A stretch of 64,000 nucleotides of DNA from Nonlabens arenilitoris (GTDB lineage: Bacteria; Bacteroidota; Bacteroidia; Flavobacteriales; Flavobacteriaceae), in assembly GCF_002954765.1 (NCBI RefSeq), contig NZ_MTPW01000001.1, forward strand, positions 2,245,501 to 2,309,500, read 5' to 3'. Under the pieces are notes generated by a model that was not told where the DNA came from, did no database searches, and was given only the letters and a program-made list of their open reading frames with translations. Shown piece by piece: positions 1-64,000 of the stretch (position 1 is the first letter of the stretch; each line of letters starts with the position of its first letter). The position numbers were made by a program, and so were the translations under genes.

Positions 1-1
1 T

Positions 2-136
2 AGTCGTGTTTATCTTGGAGTACATTATCCTGGAGATGTTTTGATGGGTATGTTTATGGGGACTGTTATAGGGTGGCTATGTTATCGATTATACGCTTTC
101 GCGAAAGCGAAATATACACCAGCTTCTTCTTCTTGA
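2..136 (+). CDS. PAP2-family phosphatase, C-terminal fragment (start lies before the window)
   Basis: An open frame runs in from the left edge and ends at TGA 134-136, giving the last 44 residues. It opens with SRVYLGVHYPGDVLMG, which matches the third catalytic motif of PAP2 (type 2 phosphatidic acid phosphatase) enzymes, including the conserved His and Asp. A hydrophobic helix follows (MFMGTVIGWLCYRLY). These are integral membrane enzymes that dephosphorylate lipid phosphates or undecaprenyl pyrophosphate; the substrate cannot be told from this part. The tail AFAKAKYTPASSS is partly encoded by a copy of the iterated 16-bp palindrome. Confidence 0.88.
   Translation, partial: SRVYLGVHYPGDVLMGMFMGTVIGWLCYRLYAFAKAKYTPASSS
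94..109. repeat. Iterated palindrome CGCTTTCGCGAAAGCG, perfect copy
   Basis: Perfect 16-bp palindrome near the 3' end of the PAP2 gene, read in frame as AFAKA. One of about 15 copies in the window. Confidence 0.95.
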
Positions 137-149
137 TAAACTCTATCCA

Positions 150-599
150 ATGAAAAAAGATTTTACCTTTGAGGTAGCAACTTTATGGAAGAAAGGGCAG
201 TTTGAAAATCCTAAAACTCATATTTCTCAAATCGCAGGAAAAAAAGATATGATAATATCTGCCGCTCGAGAGTTTAAAGGAGATGAGTGTCATTATAATC
301 CCGAAGACTTTTTATTAAACGCGCTCTCTTCTTGCCATATGATGTCCTATTTCTATGTGTGCCAGCAGTATGGGATAGAGATTTTGGAATATAGTGATAA
401 GGTGACAGGTACATTATTATTAAATGATAATGCTAGTGGTGCTTTTCAAAAAATTGTCCTTCAGCCCAAAGTAATAATTTTGGATGTTGATCAAGTAACA
501 TTAGCTACCAGTTTGCATAATCAAGCGCACCAGTTATGTTTTATAGCAAATTCTGTCAAGTTTGAAGTTGAAATAAAGCCGATTATAGAAACTCGTTAA
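150..599 (+). CDS. OsmC family protein
   Basis: 149 residues, the usual length for OsmC/Ohr proteins. The two redox cysteines of the family are visible: Cys62 in the segment PEDFLLNALSSCHMM and Cys130 in HNQAHQLCFIANS. The C-terminal strand VKFEVEIKP is also typical. Known members are cytoplasmic thiol peroxidases that reduce organic or fatty-acid hydroperoxides; whether this one is OsmC proper or another subgroup cannot be decided by eye. It starts 13 bp after the PAP2 stop and may be cotranscribed with it. ATG start; no clear Shine-Dalgarno sequence. Confidence 0.88.
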   Translation: MKKDFTFEVATLWKKGQFENPKTHISQIAGKKDMIISAAREFKGDECHYNPEDFLLNALSSCHMMSYFYVCQQYGIEILEYSDKVTGTLLLNDNASGAFQKIVLQPKVIILDVDQVTLATSLHNQAHQLCFIANSVKFEVEIKPIIETR

Positions 600-698
600 C
601 ATTTTTTTAAGAGCTCATTAAACTTTTAGATTTTTTAATAGTCTAAGTTTTAAATTAATAAACAGTGCTTTAAATGAAAGCGCATAACTCTTAAATGT

Positions 699-1556
699 AT
701 GAATCAATCAAAAATTAAATTACTCCTTACTTATATAGGAATTGCGGTAATGTGTACCGCAGGAGTTTACTCTTGTACGTCTAGCGATGACGATAATGGT
801 AATGATACTGATGACGGAAGCGGTAATGGTACGACAGAGTTACACGCAGCTTTTGCAGAGTTTGATACCAGTAATGTCACTATTATGATGAGTGGCACAT
901 CTTCTGTAAATATAGAGACTAATGGTATGCCTAACCATACATCACCTTACTGGTCTAGTACAAACGTACGTTCTATAACAGGTCCTAATGGTAACGTGGT
1001 AGTAACTGGTCCTGCAGCTACTGATCATCCATTATATGTAGATCCAGTTGTTACAAGTGGAGATCAAATGGCACCAGGAAACATAGACGATTTTAATGGT
1101 TCATTTTCTTTAACTGTTCCATCTAGTCCAACGCTAGCCAGCAATTCATCAGCTACCGGATTAGGAGCTATAGGTATTGCAATTAGTGGTTCAGTTATTT
1201 ATAATGATGAAGAAGGACCTAACGTACCGCTGGATAGTGCTGTAGGATCTTTAGATTATACGGCGGCACACACAGGACCACAAAGTTATCATTATCACTT
1301 AGAACCTAAAGCTTTCTCTGATGATGATGATGCATTAGTTGGTATTATCAGTGATGGTTTCTTTATTTATGGTAGAAAATGTGCTTCTACAGGAACATAT
1401 CCTACTGATCTAGACGCATCTGGTGGTCATACTTCTATTACACAGCACACGACAACTGCAGAGTATCATTACCATATACAAAATACGGTTTACTTAAATC
1501 AATATTATATCATATTCCCTGGCGATTATCAAGGCACACCTAATAACATACAGTAG
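699..1556 (+). CDS. YHYH-domain lipoprotein
   Basis: 285 residues. The N-terminus is a lipoprotein signal peptide: Lys-rich start, hydrophobic segment, lipobox ending at Cys26 (GVYSC), then a run rich in Asp, Gly and Asn. Two YHYH motifs, at about 197-200 and 256-259, define the YHYH protein family, whose biochemical role is unknown to me; the paired histidines suggest metal binding, which is inference. It heads a three-gene group of envelope proteins with the YwqK-like and SCO genes. The copper-handling SCO neighbour makes a metal link plausible. Confidence 0.8.
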   Translation: MNQSKIKLLLTYIGIAVMCTAGVYSCTSSDDDNGNDTDDGSGNGTTELHAAFAEFDTSNVTIMMSGTSSVNIETNGMPNHTSPYWSSTNVRSITGPNGNVVVTGPAATDHPLYVDPVVTSGDQMAPGNIDDFNGSFSLTVPSSPTLASNSSATGLGAIGIAISGSVIYNDEEGPNVPLDSAVGSLDYTAAHTGPQSYHYHLEPKAFSDDDDALVGIISDGFFIYGRKCASTGTYPTDLDASGGHTSITQHTTTAEYHYHIQNTVYLNQYYIIFPGDYQGTPNNIQ

Positions 1557-2127
1557 TATATTAATCTTATTACTTTTAATGGGCTGTAAAACAGATCCAA
1601 ATCATGTTGTATTAACGACTGAAAAGTTAGAGATTGATATAGCTCAATTAGATTTAAGACCTAATGAAGGGCTCATGTATTATAACGATGAGCCTTTTAC
1701 AGGTTTTTCTATAACAAGTTATCCTAATGGTATAGTTGCACAAAGGATTCAATATCTTAATGGATTACGTCATGGATTATATGAAAAGTGGTTTGTTGAT
1801 GGTACTTTGAGTTTTCAATCCCAGTATGAGAATGGATTACAACATGGAGCGTCTATATCTTGGTGGAAAAATGGTCACAAACGTTCTCAAAGTAATTTTG
1901 AGAATGGTATAGCTCAAGGTGCTCAATTTCAATGGTATACTAATGGATCTATTTTTAAAGAAATACAATTGATTGATGGACGTGAGCAAGGCATGCAAAA
2001 ATCTTACCGACAGAATGGTAAATTATATAATAATTATGAAGCTAAAAATGGCAGAATCTTCGGACTCAAAAAGGCAACACTTTGCTTCTCTCTCGAGAAT
2101 CAAGAGATCGTTACTGATACTTTGTAA
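1525..2127 (+). CDS. YwqK-family (MORN-variant repeat) lipoprotein, probable non-ATG start
   Basis: The first ATG (1579) would leave only Met-Gly before the Cys of a lipobox (LMGC), too short for export. Reading upstream in frame gives a good lipoprotein signal, IIKAHLITYSSILILLLLMGC, reaching back to ATT 1525 inside the YHYH gene; an in-frame stop lies at 1495-1497 and no ATG, GTG or TTG falls between. An ATT start is therefore proposed, about 200 residues in all. The body shows repeats of the type NG..HG....W..NG, known from YwqK antitoxin-like and MORN-variant proteins, probably a surface beta-meander. Its C-terminus overlaps the SCO gene. Confidence 0.7.
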   Translation: MIKAHLITYSSILILLLLMGCKTDPNHVVLTTEKLEIDIAQLDLRPNEGLMYYNDEPFTGFSITSYPNGIVAQRIQYLNGLRHGLYEKWFVDGTLSFQSQYENGLQHGASISWWKNGHKRSQSNFENGIAQGAQFQWYTNGSIFKEIQLIDGREQGMQKSYRQNGKLYNNYEAKNGRIFGLKKATLCFSLENQEIVTDTL

Positions 2128-2773
2128 TATTATTTTAATTATCAGTTGTGGCTCAAAAGAACAAAATACTAATACTGTAGTAGACCAGGTAGAAAGTAGA
2201 GTAGAGGAATTGCCCTATTATAATGAGGCTAATTTTACACCACGTTGGTTCTCAAAAGACAGTGACTCGCTTAAGGACTTTCATAGTATACCTGATTTTT
2301 CTTTTATCAATCAAGAAGGTGATATTATCACACAAGATTACTACAAGGATAAAATATATATCACTGATTTCTTTTTTACTGTGTGTCCTGGTATATGTCC
2401 AGCAATGACCAAAAATATGAGTCGCCTTCAAAGTGAATTTTTAAATGATAGTGAAGTATTATTACTATCACATTCAGTGACACCAGATTATGATACACCT
2501 GCTGTTTTAAAAGATTATGCTCAACGCATGGGTGTCAACGCTGCAAAATGGAATCTAGTTACTGGTGATAAAGAGCTTATTTATAATCTAGGTAGAAATC
2601 ATTATTTTGTGGAAGAAGATCTAGGAACAACTAAAAATGTTAATGATTTTCTACATACTGAAAACTTCATTCTAATAGATAAAAATAAACGTATTCGTGG
2701 AATATATAATGGATTAAATAAAGCCTCAGTAAATCAACTAATAGCAGATGTGAAGACCTTACAAGCTGATTAA
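2048..2773 (+). CDS. SCO1/SenC family copper-binding lipoprotein
   Basis: Thioredoxin-fold SCO protein, 241 residues from ATG 2048. The copper-binding set of the family is complete: CPGICP with Cys113 and Cys117, plus His203 in the segment FLHTENF. A lipobox (IISC, Cys34) predicts anchoring in the envelope. SCO proteins deliver copper to the CuA site of cytochrome oxidase or act as thiol-disulfide reductases. The open frame extends to 1973 (next ATG at 2036), but those starts overlap the YwqK gene more deeply; even 2048 overlaps it by 80 bp. The signal peptide itself could begin near codon 18 of this frame, so the start is uncertain. Confidence 0.88.
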   Translation: MAESSDSKRQHFASLSRIKRSLLILCNIILIISCGSKEQNTNTVVDQVESRVEELPYYNEANFTPRWFSKDSDSLKDFHSIPDFSFINQEGDIITQDYYKDKIYITDFFFTVCPGICPAMTKNMSRLQSEFLNDSEVLLLSHSVTPDYDTPAVLKDYAQRMGVNAAKWNLVTGDKELIYNLGRNHYFVEEDLGTTKNVNDFLHTENFILIDKNKRIRGIYNGLNKASVNQLIADVKTLQAD

Positions 2774-2780
2774 GAGGTTT

Positions 2781-3404
2781 CTAATTCAAAACTTCAAATG
2801 ACAATTTCAAACCTGAAATTATCATACTAGTTCCTATTATGGCAATGATTAATCCCATTAATTTTCCAATTACTGAAATGACATTGTCACCTATCTTTTT
2901 TGCAATAACATCACTTAATGAAAACGCGATGTAATTGAGCAAGCACATTAAGGCAAATACTACTATAATCACAGCAATACTCATGTATGATGAGGTGTTT
3001 GCTACAAAGTTAGTTGCCGTTACAATAGTACCAGGACCCGCCAAAATAGGTATTGCTAGTGGTGAAATAGCAATGTTTTCATCATAATTAACGGTTTTAA
3101 GTCTCTTAATATTGGACTTTTTTGACTGTAACATTTCAAAACCTACAAAGAATATTAAAATTCCACCTGCGATTTTAAATGCTGGGATAGTAATACCAAA
3201 AAGCTCAAAAATATAATTTCCTAACAGCACAAATGTGGTCACGATTATAAAAGCTACAATAACGGCTTTTAAATTTATTCTTTGCTTTGTTTCTTTATCT
3301 GCACCATCAGTTAAGGTTAAAAAGATAGGCATATTAGAAATAGGATTCATAATAGCAAAAAAGCCAGTGAATACAGTAAAGGCAAAGGTTAATAGATCTT
3401 CCAT
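2781..3404 (-). CDS. MarC family integral membrane protein
   Basis: 207 residues with about six hydrophobic helices and the MarC hallmarks: FFAIMNPISNMPIFL near the N-terminus and LAIPILAGPGTI in the middle. MarC (also called the NAAT family) is often annotated as a transporter or antibiotic-resistance protein, but the substrate is not established. Start set at ATG 3404 (MEDLLTF); an upstream TTG at 3431 adds a non-conserved leader. It converges with the SCO gene, the two stops being 7 bp apart, with no evident hairpin terminator between them. Confidence 0.88.
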   Translation of the reverse strand: MEDLLTFAFTVFTGFFAIMNPISNMPIFLTLTDGADKETKQRINLKAVIVAFIIVTTFVLLGNYIFELFGITIPAFKIAGGILIFFVGFEMLQSKKSNIKRLKTVNYDENIAISPLAIPILAGPGTIVTATNFVANTSSYMSIAVIIVVFALMCLLNYIAFSLSDVIAKKIGDNVISVIGKLMGLIIAIIGTSMIISGLKLSFEVLN

Positions 3405-3552
3405 TAATATTTTTAATGTGTCAGTATACAACGTGTTAGGACAGTTAACAGATGATTAGCTGCCTTATTTTAATCATGCAATAATAAACAAAATACAGGT
3501 CTATGCTTGTGGACAGTTCAAGCATTGAATGATTTTTATATCATAAAAAGAT

Positions 3553-5859
3553 TTAATAAAACTTCAAAGCAGTTGCTGTCATGTGTTTAGGTATATCAAA
3601 CGCATCTACCAGATACTGGCTCTCATTCTTTAATTCTTTACACAATTTTTGAACGAGCTTGTTAATGGCGAGTGATTTTGAGCCTGAGATATAATCATGT
3701 TCTAGATACCAGCCTTTATTTTCTTCTATACGATGCAATGCATAAAGGTTTTTTAATGAGGTAAGTATATCTTTTACGCTTTTGTTTTCCTGTTCTTCAA
3801 TCTTTGCGATAAATCTTTCTAAAACAATACGGTCAATATAAGCGCTTGCCATATCTATTAAGTGCACTTGAGTGTCTAGAAAAGCGTCATAGCTATCCAC
3901 ACCATTTTTAATTTTCTTATTTAATCTCATTGCTAGTGAACGTAGAGAGTATTCCTCGCGATAAGTAAAAGCACTGAGTTGAAAATCATTTTCTAATAAA
4001 TGATCTTCTGATGTGTCTCTAGTTACTAGTGGATTCAATTCACTCAAATTTGTGGAGGCTATATTTGAAATGTATTTTAAAGTGTCCCACCAGTCCATAC
4101 GACCAAATTGCTTTTTGAAATAGGTCAAACGACTTTTGGCGGTAAGTTGTAACAATACCGTATTGTCTCCTTCAAATGTGGTAAAAATGTCAGTATCTGC
4201 TTTTAATCGATCAAAGTACATCTCGCTTAAATATCCTTTTCCTCCACAAGCTTCTCGACAAGTTTGAATCGTTTCAGTAGCATTCCATGTGCTTAACGAC
4301 TTCAATCCAGCGGCTAGAGCTTCCATTTGTTGAGCGTCGTGATTTAAATCACTAGTGTATTCTCTCAATAAGTGCTCATGCGCGATGTCATATGCATAAG
4401 CATTTGCTATAAGTGGCATTAACTTTTTTTGATGTGTTGGGTAATCCATTATTGATTGCTCCTCTTTCCCTGGTGGACCAAACTGTTTGCGATCTAAGGC
4501 AAAATAAACAGCCATATTTAAAGCTTTCTTGGAAGCAGTATTTCCAGCAATAGGGACACAAAGCCTTCCACCAACTAAGGTTCCTAACATAGTAAAGAAA
4601 CGTCTGGACGAGCTACTTATAGGACTGGTGTATTGTCCTTCTTCATCTACATCACCAAATTTGTTGAGTAAATTTTCTTTTGGGATTGTAACCTTATCAA
4701 AATGTAATGTCCCATTATCTACACCATTAAGCCCCATTTTATGACCATTATCGCCTATCGTAATTCCAGGCATAGTTTCACCTTGTTTATTTCTAATGGG
4801 AACTAAAAAAGCATGTATTCCATATTCTTCCTCATCCACGATAAGCTGTGCAAAAACAGTTGCCATTTGAGCATGCATAGCAGCGTTACCTATATATGTT
4901 TTTCTATCATTTTGTGTTGGTGTATGAATAATAAATGATTGATCATCTGGTTGGTAAGTAGCCGTAGTTTGTAAAGCTTTTACATTGCTGCCATGGTGCA
5001 TTTCTGTCATTGCAAAACAGCCAGGTAAAGCCATCGTACCTATGTCTATTAAATACTTATCGTGATGATAATTAGTACCTAAAGATTCTACACTACCACC
5101 GAACAACCCAAAATGTACACCGAATTTTATTGTTAGACTCAAATCATATTTTGCTATTTCTTCAAATACAGAAGCATATTGCACCATGGAATCAGATCCT
5201 CCATAAGCAGATGGATAAGCAAGTTTACCTAGTCCAGCATCAGCAAGTTCTTGAGTCCATTGCAATACTTTTTCTCTTCTGGTAAATAAATCATCGTTGT
5301 GACTTTCAATCTCTACCTTATGTGGATCTAGAATACTTTGTACTTTATTCTTTATGTCGGTATTTCCATGTTGTAGTAAAGTCTTTAAAGCCTTGGAATA
5401 TGGGGCTTCAGACCTTTTTAAATTAGAATCTACCTTAAATAATGCAGGATTAAAATCATCTATAAATCGTATAGCTTCATGACTTGAAACACCTAGGTAA
5501 TTTTCAATTTGCTGTAACGACTGTTTTGTCTTTTCATTTGCCCATTCTTCTAGGTTTGGTTTTTTAGCCAGTACCGTTCCTAGAGAATATAAATCTTGTT
5601 TTTCACTTAAGTCCAGCACATCAGCATGCTGTTTTATATACTTTTTCCAATAAACTAATTCTCTTGCAGATGGTGGATGACTAGGGTCTAGCCACTTTGA
5701 AATCAGTTGTTTTGTTGCGTCAGTGATGGTGTTGTTATCATCAATCTGATTTTTTATATAATCGATTTCATGTTTTTCTAATATACCATCAGCCCATGCG
5801 ATATACAATAAAGGTAGAAATGGTAAAAGAGAATCTTGAATGTTAATGGAAGTTTTCAT
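3553..5859 (-). CDS. Acyl-CoA dehydrogenase/oxidase family protein with N-terminal extension
   Basis: 768 residues, far longer than ordinary acyl-CoA dehydrogenases (about 380) and closer to peroxisomal-type acyl-CoA oxidases. Core motifs: CFAMTEMHHGSNV near residue 280 (FAD-binding loop), QFGPPG near 460, CGGKGYL, and TFEGDNTVLLQ with the catalytic Glu near 562. It should oxidise acyl-CoA to enoyl-CoA with FAD, passing electrons either to oxygen or to an electron-transfer flavoprotein. The first 60 residues (FLPLLYIAWADGILEKHEID) look like a TerB-type helical domain, an inference by eye. It stands alone between MarC and an unassigned stretch. Confidence 0.85.
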   Translation of the reverse strand: MKTSINIQDSLLPFLPLLYIAWADGILEKHEIDYIKNQIDDNNTITDATKQLISKWLDPSHPPSARELVYWKKYIKQHADVLDLSEKQDLYSLGTVLAKKPNLEEWANEKTKQSLQQIENYLGVSSHEAIRFIDDFNPALFKVDSNLKRSEAPYSKALKTLLQHGNTDIKNKVQSILDPHKVEIESHNDDLFTRREKVLQWTQELADAGLGKLAYPSAYGGSDSMVQYASVFEEIAKYDLSLTIKFGVHFGLFGGSVESLGTNYHHDKYLIDIGTMALPGCFAMTEMHHGSNVKALQTTATYQPDDQSFIIHTPTQNDRKTYIGNAAMHAQMATVFAQLIVDEEEYGIHAFLVPIRNKQGETMPGITIGDNGHKMGLNGVDNGTLHFDKVTIPKENLLNKFGDVDEEGQYTSPISSSSRRFFTMLGTLVGGRLCVPIAGNTASKKALNMAVYFALDRKQFGPPGKEEQSIMDYPTHQKKLMPLIANAYAYDIAHEHLLREYTSDLNHDAQQMEALAAGLKSLSTWNATETIQTCREACGGKGYLSEMYFDRLKADTDIFTTFEGDNTVLLQLTAKSRLTYFKKQFGRMDWWDTLKYISNIASTNLSELNPLVTRDTSEDHLLENDFQLSAFTYREEYSLRSLAMRLNKKIKNGVDSYDAFLDTQVHLIDMASAYIDRIVLERFIAKIEEQENKSVKDILTSLKNLYALHRIEENKGWYLEHDYISGSKSLAINKLVQKLCKELKNESQYLVDAFDIPKHMTATALKFY

Positions 5860-5926
5860 GTTACTTAATTTGTAAATCGCTTGTTTAACTGGTAGTAAGA
5901 TACTTTGCTATTCTATATTATTAGCC

Positions 5927-6193
5927 TTATAAAATCTTAAAACTATTAGTAGATTTTAAATAGCATCGTATCGATCCTTTCCGACTCTCGGCGATGCTAA
6001 GAGCCACCTTTCCCATCTCAGAAATTTGCCTTAACAAATTATCAGGGATCAAGGAAAGGAGTTTTAATAAACAGAGATTTAAATAAACTCCTCGCCTTAG
6101 ATCCTGCATCCGACGAGCTTTTTCAGCGAGAGGAATGCATAGGTGGGATTTCGCAGAAATCTCGGAGTGGTTGAAAGATGCTAGTTTTGACAA
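5927..6193. other. Unassigned stretch with nested inverted repeats (possible dispersed repeat or structured RNA)
   Basis: The 267 bases between the acyl-CoA oxidase-like and M1 peptidase genes contain an imperfect long hairpin, arms about 6043-6064 and 6085-6107, and a second hairpin with arms TAGCATCG (5961-5968) and CGATGCTA (5992-5999). The segment looks richer in G and C than its flanks. An 88-residue open frame spans the minus strand but begins with TTG, lacks a recognisable domain and is rich in Leu, Arg and Ser; I do not call it a gene. It may be a copy of an interspersed element or a structured transcript. Its nature is unknown. Confidence 0.4.
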
Positions 6194-6199
6194 AAACCC

Positions 6200-8059
6200 C
6201 TAATCCATTCTCAATAGCTCATCCACCGTATTTGCCGTGACACTGTGGTAGTTGCCTCTTGCGGTTTTATAAATTTCTTTGGCTTCTTCTATTCGTTCCG
6301 CTTTCGCGAAAGCGGAAAATAAAGTAGTTACATACCAGCGACGTCCTACCGTATTTAAAAACTCAGCGATTTTTGTGTCGACATTGTTGTCATGGTAATT
6401 GTTCAAAATAGATTGCTCATACCAAACCATGGTGATGTAAGAATTGGTTGAATTGGTAAAGTCAAAGATGTTATCCAATTGTTGCATTTGCGCAGCAGAA
6501 ATGTCGGTTGGAAAATTACGAATGAAGTGCACCCATTCTTGTGGTGTCCAGTTTGCTGTTGCAGCCACATCGATCTCGTTAGTGGCAATAAAGTCATTCA
6601 ATGTTTTTTCTACGTTTGTGAAAGCGTCCGATTGAATAACGGCAGCGTTATCAGGAATTCCAGGCTGGTAAATCCATTCCTCAGTATTGAACGTGATGTT
6701 GTTTTTCTCTAGCAAATTCTCGTTGAGGTAAGTGATAAAATCTTCAGTGTTTGTGGTAGAAAAGGCATTCTTTTTAAAATAGGATTTTAAGAATGTATCC
6801 ATGTTGTCACGTCCTACTTTTTCTTCTAAAGTTCTTAAAAATAAATAGCCTTTATCATAAGCGATGCTGTTCATTCCATCATCTGGATTACGACCTTTTA
6901 GATCCAGTTTTAGTTTGGTGTCATTAGGAGTTTCTTTCATTCCTTCTATTTCATCTTCAAGATCTTGTCTACCTATTAAGGCGAGCATATTAGCACGGTC
7001 TTTTCCGTATAATGCTTCCATAATGCGGATTTCAAAATAAACGGTAAAACCTTCATTAAGCCAGAAATCATTCCATGTTGCATTGGTCACCAAATTACCA
7101 GACCAAGAATGAGCCAACTCATGTGCCACAAGAGATGTCAAACTCTTATCGCCTGCAATAACCGTAGGAGTTGCAAAGGTCAATCGCGGATTCTCCATTC
7201 CACCGAAAGGAAAACTAGGTGGCAACACAATCACATCAAACTGTTCCCAGTCGTAATCTCCATATAGATTCTCTGCTGCAACAACCATTTTTTCCATATC
7301 TGAGAATTCTTCATGGACTTTTGCAAGCATGGACTTCTCGGCATAAACACCAGTACGTTCACTTATCTCTTTGTATTCTATATCTCCTACAGCAAGAGCA
7401 ATTAGATAAGCCGGAATAGGCTGTACCATTTTGAAATTGTAAACACCATTTTTATTCTTTTCCTTAGGATTCTCCGCACTCATTACAGCCATCAATTCTT
7501 GAGGAACTTTTACAGTCGCATCATAAGTAATACGTATTTGCGGACTATCCTGAATAGGAATCCATGTGCGTGTCAATATAGCCTGACCTTGTGTAAATAA
7601 AAACGGATGGGCCTTGTCTGCCGTTTGTTGAGCAGTGAGCCATTGTAAGGCTTCTGTTTTTGCCGTGGTAGAGTAGGTGATGGCTATTTGCTTAGTGTCA
7701 TCTTTAATTTGAATAGTCAAAGGTTGCCCTAATGATTCATCAAATTCACCCAACTCAAATTCAGTTGTTTCGCCATTTTGAGTAACTCGTTCAATTTCTA
7801 AAAATTTACTGTCTAGAATAATTGTTTTTGAGCCATTATTCTTAATATCATAAGTTGCGGTACCGCTTATCAATTGGCTTTCAAAATCTACATTGATGTC
7901 CAAATCTAGGTGTTTTATTATCGCATCATTAGGTTGTGCGTAGGAATGTGGTTCTTCTGTGTAGGGTTTAGAAGCTATTTCAGATTCAGTTTGTTTTTTT
8001 TCTTGGCAACTTGTTAAGATGATGACTATCGCTAGAAAAAGGAAAGCACTTTTTTTCAT
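6200..8059 (-). CDS. M1 family metallopeptidase (aminopeptidase) lipoprotein
   Basis: 619 residues from ATG 8059, chosen because it opens a lipoprotein signal peptide (MKKSAFLFLAIVIILTSC); an open frame to 8143 only adds a poor leader. Gluzincin signature: GGMENP substrate-binding loop, then HELAH near residue 312 and NEGFTVY 19 residues later, giving the zinc ligands and catalytic Glu. A C-terminal helical region follows, as in leukotriene A4 hydrolase-type M1 enzymes. It probably removes N-terminal residues from peptides in the periplasm or at the cell surface. The segment SAFAKAE near the C-terminus is encoded by an iterated palindrome. Confidence 0.93.
   Translation of the reverse strand: MKKSAFLFLAIVIILTSCQEKKQTESEIASKPYTEEPHSYAQPNDAIIKHLDLDINVDFESQLISGTATYDIKNNGSKTIILDSKFLEIERVTQNGETTEFELGEFDESLGQPLTIQIKDDTKQIAITYSTTAKTEALQWLTAQQTADKAHPFLFTQGQAILTRTWIPIQDSPQIRITYDATVKVPQELMAVMSAENPKEKNKNGVYNFKMVQPIPAYLIALAVGDIEYKEISERTGVYAEKSMLAKVHEEFSDMEKMVVAAENLYGDYDWEQFDVIVLPPSFPFGGMENPRLTFATPTVIAGDKSLTSLVAHELAHSWSGNLVTNATWNDFWLNEGFTVYFEIRIMEALYGKDRANMLALIGRQDLEDEIEGMKETPNDTKLKLDLKGRNPDDGMNSIAYDKGYLFLRTLEEKVGRDNMDTFLKSYFKKNAFSTTNTEDFITYLNENLLEKNNITFNTEEWIYQPGIPDNAAVIQSDAFTNVEKTLNDFIATNEIDVAATANWTPQEWVHFIRNFPTDISAAQMQQLDNIFDFTNSTNSYITMVWYEQSILNNYHDNNVDTKIAEFLNTVGRRWYVTTLFSAFAKAERIEEAKEIYKTARGNYHSVTANTVDELLRMD
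6299..6314. repeat. Iterated palindrome, perfect copy
   Basis: CGCTTTCGCGAAAGCG inside the M1 peptidase gene, read as AFAKA close to the C-terminus. Confidence 0.95.
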
Positions 8060-8224
8060 GTGTGGGATTTTGATAGTGCTAAGATAAGATTCTGTTGTTT
8101 GAAAAAAGTAATGTCGCATTAACAACGCTAAGTTTGTGGGCACGCGTTGTAAACGCTCGCTATTCTGGGTTTGAGAATGATTATAGAGTTACTTAATTAC
8201 TATGAAAACCTATTGAAATTAAAT

Positions 8225-9108
8225 TTAATTTTTCTTCTTTGTTTTCTTCTTTGTTTTCTTCTTTGTTTTCTTCTTTTCAAGCATAAAACTTTTGGAGTTA
8301 CTTATAAAACCACTAAGGATAGACCCAATTAGGAAAAAAATAAAGACTTGACAAATTTGGATTGTTTGAGGTAAAAATGAAACAGGTTTTATATTGCTTA
8401 AAATAAATCCAGTAAAAGAATCTATCCAAACATCTCTATAGCTTACATAGGATATCGGATTCTTTCTGTATTCAATAAGGTTCTTTCTTCTTTCGAGCTT
8501 GTCGTTTATTGACGTTTTAATATTGTCTCTAACTACATTTAGTGTGGCTAGTTTATCATTAGAGTATTTGGAATATATTCTTAATGGAGTTTTTAATGGA
8601 CGTGGTATTCCGCCACCACCTAATGACGATCTTAATCGTTCTGCTTTAGGTATTTCTAATTTAAATTTATCTATATAAATTAGTGTGTCTGTTTCATTAT
8701 ATAAAATAGAAGTGTCTAGTAAAATCGGTTCTTCAGTTTTGAGTAATGTCTCCAGTACTTCAAAATCATCAACCAGTTTTATTTCTTCATCGATTATCCT
8801 AGTTTGATACTCTAAAAAATCAGCATTATATGAATAGTTTTTTTATCTAATTCAAACAATACTAAATGGGTAATTGGAAAAAAAACTGTTATCAAACTTA
8901 TTAAAAAAAGGATCTTGAATGAATTTCTGTATTTATTTTTATAACACTGGTAAGTAATTATGTAAACAGCAAGAAGAGTAATAAAAAATATAATCATGAT
9001 GATTATTGAATTGCTACTTTGAACAAGAAATGGTAACATTAGCATAATGGCTATGTACATTACAACCATTGAGTCTTCTGTTATAAACTTTTTCATCTTC
9101 TTTTGCAT
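8225..9108 (-). pseudogene. Three-helix membrane protein interrupted by a frameshift in a T7 run
   Basis: Two open frames join into one protein if one base is added to the run of seven T at 8838-8844. Part one, from ATG 9108 (or 9096), has two membrane helices and ends at a stop at 8812. Part two, without a start codon of its own, continues with about 150 soluble residues, a third membrane helix (FIFFLIGSILSGFIS) and a tail of four Lys-Lys-Lys-Thr-type units before TAA at 8225-8227. The whole would be about 290 residues. I recognise no family. It follows MeaB, whose 3' end lies about 50 bp upstream. The frameshift may be real or a homopolymer sequencing error. Confidence 0.7.
8230..8277. repeat. 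12-bp tandem repeat, four units
   Basis: Four head-to-tail copies of TTTTCTTCTTTG (the last ends in T). On the minus strand, in frame with the broken membrane protein, each unit encodes KKKT, giving a strongly basic C-terminal tail. Repeats of this kind change length by replication slippage in steps of four residues without breaking the frame. Confidence 0.93.
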
Positions 9109-9157
9109 AAATAAAGTAGTATATTTTCCATAATGAAAGCACGTTTTTCCTAAACAA

Positions 9158-10171
9158 TCACAACCCCAACAATTCCCCAGCCGCGTCAAAAGGACTTTTC
9201 TTTTTACTTAAAACTTCCTGTTCTAGTACAGCGAGTTTTGCAATCACTTCTGGTCGGTTATAGAAATTAGTTTTGATAGCGTCTTCTATGGTCTGATGGA
9301 ACCAGTACAATTCTTGTGCGTTGCGTTTATTGGTAAAGCTTTGGTTATCGGTAGCGTGTGTTTTATAGTTGTCAATTTCTTCTATGACTTCTGTAATTCC
9401 TACACCATTTAATCCACTACAAGTCAGTACTTGTGTAGGCCAGCCGTGGTCTTTTTGTGGCATGAGGTGAACAGCGTTTTTGAATTCGCGTCTTGCGTGC
9501 TTTGCGGCGGTTTGATTCTCGCCATCGGCTTTATTGATGATGATGGCATCAGCCATTTCCATAATGCCGCGTTTTATGCCTTGTAAATCGTCGCCAGCGC
9601 CAGCGAGTTTGAGTAATAAGAAAAAGTCGGTCATGGAATGGACTGCGGTCTCGCTCTGTCCTACGCCTACGGTTTCTACAATGATAAAATCATATCCTGC
9701 GGCCTCACATAAAATAATCGCCTCGCGTGTTTTGCGTGCCACGCCGCCTAATGTTGTTCCTGCTGGGCTAGGTCTTATGAAGGCTCGGTCGCTTTTGACC
9801 AATTCTTCCATGCGTGTTTTGTCACCCAAAATACTGCCTCGTGAGATATTGCTCGATGGATCTATGGCAAGTACGGCGACTTTTTTACCGCGTTCTATGA
9901 GTTGTCTTCCCAGCGATTCTATAAAGGTAGATTTTCCCACACCTGGTACACCAGTAATTCCTAATCTAAAGGATTTTCCAGACTCTGTTAAGGCTTGTTT
10001 TATAATCGCTTTCGCGAAAGCGGAATCACCACTAGCGGTACTTTCTACCAGAGTTATCGCACGACTTAACGCACTTACCTGACCAGCAAGTAAGTCCTTA
10101 AAAAGTGAATCGACATCAACAGTTCCTTTCTTACGTCGTGCTCGAGGATTTATATGTGAATTAGTGACCAA
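9158..10171 (-). CDS. meaB: MeaB/ArgK family GTPase, methylmalonyl-CoA mutase chaperone
   Basis: 337 residues. G1/Walker A GVPGVGKST at 74-82; base-recognition motif NKAD near 212; also IDPSSNISRGSILGDKTRM and PSPAGTTLGGVARKT, all conserved in MeaB. The family loads and protects the B12 cofactor of methylmalonyl-CoA mutase. The start is TTG 10171, directly after the TAA of the upstream gene and in the same frame; no ATG is available before residue 120. Residues 51-55 (AFAKA) come from an iterated palindrome. The cobalamin adenosyltransferase at 14794 serves the same enzyme. Confidence 0.92.
   Translation of the reverse strand: MVTNSHINPRARRKKGTVDVDSLFKDLLAGQVSALSRAITLVESTASGDSAFAKAIIKQALTESGKSFRLGITGVPGVGKSTFIESLGRQLIERGKKVAVLAIDPSSNISRGSILGDKTRMEELVKSDRAFIRPSPAGTTLGGVARKTREAIILCEAAGYDFIIVETVGVGQSETAVHSMTDFFLLLKLAGAGDDLQGIKRGIMEMADAIIINKADGENQTAAKHARREFKNAVHLMPQKDHGWPTQVLTCSGLNGVGITEVIEEIDNYKTHATDNQSFTNKRNAQELYWFHQTIEDAIKTNFYNRPEVIAKLAVLEQEVLSKKKSPFDAAGELLGL
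10007..10022. repeat. Iterated palindrome, perfect copy
   Basis: CGCTTTCGCGAAAGCG inside meaB, read as AFAKA ahead of the G domain. Confidence 0.95.
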
Positions 10172-10591
10172 TTATGCTTTTTGTGTGTGTTTTATTGCAA
10201 GAGTACCACCTATGTAGGCCATTGGGATATATGCCAGTGCGATATCCATAATGGTGAACCATATAGGACCTGGCAGCATCATATTTACAGCGATACCACC
10301 GATGAGAAAAAAGACACCTATTCCCATCGCAAATTTCATTTTGTGAGTAGCAGCAAGACGCGCTGCTATGTAAGCACCTACCAAGGTACCTAAAGCATGG
10401 GCTAAAAATGGAAAGATAAAATTTTCAACACCAAAATCAGGCATCGCTTTTTTTAGAGCTTCCATATCGCTTACATCCACACCTTCAATTGGGACTACAA
10501 TATTGCCCAGTTCGATAAATCCCATGTTAACGACGTTACCTATGACTACTCCAGCGAGTACGGCTAGAATGTTTTTTACAATTGGATTCAT
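10172..10591 (-). CDS. Small four-helix membrane protein of unknown function
   Basis: 139 residues with about four hydrophobic helices: 5-30 (NILAVLAGVVIGNVVNMGFI), about 60-82 (small-residue rich, HALGTLVGAYIAARLAA), about 88-105 and 112-130. No catalytic motif is visible. The pattern recalls uncharacterised membrane proteins common in Bacteroidetes; I give no function. Its TAA stop abuts the TTG start of meaB with no spacer and in the same frame, so the two are almost surely cotranscribed and translationally coupled. Confidence 0.72.
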   Translation of the reverse strand: MNPIVKNILAVLAGVVIGNVVNMGFIELGNIVVPIEGVDVSDMEALKKAMPDFGVENFIFPFLAHALGTLVGAYIAARLAATHKMKFAMGIGVFFLIGGIAVNMMLPGPIWFTIMDIALAYIPMAYIGGTLAIKHTQKA

Positions 10592-10836
10592 AATGGTTGG
10601 TTTTTAAGATTTAAAAATAGTAATAATAGTTTTTACAGCAGTAAAAGCTCTTAGGTTTTCAAGCTTTCTGACTATCACATTGTTGGGCATGTTTCATTTC
10701 TTAATAGTATAGTGCCCTTATTGAAGTATGAGTTAAATTCAAAATTATGGCAGTTTGCGTTTGTAGAAGATTAATGTTTATTGAAAACTGATAGCTATTT
10801 TGAGTGCTACTATATGAATTTTATTATAAAATAAAA

Positions 10837-10866
10837 AAAGCCTTACTAAACAGCAAGGCATTTTTG
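10837..10866 (-). terminator. Rho-independent terminator of secA
   Basis: Hairpin with outer arms GCCTT and AAGGC (10840-10859), one internal mismatch and a short loop, followed on the minus strand by a T run. It lies about 35 bp past the secA stop. Confidence 0.75.
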
Positions 10867-10873
10867 AAATTAT

Positions 10874-10889
10874 CTTTTCGCGTAAGCGT
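10874..10889. repeat. Iterated palindrome, degenerate copy
   Basis: A TTTTCGCGTAAGCG variant between the secA stop and its terminator. One of the few copies outside a coding region. Confidence 0.6.
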
Positions 10890-10899
10890 AATTTAAAAA

Positions 10900-13800
10900 C
10901 TATCGTTCTAGAACCCATTCTCCTTTATTAATCAAAGGGATAGCGGCTTTATACTTCACTTCTTTAGTCTCGCCGTTCATTACATTCTTAATAGTGACTT
11001 TATCATTACGACCTATCTTAGGCTGGTCACGAGTAATGGTTTCAGTTACTGGTGGACGTTGTCCTGCGTTACTTGCTCCAGCTCCTACAGCACGGTTTTG
11101 TGCAGCACGTTCATCACTGTTTAAGATTTCTTCTTTTTGTGTAGTAGTTTTTTCTGCCTTACGTTGTTCTGCTTCTTGAATAGCTGCAGTGTCACGTGTA
11201 GGTAAATCACCCTTAAACATAAAGCTGATTACTTCTTTATTTACCTTATCAACCATTTTTTTGAAAAGCTCAAAAGCTTCAAACTTATAGATTAATAATG
11301 GGTCTTTTTGCTCGTGAACGGCTAGTTGAACACTTTGCTTTAATTCATCCATCTTGCGCAAGTGCGTTTTCCAAGAATCATCGATAATGGCCAGTGTAAT
11401 GTTCTTTTCAAAATCAAGGACTAATGATTTTCCTTGAGATTCATAAGCCTTATCTAAATCTGTAGCAACGTTTAAAGTTTTTATTCCATCTGTAAATGGT
11501 ACGGCGATGCGCTTGTACTGGCGCTCGTCATTTTCATATACATTTTTGATGACTGGATACACCTCTGTAGCGGTGCGTTCCATTTTTTCTTTATAATGCT
11601 GGTAAGCTGCTTTATAAACTATACCGGTAATGGTTTGCTCGTTTTTAGAACCGAATTCTGCTTCAGAAACTGGGCTACTCATTGAGAAGTAACGCATGAT
11701 TTCAAATTCAAAGTTTTTATAATCTTGAGCTTGTTTATTAGTCTCGGTAACAACCTCGGCAATATCATAGACCATGTTTGCAATATCTACTGCAAGACGA
11801 TCTCCAAACAAAGCATTATAACGACGCTTGTAAATCACTTCACGTTGCGCGTTCATCACATCATCATATTCTAGTAAACGCTTACGTACACCGAATGCGT
11901 TTTCTTCTACTTTCTTTTGAGCACGTTCAATAGACTTAGAAATCATAGAATGCTGAATTACTTCGCCTTCTTTCATTCCTAATCTGTCCATGGTTTTTGC
12001 CATGCGCTCAGAACCGAAGAGTCTCATTAAGTTATCCTCGAGAGAAACATAGAATTGAGAGCTTCCTGGATCACCTTGACGACCAGCACGACCACGTAAT
12101 TGTCTATCTACACGACGTGAATCATGACGCTCTGTACCTATAATGGCAAGACCACCAGCGGCTTTTACTTCGTCAGACAATTTAATATCTGTACCACGAC
12201 CAGCCATGTTAGTAGCAATAGTAATCTGTCCTGGATCACCAGCTTGTGCTACAATCTCTGCCTCGCGTTTATGCTGTTTTGCATTCAGTACGTTATGATC
12301 AATTCCTGCACGTTGTAAGGTGCGACTTAAAATCTCAGATATCTCAACTGAAGTTGTACCTATCAATACTGGACGACCAGCTTGTTTTAAACGTGTTACT
12401 TCTTCTATAACAGCGTTATATTTTTCACGTTTTGTTTTATAAACTAAATCCTGACGGTCATCACGAGCGATAGGCCTGTTAGTAGGTATTTCTACTACGT
12501 CCAGTTTATAGATTTCCCAGAATTCTCCTGCTTCTGTTACCGCTGTACCTGTCATACCAGATAGTTTGCGATACATACGGAAGTAGTTTTGTAATGTAAT
12601 GGTAGCAAAGGTTTGTGTCGCATCTTGAATTTTTACATTCTCTTTTGCTTCAATCGCCTGGTGTAGTCCATCGCTATAACGACGACCATCCATAATACGA
12701 CCCGTTTGCTCATCTACAATCATTACTTGCATTTCTTGCACGATACCATTAGGTGTGCGTTTCTCATGCGGTTGTACGACATACTCAGTATCTTTTTCAA
12801 ATAGCGTATACGCTTTAAGTAACTGGTTTAATGTATGTACACGTTCTGATTTTATAGAAAATTCACGGAAAAGATCTTCTTTTGCTTCTGCTTGTTCTTC
12901 AATACTTAAACCTGAATTTTCAATCTTACCTATTTCCATTCCCATCTCAGGCATGACAAAGAAATTAGGGTCATCCTGTCCAGATAGGTAATCGATACCT
13001 TTATCAGTAAGTTCTACTTGATTATTCTTTTCATCAATAACAAAGTAAAGAGCCTCATCTACTTTAGGCATCTCACGATTGTTATCTTGCATATAGAAAT
13101 TCTCTGTTTTTTGAAGAAGAGTTTTAATTCCTTCTTCACTTAAGAATTTAATAAGCGCTTTATTTTTAGGCAATCCTCTATAAACACGCAATAATTGCAT
13201 TCCGCCTTCCTTAAGGTCACCATCAGCAATTAATTTCTTTGCTTGTGCAAGGGTTTTAATCAACTCTGTACGCTGGGCTTGTACAATACTTTCTACAGGA
13301 GCTTTAAGGACATCAAACTCTTGACGGTCACCTTCTGGAACTGGTCCTGAGATAATTAATGGAGTACGTGCATCGTCAATAAGAACAGAATCTGTCTCAT
13401 CAATAATCGCATAATTATGACGTCTTTGAACTAGATCTTTAGGACTGTGCGCCATGTTATCGCGCAGGTAATCAAATCCAAATTCGTTATTAGTTCCATA
13501 AGTGATGTCTGCGTTGTAGGCATTTCTACGCTCTTCAGAATTAGGTTTGTGATAATCGATACAGTCGATCGTTAAACCATGAAATTCAAATAATGGACCT
13601 ATCCATGCCCCATCACGTTTTGCGAGATAATCATTTACAGTTACTACATGAACACCATTACCTGAAAGTGCATTAAGATAAACAGGTAAGGTCGCTACAA
13701 GGGTTTTACCTTCACCAGTTTGCATTTCGGCGATTTTCCCTTGATGTAATGCAGCACCACCTATAAGTTGTACATCGTAATGGATCATGTCCCATACGAT

Positions 13801-14298
13801 AGGTTTACCAGCGGCGTCCCATGAATTTTGCCATATGGCGTCATCACCTTCTAAGCTTACATAGTCTTTATTTGCAGATAAAATTCGGTCTTGTTCAGTT
13901 GCTTTTACTCGGATTATGCTATTGTGGAAAAATCGTTTTGCAGTTTCTTTTACAACTGCAAAGGCCTCAGGTAATAATTCATTTAAAGCAACTTCACCTT
14001 GCTCATAAGCTACATCTTCTAGCTTATCGATTTCATTATAGATATCTTCACGCTTATCAATATCATTTTCATTATCTGCATCAGCTTTTAGGGCTGTGAT
14101 TTTTGCCACAGTATCTGCTTTGGCAAGAGCTATTTTTTCTTTAAACTCTACAGTTTTATGCCTTAATTCATCAATAGAGAGTTTCTCCATAGACGGCTCA
14201 ATAGCTAAGATTTTATCAACTAAAGGTCGAATATCTTTGATGTCTTTTTTGGCTTTATCGCCTACAAATACTTTAAGTACGGAATCTAATAGTCCCAT
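10900..14298 (-). CDS. secA: Preprotein translocase ATPase SecA
   Basis: 1132 residues, the long Bacteroidetes form. Walker A MQTGEGKTLVAT near 190; VVTVNDYLAKRD; the DEAD-type box reads IIDETDSVLIDDARTPLI, with Thr where most SecA have Val (DEVDS); helicase motif TNMAGRGTDI near 695; then helical scaffold and wing domains. The C-terminus ends EWVLER with no CxCxxxxxxxCH zinc motif, so it lacks the SecB-binding tail. It drives export of unfolded proteins through SecYEG. Monocistronic: its own terminator lies downstream. Confidence 0.98.
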   Translation of the reverse strand: MGLLDSVLKVFVGDKAKKDIKDIRPLVDKILAIEPSMEKLSIDELRHKTVEFKEKIALAKADTVAKITALKADADNENDIDKREDIYNEIDKLEDVAYEQGEVALNELLPEAFAVVKETAKRFFHNSIIRVKATEQDRILSANKDYVSLEGDDAIWQNSWDAAGKPIVWDMIHYDVQLIGGAALHQGKIAEMQTGEGKTLVATLPVYLNALSGNGVHVVTVNDYLAKRDGAWIGPLFEFHGLTIDCIDYHKPNSEERRNAYNADITYGTNNEFGFDYLRDNMAHSPKDLVQRRHNYAIIDETDSVLIDDARTPLIISGPVPEGDRQEFDVLKAPVESIVQAQRTELIKTLAQAKKLIADGDLKEGGMQLLRVYRGLPKNKALIKFLSEEGIKTLLQKTENFYMQDNNREMPKVDEALYFVIDEKNNQVELTDKGIDYLSGQDDPNFFVMPEMGMEIGKIENSGLSIEEQAEAKEDLFREFSIKSERVHTLNQLLKAYTLFEKDTEYVVQPHEKRTPNGIVQEMQVMIVDEQTGRIMDGRRYSDGLHQAIEAKENVKIQDATQTFATITLQNYFRMYRKLSGMTGTAVTEAGEFWEIYKLDVVEIPTNRPIARDDRQDLVYKTKREKYNAVIEEVTRLKQAGRPVLIGTTSVEISEILSRTLQRAGIDHNVLNAKQHKREAEIVAQAGDPGQITIATNMAGRGTDIKLSDEVKAAGGLAIIGTERHDSRRVDRQLRGRAGRQGDPGSSQFYVSLEDNLMRLFGSERMAKTMDRLGMKEGEVIQHSMISKSIERAQKKVEENAFGVRKRLLEYDDVMNAQREVIYKRRYNALFGDRLAVDIANMVYDIAEVVTETNKQAQDYKNFEFEIMRYFSMSSPVSEAEFGSKNEQTITGIVYKAAYQHYKEKMERTATEVYPVIKNVYENDERQYKRIAVPFTDGIKTLNVATDLDKAYESQGKSLVLDFEKNITLAIIDDSWKTHLRKMDELKQSVQLAVHEQKDPLLIYKFEAFELFKKMVDKVNKEVISFMFKGDLPTRDTAAIQEAEQRKAEKTTTQKEEILNSDERAAQNRAVGAGASNAGQRPPVTETITRDQPKIGRNDKVTIKNVMNGETKEVKYKAAIPLINKGEWVLER

Positions 14299-14370
14299 TA
14301 TGTGGTTATTTAATTGGTTTATAGTGGTTTATAAAAACACACGTTCCAGTTGCAATATCTAAAAATTAAG

Positions 14371-14402
14371 GCAAAAAAAAAGTCTCTAAGCGAGACTTTT
14401 TA
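14371..14402 (-). terminator. Rho-independent terminator downstream of the DUF2795 gene
   Basis: Stem AGTCTC (14381-14386) with GAGACT (14392-14397), 5-base loop, followed on the minus strand by nine T. It ends the 14420-14641 transcript before secA; a weaker T run on the other side could make it bidirectional. Confidence 0.8.
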
Positions 14403-14419
14403 TGCAGCGATTACCGCTA

Positions 14420-14641
14420 TTAATATTCGTCCTCATTCCAGAGGTAGTCATCGTCTGTAGGGTAGTCAGGCCAGATCTCTTCAATAGAGTCGTACATTTC
14501 ACCTTCATCTTCAATTGCTTGAAGGTTTTCTACCACTTCCAGAGGAGCACCTGTGCGAATAGCGTAATCAATAAGTTCGTCTTTCTCAGCAGGCCAAGGT
14601 GCGTCACTTAAATAAGATGCTAGTTCTAATGTCCAGTACAT
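14420..14641 (-). CDS. DUF2795 domain-containing small protein
   Basis: 73 residues, acidic, with MYWTLELASYLSDAPWPAEKDEL followed by DYAIRTGAPLEVVENLQ, the pattern of DUF2795 proteins. Function unknown; the size and helix-turn-helix-like alternation could fit a small regulatory or nucleic-acid binding protein, but that is inference. ATG start; own terminator downstream, so probably a single-gene transcript upstream of secA. Confidence 0.8.
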   Translation of the reverse strand: MYWTLELASYLSDAPWPAEKDELIDYAIRTGAPLEVVENLQAIEDEGEMYDSIEEIWPDYPTDDDYLWNEDEY

Positions 14642-14793
14642 AGTTTTACCGTTTTAATTTTTGCAAAAATAAACTTCTTGTGAATTTATGCAAGTTATTT
14701 TTTAATTAATGATATCAAGATTTACAAGAGCGTGTAAGCTTTTGAGAATCAAAATGTTTTTGCTGAAAAATACTCTTCAGTTGCCCCACGTTT

Positions 14794-15366
14794 TTAATAC
14801 TTCTTTGGGATCCATTTGATTTCTTCTGCTTGTAGGTCTTGTGACAATTTACGTGCCAAGACAAAAAGGTAGTCAGATAGTCTATTTAAATACTTTAAAA
14901 CTTGAACATCAATGGGTGATTGAGCGTGGAGTTCGGCCGCAAGTCGCTCTGCACGACGGCACACAGTACGTGTTATGTGACAAAATGACACAGATTGATT
15001 GCCGCCAGGTAAGATAAAGTGAGTCATAGGTGGTAACTCTTTATCCATGGCATCCATTTCCTTTTCAAGCAGTTCTATTTTCTCATCATTAATTTTAGGG
15101 ATATTTAATCGCTCTTTACCATTTTTTAAAATTAATTTTTCGGGATCTGTTGCCAGTATGGCACCTGCCGTAAATAAATCATCTTGTATTTGAATTAAAA
15201 CGCCCTTTGTGTGTTCATTTACTGGTTGATCTCTTATAAGACCTATCCATGAGTTTAATTCATCTACAGTACCATAACTATCGATACGTAAATTATGCTT
15301 AGGAACTCTTGTCCCACCAAATAGTGCTGTAGTTCCTTCATCACCTGTTTTAGTATATATTTTCAT
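14794..15366 (-). CDS. Cob(I)yrinic acid a,c-diamide adenosyltransferase (PduO/MMAB type)
   Basis: 190 residues. The N-terminal ATP-binding loop KIYTKTGDEGTTALFGGTRV and the helix FCHITRTVCRRAERLA are diagnostic of PduO-type adenosyltransferases, which transfer adenosine from ATP to cob(I)alamin to make coenzyme B12. This cofactor is needed by methylmalonyl-CoA mutase, whose chaperone MeaB is about 5 kb away on the same strand. ATG start, full length. Downstream lies DUF2795; upstream an intergenic region. Confidence 0.95.
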   Translation of the reverse strand: MKIYTKTGDEGTTALFGGTRVPKHNLRIDSYGTVDELNSWIGLIRDQPVNEHTKGVLIQIQDDLFTAGAILATDPEKLILKNGKERLNIPKINDEKIELLEKEMDAMDKELPPMTHFILPGGNQSVSFCHITRTVCRRAERLAAELHAQSPIDVQVLKYLNRLSDYLFVLARKLSQDLQAEEIKWIPKKY

Positions 15367-15441
15367 ATTATGATATAGTTAGGTTAAATGTTATATGATT
15401 AAGGCTATTCAATATCCCTAGTTGTTCTATTTTCTTTAAGT

Positions 15442-15557
15442 CTAGCTTTTAAACTTTTGCGATAGCCCTTTTTTTTCTAGTCGTAACTTACGATTCTTAT
15501 TACTCAACCAAATGAAAAAAAGATCCCAGCAAATCCAAAAATTCCCCAGTAAAACAT
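15442..15557 (-). pseudogene. Possible small single-helix membrane protein with a frameshift in an A7 run
   Basis: From ATG 15557 the minus strand reads MFYWGIFGFAGIFFS and soon stops. Adding one base in the seven-A run at 15515-15521 (plus strand) joins it to IWLSNKNRKLRLEKKGLSQ and a stop at 15442, giving 38 residues: one hydrophobic helix and a basic tail. This shape is common for small membrane subunits, but I recognise no family. It may be chance; the same kind of missing base occurs in three other genes here. Confidence 0.35.
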
Positions 15558-15627
15558 GATATAGCTTTTGCTCAAATATAAAATAGAGCAATCAGAATAG
15601 CCAATTTAAATTTGTAATGATTAAAAA

Positions 15628-15661
15628 AAGACCTCTATCCTTTAATAGGGTAGAGGTCTTT
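15628..15661 (-). terminator. Rho-independent terminator of the AhpD-like/tatC/kdsD operon
   Basis: Long stem, AGACCTCTA (from 15629) with TAGAGGTCT (to 15659), followed by a T tract on the minus strand; 27 bp past the AhpD-like stop. Confidence 0.85.
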
Positions 15662-15687
15662 GTAATCTTTTAGTCATTACAAGAAGC

Positions 15688-16035
15688 TTAGGCTTGTTTC
15701 TCAACAGCATCCCAGTACTCGTATGCACGTCGTAAGTGTGGAATAACTATAGTTCCACCTACTAGTGTTGCGATTGAGAGTGCTTCTACAACCTCTTCTT
15801 TAGACAGGCCAGCTTTGTGACTTGCTTCTAAGTGGTATTTTACACAATCATCACATCGTAATACGGTACTAGCGACTAGTCCTAGTAATTCTTTAGTTTT
15901 TTTATCTAAAGCACCTTCTGTGAATGCATTAGTATCTAAATTAAAGATACGTTTGATAATCTTATTGTTGTCTTCAAGAATGGCATCGTTCATTTTTTCA
16001 CGATACTCATTAAATTCTTCTACGATATTACTCAT
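15688..16035 (-). CDS. Carboxymuconolactone decarboxylase family protein (AhpD-like)
   Basis: 115 residues. The AhpD-type redox motif is complete: CDDC (Cys61, Cys64) with His68, preceded by LLGLVASTVLR and followed by ASHKAGLSKEEVVEAL. Family members are alkylhydroperoxidase-like thiol proteins or decarboxylases; the CxxC..H set favours a redox role. The ATG overlaps the end of tatC by 8 bp, so it is the last gene of a kdsD-tatC operon. Confidence 0.88.
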   Translation of the reverse strand: MSNIVEEFNEYREKMNDAILEDNNKIIKRIFNLDTNAFTEGALDKKTKELLGLVASTVLRCDDCVKYHLEASHKAGLSKEEVVEALSIATLVGGTIVIPHLRRAYEYWDAVEKQA

Positions 16036-16867
16036 TGTTTAATGCAGCTAATTTCTGTTTGCGTTTATTTCTAAGTACAAACATCGATATAAAAATGCTT
16101 AGCTCATATAAAATTAACACAGGTATAGCAACTATAACCTGACTTTGTATATCTGGAGGCGTTATTACGGCCGAAATAATAAGTATAAGAACTAATGCGT
16201 ACTTGCGATATTTTCTCATTCCTTGAGGTGTACATAGGCCTATTTTAGTTAAAAAATACACGATAACTGGCAATTCAAACATGAGTCCGCAGGCGAGAAC
16301 ACTTGCTCTTATTAATGCAATATAGCTTTGTAAATCTGGCTCAAATTTAATTCCGTCGCTCAAGTCATATGTGGCTAGAAAATGTACTGATAAAGGAGCA
16401 ATTAGATAATAGCCAAATACAACACCTAAAAAGAATAAAATAGAGCTTATGATAATAAAGCCGCTAGAATATTTGCGTTCATTTGCTTTAAGACCAGGTG
16501 ATATGAATTTCCAAAATTGCCATAATACCCATGGAAACGCAGCTACAAAACCTACCGTGATAGATGTCCATACATGTGCGCTGAAAAGATCAGACATTTT
16601 GCGGGACTGAGGCATGAAATCTAATTTAGGATCACAAAATTCACTTTCTACACCTATAAACCGGCCTATGTCACAAAACGCGCCATAAGTCACAAAATCC
16701 TTGCTCTTAGGTCCAAAAATAATGGTGTCAAAAATAAATTCAGTAAAAATAAAAGCAACAATTGCAGCGATAAGAATACCTAGTATAGAACGTATGAGTG
16801 ACCAGCGCAGCTCTTCTACGTGGTCTAGAAATGACATATTATTAGGGTCTGCCTTTTTACGTGCCAT
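16028..16867 (-). CDS. tatC: Twin-arginine translocase subunit TatC
   Basis: 279 residues with six membrane helices. The conserved N-terminal segment MSFLDHVEELRWSLI (residues 11-25) with its Glu pair recognises twin-arginine signal peptides; FISPGLKANERKY and FELPVIVYFL are further TatC signatures. An insertion of about 35 residues between helices 1 and 2 carries two Cys, seen in other Bacteroidetes. TatA is not in the window. ATG start; 1 bp after kdsD and overlapping the AhpD-like gene. Confidence 0.97.
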   Translation of the reverse strand: MARKKADPNNMSFLDHVEELRWSLIRSILGILIAAIVAFIFTEFIFDTIIFGPKSKDFVTYGAFCDIGRFIGVESEFCDPKLDFMPQSRKMSDLFSAHVWTSITVGFVAAFPWVLWQFWKFISPGLKANERKYSSGFIIISSILFFLGVVFGYYLIAPLSVHFLATYDLSDGIKFEPDLQSYIALIRASVLACGLMFELPVIVYFLTKIGLCTPQGMRKYRKYALVLILIISAVITPPDIQSQVIVAIPVLILYELSIFISMFVLRNKRKQKLAALNNE

Positions 16868-16868
16868 G

Positions 16869-17834
16869 TTATAAAATTCCTTCTCTAATTAAATCATGTA
16901 TATGTACCACTCCAGCATAGCCGTTATCATCTACAGCAACTAGTTGAGAAACATTATACTCTTCCATTACCTCACGTGCTTGCACAGCCATATCGTCTGC
17001 AGCGATGGTTTTAGGTGATGTAGTCATAATGTCTGCAGCGGTAAGGCTGTCTATGTCTTTACCTGTGGAAAGCATACGTCTTAAGTCTCCATCAGTTATG
17101 ATGCCTGTTAACTTAGAGTCGTCTACAACCACGGTCATACCTAGTCGGTTTTCTGATATGTTGACAATCACCTCTCTTAGTGAACTTGTAGAGCTTACTT
17201 GAGGTTTTGTGTTTTGTTCAATAAGTTCTTGAACTCTCAAATATAATTTTTTGCCCAACGCGCCACCAGGATGATAGCGAGCAAAATCTTTATCTGTAAA
17301 TCCTTTTAGTTCTAATAAACAAATAGCTAGTGCATCACCTACTACTAGTTGTGCTGTAGTACTAGTTGTAGGAGCAAGTCCATTAGGACAAGCCTCTTCT
17401 TCTATAGGTGCGTGTAGTACAAAATCTGCTTCTTTACCTAAAAATGAGTCTCTATGACTAGTAATAGCGATTAATTTATTTTCAAAATTTTTAATTAAAG
17501 GAACTAAAACTTTAATCTCTGGAGTGTTTCCACTTTTTGAAATACAGATCACAACATCATTTTTTTGAATAATCCCTAGATCTCCATGTATCGCATCTGC
17601 CGCATGCATAAAAATAGCAGGTGTGCCTGTCGAATTCATTGTGGCTACAATCTTCATCGCTATTATGGCACTTTTACCTATACCAGTAATAATGACTCTA
17701 CCTTGAGCAGTGTGGATATGATTTACCGCTTTCGCGAAAGCGGAATCCAAACTATTTTCAAGGTTTTTAACGGCCGCAGACTCTATACGAATCGTGCGTT
17801 TTGCTACTTCTAAAATATTATTCTCAGTGTCCAA
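16869..17834 (-). CDS. kdsD: KpsF/GutQ-type arabinose-5-phosphate isomerase
   Basis: 321 residues. A SIS domain (about 35-165: ITGIGKSAIIAMKI, CISKSGNTPEI, HAPIEEEACPNGLAPTTST) is followed by two CBS domains (about 200-320). This is the layout of KdsD, which converts ribulose-5-phosphate to arabinose-5-phosphate, the first step to the Kdo sugar of lipopolysaccharide. The start is TTG 17834, with no ATG in a sensible place upstream; a TATCTTTG promoter element lies about 60 bp upstream. An iterated palindrome encodes SAFAKA near residue 33. Divergent from recQ. Confidence 0.92.
   Translation of the reverse strand: MDTENNILEVAKRTIRIESAAVKNLENSLDSAFAKAVNHIHTAQGRVIITGIGKSAIIAMKIVATMNSTGTPAIFMHAADAIHGDLGIIQKNDVVICISKSGNTPEIKVLVPLIKNFENKLIAITSHRDSFLGKEADFVLHAPIEEEACPNGLAPTTSTTAQLVVGDALAICLLELKGFTDKDFARYHPGGALGKKLYLRVQELIEQNTKPQVSSTSSLREVIVNISENRLGMTVVVDDSKLTGIITDGDLRRMLSTGKDIDSLTAADIMTTSPKTIAADDMAVQAREVMEEYNVSQLVAVDDNGYAGVVHIHDLIREGIL
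17727..17742. repeat. Iterated palindrome, perfect copy
   Basis: CGCTTTCGCGAAAGCG inside kdsD, read as AFAKA just ahead of the SIS domain. Confidence 0.95.
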
Positions 17835-17893
17835 AAAAGTTAATTGTTTTTTATGGTTTGTAGAAAAAGATAAAAATCGTAAATTTCAAGTTA

Positions 17894-17901
17894 CAAAGAT
17901 A
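17894..17901 (-). promoter_or_regulatory. TATCTTTG -7 element, kdsD promoter
   Basis: Matches the Bacteroidetes TAnnTTTG -7 consensus on the minus strand in the 86-bp divergent gap between kdsD and recQ, 60 bp before the kdsD start. Confidence 0.55.
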
Positions 17902-17920
17902 AGTAAAACGTATCAGCCCC

Positions 17921-20116
17921 ATGCCAGAATCGTCTATAGGACTAGAGGAACAATTAAAGAAGTATTTCGGCTTTGACCAATTCAGAGGATTACAGAAAAA
18001 AGTAATCACATCACTCCTTAATAAGGAAGATGTTTTTGTAATAATGCCTACCGGTGGTGGGAAATCACTGTGTTATCAATTGCCAGCATTAATGCAAGAA
18101 GGAACTGCTATTGTAGTTTCTCCTTTAATAGCCTTAATGAAAAATCAAGTCGATGCCATAAGAGGTATCAGTGACCATGATGGAGTAGCTCATGTATTGA
18201 ACTCTTCATTATCAAAAACAGATGTGCAACAAGTAAAAGATGATATCTCAAATGGTATTACAAAACTGCTCTATGTCGCACCTGAGTCACTTACTAAAGA
18301 AGAGTATGTAGACTTTTTGAAAGGAGAAAAAATATCTTTTCTCGCAGTTGATGAAGCACACTGTATCAGTGAATGGGGACACGATTTCAGACCAGAGTAT
18401 CGTAACCTGCGCAAGATTATAGACCGTATTGATGAGCGCATACCTATTATAGGGTTAACAGCGACAGCAACACCTAAGGTACAAGAGGATATTCTTAAAA
18501 ACTTACAAATATCTGACGCGACAACATATCAAGCCTCTTTTAACAGGCCCAATTTATTTTATGAAGTACGTCCTAAAACAGCTCAAGTAGATGCTGATAT
18601 TACTAGGTTTATAAAACAACATGAAGGTAAAAGTGGTATTGTATACTGTCTATCTCGTAAAAGAGTAGAAGAACTAGCACAGGTATTACAGGTAAATGGT
18701 ATAGATGCTGTGCCTTATCATGCAGGACTAGATGCAAAGACTAGAGTATTGCACCAGGATAAATTCTTAATGGAAGATTGTGACGTGGTTGTAGCAACTA
18801 TTGCCTTTGGGATGGGAATTGATAAGCCTGATGTGCGTTTTGTAATCCATCATGATATACCTAAAAGTATAGAGTCCTATTATCAAGAAACCGGTCGAGC
18901 AGGTCGTGACGGTGGAGAAGGACACTGTCTTGCTTACTATTCTTATAAAGATATTGAAAAGTTAGAGAAATTTATGGCTGGAAAGCCTATTGCCGAACAA
19001 GAAATAGGGCATGCTTTACTTCAAGAAATGGTAGGATATGCTGAGACTAGTATGAGTCGTAGGCAATTTATATTACATTATTTTGGTGAAGAGTTTGATC
19101 CCGCAACTGGTGAAGGTGGTGATATGGATGATAACATGCGTAATCCGAAACCTCAAAAAGAAGCCGTTGATGATGTTAAAAAGTTGATACATGTTATAGG
19201 AGCTGCTGGTCAGCGATACAAAGCAAAAGATATAGTTAATATAATAATAGGTAAGACTAATGCGATGATAAGTTCGCATAAGCTGGATCAACACGACTTT
19301 TTTGGTAGTGGAAAAGATAAAGAACCTACTTACTGGATGGCACTTATCAGGCAAATTCTAGTAGCGCAGTATATAAAGAAAGATATAGAGTCCTACGGAA
19401 CTTTAAGATTACTCAAAGCTGGTAAAGAATTTTTGAAAAACGGTAAGTCATTTATGATGACTGAAGACCATACTTACCCAGAGAATGCGAGTACAACTGT
19501 AATTGCTGCCGGGCAAGGTGGTGCTGTAGATACGGCACTTGTTAAAATGTTAAAAGAACTACGCAAGAAAGTAGGTGCTCAGAAAAATGTCCCTCCATAT
19601 GTTGTTTTCCAAGATCCTTCACTAGATGATATGGCTACTAAGTATCCTATCAATATGGAAGAACTGGCAAACATACATGGCGTAGGAGAAGGAAAGGCAA
19701 AAAAATACGGCGCAAAGTTTATTGAGCTCATTCAACGATATGTAGAAGATAACGATATAACCAGACCAGATGATCTTATTATTAAATCTACTGGATCTAA
19801 ATCTGGAAACAAACTCTATTTTATCACGAGCATTGATCGCAAATTAAGTTTTGATGACATAGCTAGCGCAAAGGGTATGGAGATTGATCAATTAATTGAA
19901 GAATTAGAAAGTATTGTTTATAGCGGGACACGACTTAATGTAGGCTATTGGATTGATGAAATACTAGATGAAGATCAACAAGAAGAATTACATGACTATT
20001 TCCTAGAATCAGAATCTGATAAAATAGAAGATGCGATGGAAGAATTTGACGGTGATTATGAAGAAGAAGAAATACGATTATATCGCTTAAAATTTATTAG
20101 TGAAGTGGCAAACTAG
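17921..20116 (+). CDS. recQ: ATP-dependent DNA helicase RecQ
   Basis: 731 residues. Helicase motifs: Walker A MPTGGGKSLCYQL (42-54), DEAHCISEWGHDFRPEY near 145, GLTATATPKV, the QETGRAGRDG motif VI near 325. An RQC-like winged-helix region follows, then an HRDC domain (about 535-615, with LANIHGVGEGKAKKYG) and an extra acidic C-terminal segment. The RQC zinc cysteines of E. coli RecQ are not evident. It unwinds recombination intermediates and stalled forks. Own terminator downstream. Confidence 0.96.
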   Translation: MPESSIGLEEQLKKYFGFDQFRGLQKKVITSLLNKEDVFVIMPTGGGKSLCYQLPALMQEGTAIVVSPLIALMKNQVDAIRGISDHDGVAHVLNSSLSKTDVQQVKDDISNGITKLLYVAPESLTKEEYVDFLKGEKISFLAVDEAHCISEWGHDFRPEYRNLRKIIDRIDERIPIIGLTATATPKVQEDILKNLQISDATTYQASFNRPNLFYEVRPKTAQVDADITRFIKQHEGKSGIVYCLSRKRVEELAQVLQVNGIDAVPYHAGLDAKTRVLHQDKFLMEDCDVVVATIAFGMGIDKPDVRFVIHHDIPKSIESYYQETGRAGRDGGEGHCLAYYSYKDIEKLEKFMAGKPIAEQEIGHALLQEMVGYAETSMSRRQFILHYFGEEFDPATGEGGDMDDNMRNPKPQKEAVDDVKKLIHVIGAAGQRYKAKDIVNIIIGKTNAMISSHKLDQHDFFGSGKDKEPTYWMALIRQILVAQYIKKDIESYGTLRLLKAGKEFLKNGKSFMMTEDHTYPENASTTVIAAGQGGAVDTALVKMLKELRKKVGAQKNVPPYVVFQDPSLDDMATKYPINMEELANIHGVGEGKAKKYGAKFIELIQRYVEDNDITRPDDLIIKSTGSKSGNKLYFITSIDRKLSFDDIASAKGMEIDQLIEELESIVYSGTRLNVGYWIDEILDEDQQEELHDYFLESESDKIEDAMEEFDGDYEEEEIRLYRLKFISEVAN

Positions 20117-20140
20117 TTGTACATACTTTATAGAATGATT

Positions 20141-20172
20141 TAAAACGCTCTTATTTATAAGGGCGTTTTTTT
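20141..20172 (+). terminator. Rho-independent terminator of recQ
   Basis: Stem AAAACGCTCTT (20142-20152) with AAGGGCGTTTT (one G-T pair), then a T run; 25 bp past the recQ stop. Confidence 0.85.
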
Positions 20173-20252
20173 ATGGAATGGTTTTTTTAGTTTACTTTAA
20201 AACAAGGTAATCACCACGATATAAGGGTTTTATAAGCTGGTATGTCATATTC

Positions 20253-20270
20253 TACGCAAACGTTTGCGTA
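20253..20270. promoter_or_regulatory. 18-bp perfect palindrome, LacI/GalR-type operator candidate
   Basis: TACGCAAACGTTTGCGTA is perfectly symmetric about the central CG at 20261-20262. The core CGCAAACGTTTGCG matches the operator style of LacI/GalR-family repressors (PurR, CcpA, MalR type). It lies 82 bp before the secreted protein at 20352 and 136 bp after recQ. No LacI-type regulator is in the window. Confidence 0.55.
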
Positions 20271-20351
20271 AATGGCACGGCATTTGAAAACTACTTAACA
20301 AGCGACAGCCGAAAAGCTTATAGAGTAGGCAAAACCCTAAATATTAAAGTC

Positions 20352-20939
20352 ATGAAAAAAATGATACTTTTAATGGCAGCTGGTCTGATGATGATGACTA
20401 CTGCACAGGCTAATGAAGTTCTTGTAAACCAAGATAATTTACAGGGTGAATTAACACGTTACCGCAATGCGCAACCAGTTCTTTTTGCTCTTAATGGCAT
20501 AGACTATGCTGTTTTTCCAGATGGACGCGTTGAGTTTGAATTACCTAATACAAGACAAGTTTATGGTAATCGTAGTAACTATCGCAGATATGATGTTAAT
20601 AGAAGGTCATCAAATCGATCTAACAATCGTGTTTTTGTGAAATATAATCGTCGAGGTCAGGTAACTAAAATAGGCAATACTCGCATCTCATATTTTGCAA
20701 GCGGTCGAGTGGCTCGTATTGGACATATTAATATGGACTACACACATAGAAGTGGTGTTTTGAATCAAGTAGGTGGATTAGAAGTAAGATATAATCGCAA
20801 TGGTAAATTAATTGCTGCACGTGGACAGGTAAATATGCGTGAACGACTTACTCATAACCAGGATTTTGGGTATTTTCCAGATGATAATCACGATGATTGG
20901 GATGATGGTGTTTTCTTTAAAAGAGGATCTACAGACTAA
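20352..20939 (+). CDS. Secreted repeat protein of unknown function
   Basis: 195 residues with a clear signal peptide (MKKMILLMAAGLMMMTTAQA, cleavage before Asn-Glu). The mature part has an Arg/Asn/Ser-rich stretch (about 75-95), then a repeated pattern of about 18-20 residues: VTKIGNTRISYFASGRV, VARIGHINMDYTHRSGV, LNQVGGLEVRYNRNGKL, suggesting a beta-meander. The C-terminus is acidic (DDNHDDWDDG). Similar secreted proteins occur in Flavobacteriia without known function. It is single: an operator-like palindrome upstream, a perfect terminator downstream. It may be induced by a nutrient or stress sensed through a LacI-type repressor (inference). Confidence 0.75.
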   Translation: MKKMILLMAAGLMMMTTAQANEVLVNQDNLQGELTRYRNAQPVLFALNGIDYAVFPDGRVEFELPNTRQVYGNRSNYRRYDVNRRSSNRSNNRVFVKYNRRGQVTKIGNTRISYFASGRVARIGHINMDYTHRSGVLNQVGGLEVRYNRNGKLIAARGQVNMRERLTHNQDFGYFPDDNHDDWDDGVFFKRGSTD

Positions 20940-20962
20940 TTGTAATTGAAATAAACCTTTCT

Positions 20963-20996
20963 GCCATAACAACTATGAAGTTGTTATGGCTTTTTT
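20963..20996 (+). terminator. Rho-independent terminator, perfect 12-bp stem
   Basis: GCCATAACAACT (20963-20974) pairs fully with AGTTGTTATGGC (20979-20990) around a 4-base loop, then six T. It ends the secreted-protein transcript. Confidence 0.92.
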
Positions 20997-21044
20997 AATT
21001 TTAATTTGTGAAAAAGCTATTAGTTAGACTTTGAGTTGATTGCG

Positions 21045-21052
21045 TATCTTTG
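21045..21052 (+). promoter_or_regulatory. TATCTTTG -7 element of the immunophilin gene
   Basis: TAnnTTTG match 20 bp before ATG 21073. Its closeness to the start supports the shorter reading of this gene over an upstream in-frame start at 21040. Confidence 0.6.
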
Positions 21053-21072
21053 CAGCCTTAAAAAAAGAAGAC

Positions 21073-22005
21073 ATGCAAGAAGGTATTTATGCAAAATTTA
21101 ATACGACTAAAGGTTCAATTTTAATTCAACTTCACCACGATAAAACTCCTGGTACTGTTGGTAACTTTGTGGCACTAGCTGAAGGTAACTTAGAAAACGA
21201 TGCAAAACCACAAGGAACGCCGTACTATGATGGTTTAACTTTTCACAGAGTAATACCTGATTTTATGATTCAAGGTGGTGATCCACAGGGATCTGGTGCA
21301 GGTGGACCAGGATATAAATTTGATGATGAATTTCACCCAGAATTGCGCCACGATGGTCCAGGTGTCTTGAGTATGGCAAATGCCGGTCCTGGAACAAATG
21401 GATCTCAATTTTTTATTACACATGTTGAAACGGCTTGGTTAGATGATAAGCATACTGTTTTTGGTAAAGTTGTAGAAGGTCAGGATGTAGTAGACGCTAT
21501 TGCACAAGGAGATTCTATAGAAACTGTCGAGATTATTAGAGAAGGTGAAGCAGCACAATCATTTAATGCTGTTGAAGAATTCCGTCAGTTTGAAGGAGCT
21601 GCAAAATTACGTGAAGAGCAAGCACGTAAACAAGCAGAACAGGATCTAGATGAAATAGCGGCTGGATTTGATAAAACTGAAAGTGGATTGCGTTATAAAA
21701 TTATTCAACAAGGTAATGGTGCGCAGGCTGAAAACGGTAAAACCGTATCTGTACATTATAAAGGGATGTTGCCTAATGGTAAAGTGTTTGATTCTAGTTT
21801 TGAACGTAAGCAGCCTATTGATTTCCAATTAGGAGCAGGACAAGTTATTGCTGGATGGGATGAAGGTATTGCATTACTTAAGGTAGGTGATAAGGCTAGA
21901 TTAGTGATTCCATCTCATATAGGTTATGGTAGTGCTGGAGCTGGTGGAGTGATTCCACCTAATGCAACACTAGTCTTTGATGTTGAGTTAGTAGGCATTA
22001 AATAA
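21073..22005 (+). CDS. Cyclophilin-FKBP dual-domain peptidyl-prolyl isomerase
   Basis: 310 residues from ATG 21073. Residues about 1-170 form a cyclophilin ([40 protein letters not shown]); about 205-310 an FKBP domain ([55 protein letters not shown]). A charged linker joins them. Two unrelated proline isomerase folds in one chain match the CFBP dual-family immunophilins known from Flavobacterium. No signal peptide, so cytoplasmic folding is likely. Transcribed alone between its own promoter and terminator. Confidence 0.93.
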
Positions 22006-22024
22006 TTCTTAATTATCAGATATT

Positions 22025-22058
22025 CAAAGCATCGATTTTAAAAGATCGATGCTTTTTT
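22025..22058 (+). terminator. Rho-independent terminator of the immunophilin gene
   Basis: Stem AAAGCATCGAT with ATCGATGCTTT around a 9-base loop, then T6. Confidence 0.88.
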
Positions 22059-22135
22059 AATTTCTAGTCAATTCTTATACCTCTAAAAATCTCATAAACT
22101 AAACAAGCATAAGCCTACAACTCAACGCTAATTCC

Positions 22136-22143
22136 TATATTTG
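22136..22143 (+). promoter_or_regulatory. TATATTTG -7 element
   Basis: TAnnTTTG match 18 bp before the ATG at 22162; likely promoter for the DoxX-like/permease/tpiA run. Confidence 0.5.
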
Positions 22144-22161
22144 AGCAACTAAAAAAATATA

Positions 22162-23253
22162 ATGAAAGCACTGGTTCAGTTTTGTAGATGGTTTGTAGGT
22201 ATCCTGTTTATTTTCAGCGGTTTAATTAAATTAAATGATCCTTTAGGATTCTCGTATAAGCTAGATGAATACTTCAGTGCTGCTGTATTAGGTCTTGAGT
22301 TTTTACAACCATTAGCCTTACCTCTTGCTATATTTCTAGTCATTTTTGAGGTTGTTTTAGGTGTCATGTTGCTCATAGGTTTTCAAAAGAAGTTTACGAT
22401 TTGGTCCTTATTATTAATGATCATTTTCTTTACGTTTCTGACTTTCTATTCTTGGGCATTTGATAAAGTTACTGACTGTGGTTGCTTCGGTGATGCGATA
22501 CCATTGGTGCCATTTGAATCATTCCTTAAAGACGTCTTGCTTACTATTTTAATAGTGATTATGTTTTATAACATGAAGTATATTCAACCGCTTTTCGCGA
22601 AAGCGTCCTTGAAATATATCATTTTAGTAGTTACTTTAATTTGTTTTGCAATAGCTTATTATGTGTTAATGCATTTACCTACCCTAGATTTTAGAGCATA
22701 TAAAGTAGGTGTTAACATTGAAGAAGGCATGGCCGAAGATCCTGATAATCCAGACGTATATGCATACGACTGGTATTATACTATTGATGGTAAAGAAGAA
22801 ATTGTGTCTACAGAAGGAGCTCCACCTAGTGGATACCCTAAATATGATAAAGTGGAGCCTAGACTTGTTGAAAAAGGATATGTGCCACCTATACATGATT
22901 TTTCTATTGAAAGAAAGGGAGAGGATTTTACAGCTGATATACTCTCCAAAGAGAAAATAGCTATAATCATCACTTATAACTTAAGCAAGTCTGAAAGTGA
23001 AGGCCTCTATAAATTAAACGCTTTTATAGATCGTGCAGAAAGTGCTGGTTATGAAGTGTTAGCGTTAAGTGCATCCAGTGATAGTCAGGCACAAGAAATA
23101 ATGAAGAAGTACGGTTTTGAAACTACTTTTTATGTTACTGATGAAACGGCACTTAAGACGATAATACGTTCTAATCCTGGTATTATTCTATTAGATAAAG
23201 GAACGATTATGGCAAAATCACATTGGAATGATATCGATAGCCTAGAGTTATGA
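22162..23253 (+). CDS. DoxX/MauE-like membrane protein of the BT_3928 type
   Basis: 363 residues. Four N-terminal helices carry the DoxX/MauE pattern (FVGILFIFSGLIKLNDPLGF, then a TDCGCFGD loop near 110), followed by a fifth helix and a periplasmic region. The C-terminal part (about 245-355) reads like a degenerate thioredoxin fold without a CxxC pair. The family is found across Bacteroidetes; a thiol-redox role is inferred from MauE relatives. An imperfect palindrome encodes LFAKAS. Its TGA overlaps the ATG of the next gene by 4 bases. Confidence 0.82.
   Translation: MKALVQFCRWFVGILFIFSGLIKLNDPLGFSYKLDEYFSAAVLGLEFLQPLALPLAIFLVIFEVVLGVMLLIGFQKKFTIWSLLLMIIFFTFLTFYSWAFDKVTDCGCFGDAIPLVPFESFLKDVLLTILIVIMFYNMKYIQPLFAKASLKYIILVVTLICFAIAYYVLMHLPTLDFRAYKVGVNIEEGMAEDPDNPDVYAYDWYYTIDGKEEIVSTEGAPPSGYPKYDKVEPRLVEKGYVPPIHDFSIERKGEDFTADILSKEKIAIIITYNLSKSESEGLYKLNAFIDRAESAGYEVLALSASSDSQAQEIMKKYGFETTFYVTDETALKTIIRSNPGIILLDKGTIMAKSHWNDIDSLEL
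22589..22605. repeat. Iterated palindrome, copy with one extra T
   Basis: CGCTTTTCGCGAAAGCG, one base longer than consensus, in the DoxX-like gene and read as LFAKA. Confidence 0.85.
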
Positions 23254-24326
23254 TATCCTATGTGCTGCGCAAGATAAGCTATGCTTTACTCACTTTATAT
23301 GGAGTTATAACAGTAGTCTTTTTACTCTTTTATTTATTGCCAGGTGATCCGGCTCAAATGATGATGGGGCAAAATGAAAGTGCTGAACAGCTTGCTATAG
23401 TAAAACATAAATATGGTTTTGATCAATCTTTAGGTACACAGTATCTTTATTTTTTAAATGATTTATCACCATTATCTTTTCATAGCTCTAGTCCTGTAGA
23501 CTTCACATATAATGACGGTTTAAAATATACGGGTGTTTCATTATTTAAGATAGGTGATACTGTTGTGCTTTTAAAGTTTCCGTATCTAAGACAGTCTTTT
23601 CAGAAAACGGGAAAAAACGTCAGTGCTGTAATAGAAGAAACTTTACCTAATACTATAATTCTTGCTGTAGCCGCTATATGTGTAGCTTTGATTTTAGGAT
23701 TATTCCTAGGTGTGGTATCTGCATTATATAGAGATGGCTGGTTAGATAAATTCATACAGGTAGTAAGTACCATGGGAATGAGTGTTCCATCATTTTTTAG
23801 TGCCATATTATTTGCCTTTTTATTTGGTTATGTTTTACATGAATTTACTGGTTTGAAAATGAGTGGTAGTCTTTATGAAATGGATGATTATGGAGAGGCA
23901 ATGCACATTCAATGGCGCAATTTGATATTACCAGCTGTGGTATTGGGTATACGTCCACTAGCTGTTATAACTCAGTTAATGCGCAATAGCTTATTAGAGG
24001 TCATGAGTCAAGAGTATATTACCACCGCATATGCAAAGGGTTTAACCACTTTACAAGTTTTAAAAAGACATGCTTTTAAAAATGCCTTAAATCCGGTTGT
24101 CACGGCAGTCAGTGGATGGTTTGCTAGTATGCTTGCTGGTGCGGTATTTGTTGAATATATTTTTAACTGGAATGGTCTAGGAAAAGAAATAGTAGAAGCT
24201 CTTAACACGTTAGATCTACCTATTATTACTGGAGCAGTATTAGTTATTGCTGCGCTCTTTATAATTATCAATATCTTTGTAGATATAATTTACGTTTGGC
24301 TCGATCCCAGAGTTCAACTCGATTAA
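23250..24326 (+). CDS. DppB/OppB-type ABC transporter permease
   Basis: 358 residues, six membrane helices. The N-terminus (MISYVLRKISYALLTLYGV, LLPGDPAQMMMGQNES) is typical of DppB, and the EAA-type loop near 265-285 (LEVMSQEYITTAYAKGLTT) contacts an ATPase. In other systems it pairs with DppC, two ATPases and a binding protein to import oligopeptides; none of those is nearby. An insert of about 50 residues follows helix 1. It overlaps the DoxX-like gene by 4 bp and precedes tpiA by 22 bp. Confidence 0.9.
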   Translation: MISYVLRKISYALLTLYGVITVVFLLFYLLPGDPAQMMMGQNESAEQLAIVKHKYGFDQSLGTQYLYFLNDLSPLSFHSSSPVDFTYNDGLKYTGVSLFKIGDTVVLLKFPYLRQSFQKTGKNVSAVIEETLPNTIILAVAAICVALILGLFLGVVSALYRDGWLDKFIQVVSTMGMSVPSFFSAILFAFLFGYVLHEFTGLKMSGSLYEMDDYGEAMHIQWRNLILPAVVLGIRPLAVITQLMRNSLLEVMSQEYITTAYAKGLTTLQVLKRHAFKNALNPVVTAVSGWFASMLAGAVFVEYIFNWNGLGKEIVEALNTLDLPIITGAVLVIAALFIIINIFVDIIYVWLDPRVQLD

Positions 24327-24348
24327 TACCACTTTAAAAAAAAATACG

Positions 24349-25101
24349 ATGAGAAAAAATATAGTTGCAGGTAATTGGAAAATGAATTGTGATTTATCCA
24401 TGACACAAACCTTAATTGGTGACCTTAAAAAAGAACTTAAAGCAGATTATAACTGCGAGTTGATGATAGCACCTTCTCATCCATGTTTGTATCCTGCTTT
24501 TAATAATACCTTAGATACACCCATAGAAGTAGTAGCCCAAAATGTATGCGAGCATGAAAAAGGAGCCTATACAGGAGAAGTATCTATAGACATGCTACAA
24601 AGTGTAGGAGTTAAAACAGTAATCATAGGCCATTCAGAGCGACGCGATATCTATGCAGAATCTGATGAACTATTGGCAGCAAAAACTCTTGCCGCAGTTG
24701 AAAAAGGTATGCGTGTTATTTTTTGCTGTGGTGAACATCTTGAGCAACGTAAAGCAGGTAATCACGTAAACACGGTAACAGCGCAAATAGAAAAAGGACT
24801 TTTTCAATTAGATACTTCTCAAATGGAGCAAATAGTTATTGCATATGAACCTGTATGGGCAATTGGAACTGGAGAAACGGCTAGTCCTGAACAGGCCCAA
24901 GAAATGCATGCAGAAATTAGATCTTTTATACAGGCAAAGTATGGTGATATGACTGCAAGACATACCAGTATTCTTTATGGTGGAAGTGTAAAACCTAGTA
25001 ACGCTAAAGAAATTTTTGCAAAGCCGGATGTTGATGGTGGCCTTGTAGGTGGTGCATCGCTAGACGCAAAATCTTTTCTTGCTATTGCAGATGCATTTTA
25101 G
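24349..25101 (+). CDS. tpiA: Triosephosphate isomerase
   Basis: 250 residues, standard length. N-terminal MRKNIVAGNWKMN with the substrate-binding Asn and Lys; catalytic His in IIGHSERR near 98; catalytic Glu in AYEPVWAIGTG near 168; phosphate-binding loops LYGGSVKP and GGLVGGASL. It interconverts dihydroxyacetone phosphate and glyceraldehyde-3-phosphate in the cytoplasm. The end overlaps the start of the DUF1287 gene. Confidence 0.98.
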   Translation: MRKNIVAGNWKMNCDLSMTQTLIGDLKKELKADYNCELMIAPSHPCLYPAFNNTLDTPIEVVAQNVCEHEKGAYTGEVSIDMLQSVGVKTVIIGHSERRDIYAESDELLAAKTLAAVEKGMRVIFCCGEHLEQRKAGNHVNTVTAQIEKGLFQLDTSQMEQIVIAYEPVWAIGTGETASPEQAQEMHAEIRSFIQAKYGDMTARHTSILYGGSVKPSNAKEIFAKPDVDGGLVGGASLDAKSFLAIADAF

Positions 25102-25675
25102 AAAAATACTATTAACACTATTACTGTTAATACCTTTTACCAGCTTTTCTCAAACTAGTTTTGGGTGGGAATTAGCACATGCTGCTGGAGAACTGACTAA
25201 AGATGACGTCACTTATAACGGCGCATATTTTTCTATTAATTACCCAGGCGGTGACGTGCCTTCTAATTATGGTGTTTGTACAGATGTAATCATCAGGGCA
25301 TATCGCGCCTTAGACATAGACCTTCAAAAAGAAGTACATGAAGATATGAAAAATCACTTCAGTGCCTATCCACAAAATTGGGGTTTAAGTCATACAGACA
25401 GTAATATAGATCACAGGCGAGTGCCTAATTTAAGACGCTTTTTTGAACGACATAATAGTTCTTTAAAAGTTAGTCTTAACGTGTCAGATTATTTGCCAGG
25501 TGATGTCGTAAGCTGGGTTTTACCTAATGGATTAACTCATATAGGCATTGTTAGTAAAAATAAAATTAAAGGAACTAATAGGTACTATATAGTTCACAAC
25601 ATAGGAGCAGGACAAGTGTATGAAGACTGTCTTTTTCAATTTAATATAACCGGACATTACAGATATGAGCCATAG
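25091..25675 (+). CDS. DUF1287 family secreted protein
   Basis: 194 residues from ATG 25091, chosen because it starts the signal peptide (MHFRKILLTLLLLIPFTSFS); a TTG at 25079 is also in frame. Mature motifs: YPGGDVPSNYGVCTDVIIRAYR, a single Cys followed by Asp, and LPNGLTHIGIV with a His. This arrangement resembles the Cys/His pair of NlpC/P60-type hydrolases, so a cell-wall or amidase role is possible (inference). It overlaps tpiA by 11 bp and prmA by 11 bp, so the three are coupled. Confidence 0.82.
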   Translation: MHFRKILLTLLLLIPFTSFSQTSFGWELAHAAGELTKDDVTYNGAYFSINYPGGDVPSNYGVCTDVIIRAYRALDIDLQKEVHEDMKNHFSAYPQNWGLSHTDSNIDHRRVPNLRRFFERHNSSLKVSLNVSDYLPGDVVSWVLPNGLTHIGIVSKNKIKGTNRYYIVHNIGAGQVYEDCLFQFNITGHYRYEP

Positions 25676-26516
25676 CGTCACAGATCAAATTTACATAGAA
25701 TATCAATTTACAATAACACCGCTACAACCATGGAACGATGTTTTAATCGCACAATTAGGAGAAGCCGGATTTGAGAGTTTCGTTGAAACAGAAACAGGTG
25801 TCACCGGTTATGTTTTAAAATCAATCGACAGCGATTCTATTTTAGAAAGTGTAGATATTTTAAAAAATGAGATGGTAGATATCGCTTTCGCGAAAGCAGA
25901 AATAGAACCCACTAACTGGAATGCAGAGTGGGAAAAAAACTTTAACCCAATCACTGTGGACAACCGTTGTGAGGTAAGAGCACCTTTTCATGAAGCGACT
26001 GGTGTAGAATATGACATCGTAATTGAACCTAAAATGAGTTTCGGTACTGGTCATCATCAGACCACTCATATGATGATTCAGCATTTGTTAAATGAAGATC
26101 TATCGGATTTAAAAGTTCTAGATATGGGTAGCGGTACTGGAGTGTTAGGTATTCTCGCGCAAATGCGAGGTGCCCTAGAGGTGGATGCAATAGATATTGA
26201 TACCTGGTGTTATGAAAATGCTATTGAAAATGTAGAACGTAATAATGCTGACAATGTTAATGTCATTCTAGGTGGTGCAGAGCAGTTAGAAAATAAATTC
26301 TATGATTTTATCATAGCAAATATTAATAGGAATATCTTACTTCAAGATATACCTGTTTATAGTAAATGCTTAAAGTCTGGTGGCACCATACTCTTTTCAG
26401 GATTTTATACTGAAGATCTTGAATTAATTAAACAAGCCTGTAATAAAGTGAGTATTCAATACGACTCACATATGGTAAGAGACAATTGGGTAGGACTTAA
26501 AATGATTAAGAATTAA
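25665..26516 (+). CDS. prmA: Ribosomal protein L11 methyltransferase
   Basis: 283 residues. The N-terminal substrate domain is followed by SAM-binding motif I VLDMGSGTGVLGI near 150, with PKMSFGTGHHQTT before it and NINRNILL near 225, all characteristic of PrmA, which trimethylates lysines and the N-terminus of ribosomal protein L11. Residues near 74-78 (AFAKA) come from an almost perfect palindrome. Last gene of the tpiA-DUF1287-prmA run; clpS follows with its own promoter. Confidence 0.95.
   Translation: MSHSVTDQIYIEYQFTITPLQPWNDVLIAQLGEAGFESFVETETGVTGYVLKSIDSDSILESVDILKNEMVDIAFAKAEIEPTNWNAEWEKNFNPITVDNRCEVRAPFHEATGVEYDIVIEPKMSFGTGHHQTTHMMIQHLLNEDLSDLKVLDMGSGTGVLGILAQMRGALEVDAIDIDTWCYENAIENVERNNADNVNVILGGAEQLENKFYDFIIANINRNILLQDIPVYSKCLKSGGTILFSGFYTEDLELIKQACNKVSIQYDSHMVRDNWVGLKMIKN
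25883..25897. repeat. Iterated palindrome, 15 of 16 bases
   Basis: CGCTTTCGCGAAAGC followed by A instead of G, inside prmA, read as AFAKA. Confidence 0.9.
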
Positions 26517-26555
26517 AAATTAAGACGCTTTTAAAATTTAGTTTAATATCTTTTT

Positions 26556-26563
26556 TACCTTTG
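26556..26563 (+). promoter_or_regulatory. TACCTTTG -7 element of clpS
   Basis: TAnnTTTG match ending 4 bp before ATG 26568 and 13 bp before ATG 26577. Transcription would start at or very near the first ATG, so either a leaderless message or use of the second ATG is expected. Confidence 0.6.
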
Positions 26564-26576
26564 TAATATGATGATT

Positions 26577-26852
26577 ATGAGTACAAAAGAAAAAGTATCT
26601 CCAGAGTTAGACTTAGAGGTGCTAGAACAAGAAGAAAATAAAATTGTTCTTTATAATGATGAGGTGAATACCTTTGACCATGTTATAGATATGCTAGTTG
26701 CAGCCTGTGACCATACACCGCTACAGGCAGAGCAATGTTCTATGATTGTTCATTATAAAGGGAAATGCAGTGTGAAAACTGGCGCATATAAAGATCTTGA
26801 GCCACGCTGTTCAAAATTATTAGAAGCCGGTTTAACGGCCGAGATTCAGTAA
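26577..26852 (+). CDS. clpS: ATP-dependent Clp protease adaptor ClpS
   Basis: 91 residues from ATG 26577 (MSTKEKV); a start at 26568 would add MMI. Core motifs VLYNDEVNTFDHVIDML and HYKGKCSVKTG match ClpS, with the N-degron pocket residues Asn-Asp and the helix ending in His. ClpS brings substrates with destabilising N-terminal residues to ClpAP. Own promoter and terminator. Confidence 0.93.
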   Translation: MSTKEKVSPELDLEVLEQEENKIVLYNDEVNTFDHVIDMLVAACDHTPLQAEQCSMIVHYKGKCSVKTGAYKDLEPRCSKLLEAGLTAEIQ

Positions 26853-26875
26853 CAGAATCTTATATCTTATTTATA

Positions 26876-26904
26876 AACCTGTGATTTTCACAGGTTTTTT
26901 TGTG
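26876..26904 (+). terminator. Rho-independent terminator of clpS
   Basis: Stem AACCTGTG with CACAGGTT around a 5-base loop, followed by T7. Confidence 0.88.
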
Positions 26905-27002
26905 CTTCATTATTTAATGATAGTTTCTGTATTGTTAAATAATACTAAAACTATTCATTATTAATAGTAATACTATTATGTTTGTGTGGTAATACAATTA
27001 AC

Positions 27003-27674
27003 ATGGACCAATTACTACAAAATTTAAAGGTACAGATTAACGATAAAATCTTTGTAAAAGATCCTGAATCATCTGAATTAGGGCAGCGCATTATCAGTAA
27101 TAGTATAACCATGATACATGAAATGGGCTTTGAACAATTTACATTTAAAAAGTTAGGCAAGTTAATAGGCTCTAATGAGAGTTCTATATATAGATATTTT
27201 GAAAATAAGCATAAGCTGTTGCTGTACCTAACATCATGGTATTGGGGCTGGTTAGAGTACCAGCTGGTAATCGAAACTCTTAAAATTACACAGCCTACAG
27301 ACCGTTTGCGTAGAGCGGTAGAAATCATAACTCAACCTATTGAGCAAGATTCAAAGTTTGAACATATAGATGAGGTAGTTTTAAATAAAATAGTCATTGC
27401 AGAGTATTCTAAATCTTACCTAACAAAAGAGGTGGATGAGGAAAATAAAAGCGGCTACTTTACCATTTATAAACGATTAGTTGAGAGAGTGAAGGATATG
27501 ATTTTATTGGTGAATGCAGATTATCCATACCCTTCATCATTAAGTAGTACGATACTAGAAGGTGCACTACATCAACATTTTTTAAAAGATCATTTTAAAA
27601 ACTTAACAGATTGTAATGATCAAGTATCACCTACAGATTACTTCAAGCATTTAGTATTTCAAACTCTTAAATAA
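27003..27674 (+). CDS. TetR-family transcriptional regulator
   Basis: 223 residues from ATG 27003. An N-terminal helix-turn-helix of TetR type (about 35-80: ISNSITMIHEMGFEQFTF, LGKLIGSNESSIYRYFENK) precedes a helical ligand-binding region. It is the first gene of an exporter operon (ABC protein 3 bp later, then HlyD and TolC), so it likely controls that operon; the AT-rich 100 bp upstream, with repeats of TAATACTA-like sequence, is a plausible operator region. The ligand is unknown. Confidence 0.88.
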   Translation: MDQLLQNLKVQINDKIFVKDPESSELGQRIISNSITMIHEMGFEQFTFKKLGKLIGSNESSIYRYFENKHKLLLYLTSWYWGWLEYQLVIETLKITQPTDRLRRAVEIITQPIEQDSKFEHIDEVVLNKIVIAEYSKSYLTKEVDEENKSGYFTIYKRLVERVKDMILLVNADYPYPSSLSSTILEGALHQHFLKDHFKNLTDCNDQVSPTDYFKHLVFQTLK

Positions 27675-27677
27675 ATT

Positions 27678-29351
27678 ATGGCAAAAAGTAAGAATATTTT
27701 AACCGCATGGCAGCGCTTAGTAAGAATGCTTAAGCTGGACAAGAAAGATGTACGACAGATCTTTTATTATGCCATATTTGCTGGATTGGTAGGTTTATCA
27801 TTACCTCTAGGAATTCAAGCTATAATTAATTTAATTCAAGGAGCGCAAATAAGTACCTCCTGGATTATACTGGTTATTTTAGTAACCTTAGGTGTAGCTT
27901 TTGGTGGAGTATTACAACTTATGCAAATAAGGATAACAGAGAACATACAACAAAAGATTTTCACACGTTCTTCATTTGAATTTGCATATCGCTTTCCTAA
28001 AATTAAAATGAGTGAATTGCACGGTATTTATCCGCCTGAGTTGGCTAATCGTTTTTTTGACACATTAACTATTCAAAAAAGCCTGTCTAAGATTTTAGTA
28101 GATTATCCTACGGCATTACTACAGATACTCTTCGGTTTAATACTACTATCTTTTTACCATCCATTTTTTATTATCTACGGATTTTTACTAGTATTATTAG
28201 TCTATATTCTTTTCAAATTTACCGCGCAAAAGGGATTAGATAGTAGTTTAATGGAGTCACAAAGTAAATATAAAGTGGCTCACTGGTTGCAAGAGGTGGC
28301 ACGATCTATTGTTAGCTTTAAATTATCAGGTAAAACGACTCTTGCAGTTGATAAAAATGATCAACTCACAGCAGAGTATTTGAAATATCGAGAAAAGCAT
28401 TTCAACGTTTTGATTAGCCAGTTCACACAAATGATAGGCTTTAAAGTTCTAGTGACAGCAGGTTTATTATTAATAGGTGGTATTCTGGTATTGAGTCAAG
28501 AAATGAACATAGGTCAGTTTGTAGCTGCAGAGTTAATAATATTAATCATCATCGGTGCTGTTGAAAAATTAATCACAGGCTTAGAGTCAGTTTATGACGT
28601 TTTAACCTCATTAGAAAAATTAGGTAATGTAGTCGATAAAGAATTAGAGCCTATGGATGGAGAAAAACCATTTAAAGATGATGATAATTTTTCTGTTGAC
28701 TTGGAACACGTAACCTATGAAGTAGAAGATAGAAGTCTTCCTATTATAAATGACGTGTCTCTTAAAATTACTCAGTCTTGTAATATTGCTTTAAGAGGTA
28801 ATAACGGTAGTGGTAAAGCTACTTTATTGAGACTCATAACCGGTATTATAGAACCTACACATGGTAATATATATGTCAATAATACTGATTTAAGAGGAGT
28901 TAATTTAAATTACTACAGGTCGCATATAGGACAATCATTAACTGAAGAATCTCCTTTTGAAGGTACTTTGAGAGAAAATATAACCTTTGGTGATCCTGAA
29001 ATAACAGATGATGAAGTTTACTGGGCTTTAAGTAAGGTAGGACTCAATAGCTTTTTGAAAAAGTTACCATTGGGCTTAAAGACTATTTTATTTCCAGAAG
29101 GAAAGCAATTATCCTATACAGTCTCTAAAAAAATTGTTCTTGCTCGCAGTATTGTACGCAAGCCCAAAATGCTCATTCTTAAAGATCCATTAGATCAATT
29201 TGATGAGTCTGAAGCAGAAAGAATTATGGAGTTCTTAACCGATAAAAGTAATGGATGGTCCTTAATTGTAGTGAGTCAAAACCCGGCGTGGACCAGTAAA
29301 TGTAGTCGTGTAGTGACACTTGATCAAGGTAAATTAATAGAAGATAAATAA
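27678..29351 (+). CDS. ABC exporter with degenerate ATPase domain
   Basis: 557 residues: a membrane domain of about six helices (20-300) fused to a nucleotide-binding domain (about 340-557), as in peptidase-less type I secretion exporters. The ATPase motifs are nearly all altered. Walker A is GNNGSGKA (374-381, Ala for Ser/Thr); the signature LSGGQ is LSYTV (478-482); Walker B and its Glu read LILKDP (499-504) instead of a D-E pair; the switch His is Gln534 (VSQNP); the Q-loop Gln appears to be Thr. Normal hydrolysis is unlikely. It is flanked by TetR and HlyD/TolC genes, so it should form the inner-membrane part of that exporter. Confidence 0.88.
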   Translation: MAKSKNILTAWQRLVRMLKLDKKDVRQIFYYAIFAGLVGLSLPLGIQAIINLIQGAQISTSWIILVILVTLGVAFGGVLQLMQIRITENIQQKIFTRSSFEFAYRFPKIKMSELHGIYPPELANRFFDTLTIQKSLSKILVDYPTALLQILFGLILLSFYHPFFIIYGFLLVLLVYILFKFTAQKGLDSSLMESQSKYKVAHWLQEVARSIVSFKLSGKTTLAVDKNDQLTAEYLKYREKHFNVLISQFTQMIGFKVLVTAGLLLIGGILVLSQEMNIGQFVAAELIILIIIGAVEKLITGLESVYDVLTSLEKLGNVVDKELEPMDGEKPFKDDDNFSVDLEHVTYEVEDRSLPIINDVSLKITQSCNIALRGNNGSGKATLLRLITGIIEPTHGNIYVNNTDLRGVNLNYYRSHIGQSLTEESPFEGTLRENITFGDPEITDDEVYWALSKVGLNSFLKKLPLGLKTILFPEGKQLSYTVSKKIVLARSIVRKPKMLILKDPLDQFDESEAERIMEFLTDKSNGWSLIVVSQNPAWTSKCSRVVTLDQGKLIEDK

Positions 29352-29357
29352 AGAACG

Positions 29358-30713
29358 ATGCTCAATATTTCTCAAACAGAATTAGTAAAAAGGCTAGATC
29401 TTATTAATTATAAGTCTGGTCAGCGTGTTCTAGAACGTAGACACTATAAATATTTCAATAGATTTTTAACAGGTGCCGCAATTGCCTGTGTGGTTATGTT
29501 ATTCTTACCATGGACACAAAATGTAACGGGTAATGGATATGTAACAACACTTACACCAGATCAACGACCACAGACTATTCAATCACCCATTCCAGGTAGG
29601 ATAGAGCAATGGCTTGTACGTGAAGGTGACTTTGTTGCAAAAGGAGATACCATACTGCGTATAAGTGAGATCAAGAACGAGTATTTTGATCCTAATCTAG
29701 TGAAACGTACAGGACAGCAAATTGATGCCAAAACCATGAGCGTATCTTCATATAGTGAGAAGGTAAAAGCATTAGAAAATCAAATTGGTGCACTAGCTCA
29801 AGAAAGACAATTAAAACTAGAACAAGGTCGCAATAAGTTGATGCAAGCACGATTAAAAGTGACCACAGATAGTATCGATTATATCGCAGCACAAACTAAT
29901 TTAAAAATTGCCGAGACTCAATTATTACGTGCACAAACCTTAAATAATGAAGGTCTTAAACCGATGACTGAGGTTGAGGAAAAGCGTTTGAAAACTCAAG
30001 AAACTCAAGCTAAATTAATATCTCAAGAAAATAAATTATTAACGAGTCGTAATGAAATCATTAACGCTCAAATTGACCTTAATCGTATACAACAAGAGTA
30101 TGCAGAAAAAATAGCCAAAGCGCGTAGCGATCAATTTACAGCACAGTCTAGCCAGTTTGATGCAGAAGCACAAGTATCTAAACTAGAAACAGATCGTACA
30201 AATTATCAAATGCGTAATGATCTTTACTTTATAACAGCACCACAAAATGGATATATCAATAAAGCTATTTTTGGTGGATTAGGTGAAACGTTTAAAGAAG
30301 GTGAGCCATTAGTAAACGTAATGCCTGCAGATTATGACCTTGCCGTAGAAACCTTTGTAGAGCCGCTAGATTTACCTTTAATTCATCTAGGTGAAGAGGT
30401 GCGTGTCCAGTTTGATGGCTGGCCAGCCATCGTTTTTTCTGGTTGGCCTAATGTTTCCTATGGTACCTATGGTGCAAAAGTAGTTGCTGTAGAAACCTTT
30501 ATCAGTGATAATGGAAAATATCGCGTTCTACTAGCACCAGATGAGAACGATCATCCATGGCCTACAGCATTGCGTGCTGGTTCTGGTGCATATACCATTG
30601 CTTTATTAGAAGATGTGCCTATTTGGTATGAATTATGGCGACGTTTAAACGGTTTTCCACCTAATTATTATCAGCCTAAAACGACAAAAGATGCCGATAA
30701 GAAAAAGAAATAA
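29358..30713 (+). CDS. HlyD-family periplasmic adaptor
   Basis: 451 residues: cytoplasmic N-terminus, one membrane helix (about 38-55), a biotinyl-lipoyl-like half (IQSPIPGRIEQWLVREGDFV, residues 74-93), a long coiled coil of Lys/Gln/Glu-rich helices (about 115-285), then the second lipoyl half (ITAPQNGYINKAI) and a beta-barrel. The tail ends in a Lys run. It bridges the inner-membrane ABC protein and the TolC-type channel. It lies 6 bp after the exporter gene and overlaps the TolC gene by 23 bp. Confidence 0.93.
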   Translation: MLNISQTELVKRLDLINYKSGQRVLERRHYKYFNRFLTGAAIACVVMLFLPWTQNVTGNGYVTTLTPDQRPQTIQSPIPGRIEQWLVREGDFVAKGDTILRISEIKNEYFDPNLVKRTGQQIDAKTMSVSSYSEKVKALENQIGALAQERQLKLEQGRNKLMQARLKVTTDSIDYIAAQTNLKIAETQLLRAQTLNNEGLKPMTEVEEKRLKTQETQAKLISQENKLLTSRNEIINAQIDLNRIQQEYAEKIAKARSDQFTAQSSQFDAEAQVSKLETDRTNYQMRNDLYFITAPQNGYINKAIFGGLGETFKEGEPLVNVMPADYDLAVETFVEPLDLPLIHLGEEVRVQFDGWPAIVFSGWPNVSYGTYGAKVVAVETFISDNGKYRVLLAPDENDHPWPTALRAGSGAYTIALLEDVPIWYELWRRLNGFPPNYYQPKTTKDADKKKK

Positions 30714-32166
30714 ATCCCTATTGCTCATAGGTCTGCTCATCAGCTTTATAATGAATGCCACTGTGGTGGAGAGTCCGCTTTCGCGAAAGCGCACACAACA
30801 CAGCTCGCAACTATCAACCATTGCTCTAGATTCTACTGAAATGAGTTTTAGAGAGTATATGGGGTTTGTAAAAGCGCATCATCCTATTGCAAAGCAAGCT
30901 CAATTATTAATCGATGGTGGACAGGCTAACTTGCTGCGTTCTCGTGGTGGATTTGATCCAAAAATTGAGGTAGACTATGATCGTAAGGAATTTAAAGGAA
31001 CAGAGTATTATGATCAACTTAATGCGATGTTCAAAATACCTACCTGGTATGGTATTGAATTTAAGGCTGGTGTTGAGCGCAATGAAGGAACTTTTTTAGA
31101 TCCTTCTAATACAGTTCCAGAAAATGGATTGTATAATGCTGGTGTAAGTGTTAATCTAGGTCAAGGGTTTTTGATTAATGAACGTATGGCCACCTTACGT
31201 AAGGCCAAAATTTATAATGAGCAAAGTATAGTTGATCGCGATTTATTAGTTAATGCGGTTTTATATGAAGCTGCACTTGCATATTTTAAATGGTGGCAAA
31301 TACATGAGGAATACAAAGTCTATGATCAGTTTTATGAAAATGCCCAAATCAGATTTCAAGCGGTAAAAACTAGCTTTCTAGCAGGTGATAAGGCCGCTAT
31401 AGATACTGTAGAAGCAGGCATTGCGGCTCAGAACAGAGCGCTCAATAGAGAGCAAGCTCGTATAGAGCTTGTTAAACAACGTCTTGAGCTTTCTAATTTT
31501 TTATGGCTTAATGAGATACCTGTAGAATTGCAACCTACTATTGTGCCTCAAGCAGATTTGAACAACGAGATCGATACAACGCTAGAAATTTATGGTTTCT
31601 CTTTAAATGAATTTACCATAGAAAATCATCCTAAGTTGCGTTCAATGAATTTTAAAATTGATCAATTAGATATCGATCGCAGATTAAAGGCAAATAAATT
31701 ATTGCCTAAGTTGACACTGGATTATAATTTTTTGTCTCCAGAATGGAATGAATTTAATAGTTTTCAAACAGCAAATTATAAAGGTGGTATCACTTTTTCT
31801 ATGCCTTTATTTTTAAGAAAAGAACGTGGTGATTTAAAGCTAGCACAAATTAAAATTGCCGATGCACAATACGACCTGGCGTCAACACAGTTAGAAATTA
31901 AAAATAAAGTCACTAGTATTTTTAATGAATTAGATTCTTATACCGTTCAAGTAAATATGATAACTAATATTGTAGAGTCATCGCAAATTATGTTAACGGG
32001 AGAAGAACGTAAATTTGACTTAGGTGATAGCTCATTATTTTTGATCAATAGTAGAGAGGTTAAATTAATAGATTCAAAACTTAAGGAAATTAATACCTAT
32101 AAAAAGCTGTTTATATCTAAAGCAAATTTATTTAAGAGTCTAGCAGTAATGCCAGAAAACCTATAA
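30691..32166 (+). CDS. TolC-family outer-membrane channel
   Basis: 491 residues. A signal peptide (SLLLIGLLISFIMNATVV) is followed by two repeats of long amphipathic helices (about 60-280 and 300-490), the plan of TolC proteins; helix-repeat motifs such as EAALAYFKWWQIHEEY and QLEIKNKVTSIFNEL are typical. It should form the outer-membrane exit duct of the exporter. A perfect palindrome just after the signal peptide encodes PLSRKR. Last gene of the operon; no strong terminator seen before 32298. Confidence 0.92.
   Translation: MPIRKRNKSLLLIGLLISFIMNATVVESPLSRKRTQHSSQLSTIALDSTEMSFREYMGFVKAHHPIAKQAQLLIDGGQANLLRSRGGFDPKIEVDYDRKEFKGTEYYDQLNAMFKIPTWYGIEFKAGVERNEGTFLDPSNTVPENGLYNAGVSVNLGQGFLINERMATLRKAKIYNEQSIVDRDLLVNAVLYEAALAYFKWWQIHEEYKVYDQFYENAQIRFQAVKTSFLAGDKAAIDTVEAGIAAQNRALNREQARIELVKQRLELSNFLWLNEIPVELQPTIVPQADLNNEIDTTLEIYGFSLNEFTIENHPKLRSMNFKIDQLDIDRRLKANKLLPKLTLDYNFLSPEWNEFNSFQTANYKGGITFSMPLFLRKERGDLKLAQIKIADAQYDLASTQLEIKNKVTSIFNELDSYTVQVNMITNIVESSQIMLTGEERKFDLGDSSLFLINSREVKLIDSKLKEINTYKKLFISKANLFKSLAVMPENL
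30776..30791. repeat. Iterated palindrome, perfect copy
   Basis: CGCTTTCGCGAAAGCG in the TolC-type gene just after the signal peptide, read in the LSRKR frame. Confidence 0.95.
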
Positions 32167-32297
32167 TGTAGGAATCTTTTTCACGCAACCATCTGGTTAT
32201 TAGTTCATCTATGGAATAAGTCAGTAGTCTAATAAAGGTCGTTCAATACCTGAAATGACCATGATTTCAACTAACTTATAACCATAAAACTACCGCC

Positions 32298-35200
32298 ATG
32301 AAAAGAATTTTACTCTTAACAGTACTACTGTTGACTACCATTGCTACAGCACAAGTAACTGCTGGTCCAGTTCCAGATTATATTTTATGTGATGATGTTT
32401 CTAATGACGGAACAGAACTTTTTGATTTGACTTTTTGGGATGCTACGGCAATAGGGAATCAAAGTCCTGCGACGCACAGTGCAACTTATTTTTCTTCCCA
32501 ATTTGATGCTGTTAATAATTTGAATCAATTGCCCATGGCAAATTATTCAAACGTTACTAATCCAGAGTTGATATTTATACGTGTAGATGATAATGCAACG
32601 GGTAACTTTAATATTACTACAGGTAATTTAATAGTTGAGACCTTACCTGTTGTTAATAATCTACAGAGCTTTACCTATTGCGGTTCAATTACTGCTACCG
32701 GTGAGGTTCAAGTAGATCTTTATGATATCGAGCCATTTATGTCAAATGGTCAGAACAATTTGCTTTTCACTTATTTTTTAAGTCAGCAAGATGCAGACAG
32801 TAATTCAAATCCGCTTTCTACAACTTTTATCCATCAGGCAAACTCTCCTGTAGATTTATTTATACGAGTACAAACTTCATTAAATTGTCACATAGTCATT
32901 AATGTAGTTGCAATTTTAACAGACTGTAATCAGAATACTCAAGTAGTAGATCTAGAAGAGTGCGAAGATCAAAATAATTCAGCATGTTTTGACTTAAACG
33001 TGAATGATTTTCCAGCTCTAGGAACGCTTTCACCAAACCAGTATAGTGTCACTTATCATATTTCTCAAGTTGATGCTGATAATAATGTAAATCCATTAAC
33101 TTCTCCTTATTGTACATCTACATCTCAACCTATCTTTGTTAGAGTTCATGATATCACTACAGGAAGTGGAGATACTTCTCAATCTTTTAACTTAGTTATC
33201 AGTCCAGCACCACCAGTATTTAATTTAACTCCTATTACGGGCTGTGATGACGATGGAGATGGATTTATAGATTGGGACAGTAGTGCGGTACTTGCCGAGA
33301 TTGATGCCACTGCAACACCTAACATAGACAGTGCGTTTACAGAGTACTATTTAACACAGCAAGATGCTTTAGATCGTGTTAATTTAATAGGTTTTGGAGC
33401 AAACTTTTCAACGACAGCAGCAGTCAGCCAAGTTTATGTTAGAACAGATTTTTTCCCTTCGGGCTGTGCTAGCGCCTCTCCATTACAGTTAATTACAGAC
33501 CCAAATTGTTTCTCCATAGGCAATCCGTCTCATTTATTACAATGTGCAGATCCTGGAGTTCAAGTGTGTTTTGATCTCACACAACACGCTGGTCAAATAA
33601 TGGCAAATAATAATCCTACAGATTTTAGTATTTCTTATCATCTCAGTGATGCAGACGCAAATACCGATACCAGTGCGATATCAGCTCCTAACAATTATTG
33701 TATAAATAGTAATCAGATCATATACTTCAGACTAGAAGAAAATGCAACAGGAGCCTATAGAGTAGGCAGTTTTGATCTTTTTATTAATACTTATACCTAT
33801 GATAATACAGTCTCATTAATACTAGATGAGTGTGATACAGACCTTAATGGAAATGTAGACTTTGATTTAACTTTAATTGCAACACAGCTTAACGCAGGTG
33901 CAATATTAAGTTATTATGAAGATCCTATTGATGCTCAAAATGAGACACAAGCGATCACTAATCCATCACTTTATAATTTACCAGTTAATAGTCAATTCAA
34001 CACCGTTTATGTAAGGGAAACTGTTGCTGGTGATTGTGATTTGATTTATACCATTCAATTGAATGCACAAGGAAATTGTAATAACTCTTACTTATGTGAA
34101 AATGCGCTATCATTATGTGATCGTATAGGACAACCATTTGTGAATATAGCTGATAATTCAAATGCACAACTAGGTAATTATTATCCTTTTTCTCAATCAA
34201 CAGGTCCTAGAAATCCATCATGGTTTTATATTCCTATAGAGACTAGTGGTGATTTAACTATTGAAGTGTGGCAAAACACACAACCAGATTTTTTAGGGCA
34301 GGATTTAGACATTGATTATGCTTTATATGGTCCATTTACAACAGCAACAGGTGGATGCGCAAATGGTCTTACACAAGCTAATTATGTAGATCATAGTTTC
34401 TCTGTAAACATGCCCGAAATAGGCCAAATCAATAATGCTCAATCTGGTGAATATTACCTTTTATTAACTTCAAATTTTTCGAACACTGCTGGCTTTTTAA
34501 AAGTAGAAATTGGAGCAGGAAGTACTGCTACCGTTAATTGCGATGGAATAAGAATGCAATCCATACTAGATGTTAACCTTAACGGTGTTGTTGATGCTAC
34601 AGATGTTCCTTTTCCACTAGGGATATTTGATTGGGAAAAGAACATGAATGGTAGTGTCATGCAAGTTGTAACGCCACTATCAGCTTATACTATTTATGAC
34701 TCAGATCCGGCAAACAGTTATGACTTGGGCTATAATGTAATACCAGCATATGCTTCAAATTACACAGTATCGCCTGCAACCTATAGTGCGCAAAGCATAC
34801 CAGCAGGCTCAGGCGTCACAACTAGAGATTTTCTAGTTACTCCACTCGCTGCTTATGAAGATGTCGTCGTATATATCATACCGCAACAGCAACCACGTCC
34901 TGGATTTACTTATAAAGAAACAGTCGTCTATGCAAATCTGGGAACCACTCCAGTAGCAACGGGACAATTGCAGTTTTCCTATGACCCACAACTTTCTATT
35001 GTTGCAGTAGATGATCCAACCGCTGTTATTAACCCAACGAGTGTGGATTTAAACTATACAAATCTATTACCATTTGAATATCGAACTATGGAAATAGAAA
35101 TGCAAATTCCAGTAATACCTAATATTAATCTAGGTGATATATTAACTAACACAGCAAGTATAACACCTGTAGCAAATGATATAACACCTCTTAATAATAC

Positions 35201-35909
35201 TAGTGTAAGTTCTCAAATAGTGATAGGTAGCTATGACCCTAATGATAAAATGGAATCTCGTGGAGCCTTCATCAACCCATCAGAATTTGGTCCTAGTGAT
35301 TATTTCTACTACACCATTAGATTTGAAAACACAGGAACGGCAAGCGCTATCAATGTAAGAGTAGAAGATACATTAGATGCGCAACTAGATTGGTCGACAT
35401 TAGAAATGATTAATTCTAGTCATAACTATGTGATGGAGCAAATGGAAGAGCAAGTCGTATGGAGATTTGATAATATATTATTACCAGACTCTACCACAGA
35501 TCCTGTAGGTGCAAATGGTTACATATACTTTAAAATTAAGCCGCTTGCTTCTAGTGAAGGAACCGTGATTCCTAATACGGCCGAAATTTACTTTGATTTC
35601 AATCCGCCTATTATCACTAATACATTTACGTCTACCTTCCGCACTCCATTGAGTATCGATGAGCCAGCAGTGGTGAATTTCAGTTTAATTCCTAATCCTA
35701 CTTCTGGTATTGTTCAGGTAAACTTGCAAAATGCCGTTCTAGATAACGCACAGGTTGTTTTATATGATGTGAGAGGTAGAATTACGCTTTCGCGAAAGCT
35801 GACTAATAACAATCCTCAACTCGATTTTACAGATCTTCCTGCGGGAATCTATATTGCCGAGCTGCGCAATGGTGACCAAACTTATACGACTAAAGTTGTC
35901 AAACAATAA
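32298..35909 (+). CDS. Large T9SS cargo protein with repeated beta domains
   Basis: 1203 residues. Signal peptide MKRILLLTVLLLTTIATAQ. About five or six repeats of roughly 100 residues follow (25-590), each with FDL near the start, a YF/YH-S--DA pattern and an IFIRV-type strand near the end. Then come a middle region, a domain of the type found ahead of T9SS tails (SYDPNDKMESRGAF ... IYFDFNPPIITNT, about 970-1110), and a type A sorting region (IPNPTSGIVQVNL ... LPAGIYIAEL, last 75 residues). It is exported by Sec, then carried across the outer membrane by T9SS and probably held at the surface. Ligand unknown; adhesin-like role is inference. A palindrome lies in the sorting region. Confidence 0.9.
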   Translation: MKRILLLTVLLLTTIATAQVTAGPVPDYILCDDVSNDGTELFDLTFWDATAIGNQSPATHSATYFSSQFDAVNNLNQLPMANYSNVTNPELIFIRVDDNATGNFNITTGNLIVETLPVVNNLQSFTYCGSITATGEVQVDLYDIEPFMSNGQNNLLFTYFLSQQDADSNSNPLSTTFIHQANSPVDLFIRVQTSLNCHIVINVVAILTDCNQNTQVVDLEECEDQNNSACFDLNVNDFPALGTLSPNQYSVTYHISQVDADNNVNPLTSPYCTSTSQPIFVRVHDITTGSGDTSQSFNLVISPAPPVFNLTPITGCDDDGDGFIDWDSSAVLAEIDATATPNIDSAFTEYYLTQQDALDRVNLIGFGANFSTTAAVSQVYVRTDFFPSGCASASPLQLITDPNCFSIGNPSHLLQCADPGVQVCFDLTQHAGQIMANNNPTDFSISYHLSDADANTDTSAISAPNNYCINSNQIIYFRLEENATGAYRVGSFDLFINTYTYDNTVSLILDECDTDLNGNVDFDLTLIATQLNAGAILSYYEDPIDAQNETQAITNPSLYNLPVNSQFNTVYVRETVAGDCDLIYTIQLNAQGNCNNSYLCENALSLCDRIGQPFVNIADNSNAQLGNYYPFSQSTGPRNPSWFYIPIETSGDLTIEVWQNTQPDFLGQDLDIDYALYGPFTTATGGCANGLTQANYVDHSFSVNMPEIGQINNAQSGEYYLLLTSNFSNTAGFLKVEIGAGSTATVNCDGIRMQSILDVNLNGVVDATDVPFPLGIFDWEKNMNGSVMQVVTPLSAYTIYDSDPANSYDLGYNVIPAYASNYTVSPATYSAQSIPAGSGVTTRDFLVTPLAAYEDVVVYIIPQQQPRPGFTYKETVVYANLGTTPVATGQLQFSYDPQLSIVAVDDPTAVINPTSVDLNYTNLLPFEYRTMEIEMQIPVIPNINLGDILTNTASITPVANDITPLNNTSVSSQIVIGSYDPNDKMESRGAFINPSEFGPSDYFYYTIRFENTGTASAINVRVEDTLDAQLDWSTLEMINSSHNYVMEQMEEQVVWRFDNILLPDSTTDPVGANGYIYFKIKPLASSEGTVIPNTAEIYFDFNPPIITNTFTSTFRTPLSIDEPAVVNFSLIPNPTSGIVQVNLQNAVLDNAQVVLYDVRGRITLSRKLTNNNPQLDFTDLPAGIYIAELRNGDQTYTTKVVKQ
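35785..35799. repeat. Iterated palindrome, 15 of 16 bases
   Basis: CGCTTTCGCGAAAGC followed by T, in the T9SS sorting region of the large cargo protein, read as TLSRKL. Confidence 0.9.
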
Positions 35910-35928
35910 GGTACAACACTACAAAATA

Positions 35929-35965
35929 AAAAAGCCTCGATGTTAAATCGAGGCTTTTTTTTAAT
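35929..35965. terminator. Bidirectional Rho-independent terminator
   Basis: Stem AAAAGCCTCGAT with ATCGAGGCTTTT around a short loop, with A and T runs on both sides. It lies between two convergent genes and can stop transcription from either. Confidence 0.9.
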
Positions 35966-35968
35966 TTT

Positions 35969-36736
35969 CTACTCATCATCTATTTCGTCAAAACTATTGT
36001 TTTCTTCTTCATAGGTTTTGGTACTTTCAGCAGTAAGTCTGTAGATTTCATCGAGTTCTTCTTGAGTTAAGTCACGATAGGTGCCTTTAGGAATATCCAG
36101 CTCTACATTCATAATACGGATACGCTTTAATTTTGTTACTCGATAATCGAGGTATTCACACATGCGACGTATTTGTCTATTAAGACCTTGAGTGAGAACG
36201 ATCCTGAAGGTTTTACGTCCTATTTGCTCTACCTCACATTTTTTAGTAACGGTATCGAGGATAGGGATTCCTGACGCCATTCTTCTTATAAATCGGTCAT
36301 CTATACTGTGGTCTACCGTGACTATATATTCTTTACCATGATTATTACGAGAGCGCAAGATCTTATTAACAATATCTCCATCATTAGTCAAGAAAATTAA
36401 TCCTTCGCTCATTTTATCTAAGCGGCCTATAGGGAAAATACGAGTCGGATAGTTGATATATTCTATGATATTATCAGGTTCAACACGTGTATCTGTAGTA
36501 CATACAATTCCTGTAGGTTTGTGAAATGCGATATAAACAGGTTTTTCTTTCTTTTTTGAAATAGGTTCACCATCAACGGCAACTTTATCGTTGGGTTGAA
36601 CTTTAGTTCCCATTTCAGGAACAGAACCATTGATGGTGACGCGTTGTTGCTCGATTAATCTATCTGCGGCGCGACGTGAGCAAAAGCCTTGTTCACTCAA
36701 GTATTTATTAATGCGTATTCCTTTATTTTCAGACAT
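35969..36736 (-). CDS. RluF/RsuA-family rRNA pseudouridine synthase
   Basis: 255 residues from ATG 36736; longer frames upstream lie beyond the promoter. An S4 RNA-binding domain (IRINKYLSEQGFCSRRAADRL) is followed by the catalytic domain with the family Asp in FPIGRLDKMSEGL near 118 and NRQIRRMCEYL near 200. These enzymes convert a uridine of 23S or 16S rRNA to pseudouridine; the closest group by eye is RluF. The C-terminus is acidic. Divergent from the 36830 gene with overlapping promoter regions. Confidence 0.9.
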   Translation of the reverse strand: MSENKGIRINKYLSEQGFCSRRAADRLIEQQRVTINGSVPEMGTKVQPNDKVAVDGEPISKKKEKPVYIAFHKPTGIVCTTDTRVEPDNIIEYINYPTRIFPIGRLDKMSEGLIFLTNDGDIVNKILRSRNNHGKEYIVTVDHSIDDRFIRRMASGIPILDTVTKKCEVEQIGRKTFRIVLTQGLNRQIRRMCEYLDYRVTKLKRIRIMNVELDIPKGTYRDLTQEELDEIYRLTAESTKTYEEENNSFDEIDDE

Positions 36737-36740
36737 AGGG

Positions 36741-36748
36741 CAAAGGTA
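36741..36748 (-). promoter_or_regulatory. TACCTTTG -7 element of the pseudouridine synthase gene
   Basis: TAnnTTTG on the minus strand, separated from the ATG by only 4 bp, implying a leaderless or nearly leaderless message. Confidence 0.6.
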
Positions 36749-36804
36749 GGATTTTGAGTTTATATTTTCTTCTTTAAAGATGTTATTGAAGCTGCAGTTC
36801 AACC

Positions 36805-36812
36805 TACCTTTG
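36805..36812 (+). promoter_or_regulatory. TACCTTTG -7 element for the gene at 36830
   Basis: TAnnTTTG 17 bp before the ATG at 36830, with a TTG at 36786-36788 in a plausible -33 position. Confidence 0.6.
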
Positions 36813-36829
36813 TCCTTTAAATTATTTTC

Positions 36830-37189
36830 ATGACTCCACAAGAACAATTCTTAACACAAACCCTTTTCAAAGATCTTCAATACACAGTAAAAGGTGAATC
36901 TATTTATGTGTTTAATGCTGATCAATTTAAAGAATTGATTAAACGTTGTGCTAGTAATGGAGTAGGAGCATACAGGTTGCTAGTATGGAGCGATAATGAA
37001 GTCGTAAAAATAGCATCGCATAATGAGTATAATAAAAAGGCGACAGATGTAAGATGGTTGAAGACCGCCTACTATAAATACTTTTATGAGGATAAGACCT
37101 TCAATTTTAGCACAGAATTTAAAATCTCTGATAAACTTTTAGAGCGTACTGAAATTTTTGTTCCCAAATCTAATGAGGAAGAAGAGTAG
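36830..37189 (+). CDS. Conserved small protein of unknown function
   Basis: 119 residues, no signal peptide or membrane helix, mixed alpha/beta character with an acidic tail (SNEEEE). No motif recognised. ATG start behind a good -7 element; divergent from the pseudouridine synthase and convergent with the DinB-like gene, whose stop lies 10 bp away. Confidence 0.7.
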   Translation: MTPQEQFLTQTLFKDLQYTVKGESIYVFNADQFKELIKRCASNGVGAYRLLVWSDNEVVKIASHNEYNKKATDVRWLKTAYYKYFYEDKTFNFSTEFKISDKLLERTEIFVPKSNEEEE

Positions 37190-37199
37190 ATGACGTTTT

Positions 37200-37655
37200 T
37201 TATCTGATGATATCACGTATAATTTTTAAGTGGTGCTCTGTGTGGATATATAGAAATTTTTGAGATTCTTTTAAATTTAAATGTCCAAATAGTGGATGCT
37301 TAAAATGGCTTTTAGAATCTAACTGCTTCAAGCTTTCAATTCTTTTTGAGGCAATTCGTAGTTGTTCTAATAAGTGATTTTTTGAGATTGTCTCTTTAGG
37401 TAAAACATGTTTAGGAGCGCGACCTTTTCCTCGAGGAATTTTTTTAAATGTCATTATGGTCCATTTAAGAAAAGACCATTTGGGTTTAAAATCATTAGGT
37501 TGAGAAGATGCCAGAGCTTGAGGAATGCTATTAATAACTTGTAGCGCATGATCGATATGCCAGTAGCTACCCACTTTTGATACTTCATTATTTTCTTGAT
37601 CTCCTAATTGCGTCAAGTTTTGAAGTTCTGTAAGTTGTTGTTTGATTTGTTGCAT
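37200..37655 (-). CDS. DUF1569/DinB-like protein
   Basis: 151 residues, mostly helical. His residues sit where the DinB/YfiT four-helix fold places its metal ligands: WHIDHALQVI near 33-36 and YIHTEHHLKIIRDII near the C-terminus. A conserved P-L-F-G-HL segment (FKHPLFGHL) also fits DUF1569. DinB-like proteins act as metal-dependent thiol transferases or have unknown roles. Its stop is followed closely by the convergent gene; upstream, 2 bp separate it from the GreA-like gene. Confidence 0.75.
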   Translation of the reverse strand: MQQIKQQLTELQNLTQLGDQENNEVSKVGSYWHIDHALQVINSIPQALASSQPNDFKPKWSFLKWTIMTFKKIPRGKGRAPKHVLPKETISKNHLLEQLRIASKRIESLKQLDSKSHFKHPLFGHLNLKESQKFLYIHTEHHLKIIRDIIR

Positions 37656-37657
37656 CT

Positions 37658-38116
37658 TTAATAAATTTCCTGAATGGTAAACTTTTGATCATTAAAACTA
37701 ACAATATCATTAGTTTTTTTATGTTTCAGCGCTACTCCTATAGGTGATTGTAGCGATATACAAAATATAGCCTCACCATCTACCATTATTTTTCCCATAC
37801 CGGCGCTTACATAAAACCAGCCAGCAGGCAATTTTAAAAGTGCGCCAGGTTCTACCATATCACACTTTTTTAAAGCTTCTATTTTTTGAAAATGCTCCAT
37901 TATTTTAGAAGTATCTGCTAGTTGTCTTTTATATAGATCTTCTTCATTTTGGATCATGGCCATTCCCGTTTCATACTTATCACCAGCACTACTTTTAGTT
38001 TCATTTTGTTTAGAATCCATTAATCTTTCTAGATTTTTAGCGATAGTAGAAATATGGTCTTTGAGAATATGATAACATTGATCATATACTTCTTTTTTAA
38101 AGGTAGTAGATTTCAT
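37658..38116 (-). CDS. GreA/GreB-like protein
   Basis: 152 residues from ATG 38116 (MKSTTFKK). The N-terminal half is a helical hairpin with the SSAGDKYETG segment near 45, as in GreA-type coiled coils; the C-terminal half has the FKBP-like fold pattern (GALLKLPAGWFYVSAGMGKI, SPIGVAL). Gre factors rescue backtracked RNA polymerase. This compact version lacks the canonical length of the acidic tip, so whether it cleaves transcripts or is a Rnk-like relative is unclear. Probably cotranscribed with the DinB-like gene. Confidence 0.72.
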   Translation of the reverse strand: MKSTTFKKEVYDQCYHILKDHISTIAKNLERLMDSKQNETKSSAGDKYETGMAMIQNEEDLYKRQLADTSKIMEHFQKIEALKKCDMVEPGALLKLPAGWFYVSAGMGKIMVDGEAIFCISLQSPIGVALKHKKTNDIVSFNDQKFTIQEIY

Positions 38117-38169
38117 AAATGTGATTAGACTGTAAAAGTAAACAATATGAACACGAGATTTTATAAAAC

Positions 38170-38205
38170 AAAAAAGCCTCACGCACGAGGCAATGAGGCT
38201 TTTTC
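38170..38205 (-). terminator. Rho-independent terminator of the fasciclin gene
   Basis: Stem AAAAAGCCTC (38171-38180) with GAGGCTTTTT (38195-38204), 14-base loop that itself holds GAGGC; about 20 bp past the stop at 38223. Confidence 0.85.
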
Positions 38206-38222
38206 TCTACTAACCTAAAAGT

Positions 38223-39176
38223 TTATGGTAGCAACACGTTGTCTATAGCGTGTACTACTCCATTAATTGCTGTAACGTTAGTTACAATAATATTTGTGTC
38301 TCTTGTTTGTGCATCTGTAATTACTGTTCCTGTGATAGAAAAAGTTCCAGGTCCTATAGGATCCACATTTGCACCGTCTACGATATTTTCTGCTCTTACC
38401 GCTGCACCGCTCACTACATGGTAAGTAAGTACGTCAGTTAAATTAGATAATGCTAGAACGTCTGCTATATCATTTAATCCGTCTGTTGTGCTTTCATCAA
38501 TTAAGGCTTGAAAAGCATCATTAGTAGGAGCAAACACAGTAAATGTTGCCGTGTCATCACTTAACGTAGGTACTAATCCTTCTTGATCCACTGCGGTAAC
38601 TAGATTTGAAAAACTTGGGTTTGCAGCGGCCAGAGTCACTACTGTAGGCAATGCGATTACTTCATCAACTACATGTACTACACCGTTATCTACCGTTACG
38701 TCTGGCATAGTTACTTCTGCAACACCATTTAAAACAACACCTGCTGTAAGGTCAATGTATAAATCTAATGCGTCACCATCATTGTTTGTTGCACTGGTCT
38801 TTACATACCCATCAGTAAGGTCTGTTGATCGCGCCACAGTTCCTAGCACGTGGTTGCGCAATGTGTTTCTTAAAACTAAAACTGGCACATCATCTATAGT
38901 AGCAAATCCGTTTGCTGATAAAAATGTTTGAAAAGCTGTGTCTGTCGGTGCAAATACAGTAAATGTCCCACCTGCTTGATCTAGTGTAGCGTCTAATCCG
39001 GTTCTTAATAAGGCTGCATTTAGAATAGTAAAATCAGCATTATCTACTGTTAAGTCGTAAGCAGAATTATTGTTATCCAATATTCCTCCATTATCATCGT
39101 CATCTGTACAAGATACTGCACCTATGGTAAGTGCCGCAAGCATCAATACCTTAAAATTGGTTATTAACTTTTTCAT
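38223..39176 (-). CDS. Fasciclin-domain lipoprotein
   Basis: 317 residues from ATG 39176, which opens a lipoprotein signal peptide (KVLMLAALTIGAVSC) followed by an Asp/Asn-rich spacer. Two FAS1 domains follow (about 38-175 and 180-315): each has the TVFAPTDTAFQ/TVFAPTNDAFQ motif and the terminal NGVVHVVDEV / NGVVHAIDNVLLP motif. FAS1 proteins mediate surface adhesion and matrix contact. Monocistronic with a terminator; divergent from mnmA. No palindrome copy inside. Confidence 0.93.
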   Translation of the reverse strand: MKKLITNFKVLMLAALTIGAVSCTDDDDNGGILDNNNSAYDLTVDNADFTILNAALLRTGLDATLDQAGGTFTVFAPTDTAFQTFLSANGFATIDDVPVLVLRNTLRNHVLGTVARSTDLTDGYVKTSATNNDGDALDLYIDLTAGVVLNGVAEVTMPDVTVDNGVVHVVDEVIALPTVVTLAAANPSFSNLVTAVDQEGLVPTLSDDTATFTVFAPTNDAFQALIDESTTDGLNDIADVLALSNLTDVLTYHVVSGAAVRAENIVDGANVDPIGPGTFSITGTVITDAQTRDTNIIVTNVTAINGVVHAIDNVLLP

Positions 39177-39353
39177 GAGTTTGGGTTTTAGTTTTTTTAT
39201 TTGTTCAAATATAGTCTCAATTACCACCTATTATGTTTAATGATTTGTTAAAAGTATTAAACAAAAGCTTAAGACAGGTCATTATCAATTTTTATCATGC
39301 TCACTATAAGAAAAATCAACTTGACTACCGCCTTAACTGTAATACAGATGAAT

Positions 39354-39361
39354 TATTTTTG
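39354..39361 (+). promoter_or_regulatory. TATTTTTG -7 element of mnmA
   Basis: TAnnTTTG match ending 4 bp before ATG 39366; supports that start over an upstream in-frame ATG at 39297 and suggests a near-leaderless message. Confidence 0.5.
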
Positions 39362-39365
39362 CAGC

Positions 39366-40544
39366 ATGGCAAAAGTAGTAGTAGGACTTTCAGGTGGAGT
39401 AGATTCTAGCGTTGCGGCATATCTTTTAAAAGAGCAAGGTCACGAGGTAATAGGTCTATTTATGAAAAACTGGCATGATGATACCGTTACCATTAGTGAT
39501 GAGTGTCCATGGCTAGAGGATTCAAATGATGCGATGTTAGTCGCAGATAAGCTAGGGATACCGTTTCAAACTGTAGATTTAAGTGAGCAGTATAAGGAGC
39601 GTATCGTTGATTATATGTTTGATGAGTATGCTCGTGGCCGCACGCCCAATCCAGATGTTTTATGTAATCGTGAGATTAAATTTGATGTTTTTATGGATAT
39701 CGCTTTAGAATTAGGGGCAGATTATGTCGCTACTGGACACTACTGTCAAAAGACAACCACCACAGTTGATGGTAAAGAGATTCATCATCTTATTGGTGGA
39801 GCAGATCTTAATAAAGATCAAAGCTATTTTTTATGTCAGGTATCACAAGAGCAGTTAGCTCGTACATTATTCCCTATAGGTCATCTTCAAAAACCTGAAG
39901 TACGTAAAATCGCAGCAGCACAGGACTTAATTACTGCAGGCAAGAAAGATTCTCAAGGTTTATGCTTTATTGGTAAAGTACGTCTGCCAGACTTTTTACA
40001 GCAACAGTTGAAACCCAAAACCGGTGACATTGTAGAAATTCCAGCCGAAGTAAGTATGGATAAAGCTGCAGTTGTAGAAGATGAGGATGCTATGATTACG
40101 CTTTCGCGTAAGCGACATTATCAACCACATGAAGGAAAAAAACTGGGCACACATCAAGGAGCGCATTACTTTACACGTGGGCAGCGCAAAGGTCTCGCGG
40201 TAGGTGGTACGCCACAACCACTTTTTGTTATAGAGACAGATGTAAAGAATAACACGGTTTATGTAGGCCAGGGAAAACAGCATCCAGGACTTTACCGTCG
40301 TGGACTTTTCATAGATAAAAGCGAGCTGCACTGGATACGTGAAGATCTGGCACTTCAACCAGGACAGACCACGGATGTTATGGCTAGAATACGTTATAGA
40401 CAGACTTTAGAAAAGGCTGTTTTAAATGTAGTAAGTGATGGCGCTTATTTGATTTTTGATGCACCACAAAGTGCTATTTCACCAGGACAGTTTGCGGCAT
40501 GGTATCAGGACAATGAATGTTTAGGTTCTGGTGTAATTTCTTAA
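39366..40544 (+). CDS. mnmA: tRNA-specific 2-thiouridylase MnmA
   Basis: 392 residues. PP-loop [15 protein letters not shown] at residues 7-21; catalytic Cys in [12 protein letters not shown] near 105; second Cys in [10 protein letters not shown] near 205; C-terminal beta domains. It thiolates U34 of tRNA Lys, Glu and Gln, using sulfur relayed from a cysteine desulfurase. An insert around 225-260 carries an acidic loop and a near-perfect palindrome (TLSRKRH). The S8 protease gene starts 9 bp later. Confidence 0.96.
40099..40114. repeat. Iterated palindrome, one mismatch
   Basis: CGCTTTCGCGTAAGCG in mnmA, read as TLSRKR; the mismatch keeps the amino acid sequence. Confidence 0.85.
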
Positions 40545-40553
40545 CTTGCCCAG

Positions 40554-42134
40554 ATGAGAATTGTTTTGTGTATCGTTTTTTATCTCGCTTTCGGGAAAGC
40601 GTATGCACAAGAACTACATGCATGGATCTATTTTACAGATAAGCCTAATGTCACTGCTAGCATAGCGTCGCCACAAAGTATACTTACTCAAAAAGCAATA
40701 CAACGCAAGGCTAGACATGGAATCGCTATTGATGATCGAGACGTGCCTGTCAATCAAAACTATGTCACTCAAATTCAATCGCAGCCAGGTATCACTTATA
40801 AAACACAGTCTAAGTGGTTTAATTGTGTGCATGTTACGGGCTTAGAAACAGATATTAATGCATTGTTCGCATTATCATTTGTGTCTAGCATTGATTTTGC
40901 AGATCCTACTAAAATGACCCAAATCAATCACCACAATAAATTTGCCCAGACGACCATTCCACCGCTCACTTATGGAAATGCATTGAACCAAATTGATATG
41001 ATAGGTTTAAATGATTTACATGATTTAGGCAACACAGGCTCTGGTGTTACCATCGCAGTAACCGATAGCGGTTTTCCTAATGTAGATACTAATCCAGCGT
41101 TTCAACAATTGCGTAATAATAATGGTGTCGCTGGTGGATACGACTTTGTAGCAGGCGATAACAGTTATTATGGTGATCATTTTCACGGTGCACGAGTGTT
41201 GAGTATTATGGCAGCACATGAGGCTGGTAATTTTGAAGGAAGCGCGCCCGATGCGCAATATTATTTATTTAGAACCGAAGACGTTGCTACAGAAACGCCA
41301 GTAGAATTAAGCTATTGGGTTGCCGCAGCAGAACGTGCAGATTCATTAGGTGTTGATGTGATCAACGTATCGCTAGGCTATTTGAGTTTTGATAATCCTG
41401 CAGAAAGTTTGAGTTATACAGATTTGGACGGACAAACGGCTTTTATATCACGTGGTGCAAACGTAGCATTTGAAAAAGGATTATTTGTTGTGGTAAGTGC
41501 CGGTAATTCCGGAACCTCGACTTCGCATCCATACATCAGTGCACCGGCAGACGCTGCTGGAGCCTTTAGTATCGGATCTGTAACAGCGACGGAACAGTTA
41601 TCAAATTTCTCGAGTACGGGACCAACATTTGACAATCGATTAAAACCTAATGTAGTAGCACAAGGAAGCGGTACGGCACTAATTACTGAGAATGGAGCTT
41701 TAGTTTCTGGTAGTGGTACCTCTTATAGTGCTCCTTTGATTAGTGGTGCTGTTGCCTGTTTAATACAAGCATATCCCAATTTAACTCCTTTACAACTTAA
41801 AAACGCTATAGAGCAAAGTGCAGATAATTTTATGACTCCAAATAATCAATTTGGATATGGGATTCCTGATTTTGGTGCGGTATTTCAAACTTTGAGTATA
41901 ACGCAGTTTAAAGATGTAGAATTGAATTACTACATTAATAATAGTAAACAGTTGGTGGTTGATTTACCACAAGACTATACAGAGGTACAAGCTAGGCTTT
42001 ACAACCTTATGGGACAGTGCGTTTGGACTGGTATGCTCGAGAATGAAAAGCCACTTGAGTTGAATTCTTTTAATTCTGGTATTTATATATTTCAAATTGA
42101 AGAGTTGAATAGATCAATAAATGTTGCCTTTTAA
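40554..42134 (+). CDS. S8 (subtilisin-like) serine peptidase with T9SS tail
   Basis: 526 residues. Signal peptide ending AFGKAYA-Q; propeptide-like region to about 140; catalytic triad Asp in IAVTDSGFP near 170, His in DHFHGARVLS near 205, Ser in SGTSYSAPLISG near 380, with oxyanion Asn in VVSAGNSGTS. The last 70 residues (VQARLYNLMGQCVWTGML ... NSGIYIFQI) form a T9SS type A-like sorting region. It is a secreted or surface protease. A one-mismatch palindrome codes for part of the signal peptide. It follows mnmA by 9 bp. Confidence 0.93.
   Translation: MRIVLCIVFYLAFGKAYAQELHAWIYFTDKPNVTASIASPQSILTQKAIQRKARHGIAIDDRDVPVNQNYVTQIQSQPGITYKTQSKWFNCVHVTGLETDINALFALSFVSSIDFADPTKMTQINHHNKFAQTTIPPLTYGNALNQIDMIGLNDLHDLGNTGSGVTIAVTDSGFPNVDTNPAFQQLRNNNGVAGGYDFVAGDNSYYGDHFHGARVLSIMAAHEAGNFEGSAPDAQYYLFRTEDVATETPVELSYWVAAAERADSLGVDVINVSLGYLSFDNPAESLSYTDLDGQTAFISRGANVAFEKGLFVVVSAGNSGTSTSHPYISAPADAAGAFSIGSVTATEQLSNFSSTGPTFDNRLKPNVVAQGSGTALITENGALVSGSGTSYSAPLISGAVACLIQAYPNLTPLQLKNAIEQSADNFMTPNNQFGYGIPDFGAVFQTLSITQFKDVELNYYINNSKQLVVDLPQDYTEVQARLYNLMGQCVWTGMLENEKPLELNSFNSGIYIFQIEELNRSINVAF
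40586..40601. repeat. Iterated palindrome, one mismatch
   Basis: CGCTTTCGGGAAAGCG inside the signal-peptide coding part of the S8 protease gene, read as AFGKA. Confidence 0.85.
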
Positions 42135-42205
42135 GAATTTATTATTCTTTAGATTCTATTTTTGAGTAATCCACTCAATCGGTCTTTACGCCTCTCTTTT
42201 TCTTT

Positions 42206-42213
42206 TAAATTTG
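42206..42213 (+). promoter_or_regulatory. TAAATTTG -7 element
   Basis: TAnnTTTG match 18 bp before the ATG at 42232. Confidence 0.5.
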
Positions 42214-42231
42214 TAACTGTAAAATGAAACT

Positions 42232-43185
42232 ATGGAAAATAGAATTACTTCTTTATTCGGTGTTAAATATCCCATTATTCAAGGTGGTATGATATGGGCT
42301 AGTGGTTATAAGCTAGCTAGTGCAGTATCTAATGCTGGAGGATTAGGGCTTATAGGTGCTGGTTCTATGTATCCTGATGTTTTAAGAGAACATATTCAAA
42401 AAGTTAAAAAAGCCACAGATCAACCTTATGGTGTTAACGTACCGTTGCTGTATACCGATCTAGAAGAAATTCTTCAAATCATTATAGAAGAAAAAGTACC
42501 AATTGTTTTTACCAGTGCAGGTAACCCTAAAACTTATACTCAAAGGTTGAAGGACGCAGGAATCACTGTGGTACATGTAGTAAGTTCTGTGAAATTTGCT
42601 TTAAAATGTCAAGATGCTGGAGTAGATGCTGTGGTAGCAGAAGGATTTGAAGCCGGTGGTCACAATGGAAGAGAAGAGACCACAACGCTTACTTTAATAC
42701 CTATGGTAAAAGCAGCTTTGAAAATACCATTAATCGCTGCTGGCGGTATTGCAACAGGTAGAGGTATGCTCGCTGCCATGACGCTAGGAGCTGAAGCTGT
42801 TCAGGTAGGAAGCCGTTTTGTAGCCACTCATGAAGCTAGTAGCCACCTCGCTTTTAAACAGGCTGTGGTTGATGCAAAGGAAGGTGATACACATTTGACA
42901 CTTAAAGAGTTAGCGCCAGTACGTTTACTGCGCAATAAATTTTGGGGAGATGTACAAGAGCTTTACAAAACAGCACCATCACCTGAAGAATTAAAAACCT
43001 TACTGGGTCGAGCGAGAGCTAAGAAAGGAATGTTTGAAGGTGATTTGAATGAAGGTGAACTAGAAATAGGTCAAATATCGGGATTGATTAATGATATTTT
43101 ACCGGCGGCACAAGTCGTTGAAAATATGGTGTCTGAATATGAGGAAGCTAGAAAAGAAATGATGAAGATGTCACTACATGGCTAG
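42232..43185 (+). CDS. Nitronate monooxygenase / FabK-like flavin enzyme
   Basis: 317 residues, a TIM-barrel FMN protein. Motifs: KYPIIQGGMIWAS, SNAGGLGLIGAGS, VAEGFEAGGHNG with the family His, and LIAAGGIATGRGMLAAMTLGAEAVQVGSRFVAT. These fit both nitronate monooxygenases and FabK enoyl-ACP reductases; I cannot separate them by eye. The C-terminal segment is longer and helical. It overlaps the start of the hemolysin III gene by 8 bp. Confidence 0.88.
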   Translation: MENRITSLFGVKYPIIQGGMIWASGYKLASAVSNAGGLGLIGAGSMYPDVLREHIQKVKKATDQPYGVNVPLLYTDLEEILQIIIEEKVPIVFTSAGNPKTYTQRLKDAGITVVHVVSSVKFALKCQDAGVDAVVAEGFEAGGHNGREETTTLTLIPMVKAALKIPLIAAGGIATGRGMLAAMTLGAEAVQVGSRFVATHEASSHLAFKQAVVDAKEGDTHLTLKELAPVRLLRNKFWGDVQELYKTAPSPEELKTLLGRARAKKGMFEGDLNEGELEIGQISGLINDILPAAQVVENMVSEYEEARKEMMKMSLHG

Positions 43186-43813
43186 AGCACAATCACCGCT
43201 AGAGGAAAAGTGGAACGTCATTACACATGGCTTTGGTTTAATTTTAGCATTAATTGGTGCGGTATTATTGTTTTTAAAAATTGAAGACAGTAATCAAGCT
43301 TATACATATCCAGCTATAGGGATTTATACGTTTTCACAGATTCTTCTTTACTTTTCATCAACTTACTATCATTGGGTTGAAGTAGGTTCAAGAAAAGATG
43401 TACTGCGCAAGATGGATCATATCGCTATTTACGGATCTATTGCAGGAACTTATACACCTATGTGTTTATTATTATTACAAGATAGTAATGGCTGGATGAT
43501 TTTATATGCTGTGTGGGGAATTGCAATTTTTGGACTTATATGGAAGCTGTTCTTTACAGGTAAATATGAGGCATTTTCTAGCATTCTATACTTAGTGATG
43601 GGCTGGTTGATTATTTTAGATTTAGAAAGTGTACAGTCCTTATTTACAGATTCAATGATTTTTTGGTTAATCGCAGGTGGCGTCTTTTTTACCGTAGGAA
43701 TCGTCTTTTATGCTTGGAATAAACTCTATTTCAATCATGTTATCTGGCACCTATTTGTGTTAGGTGGAAGCATCAGTCATTTTTTGATGGTGCTTGAGGT
43801 GGTTAACGTTTAA
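43178..43813 (+). CDS. Hemolysin III / PAQR family membrane protein
   Basis: 211 residues, seven membrane helices. PAQR metal-site pattern: EEKWNVITHGFGLILALIG with His near 16, YFSSTYYHWVE, KMDHIAIYGSIAGTYTP, and the C-terminal HVIWHLFVLGGSISHF. These residues bind zinc in adiponectin-receptor relatives. The bacterial function is uncertain. It overlaps the flavin enzyme gene and ends 4 bp inside the convergent ZIP gene. Confidence 0.9.
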   Translation: MARAQSPLEEKWNVITHGFGLILALIGAVLLFLKIEDSNQAYTYPAIGIYTFSQILLYFSSTYYHWVEVGSRKDVLRKMDHIAIYGSIAGTYTPMCLLLLQDSNGWMILYAVWGIAIFGLIWKLFFTGKYEAFSSILYLVMGWLIILDLESVQSLFTDSMIFWLIAGGVFFTVGIVFYAWNKLYFNHVIWHLFVLGGSISHFLMVLEVVNV

Positions 43814-44478
43814 ACCAAAAAACCTAACACAGCACCCGTTAACATTACTAAAATCTTAGCAAGGTTAAATTTGTGCGCTTCACTCGATTCTAGAATAAGA
43901 GTAGTGGATACATGCAGTACAATACCTGCAACAATAGCTTTGATAGGTGTCATATAAGCATCAAAAAAGCTCATCTCACTAGCTAGTAAACTACCTAGTG
44001 GTGACATGACTGCAAATAATAATAATATAGCAATAGACTTCCATCGCGACATGGTGCTGTTCAATAAAAAACTAGCAAAAATAAAAGCTATAGGTATTTT
44101 ATGAATAGAAATACCATATACCATACCACCATGACCTTGCAACGGCATACCTTCTAGGAATGCATGCAAGCATAAACTACTAAAAAGTAGATAAGGAAAC
44201 TGTTGAATCTCTTTACTTACGTGTAGGTGGCCATGTTCTGCACCTTTTGAAAAGAATTCTAGTATAATCTGTATAAAAACTCCAGCGATAAGATATATTC
44301 CCATCGTGCTATCGCCATCTTCATAAATTTCAGGTAAAAATTCTGAAGCGACGCTACTTAATAAAAATGCCCCAGAAAATGCAAGCAATAATTTCATTCT
44401 ATTTGCAGCAGGTGATTTGAACAACATTGCTGCTCCAGCTCCTAGTAATACAGCGATAAATGGAAGTAAAAAATTCAA
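43810..44478 (-). CDS. ZIP family metal transporter
   Basis: 222 residues with about eight hydrophobic helices. The ZIP metal-path motifs are visible in HAFLEGMPLQG (helix 4) and FSKGAEHGHLHV in the loop before; helix 5 carries HKIPIAFIFASFL. It likely imports or exports zinc or another divalent metal. The only start in a suitable place is TTG 44478, since a stop lies a few codons upstream. Convergent with the hemolysin III gene by a 4-bp overlap. Confidence 0.85.
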   Translation of the reverse strand: MNFLLPFIAVLLGAGAAMLFKSPAANRMKLLLAFSGAFLLSSVASEFLPEIYEDGDSTMGIYLIAGVFIQIILEFFSKGAEHGHLHVSKEIQQFPYLLFSSLCLHAFLEGMPLQGHGGMVYGISIHKIPIAFIFASFLLNSTMSRWKSIAILLLFAVMSPLGSLLASEMSFFDAYMTPIKAIVAGIVLHVSTTLILESSEAHKFNLAKILVMLTGAVLGFLV

Positions 44479-44569
44479 TTCGGGTTATTTGTTAAAGCGT
44501 AAAAGTAATATTAATGAATTATCTGTGAGGTGATTTATGGTCTGAATAAAGAATTGGTCCAGTATTGAT

Positions 44570-45370
44570 TTACTTTCTGACAACCATAATTAGTCGCTCA
44601 CTAGTTGCAGCATCATAATTGTTTAAATGATAATCTCCATAAACCTCTATTAATTCTAATCCTGCTTTTTTAAAATAATTCGTAAAATCTGCTAATTCTA
44701 GGGCGCTCACACGTTCTGTAAAATGATAATTACGTTCTTGATCTGTAAATTTAATATCCTTATAGATATGACCTTTTTCATAACGACGCCATTGTTTAAA
44801 GGTAATGCCATCCTCAATTTTCTCATTATAGGCAACTAGATTTTTAATGACAAATGGAGCATTCATAAAATCGATAACTCCATATCCACCAGGCTTTAAA
44901 TTTGAATAAATAGCTTTAATAGTATTTACATTATCTGCCACATCATCAAAATAACCAAAACTAGTAAAGAGATTAAATACCGCGTCAAATTGACCATCAT
45001 AGGGTACTGTCATATTATGTACCTCAAAATTAATACGACTTGCATCGATTGGTAAGAGCGATTTATCATTTTCTACATCTGAGGTAGAAGTCGTATTGTC
45101 TCTCAATTGTGCTTTTGCAAATGCAATACTAGATGGACTTAAATCAACACCAGTTACACGATATCCTAGACGATTCAAATACATACTGTGTCTACCACGA
45201 CCACAGGCTAAGTCCATGATATGAGAAGACTTAGTTAAGTTAAGGCTGTCTGTAAGGCGACGCATAAATGCGCCAGCTTCTTGATAATCTCTATCTCGAT
45301 AAAGAATATGATAATATGGAGTGTCAAACCAACTCGCGTACCATTGATCTGTTTGGGATGCAGTGCTCAT
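44570..45370 (-). CDS. SAM-dependent methyltransferase (class I)
   Basis: 266 residues from ATG 45370. Motif I IMDLACGRGRHSMYLNRLGY near 55, then VTGVDLSPSSIAFA, FDAVFNLFTSFGYF and LKPGGYGVIDFMNAPF. This is a Methyltransf_25-type enzyme; the N-terminal DQWYASWFDTPYYHILY is typical of Bacteroidetes members. The substrate is unknown. Divergent from the RNA methyltransferase gene, with start codons 44 bp apart. Confidence 0.87.
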   Translation of the reverse strand: MSTASQTDQWYASWFDTPYYHILYRDRDYQEAGAFMRRLTDSLNLTKSSHIMDLACGRGRHSMYLNRLGYRVTGVDLSPSSIAFAKAQLRDNTTSTSDVENDKSLLPIDASRINFEVHNMTVPYDGQFDAVFNLFTSFGYFDDVADNVNTIKAIYSNLKPGGYGVIDFMNAPFVIKNLVAYNEKIEDGITFKQWRRYEKGHIYKDIKFTDQERNYHFTERVSALELADFTNYFKKAGLELIEVYGDYHLNNYDAATSERLIMVVRK

Positions 45371-45387
45371 AGGCAACAAAAATAGCT

Positions 45388-45395
45388 TAATTTTG
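45388..45395 (+). promoter_or_regulatory. TAATTTTG -7 element
   Basis: TAnnTTTG match 19 bp before the ATG at 45415, in the divergent gap between two methyltransferase genes. Confidence 0.5.
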
Positions 45396-45414
45396 CGGCT
45401 CAAATCTGTGAAGA

Positions 45415-46581
45415 ATGTCCCAAAGTTTTAAGATGATTGCCAAAACGCTTTTTGGCCTAGAAGAAGTCCTTGAAAAAGAGCTCCGCCAGTTAGGTGCAAC
45501 ACATATAGAGAAAGGTGTGCGCATGGTGAGTTTTGAAGGCGATCTGGGTTTTATGTACAAGGCAAATATGATGTTGCGCACAGCAATACGTATTCTAGTA
45601 CCTATACATTCTTTTAGAGCGCGCAATGAAGTAGACCTCTATGATGGTATTTATCAAATGGATTGGTCTAAGTATCTGACTGCACACGATACACTTGCCG
45701 TACACGGTACGGTAGCGTCACAATACTTTAATCATAGTCAGTATGTCGCTTTAAAAACTAAAGATGCAATTGTAGATCAAATACGTAATAACACAGGTAG
45801 ACGTCCAGATGTGGATACTAAACATCCAGACTTAAGAGTGTCTGTGCATATCAATGATCAAAAAGTAGACGTTTCTATTGACTCTAGTGGTGAGCCGCTA
45901 TTTAAACGTGGTTATCGTCAAGAGACTAACATAGCACCTATAAATGAGGTGCTTGCAGCAGGATTAATTTTACTAAGTGATTGGGATCAACGATCTCAAT
46001 TTATAGATCCCATGTGTGGTAGTGGAACGATTGCTATAGAGGCCGCAATGATAGCAGCAAACATCGCACCTAATTTGAACCGACCAGAATTTGGCTTTGA
46101 AAAATGGCCCAATTATGATAATGCACTTTTTGAAATGATTCAAGAAAGCTGTCTAAAGAAAATGCGTGAGTTTGAAGGTCCTATCATCGCACGTGATGCT
46201 GATGGATACACACTGGAAAAAGCAAAAGAAAACGTAAAAAATGCTAATCTTCAAGACTTTATAAAACTAGAAAAAGGTGATTTCTTTAGAGATCATCAAA
46301 GTGCACAAGCCTTTTTAATGTTTAATCCACCATATGATGAACGTATAGAGATCGATACCGATGCATTTTATAAATCAATAGGTGATACTTTAAAACAGCG
46401 TTATACCGGTTCTACAGCATGGATGATAACCGGTAATCTCGAGGCATTAAAATCAGTGGGATTACGTCCATCTCGCAAGATTAAAGTATATAATGGTAAA
46501 CTAGAAGCACGGTTTGTAAAATATGAAATGTATCGCGGTACAAAGAAACTCCATAAATTAGTTGATGGAGACTCTAAGTAA
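45415..46581 (+). CDS. THUMP-domain rRNA methyltransferase (RlmL/YcbY N-terminal type)
   Basis: 388 residues. A THUMP RNA-binding domain (about 45-155) is followed by a class I SAM domain with IDPMCGSGTIAIEAAM near 200 and catalytic NPPYDERIEID near 305, the NPPY motif of N-methylating enzymes. This matches the RlmL half of E. coli YcbY, which methylates G2445 of 23S rRNA. ATG start; own promoter. Confidence 0.9.
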   Translation: MSQSFKMIAKTLFGLEEVLEKELRQLGATHIEKGVRMVSFEGDLGFMYKANMMLRTAIRILVPIHSFRARNEVDLYDGIYQMDWSKYLTAHDTLAVHGTVASQYFNHSQYVALKTKDAIVDQIRNNTGRRPDVDTKHPDLRVSVHINDQKVDVSIDSSGEPLFKRGYRQETNIAPINEVLAAGLILLSDWDQRSQFIDPMCGSGTIAIEAAMIAANIAPNLNRPEFGFEKWPNYDNALFEMIQESCLKKMREFEGPIIARDADGYTLEKAKENVKNANLQDFIKLEKGDFFRDHQSAQAFLMFNPPYDERIEIDTDAFYKSIGDTLKQRYTGSTAWMITGNLEALKSVGLRPSRKIKVYNGKLEARFVKYEMYRGTKKLHKLVDGDSK

Positions 46582-46699
46582 TGCAATCATTAGAGAATTT
46601 TAAATAATCAATTATAATTAATTAGAAGTATACAACATAGAGATTTAAAGGAAGTCATGTTTGTAATAATATCAATTTAATTACTTGTGCTTTCCTTCT

Positions 46700-46707
46700 T
46701 ATCTTTG
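46700..46707 (+). promoter_or_regulatory. TATCTTTG -7 element
   Basis: TAnnTTTG match 19 bp before ATG 46727; likely promoter of the two small membrane genes and ettA. Confidence 0.55.
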
Positions 46708-46726
46708 AAATTGAAAAGAAGATTAT

Positions 46727-46909
46727 ATGGCGATGAATAAAAATGGCGTTTTAGGCTGGGCAACTTTAATCATGATTATCATAGGACTAGGACTTATAGC
46801 ACTGGGCGCATTTAGATACAATCAGGTAGCTGGCTATGGATTTGCTGCAGTAGGTGTAGGTTTCTTTGCTATCGCTTGGGTTTTTAACGCGTTGAAAGGG
46901 CGAGTGTAG
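46727..46909 (+). CDS. Small two-helix membrane protein (CAL67264 type)
   Basis: 60 residues: MAMNKNGVLGWATLIMIIIG, a short loop FRYNQVAGYG, and a second helix ending FNALKGRV. It matches my recollection of the CAL67264 family of Flavobacteriia, function unknown. Its TAG overlaps the GTG start of the next gene by one base; ettA follows, so it may be cotranscribed with it. Confidence 0.75.
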   Translation: MAMNKNGVLGWATLIMIIIGLGLIALGAFRYNQVAGYGFAAVGVGFFAIAWVFNALKGRV

Positions 46910-47322
46910 TGAAGGAAAAAATTCAATTTGAAGATCTTACAGCTCTTAAAGTAGTTATCCCTACTGTAATAGCTATAATTTCTTGTTTTGTTTTTGGAAC
47001 TTTAATAATAGTTGATGGTGCTCACTGGTATTACATTATACCAGCATTTATAGGGATTATCCTCATCGGTATTCCACAAATAAAAAATATAAGACAGCGC
47101 AACACTATTAAATTCACAAACACTGGTCTAACCGCAAAATTATTAGGGCATAAAACTTTTGGTTTTCAATTTAGTGACATAGAAAAGTATCAACTGACTG
47201 ATGCTGGATTGATAATTAAAATAAATGAGATGGATGCGATGACGCTTTCGCGAAAGCGTTTTCAAAAAGAATCTCTCACACAATTACATACATTAATACA
47301 ACAAAAAACAGCGCAACTATGA
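46909..47322 (+). CDS. Membrane protein with PH-like tail, unknown function
   Basis: 137 residues from a GTG start. Two hydrophobic helices (about 13-33 and 39-58) are followed by a soluble region of beta character (IKFTNTGLTAKLLGHKTFGF, FSDIEKYQL) resembling bacterial PH-like domains. A perfect palindrome codes for MTLSRKRF. It overlaps the ATG of ettA by 4 bases and the previous gene by one, so the three are translationally coupled. No function assigned. Confidence 0.7.
   Translation: MKEKIQFEDLTALKVVIPTVIAIISCFVFGTLIIVDGAHWYYIIPAFIGIILIGIPQIKNIRQRNTIKFTNTGLTAKLLGHKTFGFQFSDIEKYQLTDAGLIIKINEMDAMTLSRKRFQKESLTQLHTLIQQKTAQL
47243..47258. repeat. Iterated palindrome, perfect copy
   Basis: CGCTTTCGCGAAAGCG in the PH-like membrane gene, read as TLSRKR. 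Confidence 0.95.
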
Positions 47323-49010
47323 GCGATGATAAACAAGTAATATTTTCCATGTCAGGTCTTTCAAAGACTTATCAAAGTACAGGGAAACAGGTTCTTAAGA
47401 ATATACACTTAAGTTTTTTCTATGGGGCAAAAATAGGAATACTAGGTCTTAACGGATCTGGTAAATCTACGTTGATGAAAATCATTGCTGGTATTGAAAA
47501 GAATTATCAAGGAGATATTCATTTCTTACCAGGTTATAATGTAGGTTATCTCGAGCAAGAGCCACAACTAGATGACTCTAAAACAGTAATGGAAATCGTG
47601 CGCGAAGGTGTTGCAGAGACTGTTGCTATTCTAGATGAGTATAATAAAATTAACGATGATTTTGGTCTAGAAGAAGTGTACTCAGACGCAGATAAGATGG
47701 AGAAACTAATGAACCGTCAAGCAGAGCTGCAAGATAAGATAGATGCGACAAACGCCTGGGAACTAGATACTAAACTAGAAATTGCCATGGATGCCCTGCG
47801 CACACCACCTGGAGACGCTAGTATTAAGAATTTATCTGGTGGAGAGAAACGTCGTGTAGCGCTATGTCGTTTATTACTTCAACAACCAGAGATTTTATTA
47901 TTAGATGAGCCTACTAACCACCTCGACGCAGAGTCTGTTTTATGGTTAGAACAACACCTTGCACAATATAAAGGAACGGTAATCGCTGTAACGCACGATA
48001 GATATTTCTTAGATAACGTTGCAGGTTGGATTCTAGAACTGGATCGTGGAGAAGGAATTCCATGGAAAGGAAATTACTCTAGCTGGTTAGAGCAAAAAGG
48101 TGACCGTTTAAGAAAAGAAGAAAAAACAGAATCTAAACGTCAAAAAACATTGCAGCGTGAGCTGGATTGGGTACGTCAAGGTGCAAAAGGTAGACAGTCT
48201 AAACAAAAGGCACGTTTAAATAACTATGATAAGTTATTGAATGAAGATCAAAAACAAAAAGAGGAAAAGCTAGAGATTTATATACCTAATGGACCACGTC
48301 TAGGTACTAATGTAATTGAGGCAAAAGGAGTGAGTAAGGCCTTTGGCGATAAGTTACTTTATGAAGACTTAAATTTTGTGTTACCACAAAATGGTATTGT
48401 AGGTATCATAGGTCCCAATGGTGCTGGTAAAACAACCATTTTCAAAATGATTATGGGGCAAGAGCAACCAGATAAAGGATCATTTACAGTAGGTGAAACT
48501 GTTAAGCTGGCTTATGTAGATCAATCACACAGCGATATCGATCCAGATAAATCAATATGGGAAAACTTTGCAGATGGCCAAGACATGGTAATGATGGCGG
48601 GACGTATGGTTAACTCTAGAGCTTACCTAAGTCGTTTTAACTTTTCAGGATCTGAGCAAAATAAGAAGGTTTCTACGCTTTCTGGTGGTGAACGCAACCG
48701 TTTACATCTAGCGATGACTCTTAAAGAAGAAGGAAACGTATTATTACTCGATGAGCCTACTAACGATCTAGATGTAAATACACTACGTGCACTAGAAGAA
48801 GGACTTGATAACTTTGCAGGTTGTGCGGTTATTATTTCTCACGACAGGTGGTTTTTAGATAGAGTATGTACACATATCATCGCATTTGAAGGTGACTCTC
48901 AGATCTATTCTTTTGAAGGGAGTTTTACGGAATATGAAGAAAATAAGAAAAAACGATTAGGTGATGTAACGCCTAAGAGAATACGTTATAAGAAATTAAT
49001 TAGAGACTAG
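47319..49010 (+). CDS. ettA: Energy-dependent translational throttle protein EttA (ABC-F)
   Basis: 563 residues, two ABC ATPase domains and no membrane part. Walker A GLNGSGKST near 43 and GPNGAGKTT near 362; signatures LSGGEKRR and LSGGERNR; Walker B LLLDEPTNHLD and LLLDEPTNDLD, all intact. The linker with DWVRQGAKGRQSKQKARL and the arm insertion are typical of EttA, which binds the ribosomal E site and gates the first peptide bond by ATP/ADP state. Strong terminator downstream. Confidence 0.96.
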   Translation: MSDDKQVIFSMSGLSKTYQSTGKQVLKNIHLSFFYGAKIGILGLNGSGKSTLMKIIAGIEKNYQGDIHFLPGYNVGYLEQEPQLDDSKTVMEIVREGVAETVAILDEYNKINDDFGLEEVYSDADKMEKLMNRQAELQDKIDATNAWELDTKLEIAMDALRTPPGDASIKNLSGGEKRRVALCRLLLQQPEILLLDEPTNHLDAESVLWLEQHLAQYKGTVIAVTHDRYFLDNVAGWILELDRGEGIPWKGNYSSWLEQKGDRLRKEEKTESKRQKTLQRELDWVRQGAKGRQSKQKARLNNYDKLLNEDQKQKEEKLEIYIPNGPRLGTNVIEAKGVSKAFGDKLLYEDLNFVLPQNGIVGIIGPNGAGKTTIFKMIMGQEQPDKGSFTVGETVKLAYVDQSHSDIDPDKSIWENFADGQDMVMMAGRMVNSRAYLSRFNFSGSEQNKKVSTLSGGERNRLHLAMTLKEEGNVLLLDEPTNDLDVNTLRALEEGLDNFAGCAVIISHDRWFLDRVCTHIIAFEGDSQIYSFEGSFTEYEENKKKRLGDVTPKRIRYKKLIRD

Positions 49011-49038
49011 CATTGAGGTCTTAAGTTTTTACGTTTAG

Positions 49039-49073
49039 AGTCCGTAGTTCAAATTTGAACTACGGACTTTTTT
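49039..49073. terminator. 30-bp perfect palindrome with T run, ettA terminator
   Basis: Positions 49039-49068 form an uninterrupted palindrome (arms of 15 bp, centre AAATTT), then a T run to 49075. The message would fold as a long stem with a small forced loop. It ends the ettA transcript. Confidence 0.9.
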
Positions 49074-49097
49074 ATTTAATTTAAAAAAATATAATAT

Positions 49098-49466
49098 ATG
49101 AATCCGCATACGGCAGACATAAGAGCTCAAATAGAATACTATGCACAAGAAGTGAGTAGTGGTAAGATGGATTTAAGTGCTGTACGTAATAAGCTTAAAA
49201 ATCAAATGATGGATCTAGAAGACGTAAATTATACGGTCAATAGAGTTGATAAAAGAGCGGCTAGGTTGACAGAGTTAAAAGCGATACATCAAACGGGTAG
49301 AAATAAATTGTGGATAGGGATCGCTTTGTTGTTTTTTGGCTGTGTTTTCCCGTTCATTTATAATGTAGTCACCTTAAATAAATTTGTGATTGCTGTTTAT
49401 ACCTTTCCTTTTGTATTAGGCTTATACTTGATATGGAATGGTCGCAATGATATGGCGAGGTATTAA
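49098..49466 (+). CDS. Two-helix membrane protein of unknown function
   Basis: 122 residues. The N-terminal 70 are charged and helical (IRAQIEYYAQEVSSGKMDL, a possible coiled coil); two membrane helices follow (about 74-94 and 98-115, WIGIALLFFGCVFPFIYNVV). No family recognised. ATG start 30 bp after the terminator; overlaps the convergent MtfA-like gene by 4 bp. Confidence 0.7.
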   Translation: MNPHTADIRAQIEYYAQEVSSGKMDLSAVRNKLKNQMMDLEDVNYTVNRVDKRAARLTELKAIHQTGRNKLWIGIALLFFGCVFPFIYNVVTLNKFVIAVYTFPFVLGLYLIWNGRNDMARY

Positions 49467-50266
49467 TTTTCAAAAATCCACTCGTCCTTATAAAGTAAGG
49501 CTGTTTTCAAATAATTGAACAATACTGGGAAACCAGATTTAAAATCGGCTGGAGATTCAAAGAAGTATTCTGTAAGTACAGATAGAAATTCATACTCATT
49601 TGTAAATGCATATGCTCTAAAGTATTTAGTATCATCTAACTTTTGTCTCACTTCAGGATTCATAATATGTCGCAATATCTTTTGCTCATATTTATGGAAT
49701 CTAGCAGAATCTACATCTGTACTATGTTTACTTTCAAAATGCATAACGTGCATTAATTCATGCAATCCCAGGTGAAGATTATCATTATCGATTGCCATAC
49801 CTGTTAAAAAATCTTCCCAGGATAGAGCAAGGACTTTAGCACGAGGATTGTATTCACCTTTGTGCATAGCTTCGTTAGTTGGGCTTTGGAATGCCTGTGG
49901 GAAAAACAGTACCGTATTCAACATACTGTACAAATAATTTGCCCTGCCAAAACTTAATTGTATCGCTACTGCCGCGCTATAGGTAACCTGTGCATCAGAT
50001 ACTTGATTTTCATATCGATGTCTGAAATCTTTATCTTTTATAAAGGCTGCCATGCGATGTTCAAACTGTCGCTGGTATTTTTTAGATAGCTTTAAATAAA
50101 AAGGATAGGTTTCTAGTAGACGCTTTCGCGAAAGCGGTAACCTGCGATACGTAAATGGCTGTCTATTCCATATAAAGTCTTTTTTGTGCTGTAACCTGCG
50201 TAAAATAAGATGACCAAAGAAAAATAAGAATCCAACAGCAACTGCCGCAAATGCGTATGGAGCCAT
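49463..50266 (-). CDS. MtfA-like zinc metallopeptidase (M90)
   Basis: 267 residues from ATG 50266; an in-frame TTG at 50308 would add 14 residues. One N-terminal membrane helix (APYAFAAVAVGFLFFFGHLIL) precedes a soluble domain with zinc motif GLHELMHVMHFE (HExxH) near 175 and the downstream Glu in TNEYEFLSVLTEYFF. MtfA of E. coli (M90) cleaves peptides and binds the Mlc repressor; here membrane anchoring is extra. A perfect palindrome encodes LPLSRKRLL. It lies just after the Bax inhibitor-like gene, likely one operon. Confidence 0.88.
   Translation of the reverse strand: MAPYAFAAVAVGFLFFFGHLILRRLQHKKDFIWNRQPFTYRRLPLSRKRLLETYPFYLKLSKKYQRQFEHRMAAFIKDKDFRHRYENQVSDAQVTYSAAVAIQLSFGRANYLYSMLNTVLFFPQAFQSPTNEAMHKGEYNPRAKVLALSWEDFLTGMAIDNDNLHLGLHELMHVMHFESKHSTDVDSARFHKYEQKILRHIMNPEVRQKLDDTKYFRAYAFTNEYEFLSVLTEYFFESPADFKSGFPVLFNYLKTALLYKDEWIFEN
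50121..50136. repeat. Iterated palindrome, perfect copy
   Basis: CGCTTTCGCGAAAGCG in the MtfA-like gene, read as PLSRKR just after the membrane helix. Confidence 0.95.
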
Positions 50267-50309
50267 CCATTCTGTCTCTGGATTTAGAACAAGTATGTGA
50301 GAGAGCAAT

Positions 50310-51029
50310 CTAATCTCTAGAAAATATACTCAGTAAGTACCAAAATAACAGCATCAATGATGCAAATAGACCTAGTGAGGCGCCTACATGTTGATCTGTA
50401 CTGTATTTATGTACAAGATTGGATGTTTGGTATAGTATGGATCCTGCTGCTAGAACCACCATTCCGGCACTAAATGCAAGTCCAAGATTAAAGCCAAAAA
50501 TCATTCCGGCTACGATAAGGCCTAAGGCAATAAAAAAACCTACCATAAGTATATTGCGCAAAAAGCTGAAATCTTTTTTTGTAAATAATACGATAGCACT
50601 CAAGCCTGTAAATAAAGCTAGAGTCATTACAGCTGCTTGATTAATGATAGAATTGTCAAATATATTCATACTACCACCAGAGTAAGCAATAGCAATCCAT
50701 ATCATAGGTAAAAAGATAAAAGCTTCTGCGATGACATATAACAATAATGCAAGGTATTGTTTAGTCTTATCATGTGATTTATGGGCTATATTTTCGGCAT
50801 AGTTAGTCGCTAACATAAATCCACCTAGAATAAGTAACCATCGCCATCCTTGAGTCATAGATAAGGCAAATTCTACTAGTGGCTCAATACGTAAAAAAAT
50901 AGATTCTACAACTATAAAAAGTAAAACGGCTAGAGCAACGTGTGCATAAGTACGTTTATAGAAAGCTACTCTAGTATCATCACTAGCTGCGATAAGTGGT
51001 TGATATGAAGAAATATTGTTATGATCCAT
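50310..51029 (-). CDS. Bax inhibitor-1 / YccA family membrane protein
   Basis: 239 residues, about seven helices. The family N-terminal pattern FYKRTYAHVALAVLLFIVVE is clear, as is the later GLIVAGMIFGFNLGLAFSAGMVVLA. Members act as calcium leak channels or, in E. coli, as FtsH protease modulators. ATG start. The following MtfA-like gene begins at once, so the two are cotranscribed. Confidence 0.9.
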   Translation of the reverse strand: MDHNNISSYQPLIAASDDTRVAFYKRTYAHVALAVLLFIVVESIFLRIEPLVEFALSMTQGWRWLLILGGFMLATNYAENIAHKSHDKTKQYLALLLYVIAEAFIFLPMIWIAIAYSGGSMNIFDNSIINQAAVMTLALFTGLSAIVLFTKKDFSFLRNILMVGFFIALGLIVAGMIFGFNLGLAFSAGMVVLAAGSILYQTSNLVHKYSTDQHVGASLGLFASLMLLFWYLLSIFSRD

Positions 51030-51151
51030 GGTTAGTTTAAATTACAAGTAGTGAAGATAATTAATCTACAATTTTACAACGCTAAAACATTAATAAAATT
51101 TTCTGCCAATGGATTAAACCTTATCTTTCTTTTTAAGTCATAAGGTAGACT

Positions 51152-51699
51152 ATGATAATAGATAAAGAATACGAGATTCTAGAGCTTATCAATGCTCCTC
51201 AAACTATAGAGGCTGGCTACCGCATGCTTTTAAAAGAGTATCAACAACAGTTATACTGGCAAATAAGAAAGTTAGTTATAGATCATGACGATGCGCATGA
51301 TGTACTGCAAAATGTTTTTGTAAAAGTTTTTAAAGGGATAAAAATTTTAAAGGTGATAGTAAATTATCATCATGGTTGTATCGTATCGCTTATAATGAAA
51401 GCATGACGTTCTTAACTAAAAAAGGGAAGCAATTACAGGTCAATGATACAGAGCTGCAAGCCCATCTGGTAGATCAACTAGAGGCAGATGTATATTTTAC
51501 TGGTGATGAAATTCAACTAGCCTTACAAAAGGCTCTCGCTCAATTACCTAAAAGACAAAGCGAGATTTTTAAAATGCGTTATTATGATGAGGTTAAATTT
51601 AAAGATATTGCAGATTTGTTAGAATTAAGTGAAGGAGCTGTTAAGTCTAGCTATCATATTGCAGCAAAGAAGATTGAACAATTTATAAAACAAGATTAA
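51152..51699 (+). pseudogene. ECF-type RNA polymerase sigma factor, frameshifted
   Basis: Two overlapping frames, 51152-51406 and the one ending 51699, join into a 183-residue ECF sigma factor if one A is added to the A5 run at 51340-51344. Part one has region 2 (LYWQIRKLVIDHDDAHDVLQNVFVKVFKG); the repaired junction reads KNFKGDSKLSSWLYRIAYNE, standard for region 2.4; part two ends with region 4 (LPKRQSEIFKMRYYDEVKF, LLELSEGAVKSSYH). As printed, the protein stops after region 2 and cannot work. The next genes are an anti-sigma-like protein and a Spy-like protein, the usual targets of such a factor. Confidence 0.85.
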
Positions 51700-51734
51700 A
51701 CTATTTAAGAACTTAAGAGTCTTAAAACCAGAAC

Positions 51735-52238
51735 ATGGAAAAAGAAAATAAACATAATAAGGATTTAGGTTTTCAAGTACCTCAAGACTTCTTTAAAAAT
51801 TTTGAAGAAGATATGATGACGCAATGGAATCTAGAGGAAAAACTAGGTAAAGAAACTGGTTTTGAGGTACCTGATGGTTATTTTGAATCTCTAGAAGAAC
51901 AATTAATTCCAGTAGTTGATGATAAGGTAAGACATCTACCTAAAAAATCTAATTTTACAACTTTCTTATATCCAGTTCTTGCGATAGCTGCCATGTTAGC
52001 TATTGTTTTAACCTTCAATACTGGAAATGAACCTATAGATATCGCAAGTGTAGAAACATCAGTGCTTGAAGATTATCTTATCGAAGAGTCTTTTTTATAT
52101 GATGACACGACCGTGGATATTTTATTTGCAGATAATGATATACTAGATGACATCAGTCTTACAGAAAGTCTAGATACAGACGTATTGTATGATTATCTAG
52201 AAGAAGAAATGGAGTTAAACGAAATTATTACAGAATGA
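51735..52238 (+). CDS. Single-helix acidic protein, probable anti-sigma factor
   Basis: 167 residues. The first 95 are cytoplasmic with twice-repeated segments (GFQVPQDFFKNFEEDM and GFEVPDGYFESLEEQL), then one membrane helix (about 76-96, FLYPVLAIAAMLAIVLTF) and an acidic periplasmic part. It has no recognised zinc motif (HxxxCxxC). Position between an ECF sigma gene and a Spy-like gene, and its topology, suggest an anti-sigma factor; this is inference. Its TGA overlaps the ATG of the next gene by 4 bases. Confidence 0.7.
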   Translation: MEKENKHNKDLGFQVPQDFFKNFEEDMMTQWNLEEKLGKETGFEVPDGYFESLEEQLIPVVDDKVRHLPKKSNFTTFLYPVLAIAAMLAIVLTFNTGNEPIDIASVETSVLEDYLIEESFLYDDTTVDILFADNDILDDISLTESLDTDVLYDYLEEEMELNEIITE

Positions 52239-52707
52239 AAAGTATATATTAATAATAGTCGTACTTATAAGTACTATAGGGATGGCGCAAGGACCTGAAG
52301 GCGATAGAGATAATCATCGTCGTATGAATAAAGAGAAAATTGAAGCACTAGCGGTAGCTTACATCACAGAGCAGTTAGAATTAACACCAGATGAAGCAGG
52401 CAAGTTCTGGCCAGTTTTTAACAAACTGAGAGAAAAGCGTCACTCTTTAGAGCGCAAAAAGAAAGCCTTGATACGTGAAATGGAATCTAAAGTAGATGCA
52501 CTAACAGATAACGAGGCGTCTAACTATGTGAGTAAAATTACAGATTTAGACAATCAAATTCATGCTGCTAGTTATGAGCAAAATAGCAATGAGATTATTA
52601 AAATAATAGGAGCAAAACGTTTTTTAAAACTCATGAAAGCTGAAATGGATTTCAGAAAAAAAATGCTAAGAGAATATAAAGAACGTAGAGGTAGAGACAG
52701 ACCTTAA
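52235..52707 (+). pseudogene. Spy/CpxP-like periplasmic protein, signal peptide out of frame by one base
   Basis: ATG 52235 overlaps the previous stop (ATGA). As printed it reads only five codons. Adding one A to the A4 run at 52238-52241 gives MKKYILIIVVLISTIGMAQ, a textbook signal peptide, joined to the frame that continues from 52282. The mature part (about 138 residues) is helical and charged, with LTPDEAGKFWPVFNKLREKR, the LTxx-motif region of Spy/CpxP-like proteins, periplasmic chaperones or stress sensors. Without the added base the only ATG (52282) gives a cytoplasmic product. Confidence 0.75.
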
Positions 52708-52741
52708 ACAACTGTCGATTTATTTGATTTATTAATGGATA

Positions 52742-52779
52742 AGAGCCTTTTCAAAAAGCAATTGAAAAGGCTTTTTTAG
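52742..52779 (+). terminator. Rho-independent terminator of the sigma operon
   Basis: Stem AGCCTTTTCA with TGAAAAGGCT around a 9-base loop, then T6. Confidence 0.88.
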
Positions 52780-52828
52780 TTTTTAAAATTTAATATCAAA
52801 GCTTAAATTTGAATTAAAATTAATTATC

Positions 52829-53167
52829 ATGAAAAAGTTCTTTTTAATCTTTTTAGTAATAGGATTAGCATCGTGCAATCAACAAGATACTACGACTACT
52901 ACAGAGGCGACTGATGGTATTAAAAGTAGTCAGGCATATCAAGAGTATGTCCTAGCCTATAATGAATATCAAGCTTGTAAAGAAGAGCGACCAGGAATAA
53001 CTAATGCCTACATGAATAAAGAGCTTACCGCTCCAGAATTTGAAAAAGCACTAGAGAAGAATGCTAAAATGTGTGCTCTTAAAAAACAAATCTTTAATAC
53101 CAGATGGCAAATGTTACAGACAGAATATGATAAACTATCTGAAGAATATCAAATCAAAACAGACTAG
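52829..53167 (+). CDS. Small lipoprotein of unknown function
   Basis: 112 residues. Lipoprotein signal MKKFFLIFLVIGLASC (Cys16), Thr-rich linker, then a helical charged body with two Cys (near 52 and 88: YQACKEERPG, KMCALKKQ) that could form a disulfide. No family recognised. It overlaps the convergent DUF4230 gene by 4 bp. Placed after the sigma-operon terminator. Confidence 0.72.
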   Translation: MKKFFLIFLVIGLASCNQQDTTTTTEATDGIKSSQAYQEYVLAYNEYQACKEERPGITNAYMNKELTAPEFEKALEKNAKMCALKKQIFNTRWQMLQTEYDKLSEEYQIKTD

Positions 53168-53787
53168 TCTTTAAATTCTGTTATTTCCGTAATATTTTCT
53201 ACAGACTTTCCATCATAGATAACCGTCCATCCCATAGAATTGCTCAAAACAAAAATGCGTGACAGTTCTAGTAATAATCTGTCATCTGCGTTTTTAAGGA
53301 TATCACTATTCCTAATTTGACGCTCAATATCTTTTGATATCTTTTGTTTCATACTATTGAAATCCTTTGCCTCAAAGGTGTTGAGTATACCATTATCCAA
53401 CTGGTAAAGACTTAAATTAGGATTAATGTTGATAATGGGCTCGGGTAGTTTTGAAAAGATGATTTGTTTATTCTCAGCGTCTACAGAGTATTCTAAATTT
53501 TTGAGGTTATAAATGACTTGTGCTTTGGCATTTGAAACCACAAGTGCTTTTTTCTTACTAGCAAAGAAATCCCAGCCATAGGACTTTGTGTTTTCATAAG
53601 TATACACTTTACCGTAATTAACTTCAGTTACTATAAGTTTACTCACATTACGCACTTCTTTTCCAATAAGTTCTGTTTGCGCAATAAGATTTTCCTGATC
53701 AGTCTTATAACCTTTTATGTAGTCATAAATCAAAACAATGGCAAGCATCATCAAAGCGCCTAGAACTAGTGTTTTTAAATTTTTCAT
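53164..53787 (-). CDS. DUF4230 domain protein
   Basis: 207 residues with an N-terminal membrane helix (LVLGALMMLAIVLIYDYI) and a soluble domain: LIGKEVRNVSKLIVTEVNYGKVYTYENT, then YGWDFFASKKKALVVSNAKAQV and a C-terminal helical part. This fits DUF4230, function unknown, possibly periplasmic. ATG overlaps the GSCFA stop by 4 bp. Confidence 0.85.
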   Translation of the reverse strand: MKNLKTLVLGALMMLAIVLIYDYIKGYKTDQENLIAQTELIGKEVRNVSKLIVTEVNYGKVYTYENTKSYGWDFFASKKKALVVSNAKAQVIYNLKNLEYSVDAENKQIIFSKLPEPIININPNLSLYQLDNGILNTFEAKDFNSMKQKISKDIERQIRNSDILKNADDRLLLELSRIFVLSNSMGWTVIYDGKSVENITEITEFKD

Positions 53788-54701
53788 AATTGAATATGAG
53801 GATATTTTTGTTGTAGGTTAGCTAGTGAGTTTTCAATCTGTTCCAGATGCAAATCAACGTTGGATGGTCTGTGTGCGACAAGTTTACGATGTTTATCCAC
53901 GGCTTTCATTATAGGTAAACAGGTTGTAGAAATCACGCTTTCGCGGAAGCGTTCCCAAACCAACTCAATGCCCGTTTCACTTAAATGAACCATATCACGG
54001 CCATAGAATCTATAGTCACGCAGTTCATCCATTACAATCTCATATGCCGGGAAATACTGCGCTTTTTGCGTTTCTACTACCGCTTGAATGGCTTCAAAAA
54101 GTCTAGATTTACTGCGTTGGTTTTCAGTAAATCCATCTTTAATATGTCGTACAGGAGAAAGCGTGAAAATAACTTGAGCTTGAGGATTGGCCTCGTTAAT
54201 CAGGCTAATCATAGTATTTAAACTATCTATAATTTGATTAATAGAAAGTAACTTTTTCTTAAATAGTTGCTGAGATTGTTTATGGCAATTTGCTACAATT
54301 ATCTTCTTCTCAATATGCTTATAAACCCAGGCTGTTCCCAGCGTTATAAATATGTGAGATGCTTTTTTAATATGTTGAACGAGAACTTTTCCAGCAGTAT
54401 TTAGGTTTTTTAAAACCGCATCTTGACTAGAACCGTTTAAATCAGAATGCGCGAGGTAAGAAAAATGAGTATCGATATCTTCTAGAGAAAACAAGTCGTT
54501 ACTCAAAGAACGCTCGATCAATACTAGTAAACTATGAGGATTAAAAATAATCCCAAATGGATTTACGCAAGTCTTAAAGCCGTGATAAGCCATTTTGCTA
54601 CCTATATTTTCTGTAAAACAACTACCTAAAAATACCATAGCACTGTCATAGTTAATGGCAGGTTGTAACGGTTTAATAGGAACTGGTGTGGTAAGTTGCA
54701 T
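53784..54701 (-). CDS. GSCFA family protein
   Basis: 305 residues from ATG 54701; a longer frame to 54728 would overlap the promoter element. It starts with a strand and MVFLGSCFTENIGSKM, the GSCFA motif, near 25; a C-terminal YFPAYEIVMDELRDYRFYGRDMVHLSE carries the Asp-x-x-His of SGNH hydrolases. The fold suggests a lipase/acyl esterase-like enzyme, substrate unknown. A one-mismatch palindrome codes for RFRESV. Operon with DUF4230. Confidence 0.9.
   Translation of the reverse strand: MQLTTPVPIKPLQPAINYDSAMVFLGSCFTENIGSKMAYHGFKTCVNPFGIIFNPHSLLVLIERSLSNDLFSLEDIDTHFSYLAHSDLNGSSQDAVLKNLNTAGKVLVQHIKKASHIFITLGTAWVYKHIEKKIIVANCHKQSQQLFKKKLLSINQIIDSLNTMISLINEANPQAQVIFTLSPVRHIKDGFTENQRSKSRLFEAIQAVVETQKAQYFPAYEIVMDELRDYRFYGRDMVHLSETGIELVWERFRESVISTTCLPIMKAVDKHRKLVAHRPSNVDLHLEQIENSLANLQQKYPHIQL
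53936..53951. repeat. Iterated palindrome, one mismatch
   Basis: CGCTTTCGCGGAAGCG in the GSCFA gene, the only copy read in the third frame (RFRES). Confidence 0.85.
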
Positions 54702-54725
54702 TGTTATCTTTACATTTAATAACAT

Positions 54726-54733
54726 CAAAGGTA
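54726..54733 (-). promoter_or_regulatory. TACCTTTG -7 element of the GSCFA gene
   Basis: TAnnTTTG on the minus strand, 24 bp before ATG 54701. Confidence 0.55.
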
Positions 54734-54810
54734 AAGTAATGCTGTAGTTATAAAAATAACCACCAATAAATTAAGAGTAATAAAACGATGGTGAGTATTA
54801 ATTTAAGGTA

Positions 54811-55029
54811 TCAGAAGCGTTTGTTGTCACGCTGGTCTTTAAGCGCCTTTGCTATTACTTTTCTTTTAGTACTTGCGACTTGTTCTGGTGTAAACAGCAG
54901 ACTCATTTTTGAACTTGTCTGCTCATTGTAAACTGAATTACGAGCATCATTTATTCTGTTGGTTCTACGTTGCGTCGCTTTATTTTGAATAGCCTGTATT
55001 TTTTTATAGAGATGATTGTTATAATACAT
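54811..55029 (-). CDS. Small basic protein, paralogue of the next gene
   Basis: 72 residues, no membrane helix, rich in Lys, Arg, Asn and Gln. The C-terminal third, PEQVASTKRKVIAKALKDQRD, resembles the VEAAKRKIRKQADKDKRK segment of the 55035-55343 product, so the two are probably diverged tandem copies. No known family. ATG start; 5 bp from the upstream gene, so cotranscribed. Confidence 0.6.
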   Translation of the reverse strand: MYYNNHLYKKIQAIQNKATQRRTNRINDARNSVYNEQTSSKMSLLFTPEQVASTKRKVIAKALKDQRDNKRF

Positions 55030-55034
55030 ACGGC

Positions 55035-55343
55035 TTAAGAATTAGACTGAAACTTCATTAATTCATATAGCAAGGTGCCAATTCCATAAAAAACGATAGG
55101 TGCCGCGATAATCGTTATGATGATAATGAGAAGTGATTTTCTCTTATCCTTATCTGCCTGCTTGCGTATCTTGCGTTTTGCTGCTTCTACTTCTTGTATT
55201 GTGTAATCTTTTCTTTCTACACCTTGAGAATAAGTAGCATGAGATTGTTTTCTTTTTTTACGACGTTCTTTTCTCTCAAGAAACAATTTCTTGTTGTTTC
55301 TCATGATAGTAACCATAGATGATATGCTGCCGCCAGATCCCAT
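55035..55343 (-). CDS. Small basic protein with a C-terminal membrane helix
   Basis: 102 residues. The first 65 are strongly basic (LFLERKERRKKRKQ), then a conserved basic helix (VEAAKRKIRKQADKDKRK), then one membrane helix (LLIIIITIIAAPIVFYGIG) and a short tail. ATGs at 55343, 55316 and 55304 are all possible. Basic-then-membrane topology suggests a membrane-tethered nucleic-acid or phospholipid contact; that is inference. Confidence 0.62.
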   Translation of the reverse strand: MGSGGSISSMVTIMRNNKKLFLERKERRKKRKQSHATYSQGVERKDYTIQEVEAAKRKIRKQADKDKRKSLLIIIITIIAAPIVFYGIGTLLYELMKFQSNS

Positions 55344-55446
55344 ATAACTTAATCAGTCTGATAAGTCAATGAAACGTTACAAAATTTTTGAGGTTCAGAA
55401 AAAAAAGGTGCAGACTATAGTATACACCTTTCATACTTTTAATAAA

Positions 55447-55992
55447 CTACATCGACCAGTTTAAATCCTGTTCTATAGGAATATTTATAGATTTTAAATA
55501 GTCATCGAGTTTATCGTAGTTATCAGAGGTTTTATTGAAAGCTATCAATCCTCCAGCTTTTATAAATAGAATGAGATGGGTATTTAATTCAACTAATTTT
55601 TCGATGCGAGAAATAGGGATAATTAATTCAACTCCATCACTATTAATTTTAAAATCAGTTTGATTTAGATAAAATATATCTTCTTCGGTATAGCTGTCGC
55701 CTAATTCCTTTTTCTTGTTTTCAAGATATTTTCTATAATGTTTGATGTGTAACCGCTTATAACGTATTGGGTAAAAGAAAAACCACAATATGCTAAATAG
55801 CAATAGTATAATTCCAATCCAACTTATGGTATCATTTATTATAAAAAGAACAATTACCAACGCTGTCCAAATTAATGGAAAAGTAAGTCTAGTTTTTAGA
55901 AGTTTTGCTTGATACTCCTTAGAATGCTGTGCTTTATAAAAAAGGCCTATTAAATTGTCTTCTAGAGTTATTTTCTCCTTAACGATATCCAT
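55447..55992 (-). CDS. YcxB-like membrane protein
   Basis: 181 residues. Two membrane helices (about 32-48 and 54-72) and a C-terminal domain: NQTDFKINSDGVELIIPISRIEKLVELNTHLILFI, the YcxB-like pattern, with a terminal Trp. Function unknown. It follows alaS immediately (ATG 55992 next to the alaS stop), so it is likely cotranscribed. Confidence 0.82.
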   Translation of the reverse strand: MDIVKEKITLEDNLIGLFYKAQHSKEYQAKLLKTRLTFPLIWTALVIVLFIINDTISWIGIILLLFSILWFFFYPIRYKRLHIKHYRKYLENKKKELGDSYTEEDIFYLNQTDFKINSDGVELIIPISRIEKLVELNTHLILFIKAGGLIAFNKTSDNYDKLDDYLKSINIPIEQDLNWSM

Positions 55993-58614
55993 TTAAATCA
56001 TCTCCTTAGCTGCATCAAGTGCTGCCGCAATTCCACTAGGATTTTTTCCTCCAGCAGTTGCAAAATGTGCTTGTCCGCCACCGCCGCCTTGAATGTGCTT
56101 TCCTAGTTCGCGAACTATAGATCCAGCGTTAAGATCTTTTTCTTCTACAAGATTCTTTGAAATCATAACGGTTAAGGTTGCTTTCTCTCCATCGCTTGCT
56201 CCGATAATAAGGAAAAGGTTGTCCATCTCGCGTTCAATTTCAAAAGCTAGTTCTTTTACAGATTTAGCATCAAGATCTGTTTGTGTCGCGATAAAGTTGA
56301 CACCATTGATATCTTGTGCGCTTGCTATTAAATTACCTTTTAAATTACCGGCTTTGGCTTTTAAAAGTTGTTCTATTTCCTTTTTAAGTGCTACGTTCTC
56401 ATCTTGTAGTTGAGCAATTGCCTCAGCAGGATTTTTAGTATTAGATTTTAAGATGGTTTTGATTTCATCAAAATGTCTAGACTGTTCCGCAAAGAAATCT
56501 TTTACAGCATCACTAGATATAGCTTCAATACGACGTATACCTGCCGCAACAGCTCCTTCACTCATGATTTTAAAATGCCATACATCGGCAGTGTTTGGAA
56601 CATGCGTTCCACCACAAAGTTCATAACTATTACCAAACTTTATAGTACGTACCACATCACCATATTTCTCACCAAATAAAGCCATAGCACCATCTTCAAC
56701 AGCGGCGTCATAGGTATTGGTTCTATTTTCTTCAAGTGGTAATTGCTCACGTATACGGGCATTTACAAAGTTTTCTACTTCTTGTAATTGTTCTGGTGTC
56801 ACCTTTGCAAAATGTGAAAAGTCAAAACGCAAACTCGCGCTACGTACCATAGAACCTTTTTGTTCTACATGATCACCTAATACCTTGCGCAATGCTTGAT
56901 GTAATAGGTGAGTGGCTGTATGGTTAGAGCTTGTTCTATGACGTTGATTTACATCTACAGCAGCTTTATGAGAGCCTTCTAAATCTTTAGGTAAATTTTT
57001 AGTCAGATGTACGGTCTGTCCGTTTTCTTTCTTAGTATCTATTATGTAAACAGTATCACCACTGGTGCTTTCTAGATATCCTTTATCACCAGTCTGTCCA
57101 CCACTTTCTCCATAAAAAGGTGTCATGTTAAAGACGAGTTGATACAAATCACCATCTTTTTTAGTCGTTACTTTACGGTAACGAGAGATGCGCACATCTG
57201 CTTCAAGTTTATCATATCCTATAAATTCTTGAGTATCATCACTGCGCAATTCTGTCCAGTCAGTAGTTGTGGTTTCACTAGCAGCACGTGATCGTTGTTT
57301 TTGAGCAGCCATCGCTTTCTCAAATCCAGCCTCATCTAGTTCCATCCCTTTTTCACGCAAGATTAATGCGGTTAAGTCTATGGGGAAACCATAGGTATCA
57401 TAAAGCTCAAATGCCTTATTCCCGTCGATGATATTCTGTGAGTTACTTTTTGCTGCAGTAATCATGGAATCGAGAAGGACTAGTCCTTGATCCAGTGCAC
57501 GCAAAAACGATTGCTCTTCTTCTTTAATCACGTTAAGAATCAAATTCTTTTGTGATTTAAGCTCTGGAAAAGCATCACCCATTTGTTTTGCTAGTGTATT
57601 CACCAGCATATATATAAATGGCTCTTTTTTATTCAGGTAGGTAAATCCATAACGTATCGCACGTCGCAAGATTCTACGGATTACGTAACCTGCACCATTA
57701 TTAGATGGTAGTTGCCCGTCTGCAATAGAGAAGGATACAGCACGCACATGGTCTGCAATAACTCGTATAGCAATATCTTCTTGTTCTGTCTTACCATAAG
57801 CATGACCAGTGATGGTTTCTATTTCACGTATTAACGGTGTAAATACATCGGTATCATAATTAGATCGCACACCTTGCATAACCATAGCAAGACGTTCAAA
57901 TCCCATTCCTGTATCTACATGTTGTGCTGGTAGGTTTTTAAGAGATCCGTCTGCCATGCGGTTGAATTGCATGAACACTAGATTCCATATTTCTACAACT
58001 TGTGGATGGTCTGCGTTTACCAGACTAGCGCCATCTACAGCAGCTTTTTCCTCAGCGGTTCTAATATCCACGTGGATTTCTGAACATGGACCACAAGGAC
58101 CTTGATCACCCATTTCCCAGAAGTTATCTTTCTTATTACCATTAAGGATTCTATCTTCTGCAATAAATTCTTTCCAGTAATCATAAGCCTCAGTATCGCG
58201 CTCTAGATTTTCACTGGCATCTCCTTCAAATATGGTGACGTATAAACAGTCTTTGTCAATTTTATAAACTTCAGTCAGTAATTCCCAGGCCCAAGCAATT
58301 GCTTCTTTTTTAAAGTAATCGCCAAAACTCCAGTTCCCTAACATCTCAAACATCGTGTGGTGATAGGTGTCAACACCTACTTCCTCGAGGTCGTTATGTT
58401 TACCACTTACACGCAAACACTTTTGAGAATCTGCGATACGACTATGTTTAGACTCACTTATCCCTAAAAAGTATTCTTTAAAAGGATTCATACCTGCGTT
58501 GACAAACATTAAAGTCGGGTCGTTTTTAATCACCATAGGCGCACTGGCCACAACCTCATGTTGCTTGGATTTATAAAAGTCTAGGAACGTTTGTCGTATC
58601 TGTTGTGATTTCAT
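55993..58614 (-). CDS. alaS: Alanine--tRNA ligase
   Basis: 873 residues, full length. N-terminal [20 protein letters not shown]; class II core [13 protein letters not shown] segment ([19 protein letters not shown]) and [10 protein letters not shown]; editing domain with [12 protein letters not shown] near 560 and CGGTHV near 665; C-Ala domain with [15 protein letters not shown]. It charges tRNA-Ala and edits Ser and Gly. Downstream YcxB-like gene abuts it. Confidence 0.98.
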
Positions 58615-58686
58615 GTGCAGCTTTAAAAGCGGTTAATGGTAATTTGTTATTTTTGTTGAAATGGAGTAGTTGGGTTGTTGAGTATT

Positions 58687-58702
58687 CGCTTTCGCGAAAG
58701 CG
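58687..58702. repeat. Iterated palindrome, perfect intergenic copy
   Basis: CGCTTTCGCGAAAGCG in the 158-bp divergent gap between alaS and the M23 gene. It is the only perfect copy in the window that lies outside a gene. Confidence 0.95.
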
Positions 58703-58772
58703 TAACAATTACCTTCTTTATGCGTTATTAAAACAATCCATTTAACGACACAAAAATAGCACTTTATACCAT

Positions 58773-59753
58773 ATGTCAAAGGTCAAGTATTACTATGATG
58801 CAGAAACGCTTTCTTACCGCAAAGTAGAGAAGCGCAAACGCAATACTTTTAGAAAAATAGCGCTGTTTACAGTGGCCAGTGCATTGTTTGGTTTTTTGTT
58901 TTTTAATCTGGCTTCACAGTTTTATGAATCGCCGCAAGCGCGTAAATTGAAGCGTGAGAACGAGTTTCTTAAATTAAGTCTTAAAGAGTCGCAAGAAGAT
59001 GTCAATGATCTAGCAAAGGTGATTAAAAATGTAGAAGAGCGAGATAATTCTATTTATCGCATTTATTTTGATGCGGCACCTATATCTGATGAGCAGCGAC
59101 AGTCGGGTTTTGGTGGTGTGAATCGCTATAAGGATTTTGAAGGTTATGATAGTTCTAAAAAAATTATAGGTCTTAAAGAGTCTATAGATAAATTGAAAAA
59201 GCGTGTAGCTATACAGTCTAAATCACTGGATGAGATTGAAGAGCTAGCCAAAAGTAAAGAAGAGCTTTTAGCTTCTATTCCTGCGATACAACCAGTGCGT
59301 AATGAAGATTTAACACGCATGGCGAGTGGTTATGGATATCGTACTGATCCATTTAATAAAACACGCAAATTCCATTATGGTATGGACTTTACCGCACCGC
59401 GAGGTACTCCAGTATTTGCTACTGGAGATGGAGTAGTGGATAGGGCAGATGCTAATAGTGCTGGATATGGTAATCATATACGTATTGACCACGGTTTTGG
59501 ATACGTGTCTTTATATGCTCACTTAAGAGAGAATAAACCTTATAATGTTAGAGTAGGGCAACGTGTTAAGCGTGGTGATATTATAGGTTATGTAGGTAGT
59601 ACAGGTCGTTCCCAGGCACCGCATTTACATTATGAAGTGTTTAAAGATAAGGAGCGTATCAATCCTATTAACTTCTACTATGGTAATTTAACTCCAGAAG
59701 AGTTCAACTTATTATTGAAAGCTTCTCAACAAGAAAACATCTCGTTAGACTAA
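58773..59753 (+). CDS. M23 family peptidase with coiled coil
   Basis: 326 residues. Cytoplasmic basic N-terminus, one membrane helix (about 27-47), a coiled coil (about 55-75 and 130-160), then the LytM domain (about 190-310) with HYGMDFTAP, the Asp, and the second motif HLHYEV, and NHIRIDHGFGYVSLYAHL; all four zinc residues are present. It likely cuts peptidoglycan cross-links or scaffolds cell division. Start codon ATG; stop overlaps the next ATG. Confidence 0.93.
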   Translation: MSKVKYYYDAETLSYRKVEKRKRNTFRKIALFTVASALFGFLFFNLASQFYESPQARKLKRENEFLKLSLKESQEDVNDLAKVIKNVEERDNSIYRIYFDAAPISDEQRQSGFGGVNRYKDFEGYDSSKKIIGLKESIDKLKKRVAIQSKSLDEIEELAKSKEELLASIPAIQPVRNEDLTRMASGYGYRTDPFNKTRKFHYGMDFTAPRGTPVFATGDGVVDRADANSAGYGNHIRIDHGFGYVSLYAHLRENKPYNVRVGQRVKRGDIIGYVGSTGRSQAPHLHYEVFKDKERINPINFYYGNLTPEEFNLLLKASQQENISLD

Positions 59754-60079
59754 TGTATATAGACCTGCCAGATAAGTTGTATTATTCTATGGGAGAGCTT
59801 ACTAAAGCTTTTCAGGTTAATGCGTCATTAATTAGATTCTGGGAAAAGGAGTTTGATATTTTACAGCCCAAAAAGAACTCGAGAGGTAATCGCAAGTTTA
59901 CTAAAGAAGATGTGAAGAACTTACAGACCATCTATCATCTGGTAAAAGAGCGTGGTTTTACTCTAGAAGGAGCACGAGAATATATGAAGTCTCATAAAAA
60001 TGAATTGTCTAATCTAGAGATCATCAAAAAACTAGAGCATGTTAAGGCAGAGCTGTTAAAAATAAAGGATCAATTATAG
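59753..60079 (+). CDS. MerR-family transcriptional regulator
   Basis: 108 residues: winged helix of the MerR type (LYYSMGELTKAFQVNASLIRFWEKEF, then FTKEDVKNLQTIYHLVKERG), ending in a short dimerisation helix without an effector domain. Such short MerR proteins are common in Bacteroidetes. ATG overlaps the M23 stop by one base, so the two are in one operon; it may regulate cell-envelope genes (inference). Confidence 0.87.
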   Translation: MYIDLPDKLYYSMGELTKAFQVNASLIRFWEKEFDILQPKKNSRGNRKFTKEDVKNLQTIYHLVKERGFTLEGAREYMKSHKNELSNLEIIKKLEHVKAELLKIKDQL

Positions 60080-60128
60080 GTTCCCATGATGAGGTTATTT
60101 GACGAGTATCGTTTTTTCTAAACAGGTA

Positions 60129-60497
60129 TTAAGCTATAAACTTTATGGTGATAGGATATTTGTAAAAACTACCTTCAGCAGCTTTTACAGCTCCTATGAT
60201 AGGGAAAACGATGCTTAATATTCCCAATCCTACTAGTAATGGTATGCCAATAATGACACAAGTTAAAATTAGACCTATAATGACGTATATAAAAGAGCTA
60301 ATCATCCAGTTAACAATATGCTTACCATGTTGATCAACTACATGAGATTGATCTTTATTAGTTAACCACATTACAATAGGTAATACAATACCTATTAAAG
60401 GAACGATATAACCTGCAAATTGAGAAAGATGCATAAACATGCAAAATTGGTTGAGTTCCATTCCCCAAGGCCTGAGTTCTGGGTAATTCTGATTCAT
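60129..60497 (-). CDS. DUF4870 membrane protein
   Basis: 122 residues, about three helices. The segment MFMHLSQFAGYIVPLIGIVLPIVMWLTNKDQ and HGKHIVNWMISSFIYVIIG are characteristic of DUF4870; function unknown. ATG start; 10 bp downstream of the DUF1304 gene. Confidence 0.87.
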   Translation of the reverse strand: MNQNYPELRPWGMELNQFCMFMHLSQFAGYIVPLIGIVLPIVMWLTNKDQSHVVDQHGKHIVNWMISSFIYVIIGLILTCVIIGIPLLVGLGILSIVFPIIGAVKAAEGSFYKYPITIKFIA

Positions 60498-60507
60498 TAA
60501 TCTCTTT

Positions 60508-60870
60508 TTAAAATATCAATATTAGTAAAATAGTAATCACAGCAGGAATAGTTTGTACAAAAAGGATTTTGCGTTCTACTGTTAAAGCACCATAAATACC
60601 AGCGATGGCTACACATGCAAGAAAAAATAGGGCCACATATGATTGCCATATATCATCTGTGATTAATAAACTCCATATCAATCCGGCGGCTAGAAAACCA
60701 TTGTATAAGCCTTGATTTGCAGCCATGGATTTAGTAGGAGCAAATAATTCTTTGGGGAAACTTTTAAATACTTTTCTGCCTTTAGTTTCCCAAGCAAACA
60801 TTTCAAACCATAAAATATAGACGTGAATTAAAGCGATAAAACCTATTAAAATGGAAATGAGAATCTGCAT
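60508..60870 (-). CDS. DUF1304 membrane protein
   Basis: 120 residues with four helices. ALIHVYILWFEMFAWETKGRKVF followed by NQGLYNGFLAAGL is the DUF1304 signature. Function unknown. Probably cotranscribed with the DUF4870 gene. Confidence 0.87.
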   Translation of the reverse strand: MQILISILIGFIALIHVYILWFEMFAWETKGRKVFKSFPKELFAPTKSMAANQGLYNGFLAAGLIWSLLITDDIWQSYVALFFLACVAIAGIYGALTVERKILFVQTIPAVITILLILIF

Positions 60871-61006
60871 ATATGGATTTTGAAAAATGAGTATGGTATA
60901 AACAAGGCGAAATATAAGAATTAATACATGTTTTAACTTTTACATTTATCTGACTTCTCTCAAATAATAAGAACTGTCAATATCGTAAATCACTGAAATA
61001 AACAGT

Positions 61007-61696
61007 TTAATGGTATGCTACTAATAAATCTGCCACTTTCAGTAAATCTGGAGCGTTGATTTCCGTTTGTGGAGCTAGTGGAAAAAGTTGTTGTCCTGGT
61101 CTACTTACAAATGCGGCACGCCATCCAGCCCATAGAGCACCAGCAACGTCCCAACCATGAGCAGCTATTAACATACAGTCTTCTGACTGTACGTGAAGTT
61201 GATTTGCAGCCCAATCATAAGTATCGGTAAAAGGCTTAAACTTTTTTACGGGCTCAATACTTAGTCTGCGATCAAAATAGCTATTCAATCCAGCGTTTTT
61301 AAATTGATGTTGTACACCTTTATCAGATGAATTAGTAAGAGAAACTAATGTGTATCCAGCTTCTTTTAATTTTGATAAGGCTTCTTTAACTTCGGGATGT
61401 GGTGGTAAGTTGCGCAATCCATTAATGACAAGATTTCTAGCCTCTTCTTCGGTCATCTTAATATCGTGATTTGCAGCGACCATCTGTAAAGCTGCCGCAC
61501 CTATATGACCGAAAGGTTCATATCGACCACTCGCAGACATTACTAGTGAATATTGTAACATCGTTGTAAACCACAGCGGTAATAAATGATCATTTCCACC
61601 TAAGGCCTCTGAAACCTGTTTTTTCATTTGTGTAAGGTCTAACAAAGTCTCATTGACGTCAAAGAATAATACTTTAGGCTTGATTTTAGGTTTCAT
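61007..61696 (-). CDS. Haloacid dehalogenase type II
   Basis: 229 residues from ATG 61696. HAD motifs: FFDVNETLLDL near 12, with the catalytic Asp; LTNSSDKG in motif II; Lys in motif III (FKPFTDTY); CMLIAAHGWDVAGALWAGWRAAFV in motif IV. The AHGWDVAGA stretch is characteristic of 2-haloacid dehalogenases, which remove halide from small acids by an aspartyl intermediate. Neighbouring redox genes run in the same direction. Confidence 0.88.
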   Translation of the reverse strand: MKPKIKPKVLFFDVNETLLDLTQMKKQVSEALGGNDHLLPLWFTTMLQYSLVMSASGRYEPFGHIGAAALQMVAANHDIKMTEEEARNLVINGLRNLPPHPEVKEALSKLKEAGYTLVSLTNSSDKGVQHQFKNAGLNSYFDRRLSIEPVKKFKPFTDTYDWAANQLHVQSEDCMLIAAHGWDVAGALWAGWRAAFVSRPGQQLFPLAPQTEINAPDLLKVADLLVAYH

Positions 61697-61711
61697 GTTC
61701 AAATGATTTAT

Positions 61712-62374
61712 CTATGCTTTTAAATGTTTTAATGCAGTTAGTATATCTGTTCCTTCTGCTCTTTCTTTATAATCTGCATCTAAAAAAGCATATTGAATAA
61801 TTCCTTTTTGATCAATGACATAAGTTGCAGCAAGTGGTAACTCATTACTATGATCACCATTTTTCTCACTTAATTTAAACCCAGCTTCATATATCGCAGC
61901 AACATCATCAGTTAATTGATAAACTACACCGTATTCTTTACCTATGGTGTTTCCTATATCGCTTAAAACGTTGAATTTCAAATTATTTTTCTCAGCTGTG
62001 TTCAGTGAATTGTCAGGTAGTTCTGGTGTTAGTGCAATTAATTGAGCATTGAACTTTTCAAACTCAGGTAATATTTCTTGCAAATAGTGCAATGTAATAT
62101 TACAATATGGACACCATCCACCTCTATACCAAGTTAAAATAACTGGGCCTTTTTCTAGCTGATTATACAGAGAAATGGACTGATTTATAGCATTTTTAAG
62201 TTCAAAATTTGGGGCTTTATCACCTATGTTTAATGCATTTTCTAAAACACCTGAATTTGCAACACTTTCAATACCATCATTATAGATTTTATTCTTTTCG
62301 GCTGTAAATTTTGCAATTCCTGCCTCGCGCTGTGGCTCTAGTAAACGGTCTAATGCTCCATTTTTGGTTTCCAT
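61712..62374 (-). CDS. Peroxiredoxin-like protein (AhpC/TSA family)
   Basis: 220 residues. Thioredoxin fold with ILTWYRGGWCPYCNITLHYLQ, where the Trp-Cys-Pro-Tyr-Cys replaces the usual PxxxTxxC of AhpC; the N-terminal 45 residues are helical. Such proteins form a distinct group of peroxiredoxin-like thiol oxidoreductases. Partner enzymes lie on both sides. ATG start; intergenic gaps of 16 and 29 bp suggest one operon. Confidence 0.87.
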   Translation of the reverse strand: METKNGALDRLLEPQREAGIAKFTAEKNKIYNDGIESVANSGVLENALNIGDKAPNFELKNAINQSISLYNQLEKGPVILTWYRGGWCPYCNITLHYLQEILPEFEKFNAQLIALTPELPDNSLNTAEKNNLKFNVLSDIGNTIGKEYGVVYQLTDDVAAIYEAGFKLSEKNGDHSNELPLAATYVIDQKGIIQYAFLDADYKERAEGTDILTALKHLKA

Positions 62375-62403
62375 TTTTCTTTTTTTATAGTTGAGATTGG
62401 ATA

Positions 62404-63048
62404 TTATTCTGCAATGATTTCAGATAGTACTTGTTTAAAAATATCTACTGGTTGTGCACCAGAAACAGCGCTTTTTCTATTGAATACTATTGTAGGAACC
62501 GAACTTACTCCTAAGTTTTGCCAGAATTGTTCCTTTTTTCGAACTTCTTGTTGTGCTTCAGGTTGATCGATTAGAGCTAAAGCTTCTGTAGCATTAAGAC
62601 CTACTGAAGTCAATGCTTCTTTTAAAACATCGTGTTGAGAAACATCTTTACGATCACTAAAAAAGGCTTTTGTAAGCTGCATTTTTAACTCAGTTTGCTT
62701 ACCAAATTCTTTTGCATACTCAAGTAAGATATGAGCATTAAAGGTGTTGACCATGCGCATCTCGTCAAAGTAGTCAAAGGTGAAACCTAGTTCTGCTCCA
62801 GCCTCTATCATATGTTTTTTAGAAGCTTGCTGCTGTTCTTTAGTGGAACCATATTTTTCAGTGATATGTTCATTAAGGTTTTGACCTTCAATGGGCATAT
62901 TAGGATTCAATTCAAATGGTTGCCACTCTATTTCGACTTGATCTTGAATACCTAATTCATCAATAGCCTTTTCTAATCTTTTATAGCCTATGGTACACCA
63001 TGGACAGACCACATCAGATACAATATCAATTTTTAATTTCTCAGCCAT
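62404..63048 (-). CDS. DsbA/FrnE family thiol oxidoreductase
   Basis: 214 residues. Active site CPWC at Cys15-Cys18 in DIVSDVVCPWCTIGYKRLEKA, a large helical insert, and the cis-Pro loop SSVPTIVFNRKSAVSGAQP. FrnE-like proteins handle disulfides or isomerise polyketides; there is no signal peptide, so it is cytoplasmic. It overlaps the EthD gene by one base. Confidence 0.92.
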   Translation of the reverse strand: MAEKLKIDIVSDVVCPWCTIGYKRLEKAIDELGIQDQVEIEWQPFELNPNMPIEGQNLNEHITEKYGSTKEQQQASKKHMIEAGAELGFTFDYFDEMRMVNTFNAHILLEYAKEFGKQTELKMQLTKAFFSDRKDVSQHDVLKEALTSVGLNATEALALIDQPEAQQEVRKKEQFWQNLGVSSVPTIVFNRKSAVSGAQPVDIFKQVLSEIIAE

Positions 63049-63365
63049 TAGGATAGAGTTATAAGTTCGCTAATTTGTAATTCACCATCAACATTGCTAT
63101 AGTTTTTTACATCAGCAGCAAATGTTGCAGCATGTGGAGCAAACGAAGATTTAAAACTAGCGACATCGTCAAACAGTAAATGCGCGATTGCAACATAGGG
63201 AGCTAGTTCATCAGGCTGTCTTCCTGCAATTCCTACTTCAAATTCTAGTCCTTTTAAATCTTTACCTAATGATTTAGAAATCATAGGTAAATGACTATTT
63301 TTATAATAATCTGTATCAAACTGAACGTCTTTACCGTTAGGATACATTACAGATACTTTAATCAT
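63048..63365 (-). CDS. EthD family protein
   Basis: 105 residues, ferredoxin-like alpha/beta fold: MIKVSVMYPNGKDVQFDTDYYKNSHLPM with the family Asp-Tyr-Tyr...His, then GIAGRQPDELAPYVAIAHL. EthD/EthR-associated proteins accompany oxidative degradation of ethers and other compounds. Overlaps the FrnE-like gene by one base, so the two are coupled. Confidence 0.88.
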   Translation of the reverse strand: MIKVSVMYPNGKDVQFDTDYYKNSHLPMISKSLGKDLKGLEFEVGIAGRQPDELAPYVAIAHLLFDDVASFKSSFAPHAATFAADVKNYSNVDGELQISELITLS

Positions 63366-63397
63366 AATAATGATATTTATTTTAGTAAGTTAATAAA

Positions 63398-63419
63398 CCT
63401 TCCGCACTTAAACGGAAGG
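63398..63419 (-). terminator. Hairpin between the decarboxylase and EthD genes
   Basis: Stem CCTTCCG with CGGAAGG around an 8-base loop; only a weak T tract on the minus strand, so the activity as a terminator is uncertain. Confidence 0.55.
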
Positions 63420-63456
63420 CTTATTGTAATAAATTGAGATTTAGGGAATCAACAAT

Positions 63457-64000
63457 TTATTTTTTCCATGCAAATTTTTCAAATGCAGCATCAACAGGAG
63501 TATGTGCGATGTGATTTGTATAATTACTGATTACTTTTTGTGACATTCCTAGAATGATGTCCAATACTTGTCTCTCTCCATAACCTGCAGCATAAAATGC
63601 GTCTAAGTCTTCTTGAGATACATTACCGCGATTGCGTACTACAGATAAAGTCATGTTACGTAGTGCTTCTAATTTTGAGTCTTCTAAAGGAGTCTCATTA
63701 CGTAAAGCATCTGTGATGCTATCGTCTACTTTCATCATTTTTGCAATACCAGTGTGTGCTGGTACACAGTAATGACAGGCATGCTCTACATTAATAGTTT
63801 GCCATACAACAGTTAATTCATCTTCATTAAATGATGAGTTTACAAACAGTTCATGTAATTGCTGGTATGCCTTTAATAATTGTGGAGAAGCAGCTAGTAC
63901 ACCGTGTAAACCTGGTATCATTCCATATGCTTTTTGAGAATTCTCTAGTAAAGCTTTGCTTTCTTCTGGTGCGCTCTCAATGTTGTGAACTTTTAAAGTG
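63457..64000 (-). CDS. Carboxymuconolactone decarboxylase family protein (cut by window edge)
   Basis: The open frame runs off the right edge; residues from TLKVHNIESAPEESKALL onward are seen (180 codons to the stop at 63457, without the first one or two). Redox motif EHACHYCVPAHTGIAKMM with Cys-His-Tyr-Cys and the family His. An internal ATG at 63921 is not the true start. Probably an alkylhydroperoxidase-like enzyme. It heads a minus-strand cluster with EthD, FrnE and a peroxiredoxin-like gene. Confidence 0.9.
   Translation of the reverse strand, partial: TLKVHNIESAPEESKALLENSQKAYGMIPGLHGVLAASPQLLKAYQQLHELFVNSSFNEDELTVVWQTINVEHACHYCVPAHTGIAKMMKVDDSITDALRNETPLEDSKLEALRNMTLSVVRNRGNVSQEDLDAFYAAGYGERQVLDIILGMSQKVISNYTNHIAHTPVDAAFEKFAWKK

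Follow-up and report, generated by a model that had tools for sequence, protein, structure and literature searches.

What is the 16-bp perfect palindrome CGCTTTCGCGAAAGCG that recurs through a 64,000-nucleotide stretch of Nonlabens arenilitoris DNA (the window), and for what is it kept? A preliminary description had reported eight perfect copies, and all eight were found in place. Three of them are read in the AFAKA frame, at 6299..6314 in ORF 6200..8143 (-), which is M1-peptidase-like by eye, at 10007..10022 in ORF 9158..10171 (-), MeaB/ArgK-like by eye, and at 17727..17742 in ORF 16869..17834 (-), KpsF/KdsD-like by eye; the 14-bp core is present in 3/6, 17/19 and 10/11 of the respective orthologues. 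Two others, at 30776..30791 in ORF 30691..32166 (+) and at 50121..50136 in ORF 49463..50308 (-), are read in a PLSRKR frame, and the copy at 47243..47258 in ORF 46909..47322 (+) in a TLSRKR frame. The remaining two are the intergenic copy at 94..109 and the copy at 58687..58702, which has a divergent ORF on either side, 55993..58614 (-), alaS by eye, to its left and 58773..59753 (+) to its right.

Seven near-perfect copies had also been proposed, and five of these are indeed one-base variants. Two have an intact core and an altered outer G, to A at 25883..25898 in ORF 25665..26516 (+) and to T at 35785..35800 in ORF 32298..35909 (+), and three have one core mismatch, at 40099..40114 in ORF 39297..40544 (+), at 40586..40601 in ORF 40554..42134 (+) and at 53936..53951 in ORF 53784..54728 (-). 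A variant does exist at 22589, in ORF 22162..23253 (+), but it differs by a one-base insertion (22589..22605) and presents three mismatches when aligned without a gap at 22590. At 10874 there is no match within three mismatches, only a version with four at 10873..10888, just 3' of the secA ORF. This looks like a decayed copy, because intact cores are found at about the equivalent place of the syntenic stretch in 8 of 19 relatives, the match of place being our reading of the alignments. By the ORFs called, 12 of the 15 positions lie in coding sequence, with 94, 10874 and 58687 outside, and not 13 as first counted. The window holds 14 matches against 0.06 expected in shuffles.

The element is not limited to this region. 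The 3.32-Mb genome holds 439 copies and the reversed control none, and each of the 22 Nonlabens relatives (22/22) has between 180 and 737 copies. Beyond Nonlabens, CGCTTTCGCGAAAGCG is iterated in 2 of 393 other Flavobacteriaceae genomes (630 and 153 copies). The range of carriers is therefore wider than one genus, with the same letters in two further genera, and a genus-only range was dropped. In a 464-kb sample the 14-mer core was counted 80 times, where about 0.0002 copies would be expected, a figure that is our own arithmetic from the score of a third-order, not codon-aware, Markov model; with this large excess the palindrome belongs among the highly iterated palindromes (HIP class). Host samples gave 271 cores in 1,264 kb, or one per 4.7 kb, and perfect cores outnumber one-mismatch cores by 271:24. 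No comparable palindrome turned up in two other genomes sampled over 200 kb each, G035 and G037 (the latter partly masked), or in 80 named loci. Neither the 16-mer nor its 12-mer parts occur in the literature collection searched, and papers there on Nonlabens and palindromes looked unrelated, as judged from their listing entries.

Many copies occupy the same place across species. Among aligned site pairs below 74% nucleotide identity, the exact 14-mer was kept in 352 of 421, compared with 1.2% of 25,058 control 14-mers; these figures come from 10 loci, each of which contributes pairs that depend on one another. The MeaB-like locus keeps the core in 17 of 19 orthologues, and poorly conserved cases are secA (3/20) and cluster 21 (1/4). 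The closest pairs kept the exact 14-mer in 14 of 20 cases against 40.5% for controls, a lower share than among distant pairs. Genome count, congener counts and position conservation together bear out the earlier suggestion that the element is maintained and akin to HIP1; of the two outcomes named beforehand as refuting it, a count near expectation and a restriction to this region, neither was seen, the expectation being that of the Markov model. In four Nonlabens samples the palindrome spells 80 of 84 AFAKA peptides and 35 of 36 RFRES peptides, and the 80 loci from other organisms that a protein scan of named genomes retained, none titled Nonlabens, contain one AFAKA. The palindrome appears to be retained for its DNA letters, even where these dictate the protein; the caution for annotation is that in these proteomes an AFAKA, RFRES or LSRK motif is imposed by the DNA and not by protein function.

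Within-genus alignments place the in-gene copies as substitutions without a gap, and the MeaB-like site is likewise ungapped against G234, the one usable MeaB-like protein from outside. In-gene copies thus arise by substitution, as seen at one locus with one comparator and in the within-genus alignments. This bears on the possibility of a REP/MITE-like palindrome dispersed by transposition, which is disfavoured: the many copies, their enrichment outside genes and the insertion of other small palindromes into the element would suit it, but substitution in genes, positions common across species and flanks that belong to the motif make it very improbable. In addition, a search of the Nonlabens genomes for the Y1 transposase (PF01797) found no match in 6 of the 23 that bear the site, namely G001 (86% complete), G004, G008, G009, G019 and G022. 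With this transposase not universal and in-gene sites without a gap, a REP/RAYT element was rejected.

The conserved extent is larger than the palindrome. On either side of the 14-bp core with its outer C/G lie about 17 bp of AT-rich flank whose bias is symmetric. The core carries 29 bits of information and the flanks 10 bits, and coding copies (128) have much the same flank bias as non-coding ones (87). Left-right flank complementarity is at chance both outside genes (0.372 observed versus 0.364 expected) and inside genes (0.327 versus 0.316). Because the flank arms do not co-vary, these results point to a duplex site and not a hairpin; an intrinsic terminator or RNA hairpin was rejected on the same grounds and because 129 of 217 copies lie inside genes. 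Gyrase-like wrapping was also rejected, the AT content having no peak at 10.5 bp. A modest AT-content peak at 11.5 bp was seen from 20 to 110 bp out from the site.

The statement that the copies lie mostly inside genes holds by number, with 129 of 217 sampled copies wholly in ORFs. However, 88 of the 217 are not wholly in ORFs while only 8-12% of the sequence is non-coding, so that non-coding copies are about four-fold enriched; the split rests on our own ORF calls. Of the 88, 81 could be classed by orientation (15 divergent, 13 convergent, 53 tandem, counts without a baseline). By these counts the intergenic copies do not seem concentrated between divergent genes. A transcription-factor operator would be expected mainly in promoter regions; most copies lie in genes.

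Short gaps are rare. Gaps below 1.5 kb numbered 2 against 17.5 expected in G000 (99 gaps) and 2 against 16.8 expected in G004 (60 gaps), and spacing variance was below random in G002 (p 0.004), with p 0.07 in G000. The figure of one per 5 kb is no strict rule: in G000 the perfect 16-mer is missing from some 31 kb of ordinary-looking genes (37.8-69.3 kb), and elsewhere sites crowd together in a few close clusters. These clusters were inspected by eye for a resident regulator gene and held no binding-protein candidate. The trend of sites toward the origin, measured from parS, was weak and not significant (rho -0.37, p 0.11; rho -0.40, p 0.08), and an origin-terminus gradient was rejected; no chromosome-domain pattern was apparent. 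We also observed that parB is not near parS.

Even genomic spacing is shared with DNA-uptake signals, and the main rival to our preferred reading is a palindromic uptake or self-DNA signal like USS/DUS, whereby site-bearing fragments would be preferred and recombination would keep the sites in the population. The sites are numerous, short and exact, they seldom lie close together, their flanks are AT-rich and biased, and they are enriched outside genes and limited to a lineage, all of which is uptake-like, known uptake signals having even spacing and AT-rich flanks (PMC7811141, PMC1939737), and two related Nonlabens phages have no site. Yet the known uptake signals described in PMC1939737 are not palindromes, and the perfect to one-mismatch ratio of 271:24 (for a 14-mer) contrasts with 438:947 for the A. 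pleuropneumoniae signal (a 10-mer, hence of different length; PMC1939737). The literature collection searched has no match for a palindromic DNA uptake sequence in flavobacteria. The site is also present in phage contigs: 20 phage records, chosen for holding it and including some near-duplicates, have 63 cores in 450 kb, or one per 7.1 kb, a lower density than in the hosts. Head or tail genes are found in several of these records, and four contigs carry temperate-type genes (integrase, recombinase, repressor or Mu-like), which argues against uptake. On balance we consider an uptake signal rather unlikely.

Sharp excess of perfect copies is also the mark of HIP1, whose 10-mer in Synechocystis has 5648 perfect and 1830 one-mismatch copies (PMC1939737) and which has been linked to orphan methyltransferases (PMC4390886). 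On this reading the palindrome would be of the HIP1 type and would serve a DNA methyltransferase or a mismatch-repair pathway that recognises an inner motif such as TCGCGA. However, 464 kb contain 85 copies of TTCGCGAA and 80 of the enclosing 14-mer, so the inner motif is hardly enriched by itself, and PF00145 methylases have no match in 9 of the 23 site-bearing Nonlabens genomes, G000 among them. The methyltransferase target listed as a candidate in the preliminary description is accordingly excluded for the C5 type as a general partner, and the footprint of about 50 bp, large for a methyltransferase, speaks against methylation of any type as a likely role. We regard the HIP1-type reading as improbable. 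The element is not HIP1 proper, GCGATCGC, from which it differs in letters and length.

Equally improbable, in our judgement, is a Chi-like site protecting DNA ends from a recombination nuclease, which could work from either side because the site is palindromic. It would fit that the chromosome has about one site per 5 kb and that phage contigs carry the site too, and over-represented oligomers are known to include Chi (PMC4390886), but E. coli Chi is a non-palindromic 8-mer with 1008 perfect versus 8855 one-mismatch copies (PMC1939737).

A ParB-type reader was considered as well. ParB_N has one match in 20 of the 23 Nonlabens genomes and two or three in G015, G018 and G019. Canonical parS without mismatch is present in all 15 Nonlabens genomes tested (15/15), and with one mismatch allowed there are 2-3 matches per genome (reversed control 0-3). 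As most genomes have a single ParB and those tested keep canonical parS, a ParB/Noc paralogue as reader was rejected on this indirect evidence, and a switched ParB, raised when parS was not found in sampled stretches, was refuted by the whole-genome scan.

The reading we prefer, with confidence just short of even, is that a predicted duplex site of about 50 bp, with the palindrome at its centre, is bound by a two-fold symmetric protein serving the whole replicon. The candidate protein would bind the double-stranded site as a symmetric dimer or higher oligomer, use about one site per 4.5-7.5 kb and act in chromosome organisation, repair or maintenance. Selection would fall on the DNA letters of copies both in genes and between genes, with such strength that many positions are fixed across the genus and host proteins take on AFAKA, RFRES or LSRK peptides, and temperate phages and other resident DNA would acquire the same sites. 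While the element and its extent, iteration, range, short-gap rarity, DNA-level conservation and presence in phage contigs are direct observations, we infer the protein binding, the symmetry of the protein and a role in chromosomal maintenance rather than DNA uptake. More tentatively still, this Flavobacteriaceae lineage may use a position-locked palindrome as a chromosome-wide mark, read by a dedicated candidate protein about once per 5 kb and carried by temperate phages to live in their hosts; this would be a new genome-organising or self-recognition system outside HIP1, DUS, Chi, parS and Noc. As a genome-wide signal the palindrome is an extreme case, since it hardly varies, is evenly spaced, runs through protein genes and is found in phage contigs as well, and a binding protein should follow the same odd distribution over 23 Nonlabens genomes and two further carrier genera. 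Such a protein would provide a second tractable system for studying the role of HIP1 and other iterated palindromes.

Among known systems, HIP1 of cyanobacteria is likewise a perfect palindrome in excess, lineage-limited and with perfect copies above near copies, but it has 8-10 bp, whereas the Nonlabens core spans 14-16 bp and biased flanks extend the site to about 50 bp; its inner motif is hardly enriched alone, there is no universal C5 methyltransferase, and its letters recur in two further genera. The USS of Haemophilus and DUS of Neisseria resemble it as evenly spread exact motifs with AT-rich flanks and enrichment outside genes; the Nonlabens element is instead palindromic, has far fewer near-miss copies and occurs in phage contigs, and its sites are spaced about 5-fold more widely than USS, which recur every ~1 kb. 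Chi shares the density of about one per 5 kb, but the Nonlabens site is palindromic, long and nearly invariant. REP/BIME elements with RAYT are also iterated palindromes, and small palindromic elements do insert into the Nonlabens one, but its in-gene copies arose by substitution, as far as the alignments indicate, and the Y1 transposase is not universal. parS and Noc-binding sites are 16-bp palindromes with T-rich and A-rich halves similar to those seen here; the Nonlabens element, however, has hundreds of copies, in genomes that keep canonical parS and mostly a single ParB.

The 16-bp palindrome is present in the window (G000:C1:2245501–2309500) as eight perfect copies and six others with up to three mismatches (0.06 expected), and the whole Nonlabens arenilitoris genome (G000, 3.32 Mb) contains 439 perfect copies and not one of the reversed control. 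All 22 Nonlabens congeners searched carry it, at 180–737 copies per genome, and among 36 non-Nonlabens genomes in the same search only G033 was positive, with four copies. A family-wide search of 397 genomes gave a match in 48, namely four Nonlabens genomes, two carriers from two other Flavobacteriaceae genera (G250 with 630 copies and G234 with 153) and 42 others with 1–13 copies each. A phylum-wide draw of 395 genomes gave 11 with a match, and the palindrome was iterated only in N. arenilitoris, the ten others having one or two copies. Within the window, the only Rfam match over the gathering score was a DUF805b RNA motif at 20299–20331 (+).

In a SecA tree, G250 and G234 group with G188, which has only three copies, near Nonlabens and with weak support, and consequently the carriers may owe the palindrome either to transfer or to a shared origin followed by loss. 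In G033, all four copies lie in one stretch with metal-efflux-like genes (ORFs read by eye) and a long ParB_N protein also present in three Nonlabens genomes; this stretch is probably transferred DNA. Six genomes of different genera (G122, G131, G145, G155, G188 and G352) have palindrome pairs at recurring distances of 933 bp or about 2446 bp, which suggests one shared mobile element bearing the palindrome.

Conservation was followed in a syntenic 20-kb stretch of 20 Nonlabens genomes (12 kb only in one), where the core, the palindrome without its outer C and G, was present in 10 of 27 orthologue groups. It was exact in 17/19 meaB-like, 10/11 KpsF-like, 3/6 M1-peptidase-like and 3/20 secA orthologues, in 10/10, 5/6, 4/6 and 1/4 members of clusters 15, 12, 17 and 21, and in 3/4 of cluster 26 and 3/7 of cluster 20, these last two each having one further core broken by an insert. 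Orthologue pairs, which share loci and are hence non-independent, kept the exact core in 352/421 cases below 74% identity (control 1.2%), 74/136 at 74–80% (3.6%), 56/66 at 80–88% (11.4%) and 14/20 at 88% or above (40.5%). At column 168 of the secA alignment (10900–14298 in the window), the single-mismatch form GCTTCCGCGAAAGC is common to several species and the intact core is found in three others. Only one outside comparator was usable: the MeaB-like protein of G234, which aligned without gaps and does not have the site. The peptides AFAKA and RFRES, which the palindrome spells in reading frames, occurred 84 and 36 times in four Nonlabens samples, 80 and 35 of them spelled by the palindrome; in other organisms, 80 named loci totalling 444,555 residues had AFAKA once and RFRES never, and neither was found in the G035 and G037 samples. 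As a separate observation, GCAATTGC was about three times as frequent as expected (100 versus 32) when the named loci L050–L129 were pooled. The rhodopsin of another Nonlabens genome, G019, agrees at 272/272 residues with 5fjg/5g28, a chloride-pumping rhodopsin of solved structure; we take 5g28 to be the Nonlabens marinus S1-08 pump, and on these grounds the genus is treated as Nonlabens. That chloride pump is described in a portion of PMC4999514.

The core, GCTTTCGCGAAAGC, occurred 271 times exactly and 24 times with one mismatch across four Nonlabens genomes sampled for 1.264 Mb in total, and among single-mismatch 16-mers of the G000 sample the change was confined to an outer base in 19 of 27. 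A base bias reaches about 17 bp on each side, the left flank being C-poor and the right G-poor, with A the commonest base at -4 and T at -2, -3 and -9, and is alike in coding (n = 128) and non-coding (n = 87) copies. The core holds 29 bits and the flanks 10 bits, together exceeding the 12.3 bits needed for marking one site per 5.2 kb. Flanks in G250 (14 copies) resemble those of Nonlabens; G234 has a looser version, with 36 cores versus 12 perfect 16-mers in 320 kb. Pairing between the left and the right flank does not exceed the chance level, and a hairpin was rejected on this ground.

A palindromic mini-element of 20–24 bp, of the CTGCCTGCCGGCAGGCA type, interrupts the palindrome at CGCTTTC^GC, and both orientations occur. 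Among the sampled stretches it was found in G004 at L176:497, L178:~9880, L179:~735, L185:10414, L187:9953, L188:~3415 and L207:17769, in G005 at L202:16824 and in G234 at L422:~7070 and L426:~8605; in clusters 20 and 26 the insert is in frame. Of 11 matches to the motif in the G004 sample, a script scored five as in-site, and reading by eye added two in decayed sites and discounted the other four as shorter chance matches, so that all seven full copies lie within the palindrome. A different insert, GGTCGCTGAGCGGAGTCGAAGT, has the identical insertion point at L199:8257 (G015).

With non-coding sequence at 8–12%, 88 of 217 copies lie partly or entirely outside ORFs (ORFs called by us, not curated), and the in-ORF copies use all three frames, the AFAKA frame being commonest (73/129). 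Short gaps between sites are few in G000 (first 100 listed sites) and G004 (61 sites), which points to a single site serving several kilobases. Site counts per 20-kb segment were more uniform than random placement would give, with p 0.004 in G002 and a less clear p 0.07 in G000. An exception to the even spacing is a group of four cores inside 2.8 kb of G004 (L179:8659–11432), in what is by eye a his operon. Among genes named by eye, those in a 44-kb site-free gap of G000 are sugar-use-like and those in a 31-kb gap ordinary-looking; in L142 (G000:C1:1920001–1940000) a single open frame of more than 6,600 codons fills the 20-kb sample, with no palindrome.

The readings of the palindrome as parS, as a C5 methyltransferase target and as a transposed element each failed a test, as did the hairpin, and what remains is a duplex site that would be read by a putative symmetric protein. 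An operator role for a transcription factor, judged without a gene-orientation baseline, seems unlikely. That such a protein has a chromosome-wide maintenance role is our tentative proposal, which we rate a little short of an even chance.

The main rival is a DNA-uptake signal, which we consider rather improbable and on which phage sequences bear. Twenty IMG/VR records, hand-picked from those behind 41 palindrome-matching stretches and including some near-duplicates, have 1–7 cores each (63 in 450 kb); several other stretches among the 41 are G+C-rich and may be chance matches. Phage structural families were matched by 8 of 10 proteins tested from core-bearing records. A Pfam test on nine proteins, one already among those ten, identified an integrase (L014), a CI-like/S24 repressor (L258), a resolvase-type recombinase (L021), a Mu-like protease (L029) and a depolymerase domain (L016), and gave no match for the other four. 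Temperate-type genes are thus present in four core-bearing records, and this speaks for a role on resident DNA rather than in uptake. No core was found in the whole records of two related phages, presumably lytic, of Persicivirga, the same taxon as Nonlabens.

Our literature search found neither the 16-mer nor its 12-mer parts. Comparisons with HIP1, USS/DUS and Chi were drawn from portions of PMC4390886, PMC1939737 and PMC7811141. Unlike uptake signals and Chi as tabulated in the section of PMC1939737 consulted, where motif lengths differ, the palindrome nearly lacks single-mismatch copies. By the same scarcity, and with the same difference in motif length, the palindrome is closer to HIP1 in that source, and we file it with the highly iterated palindromes, as a new variant.
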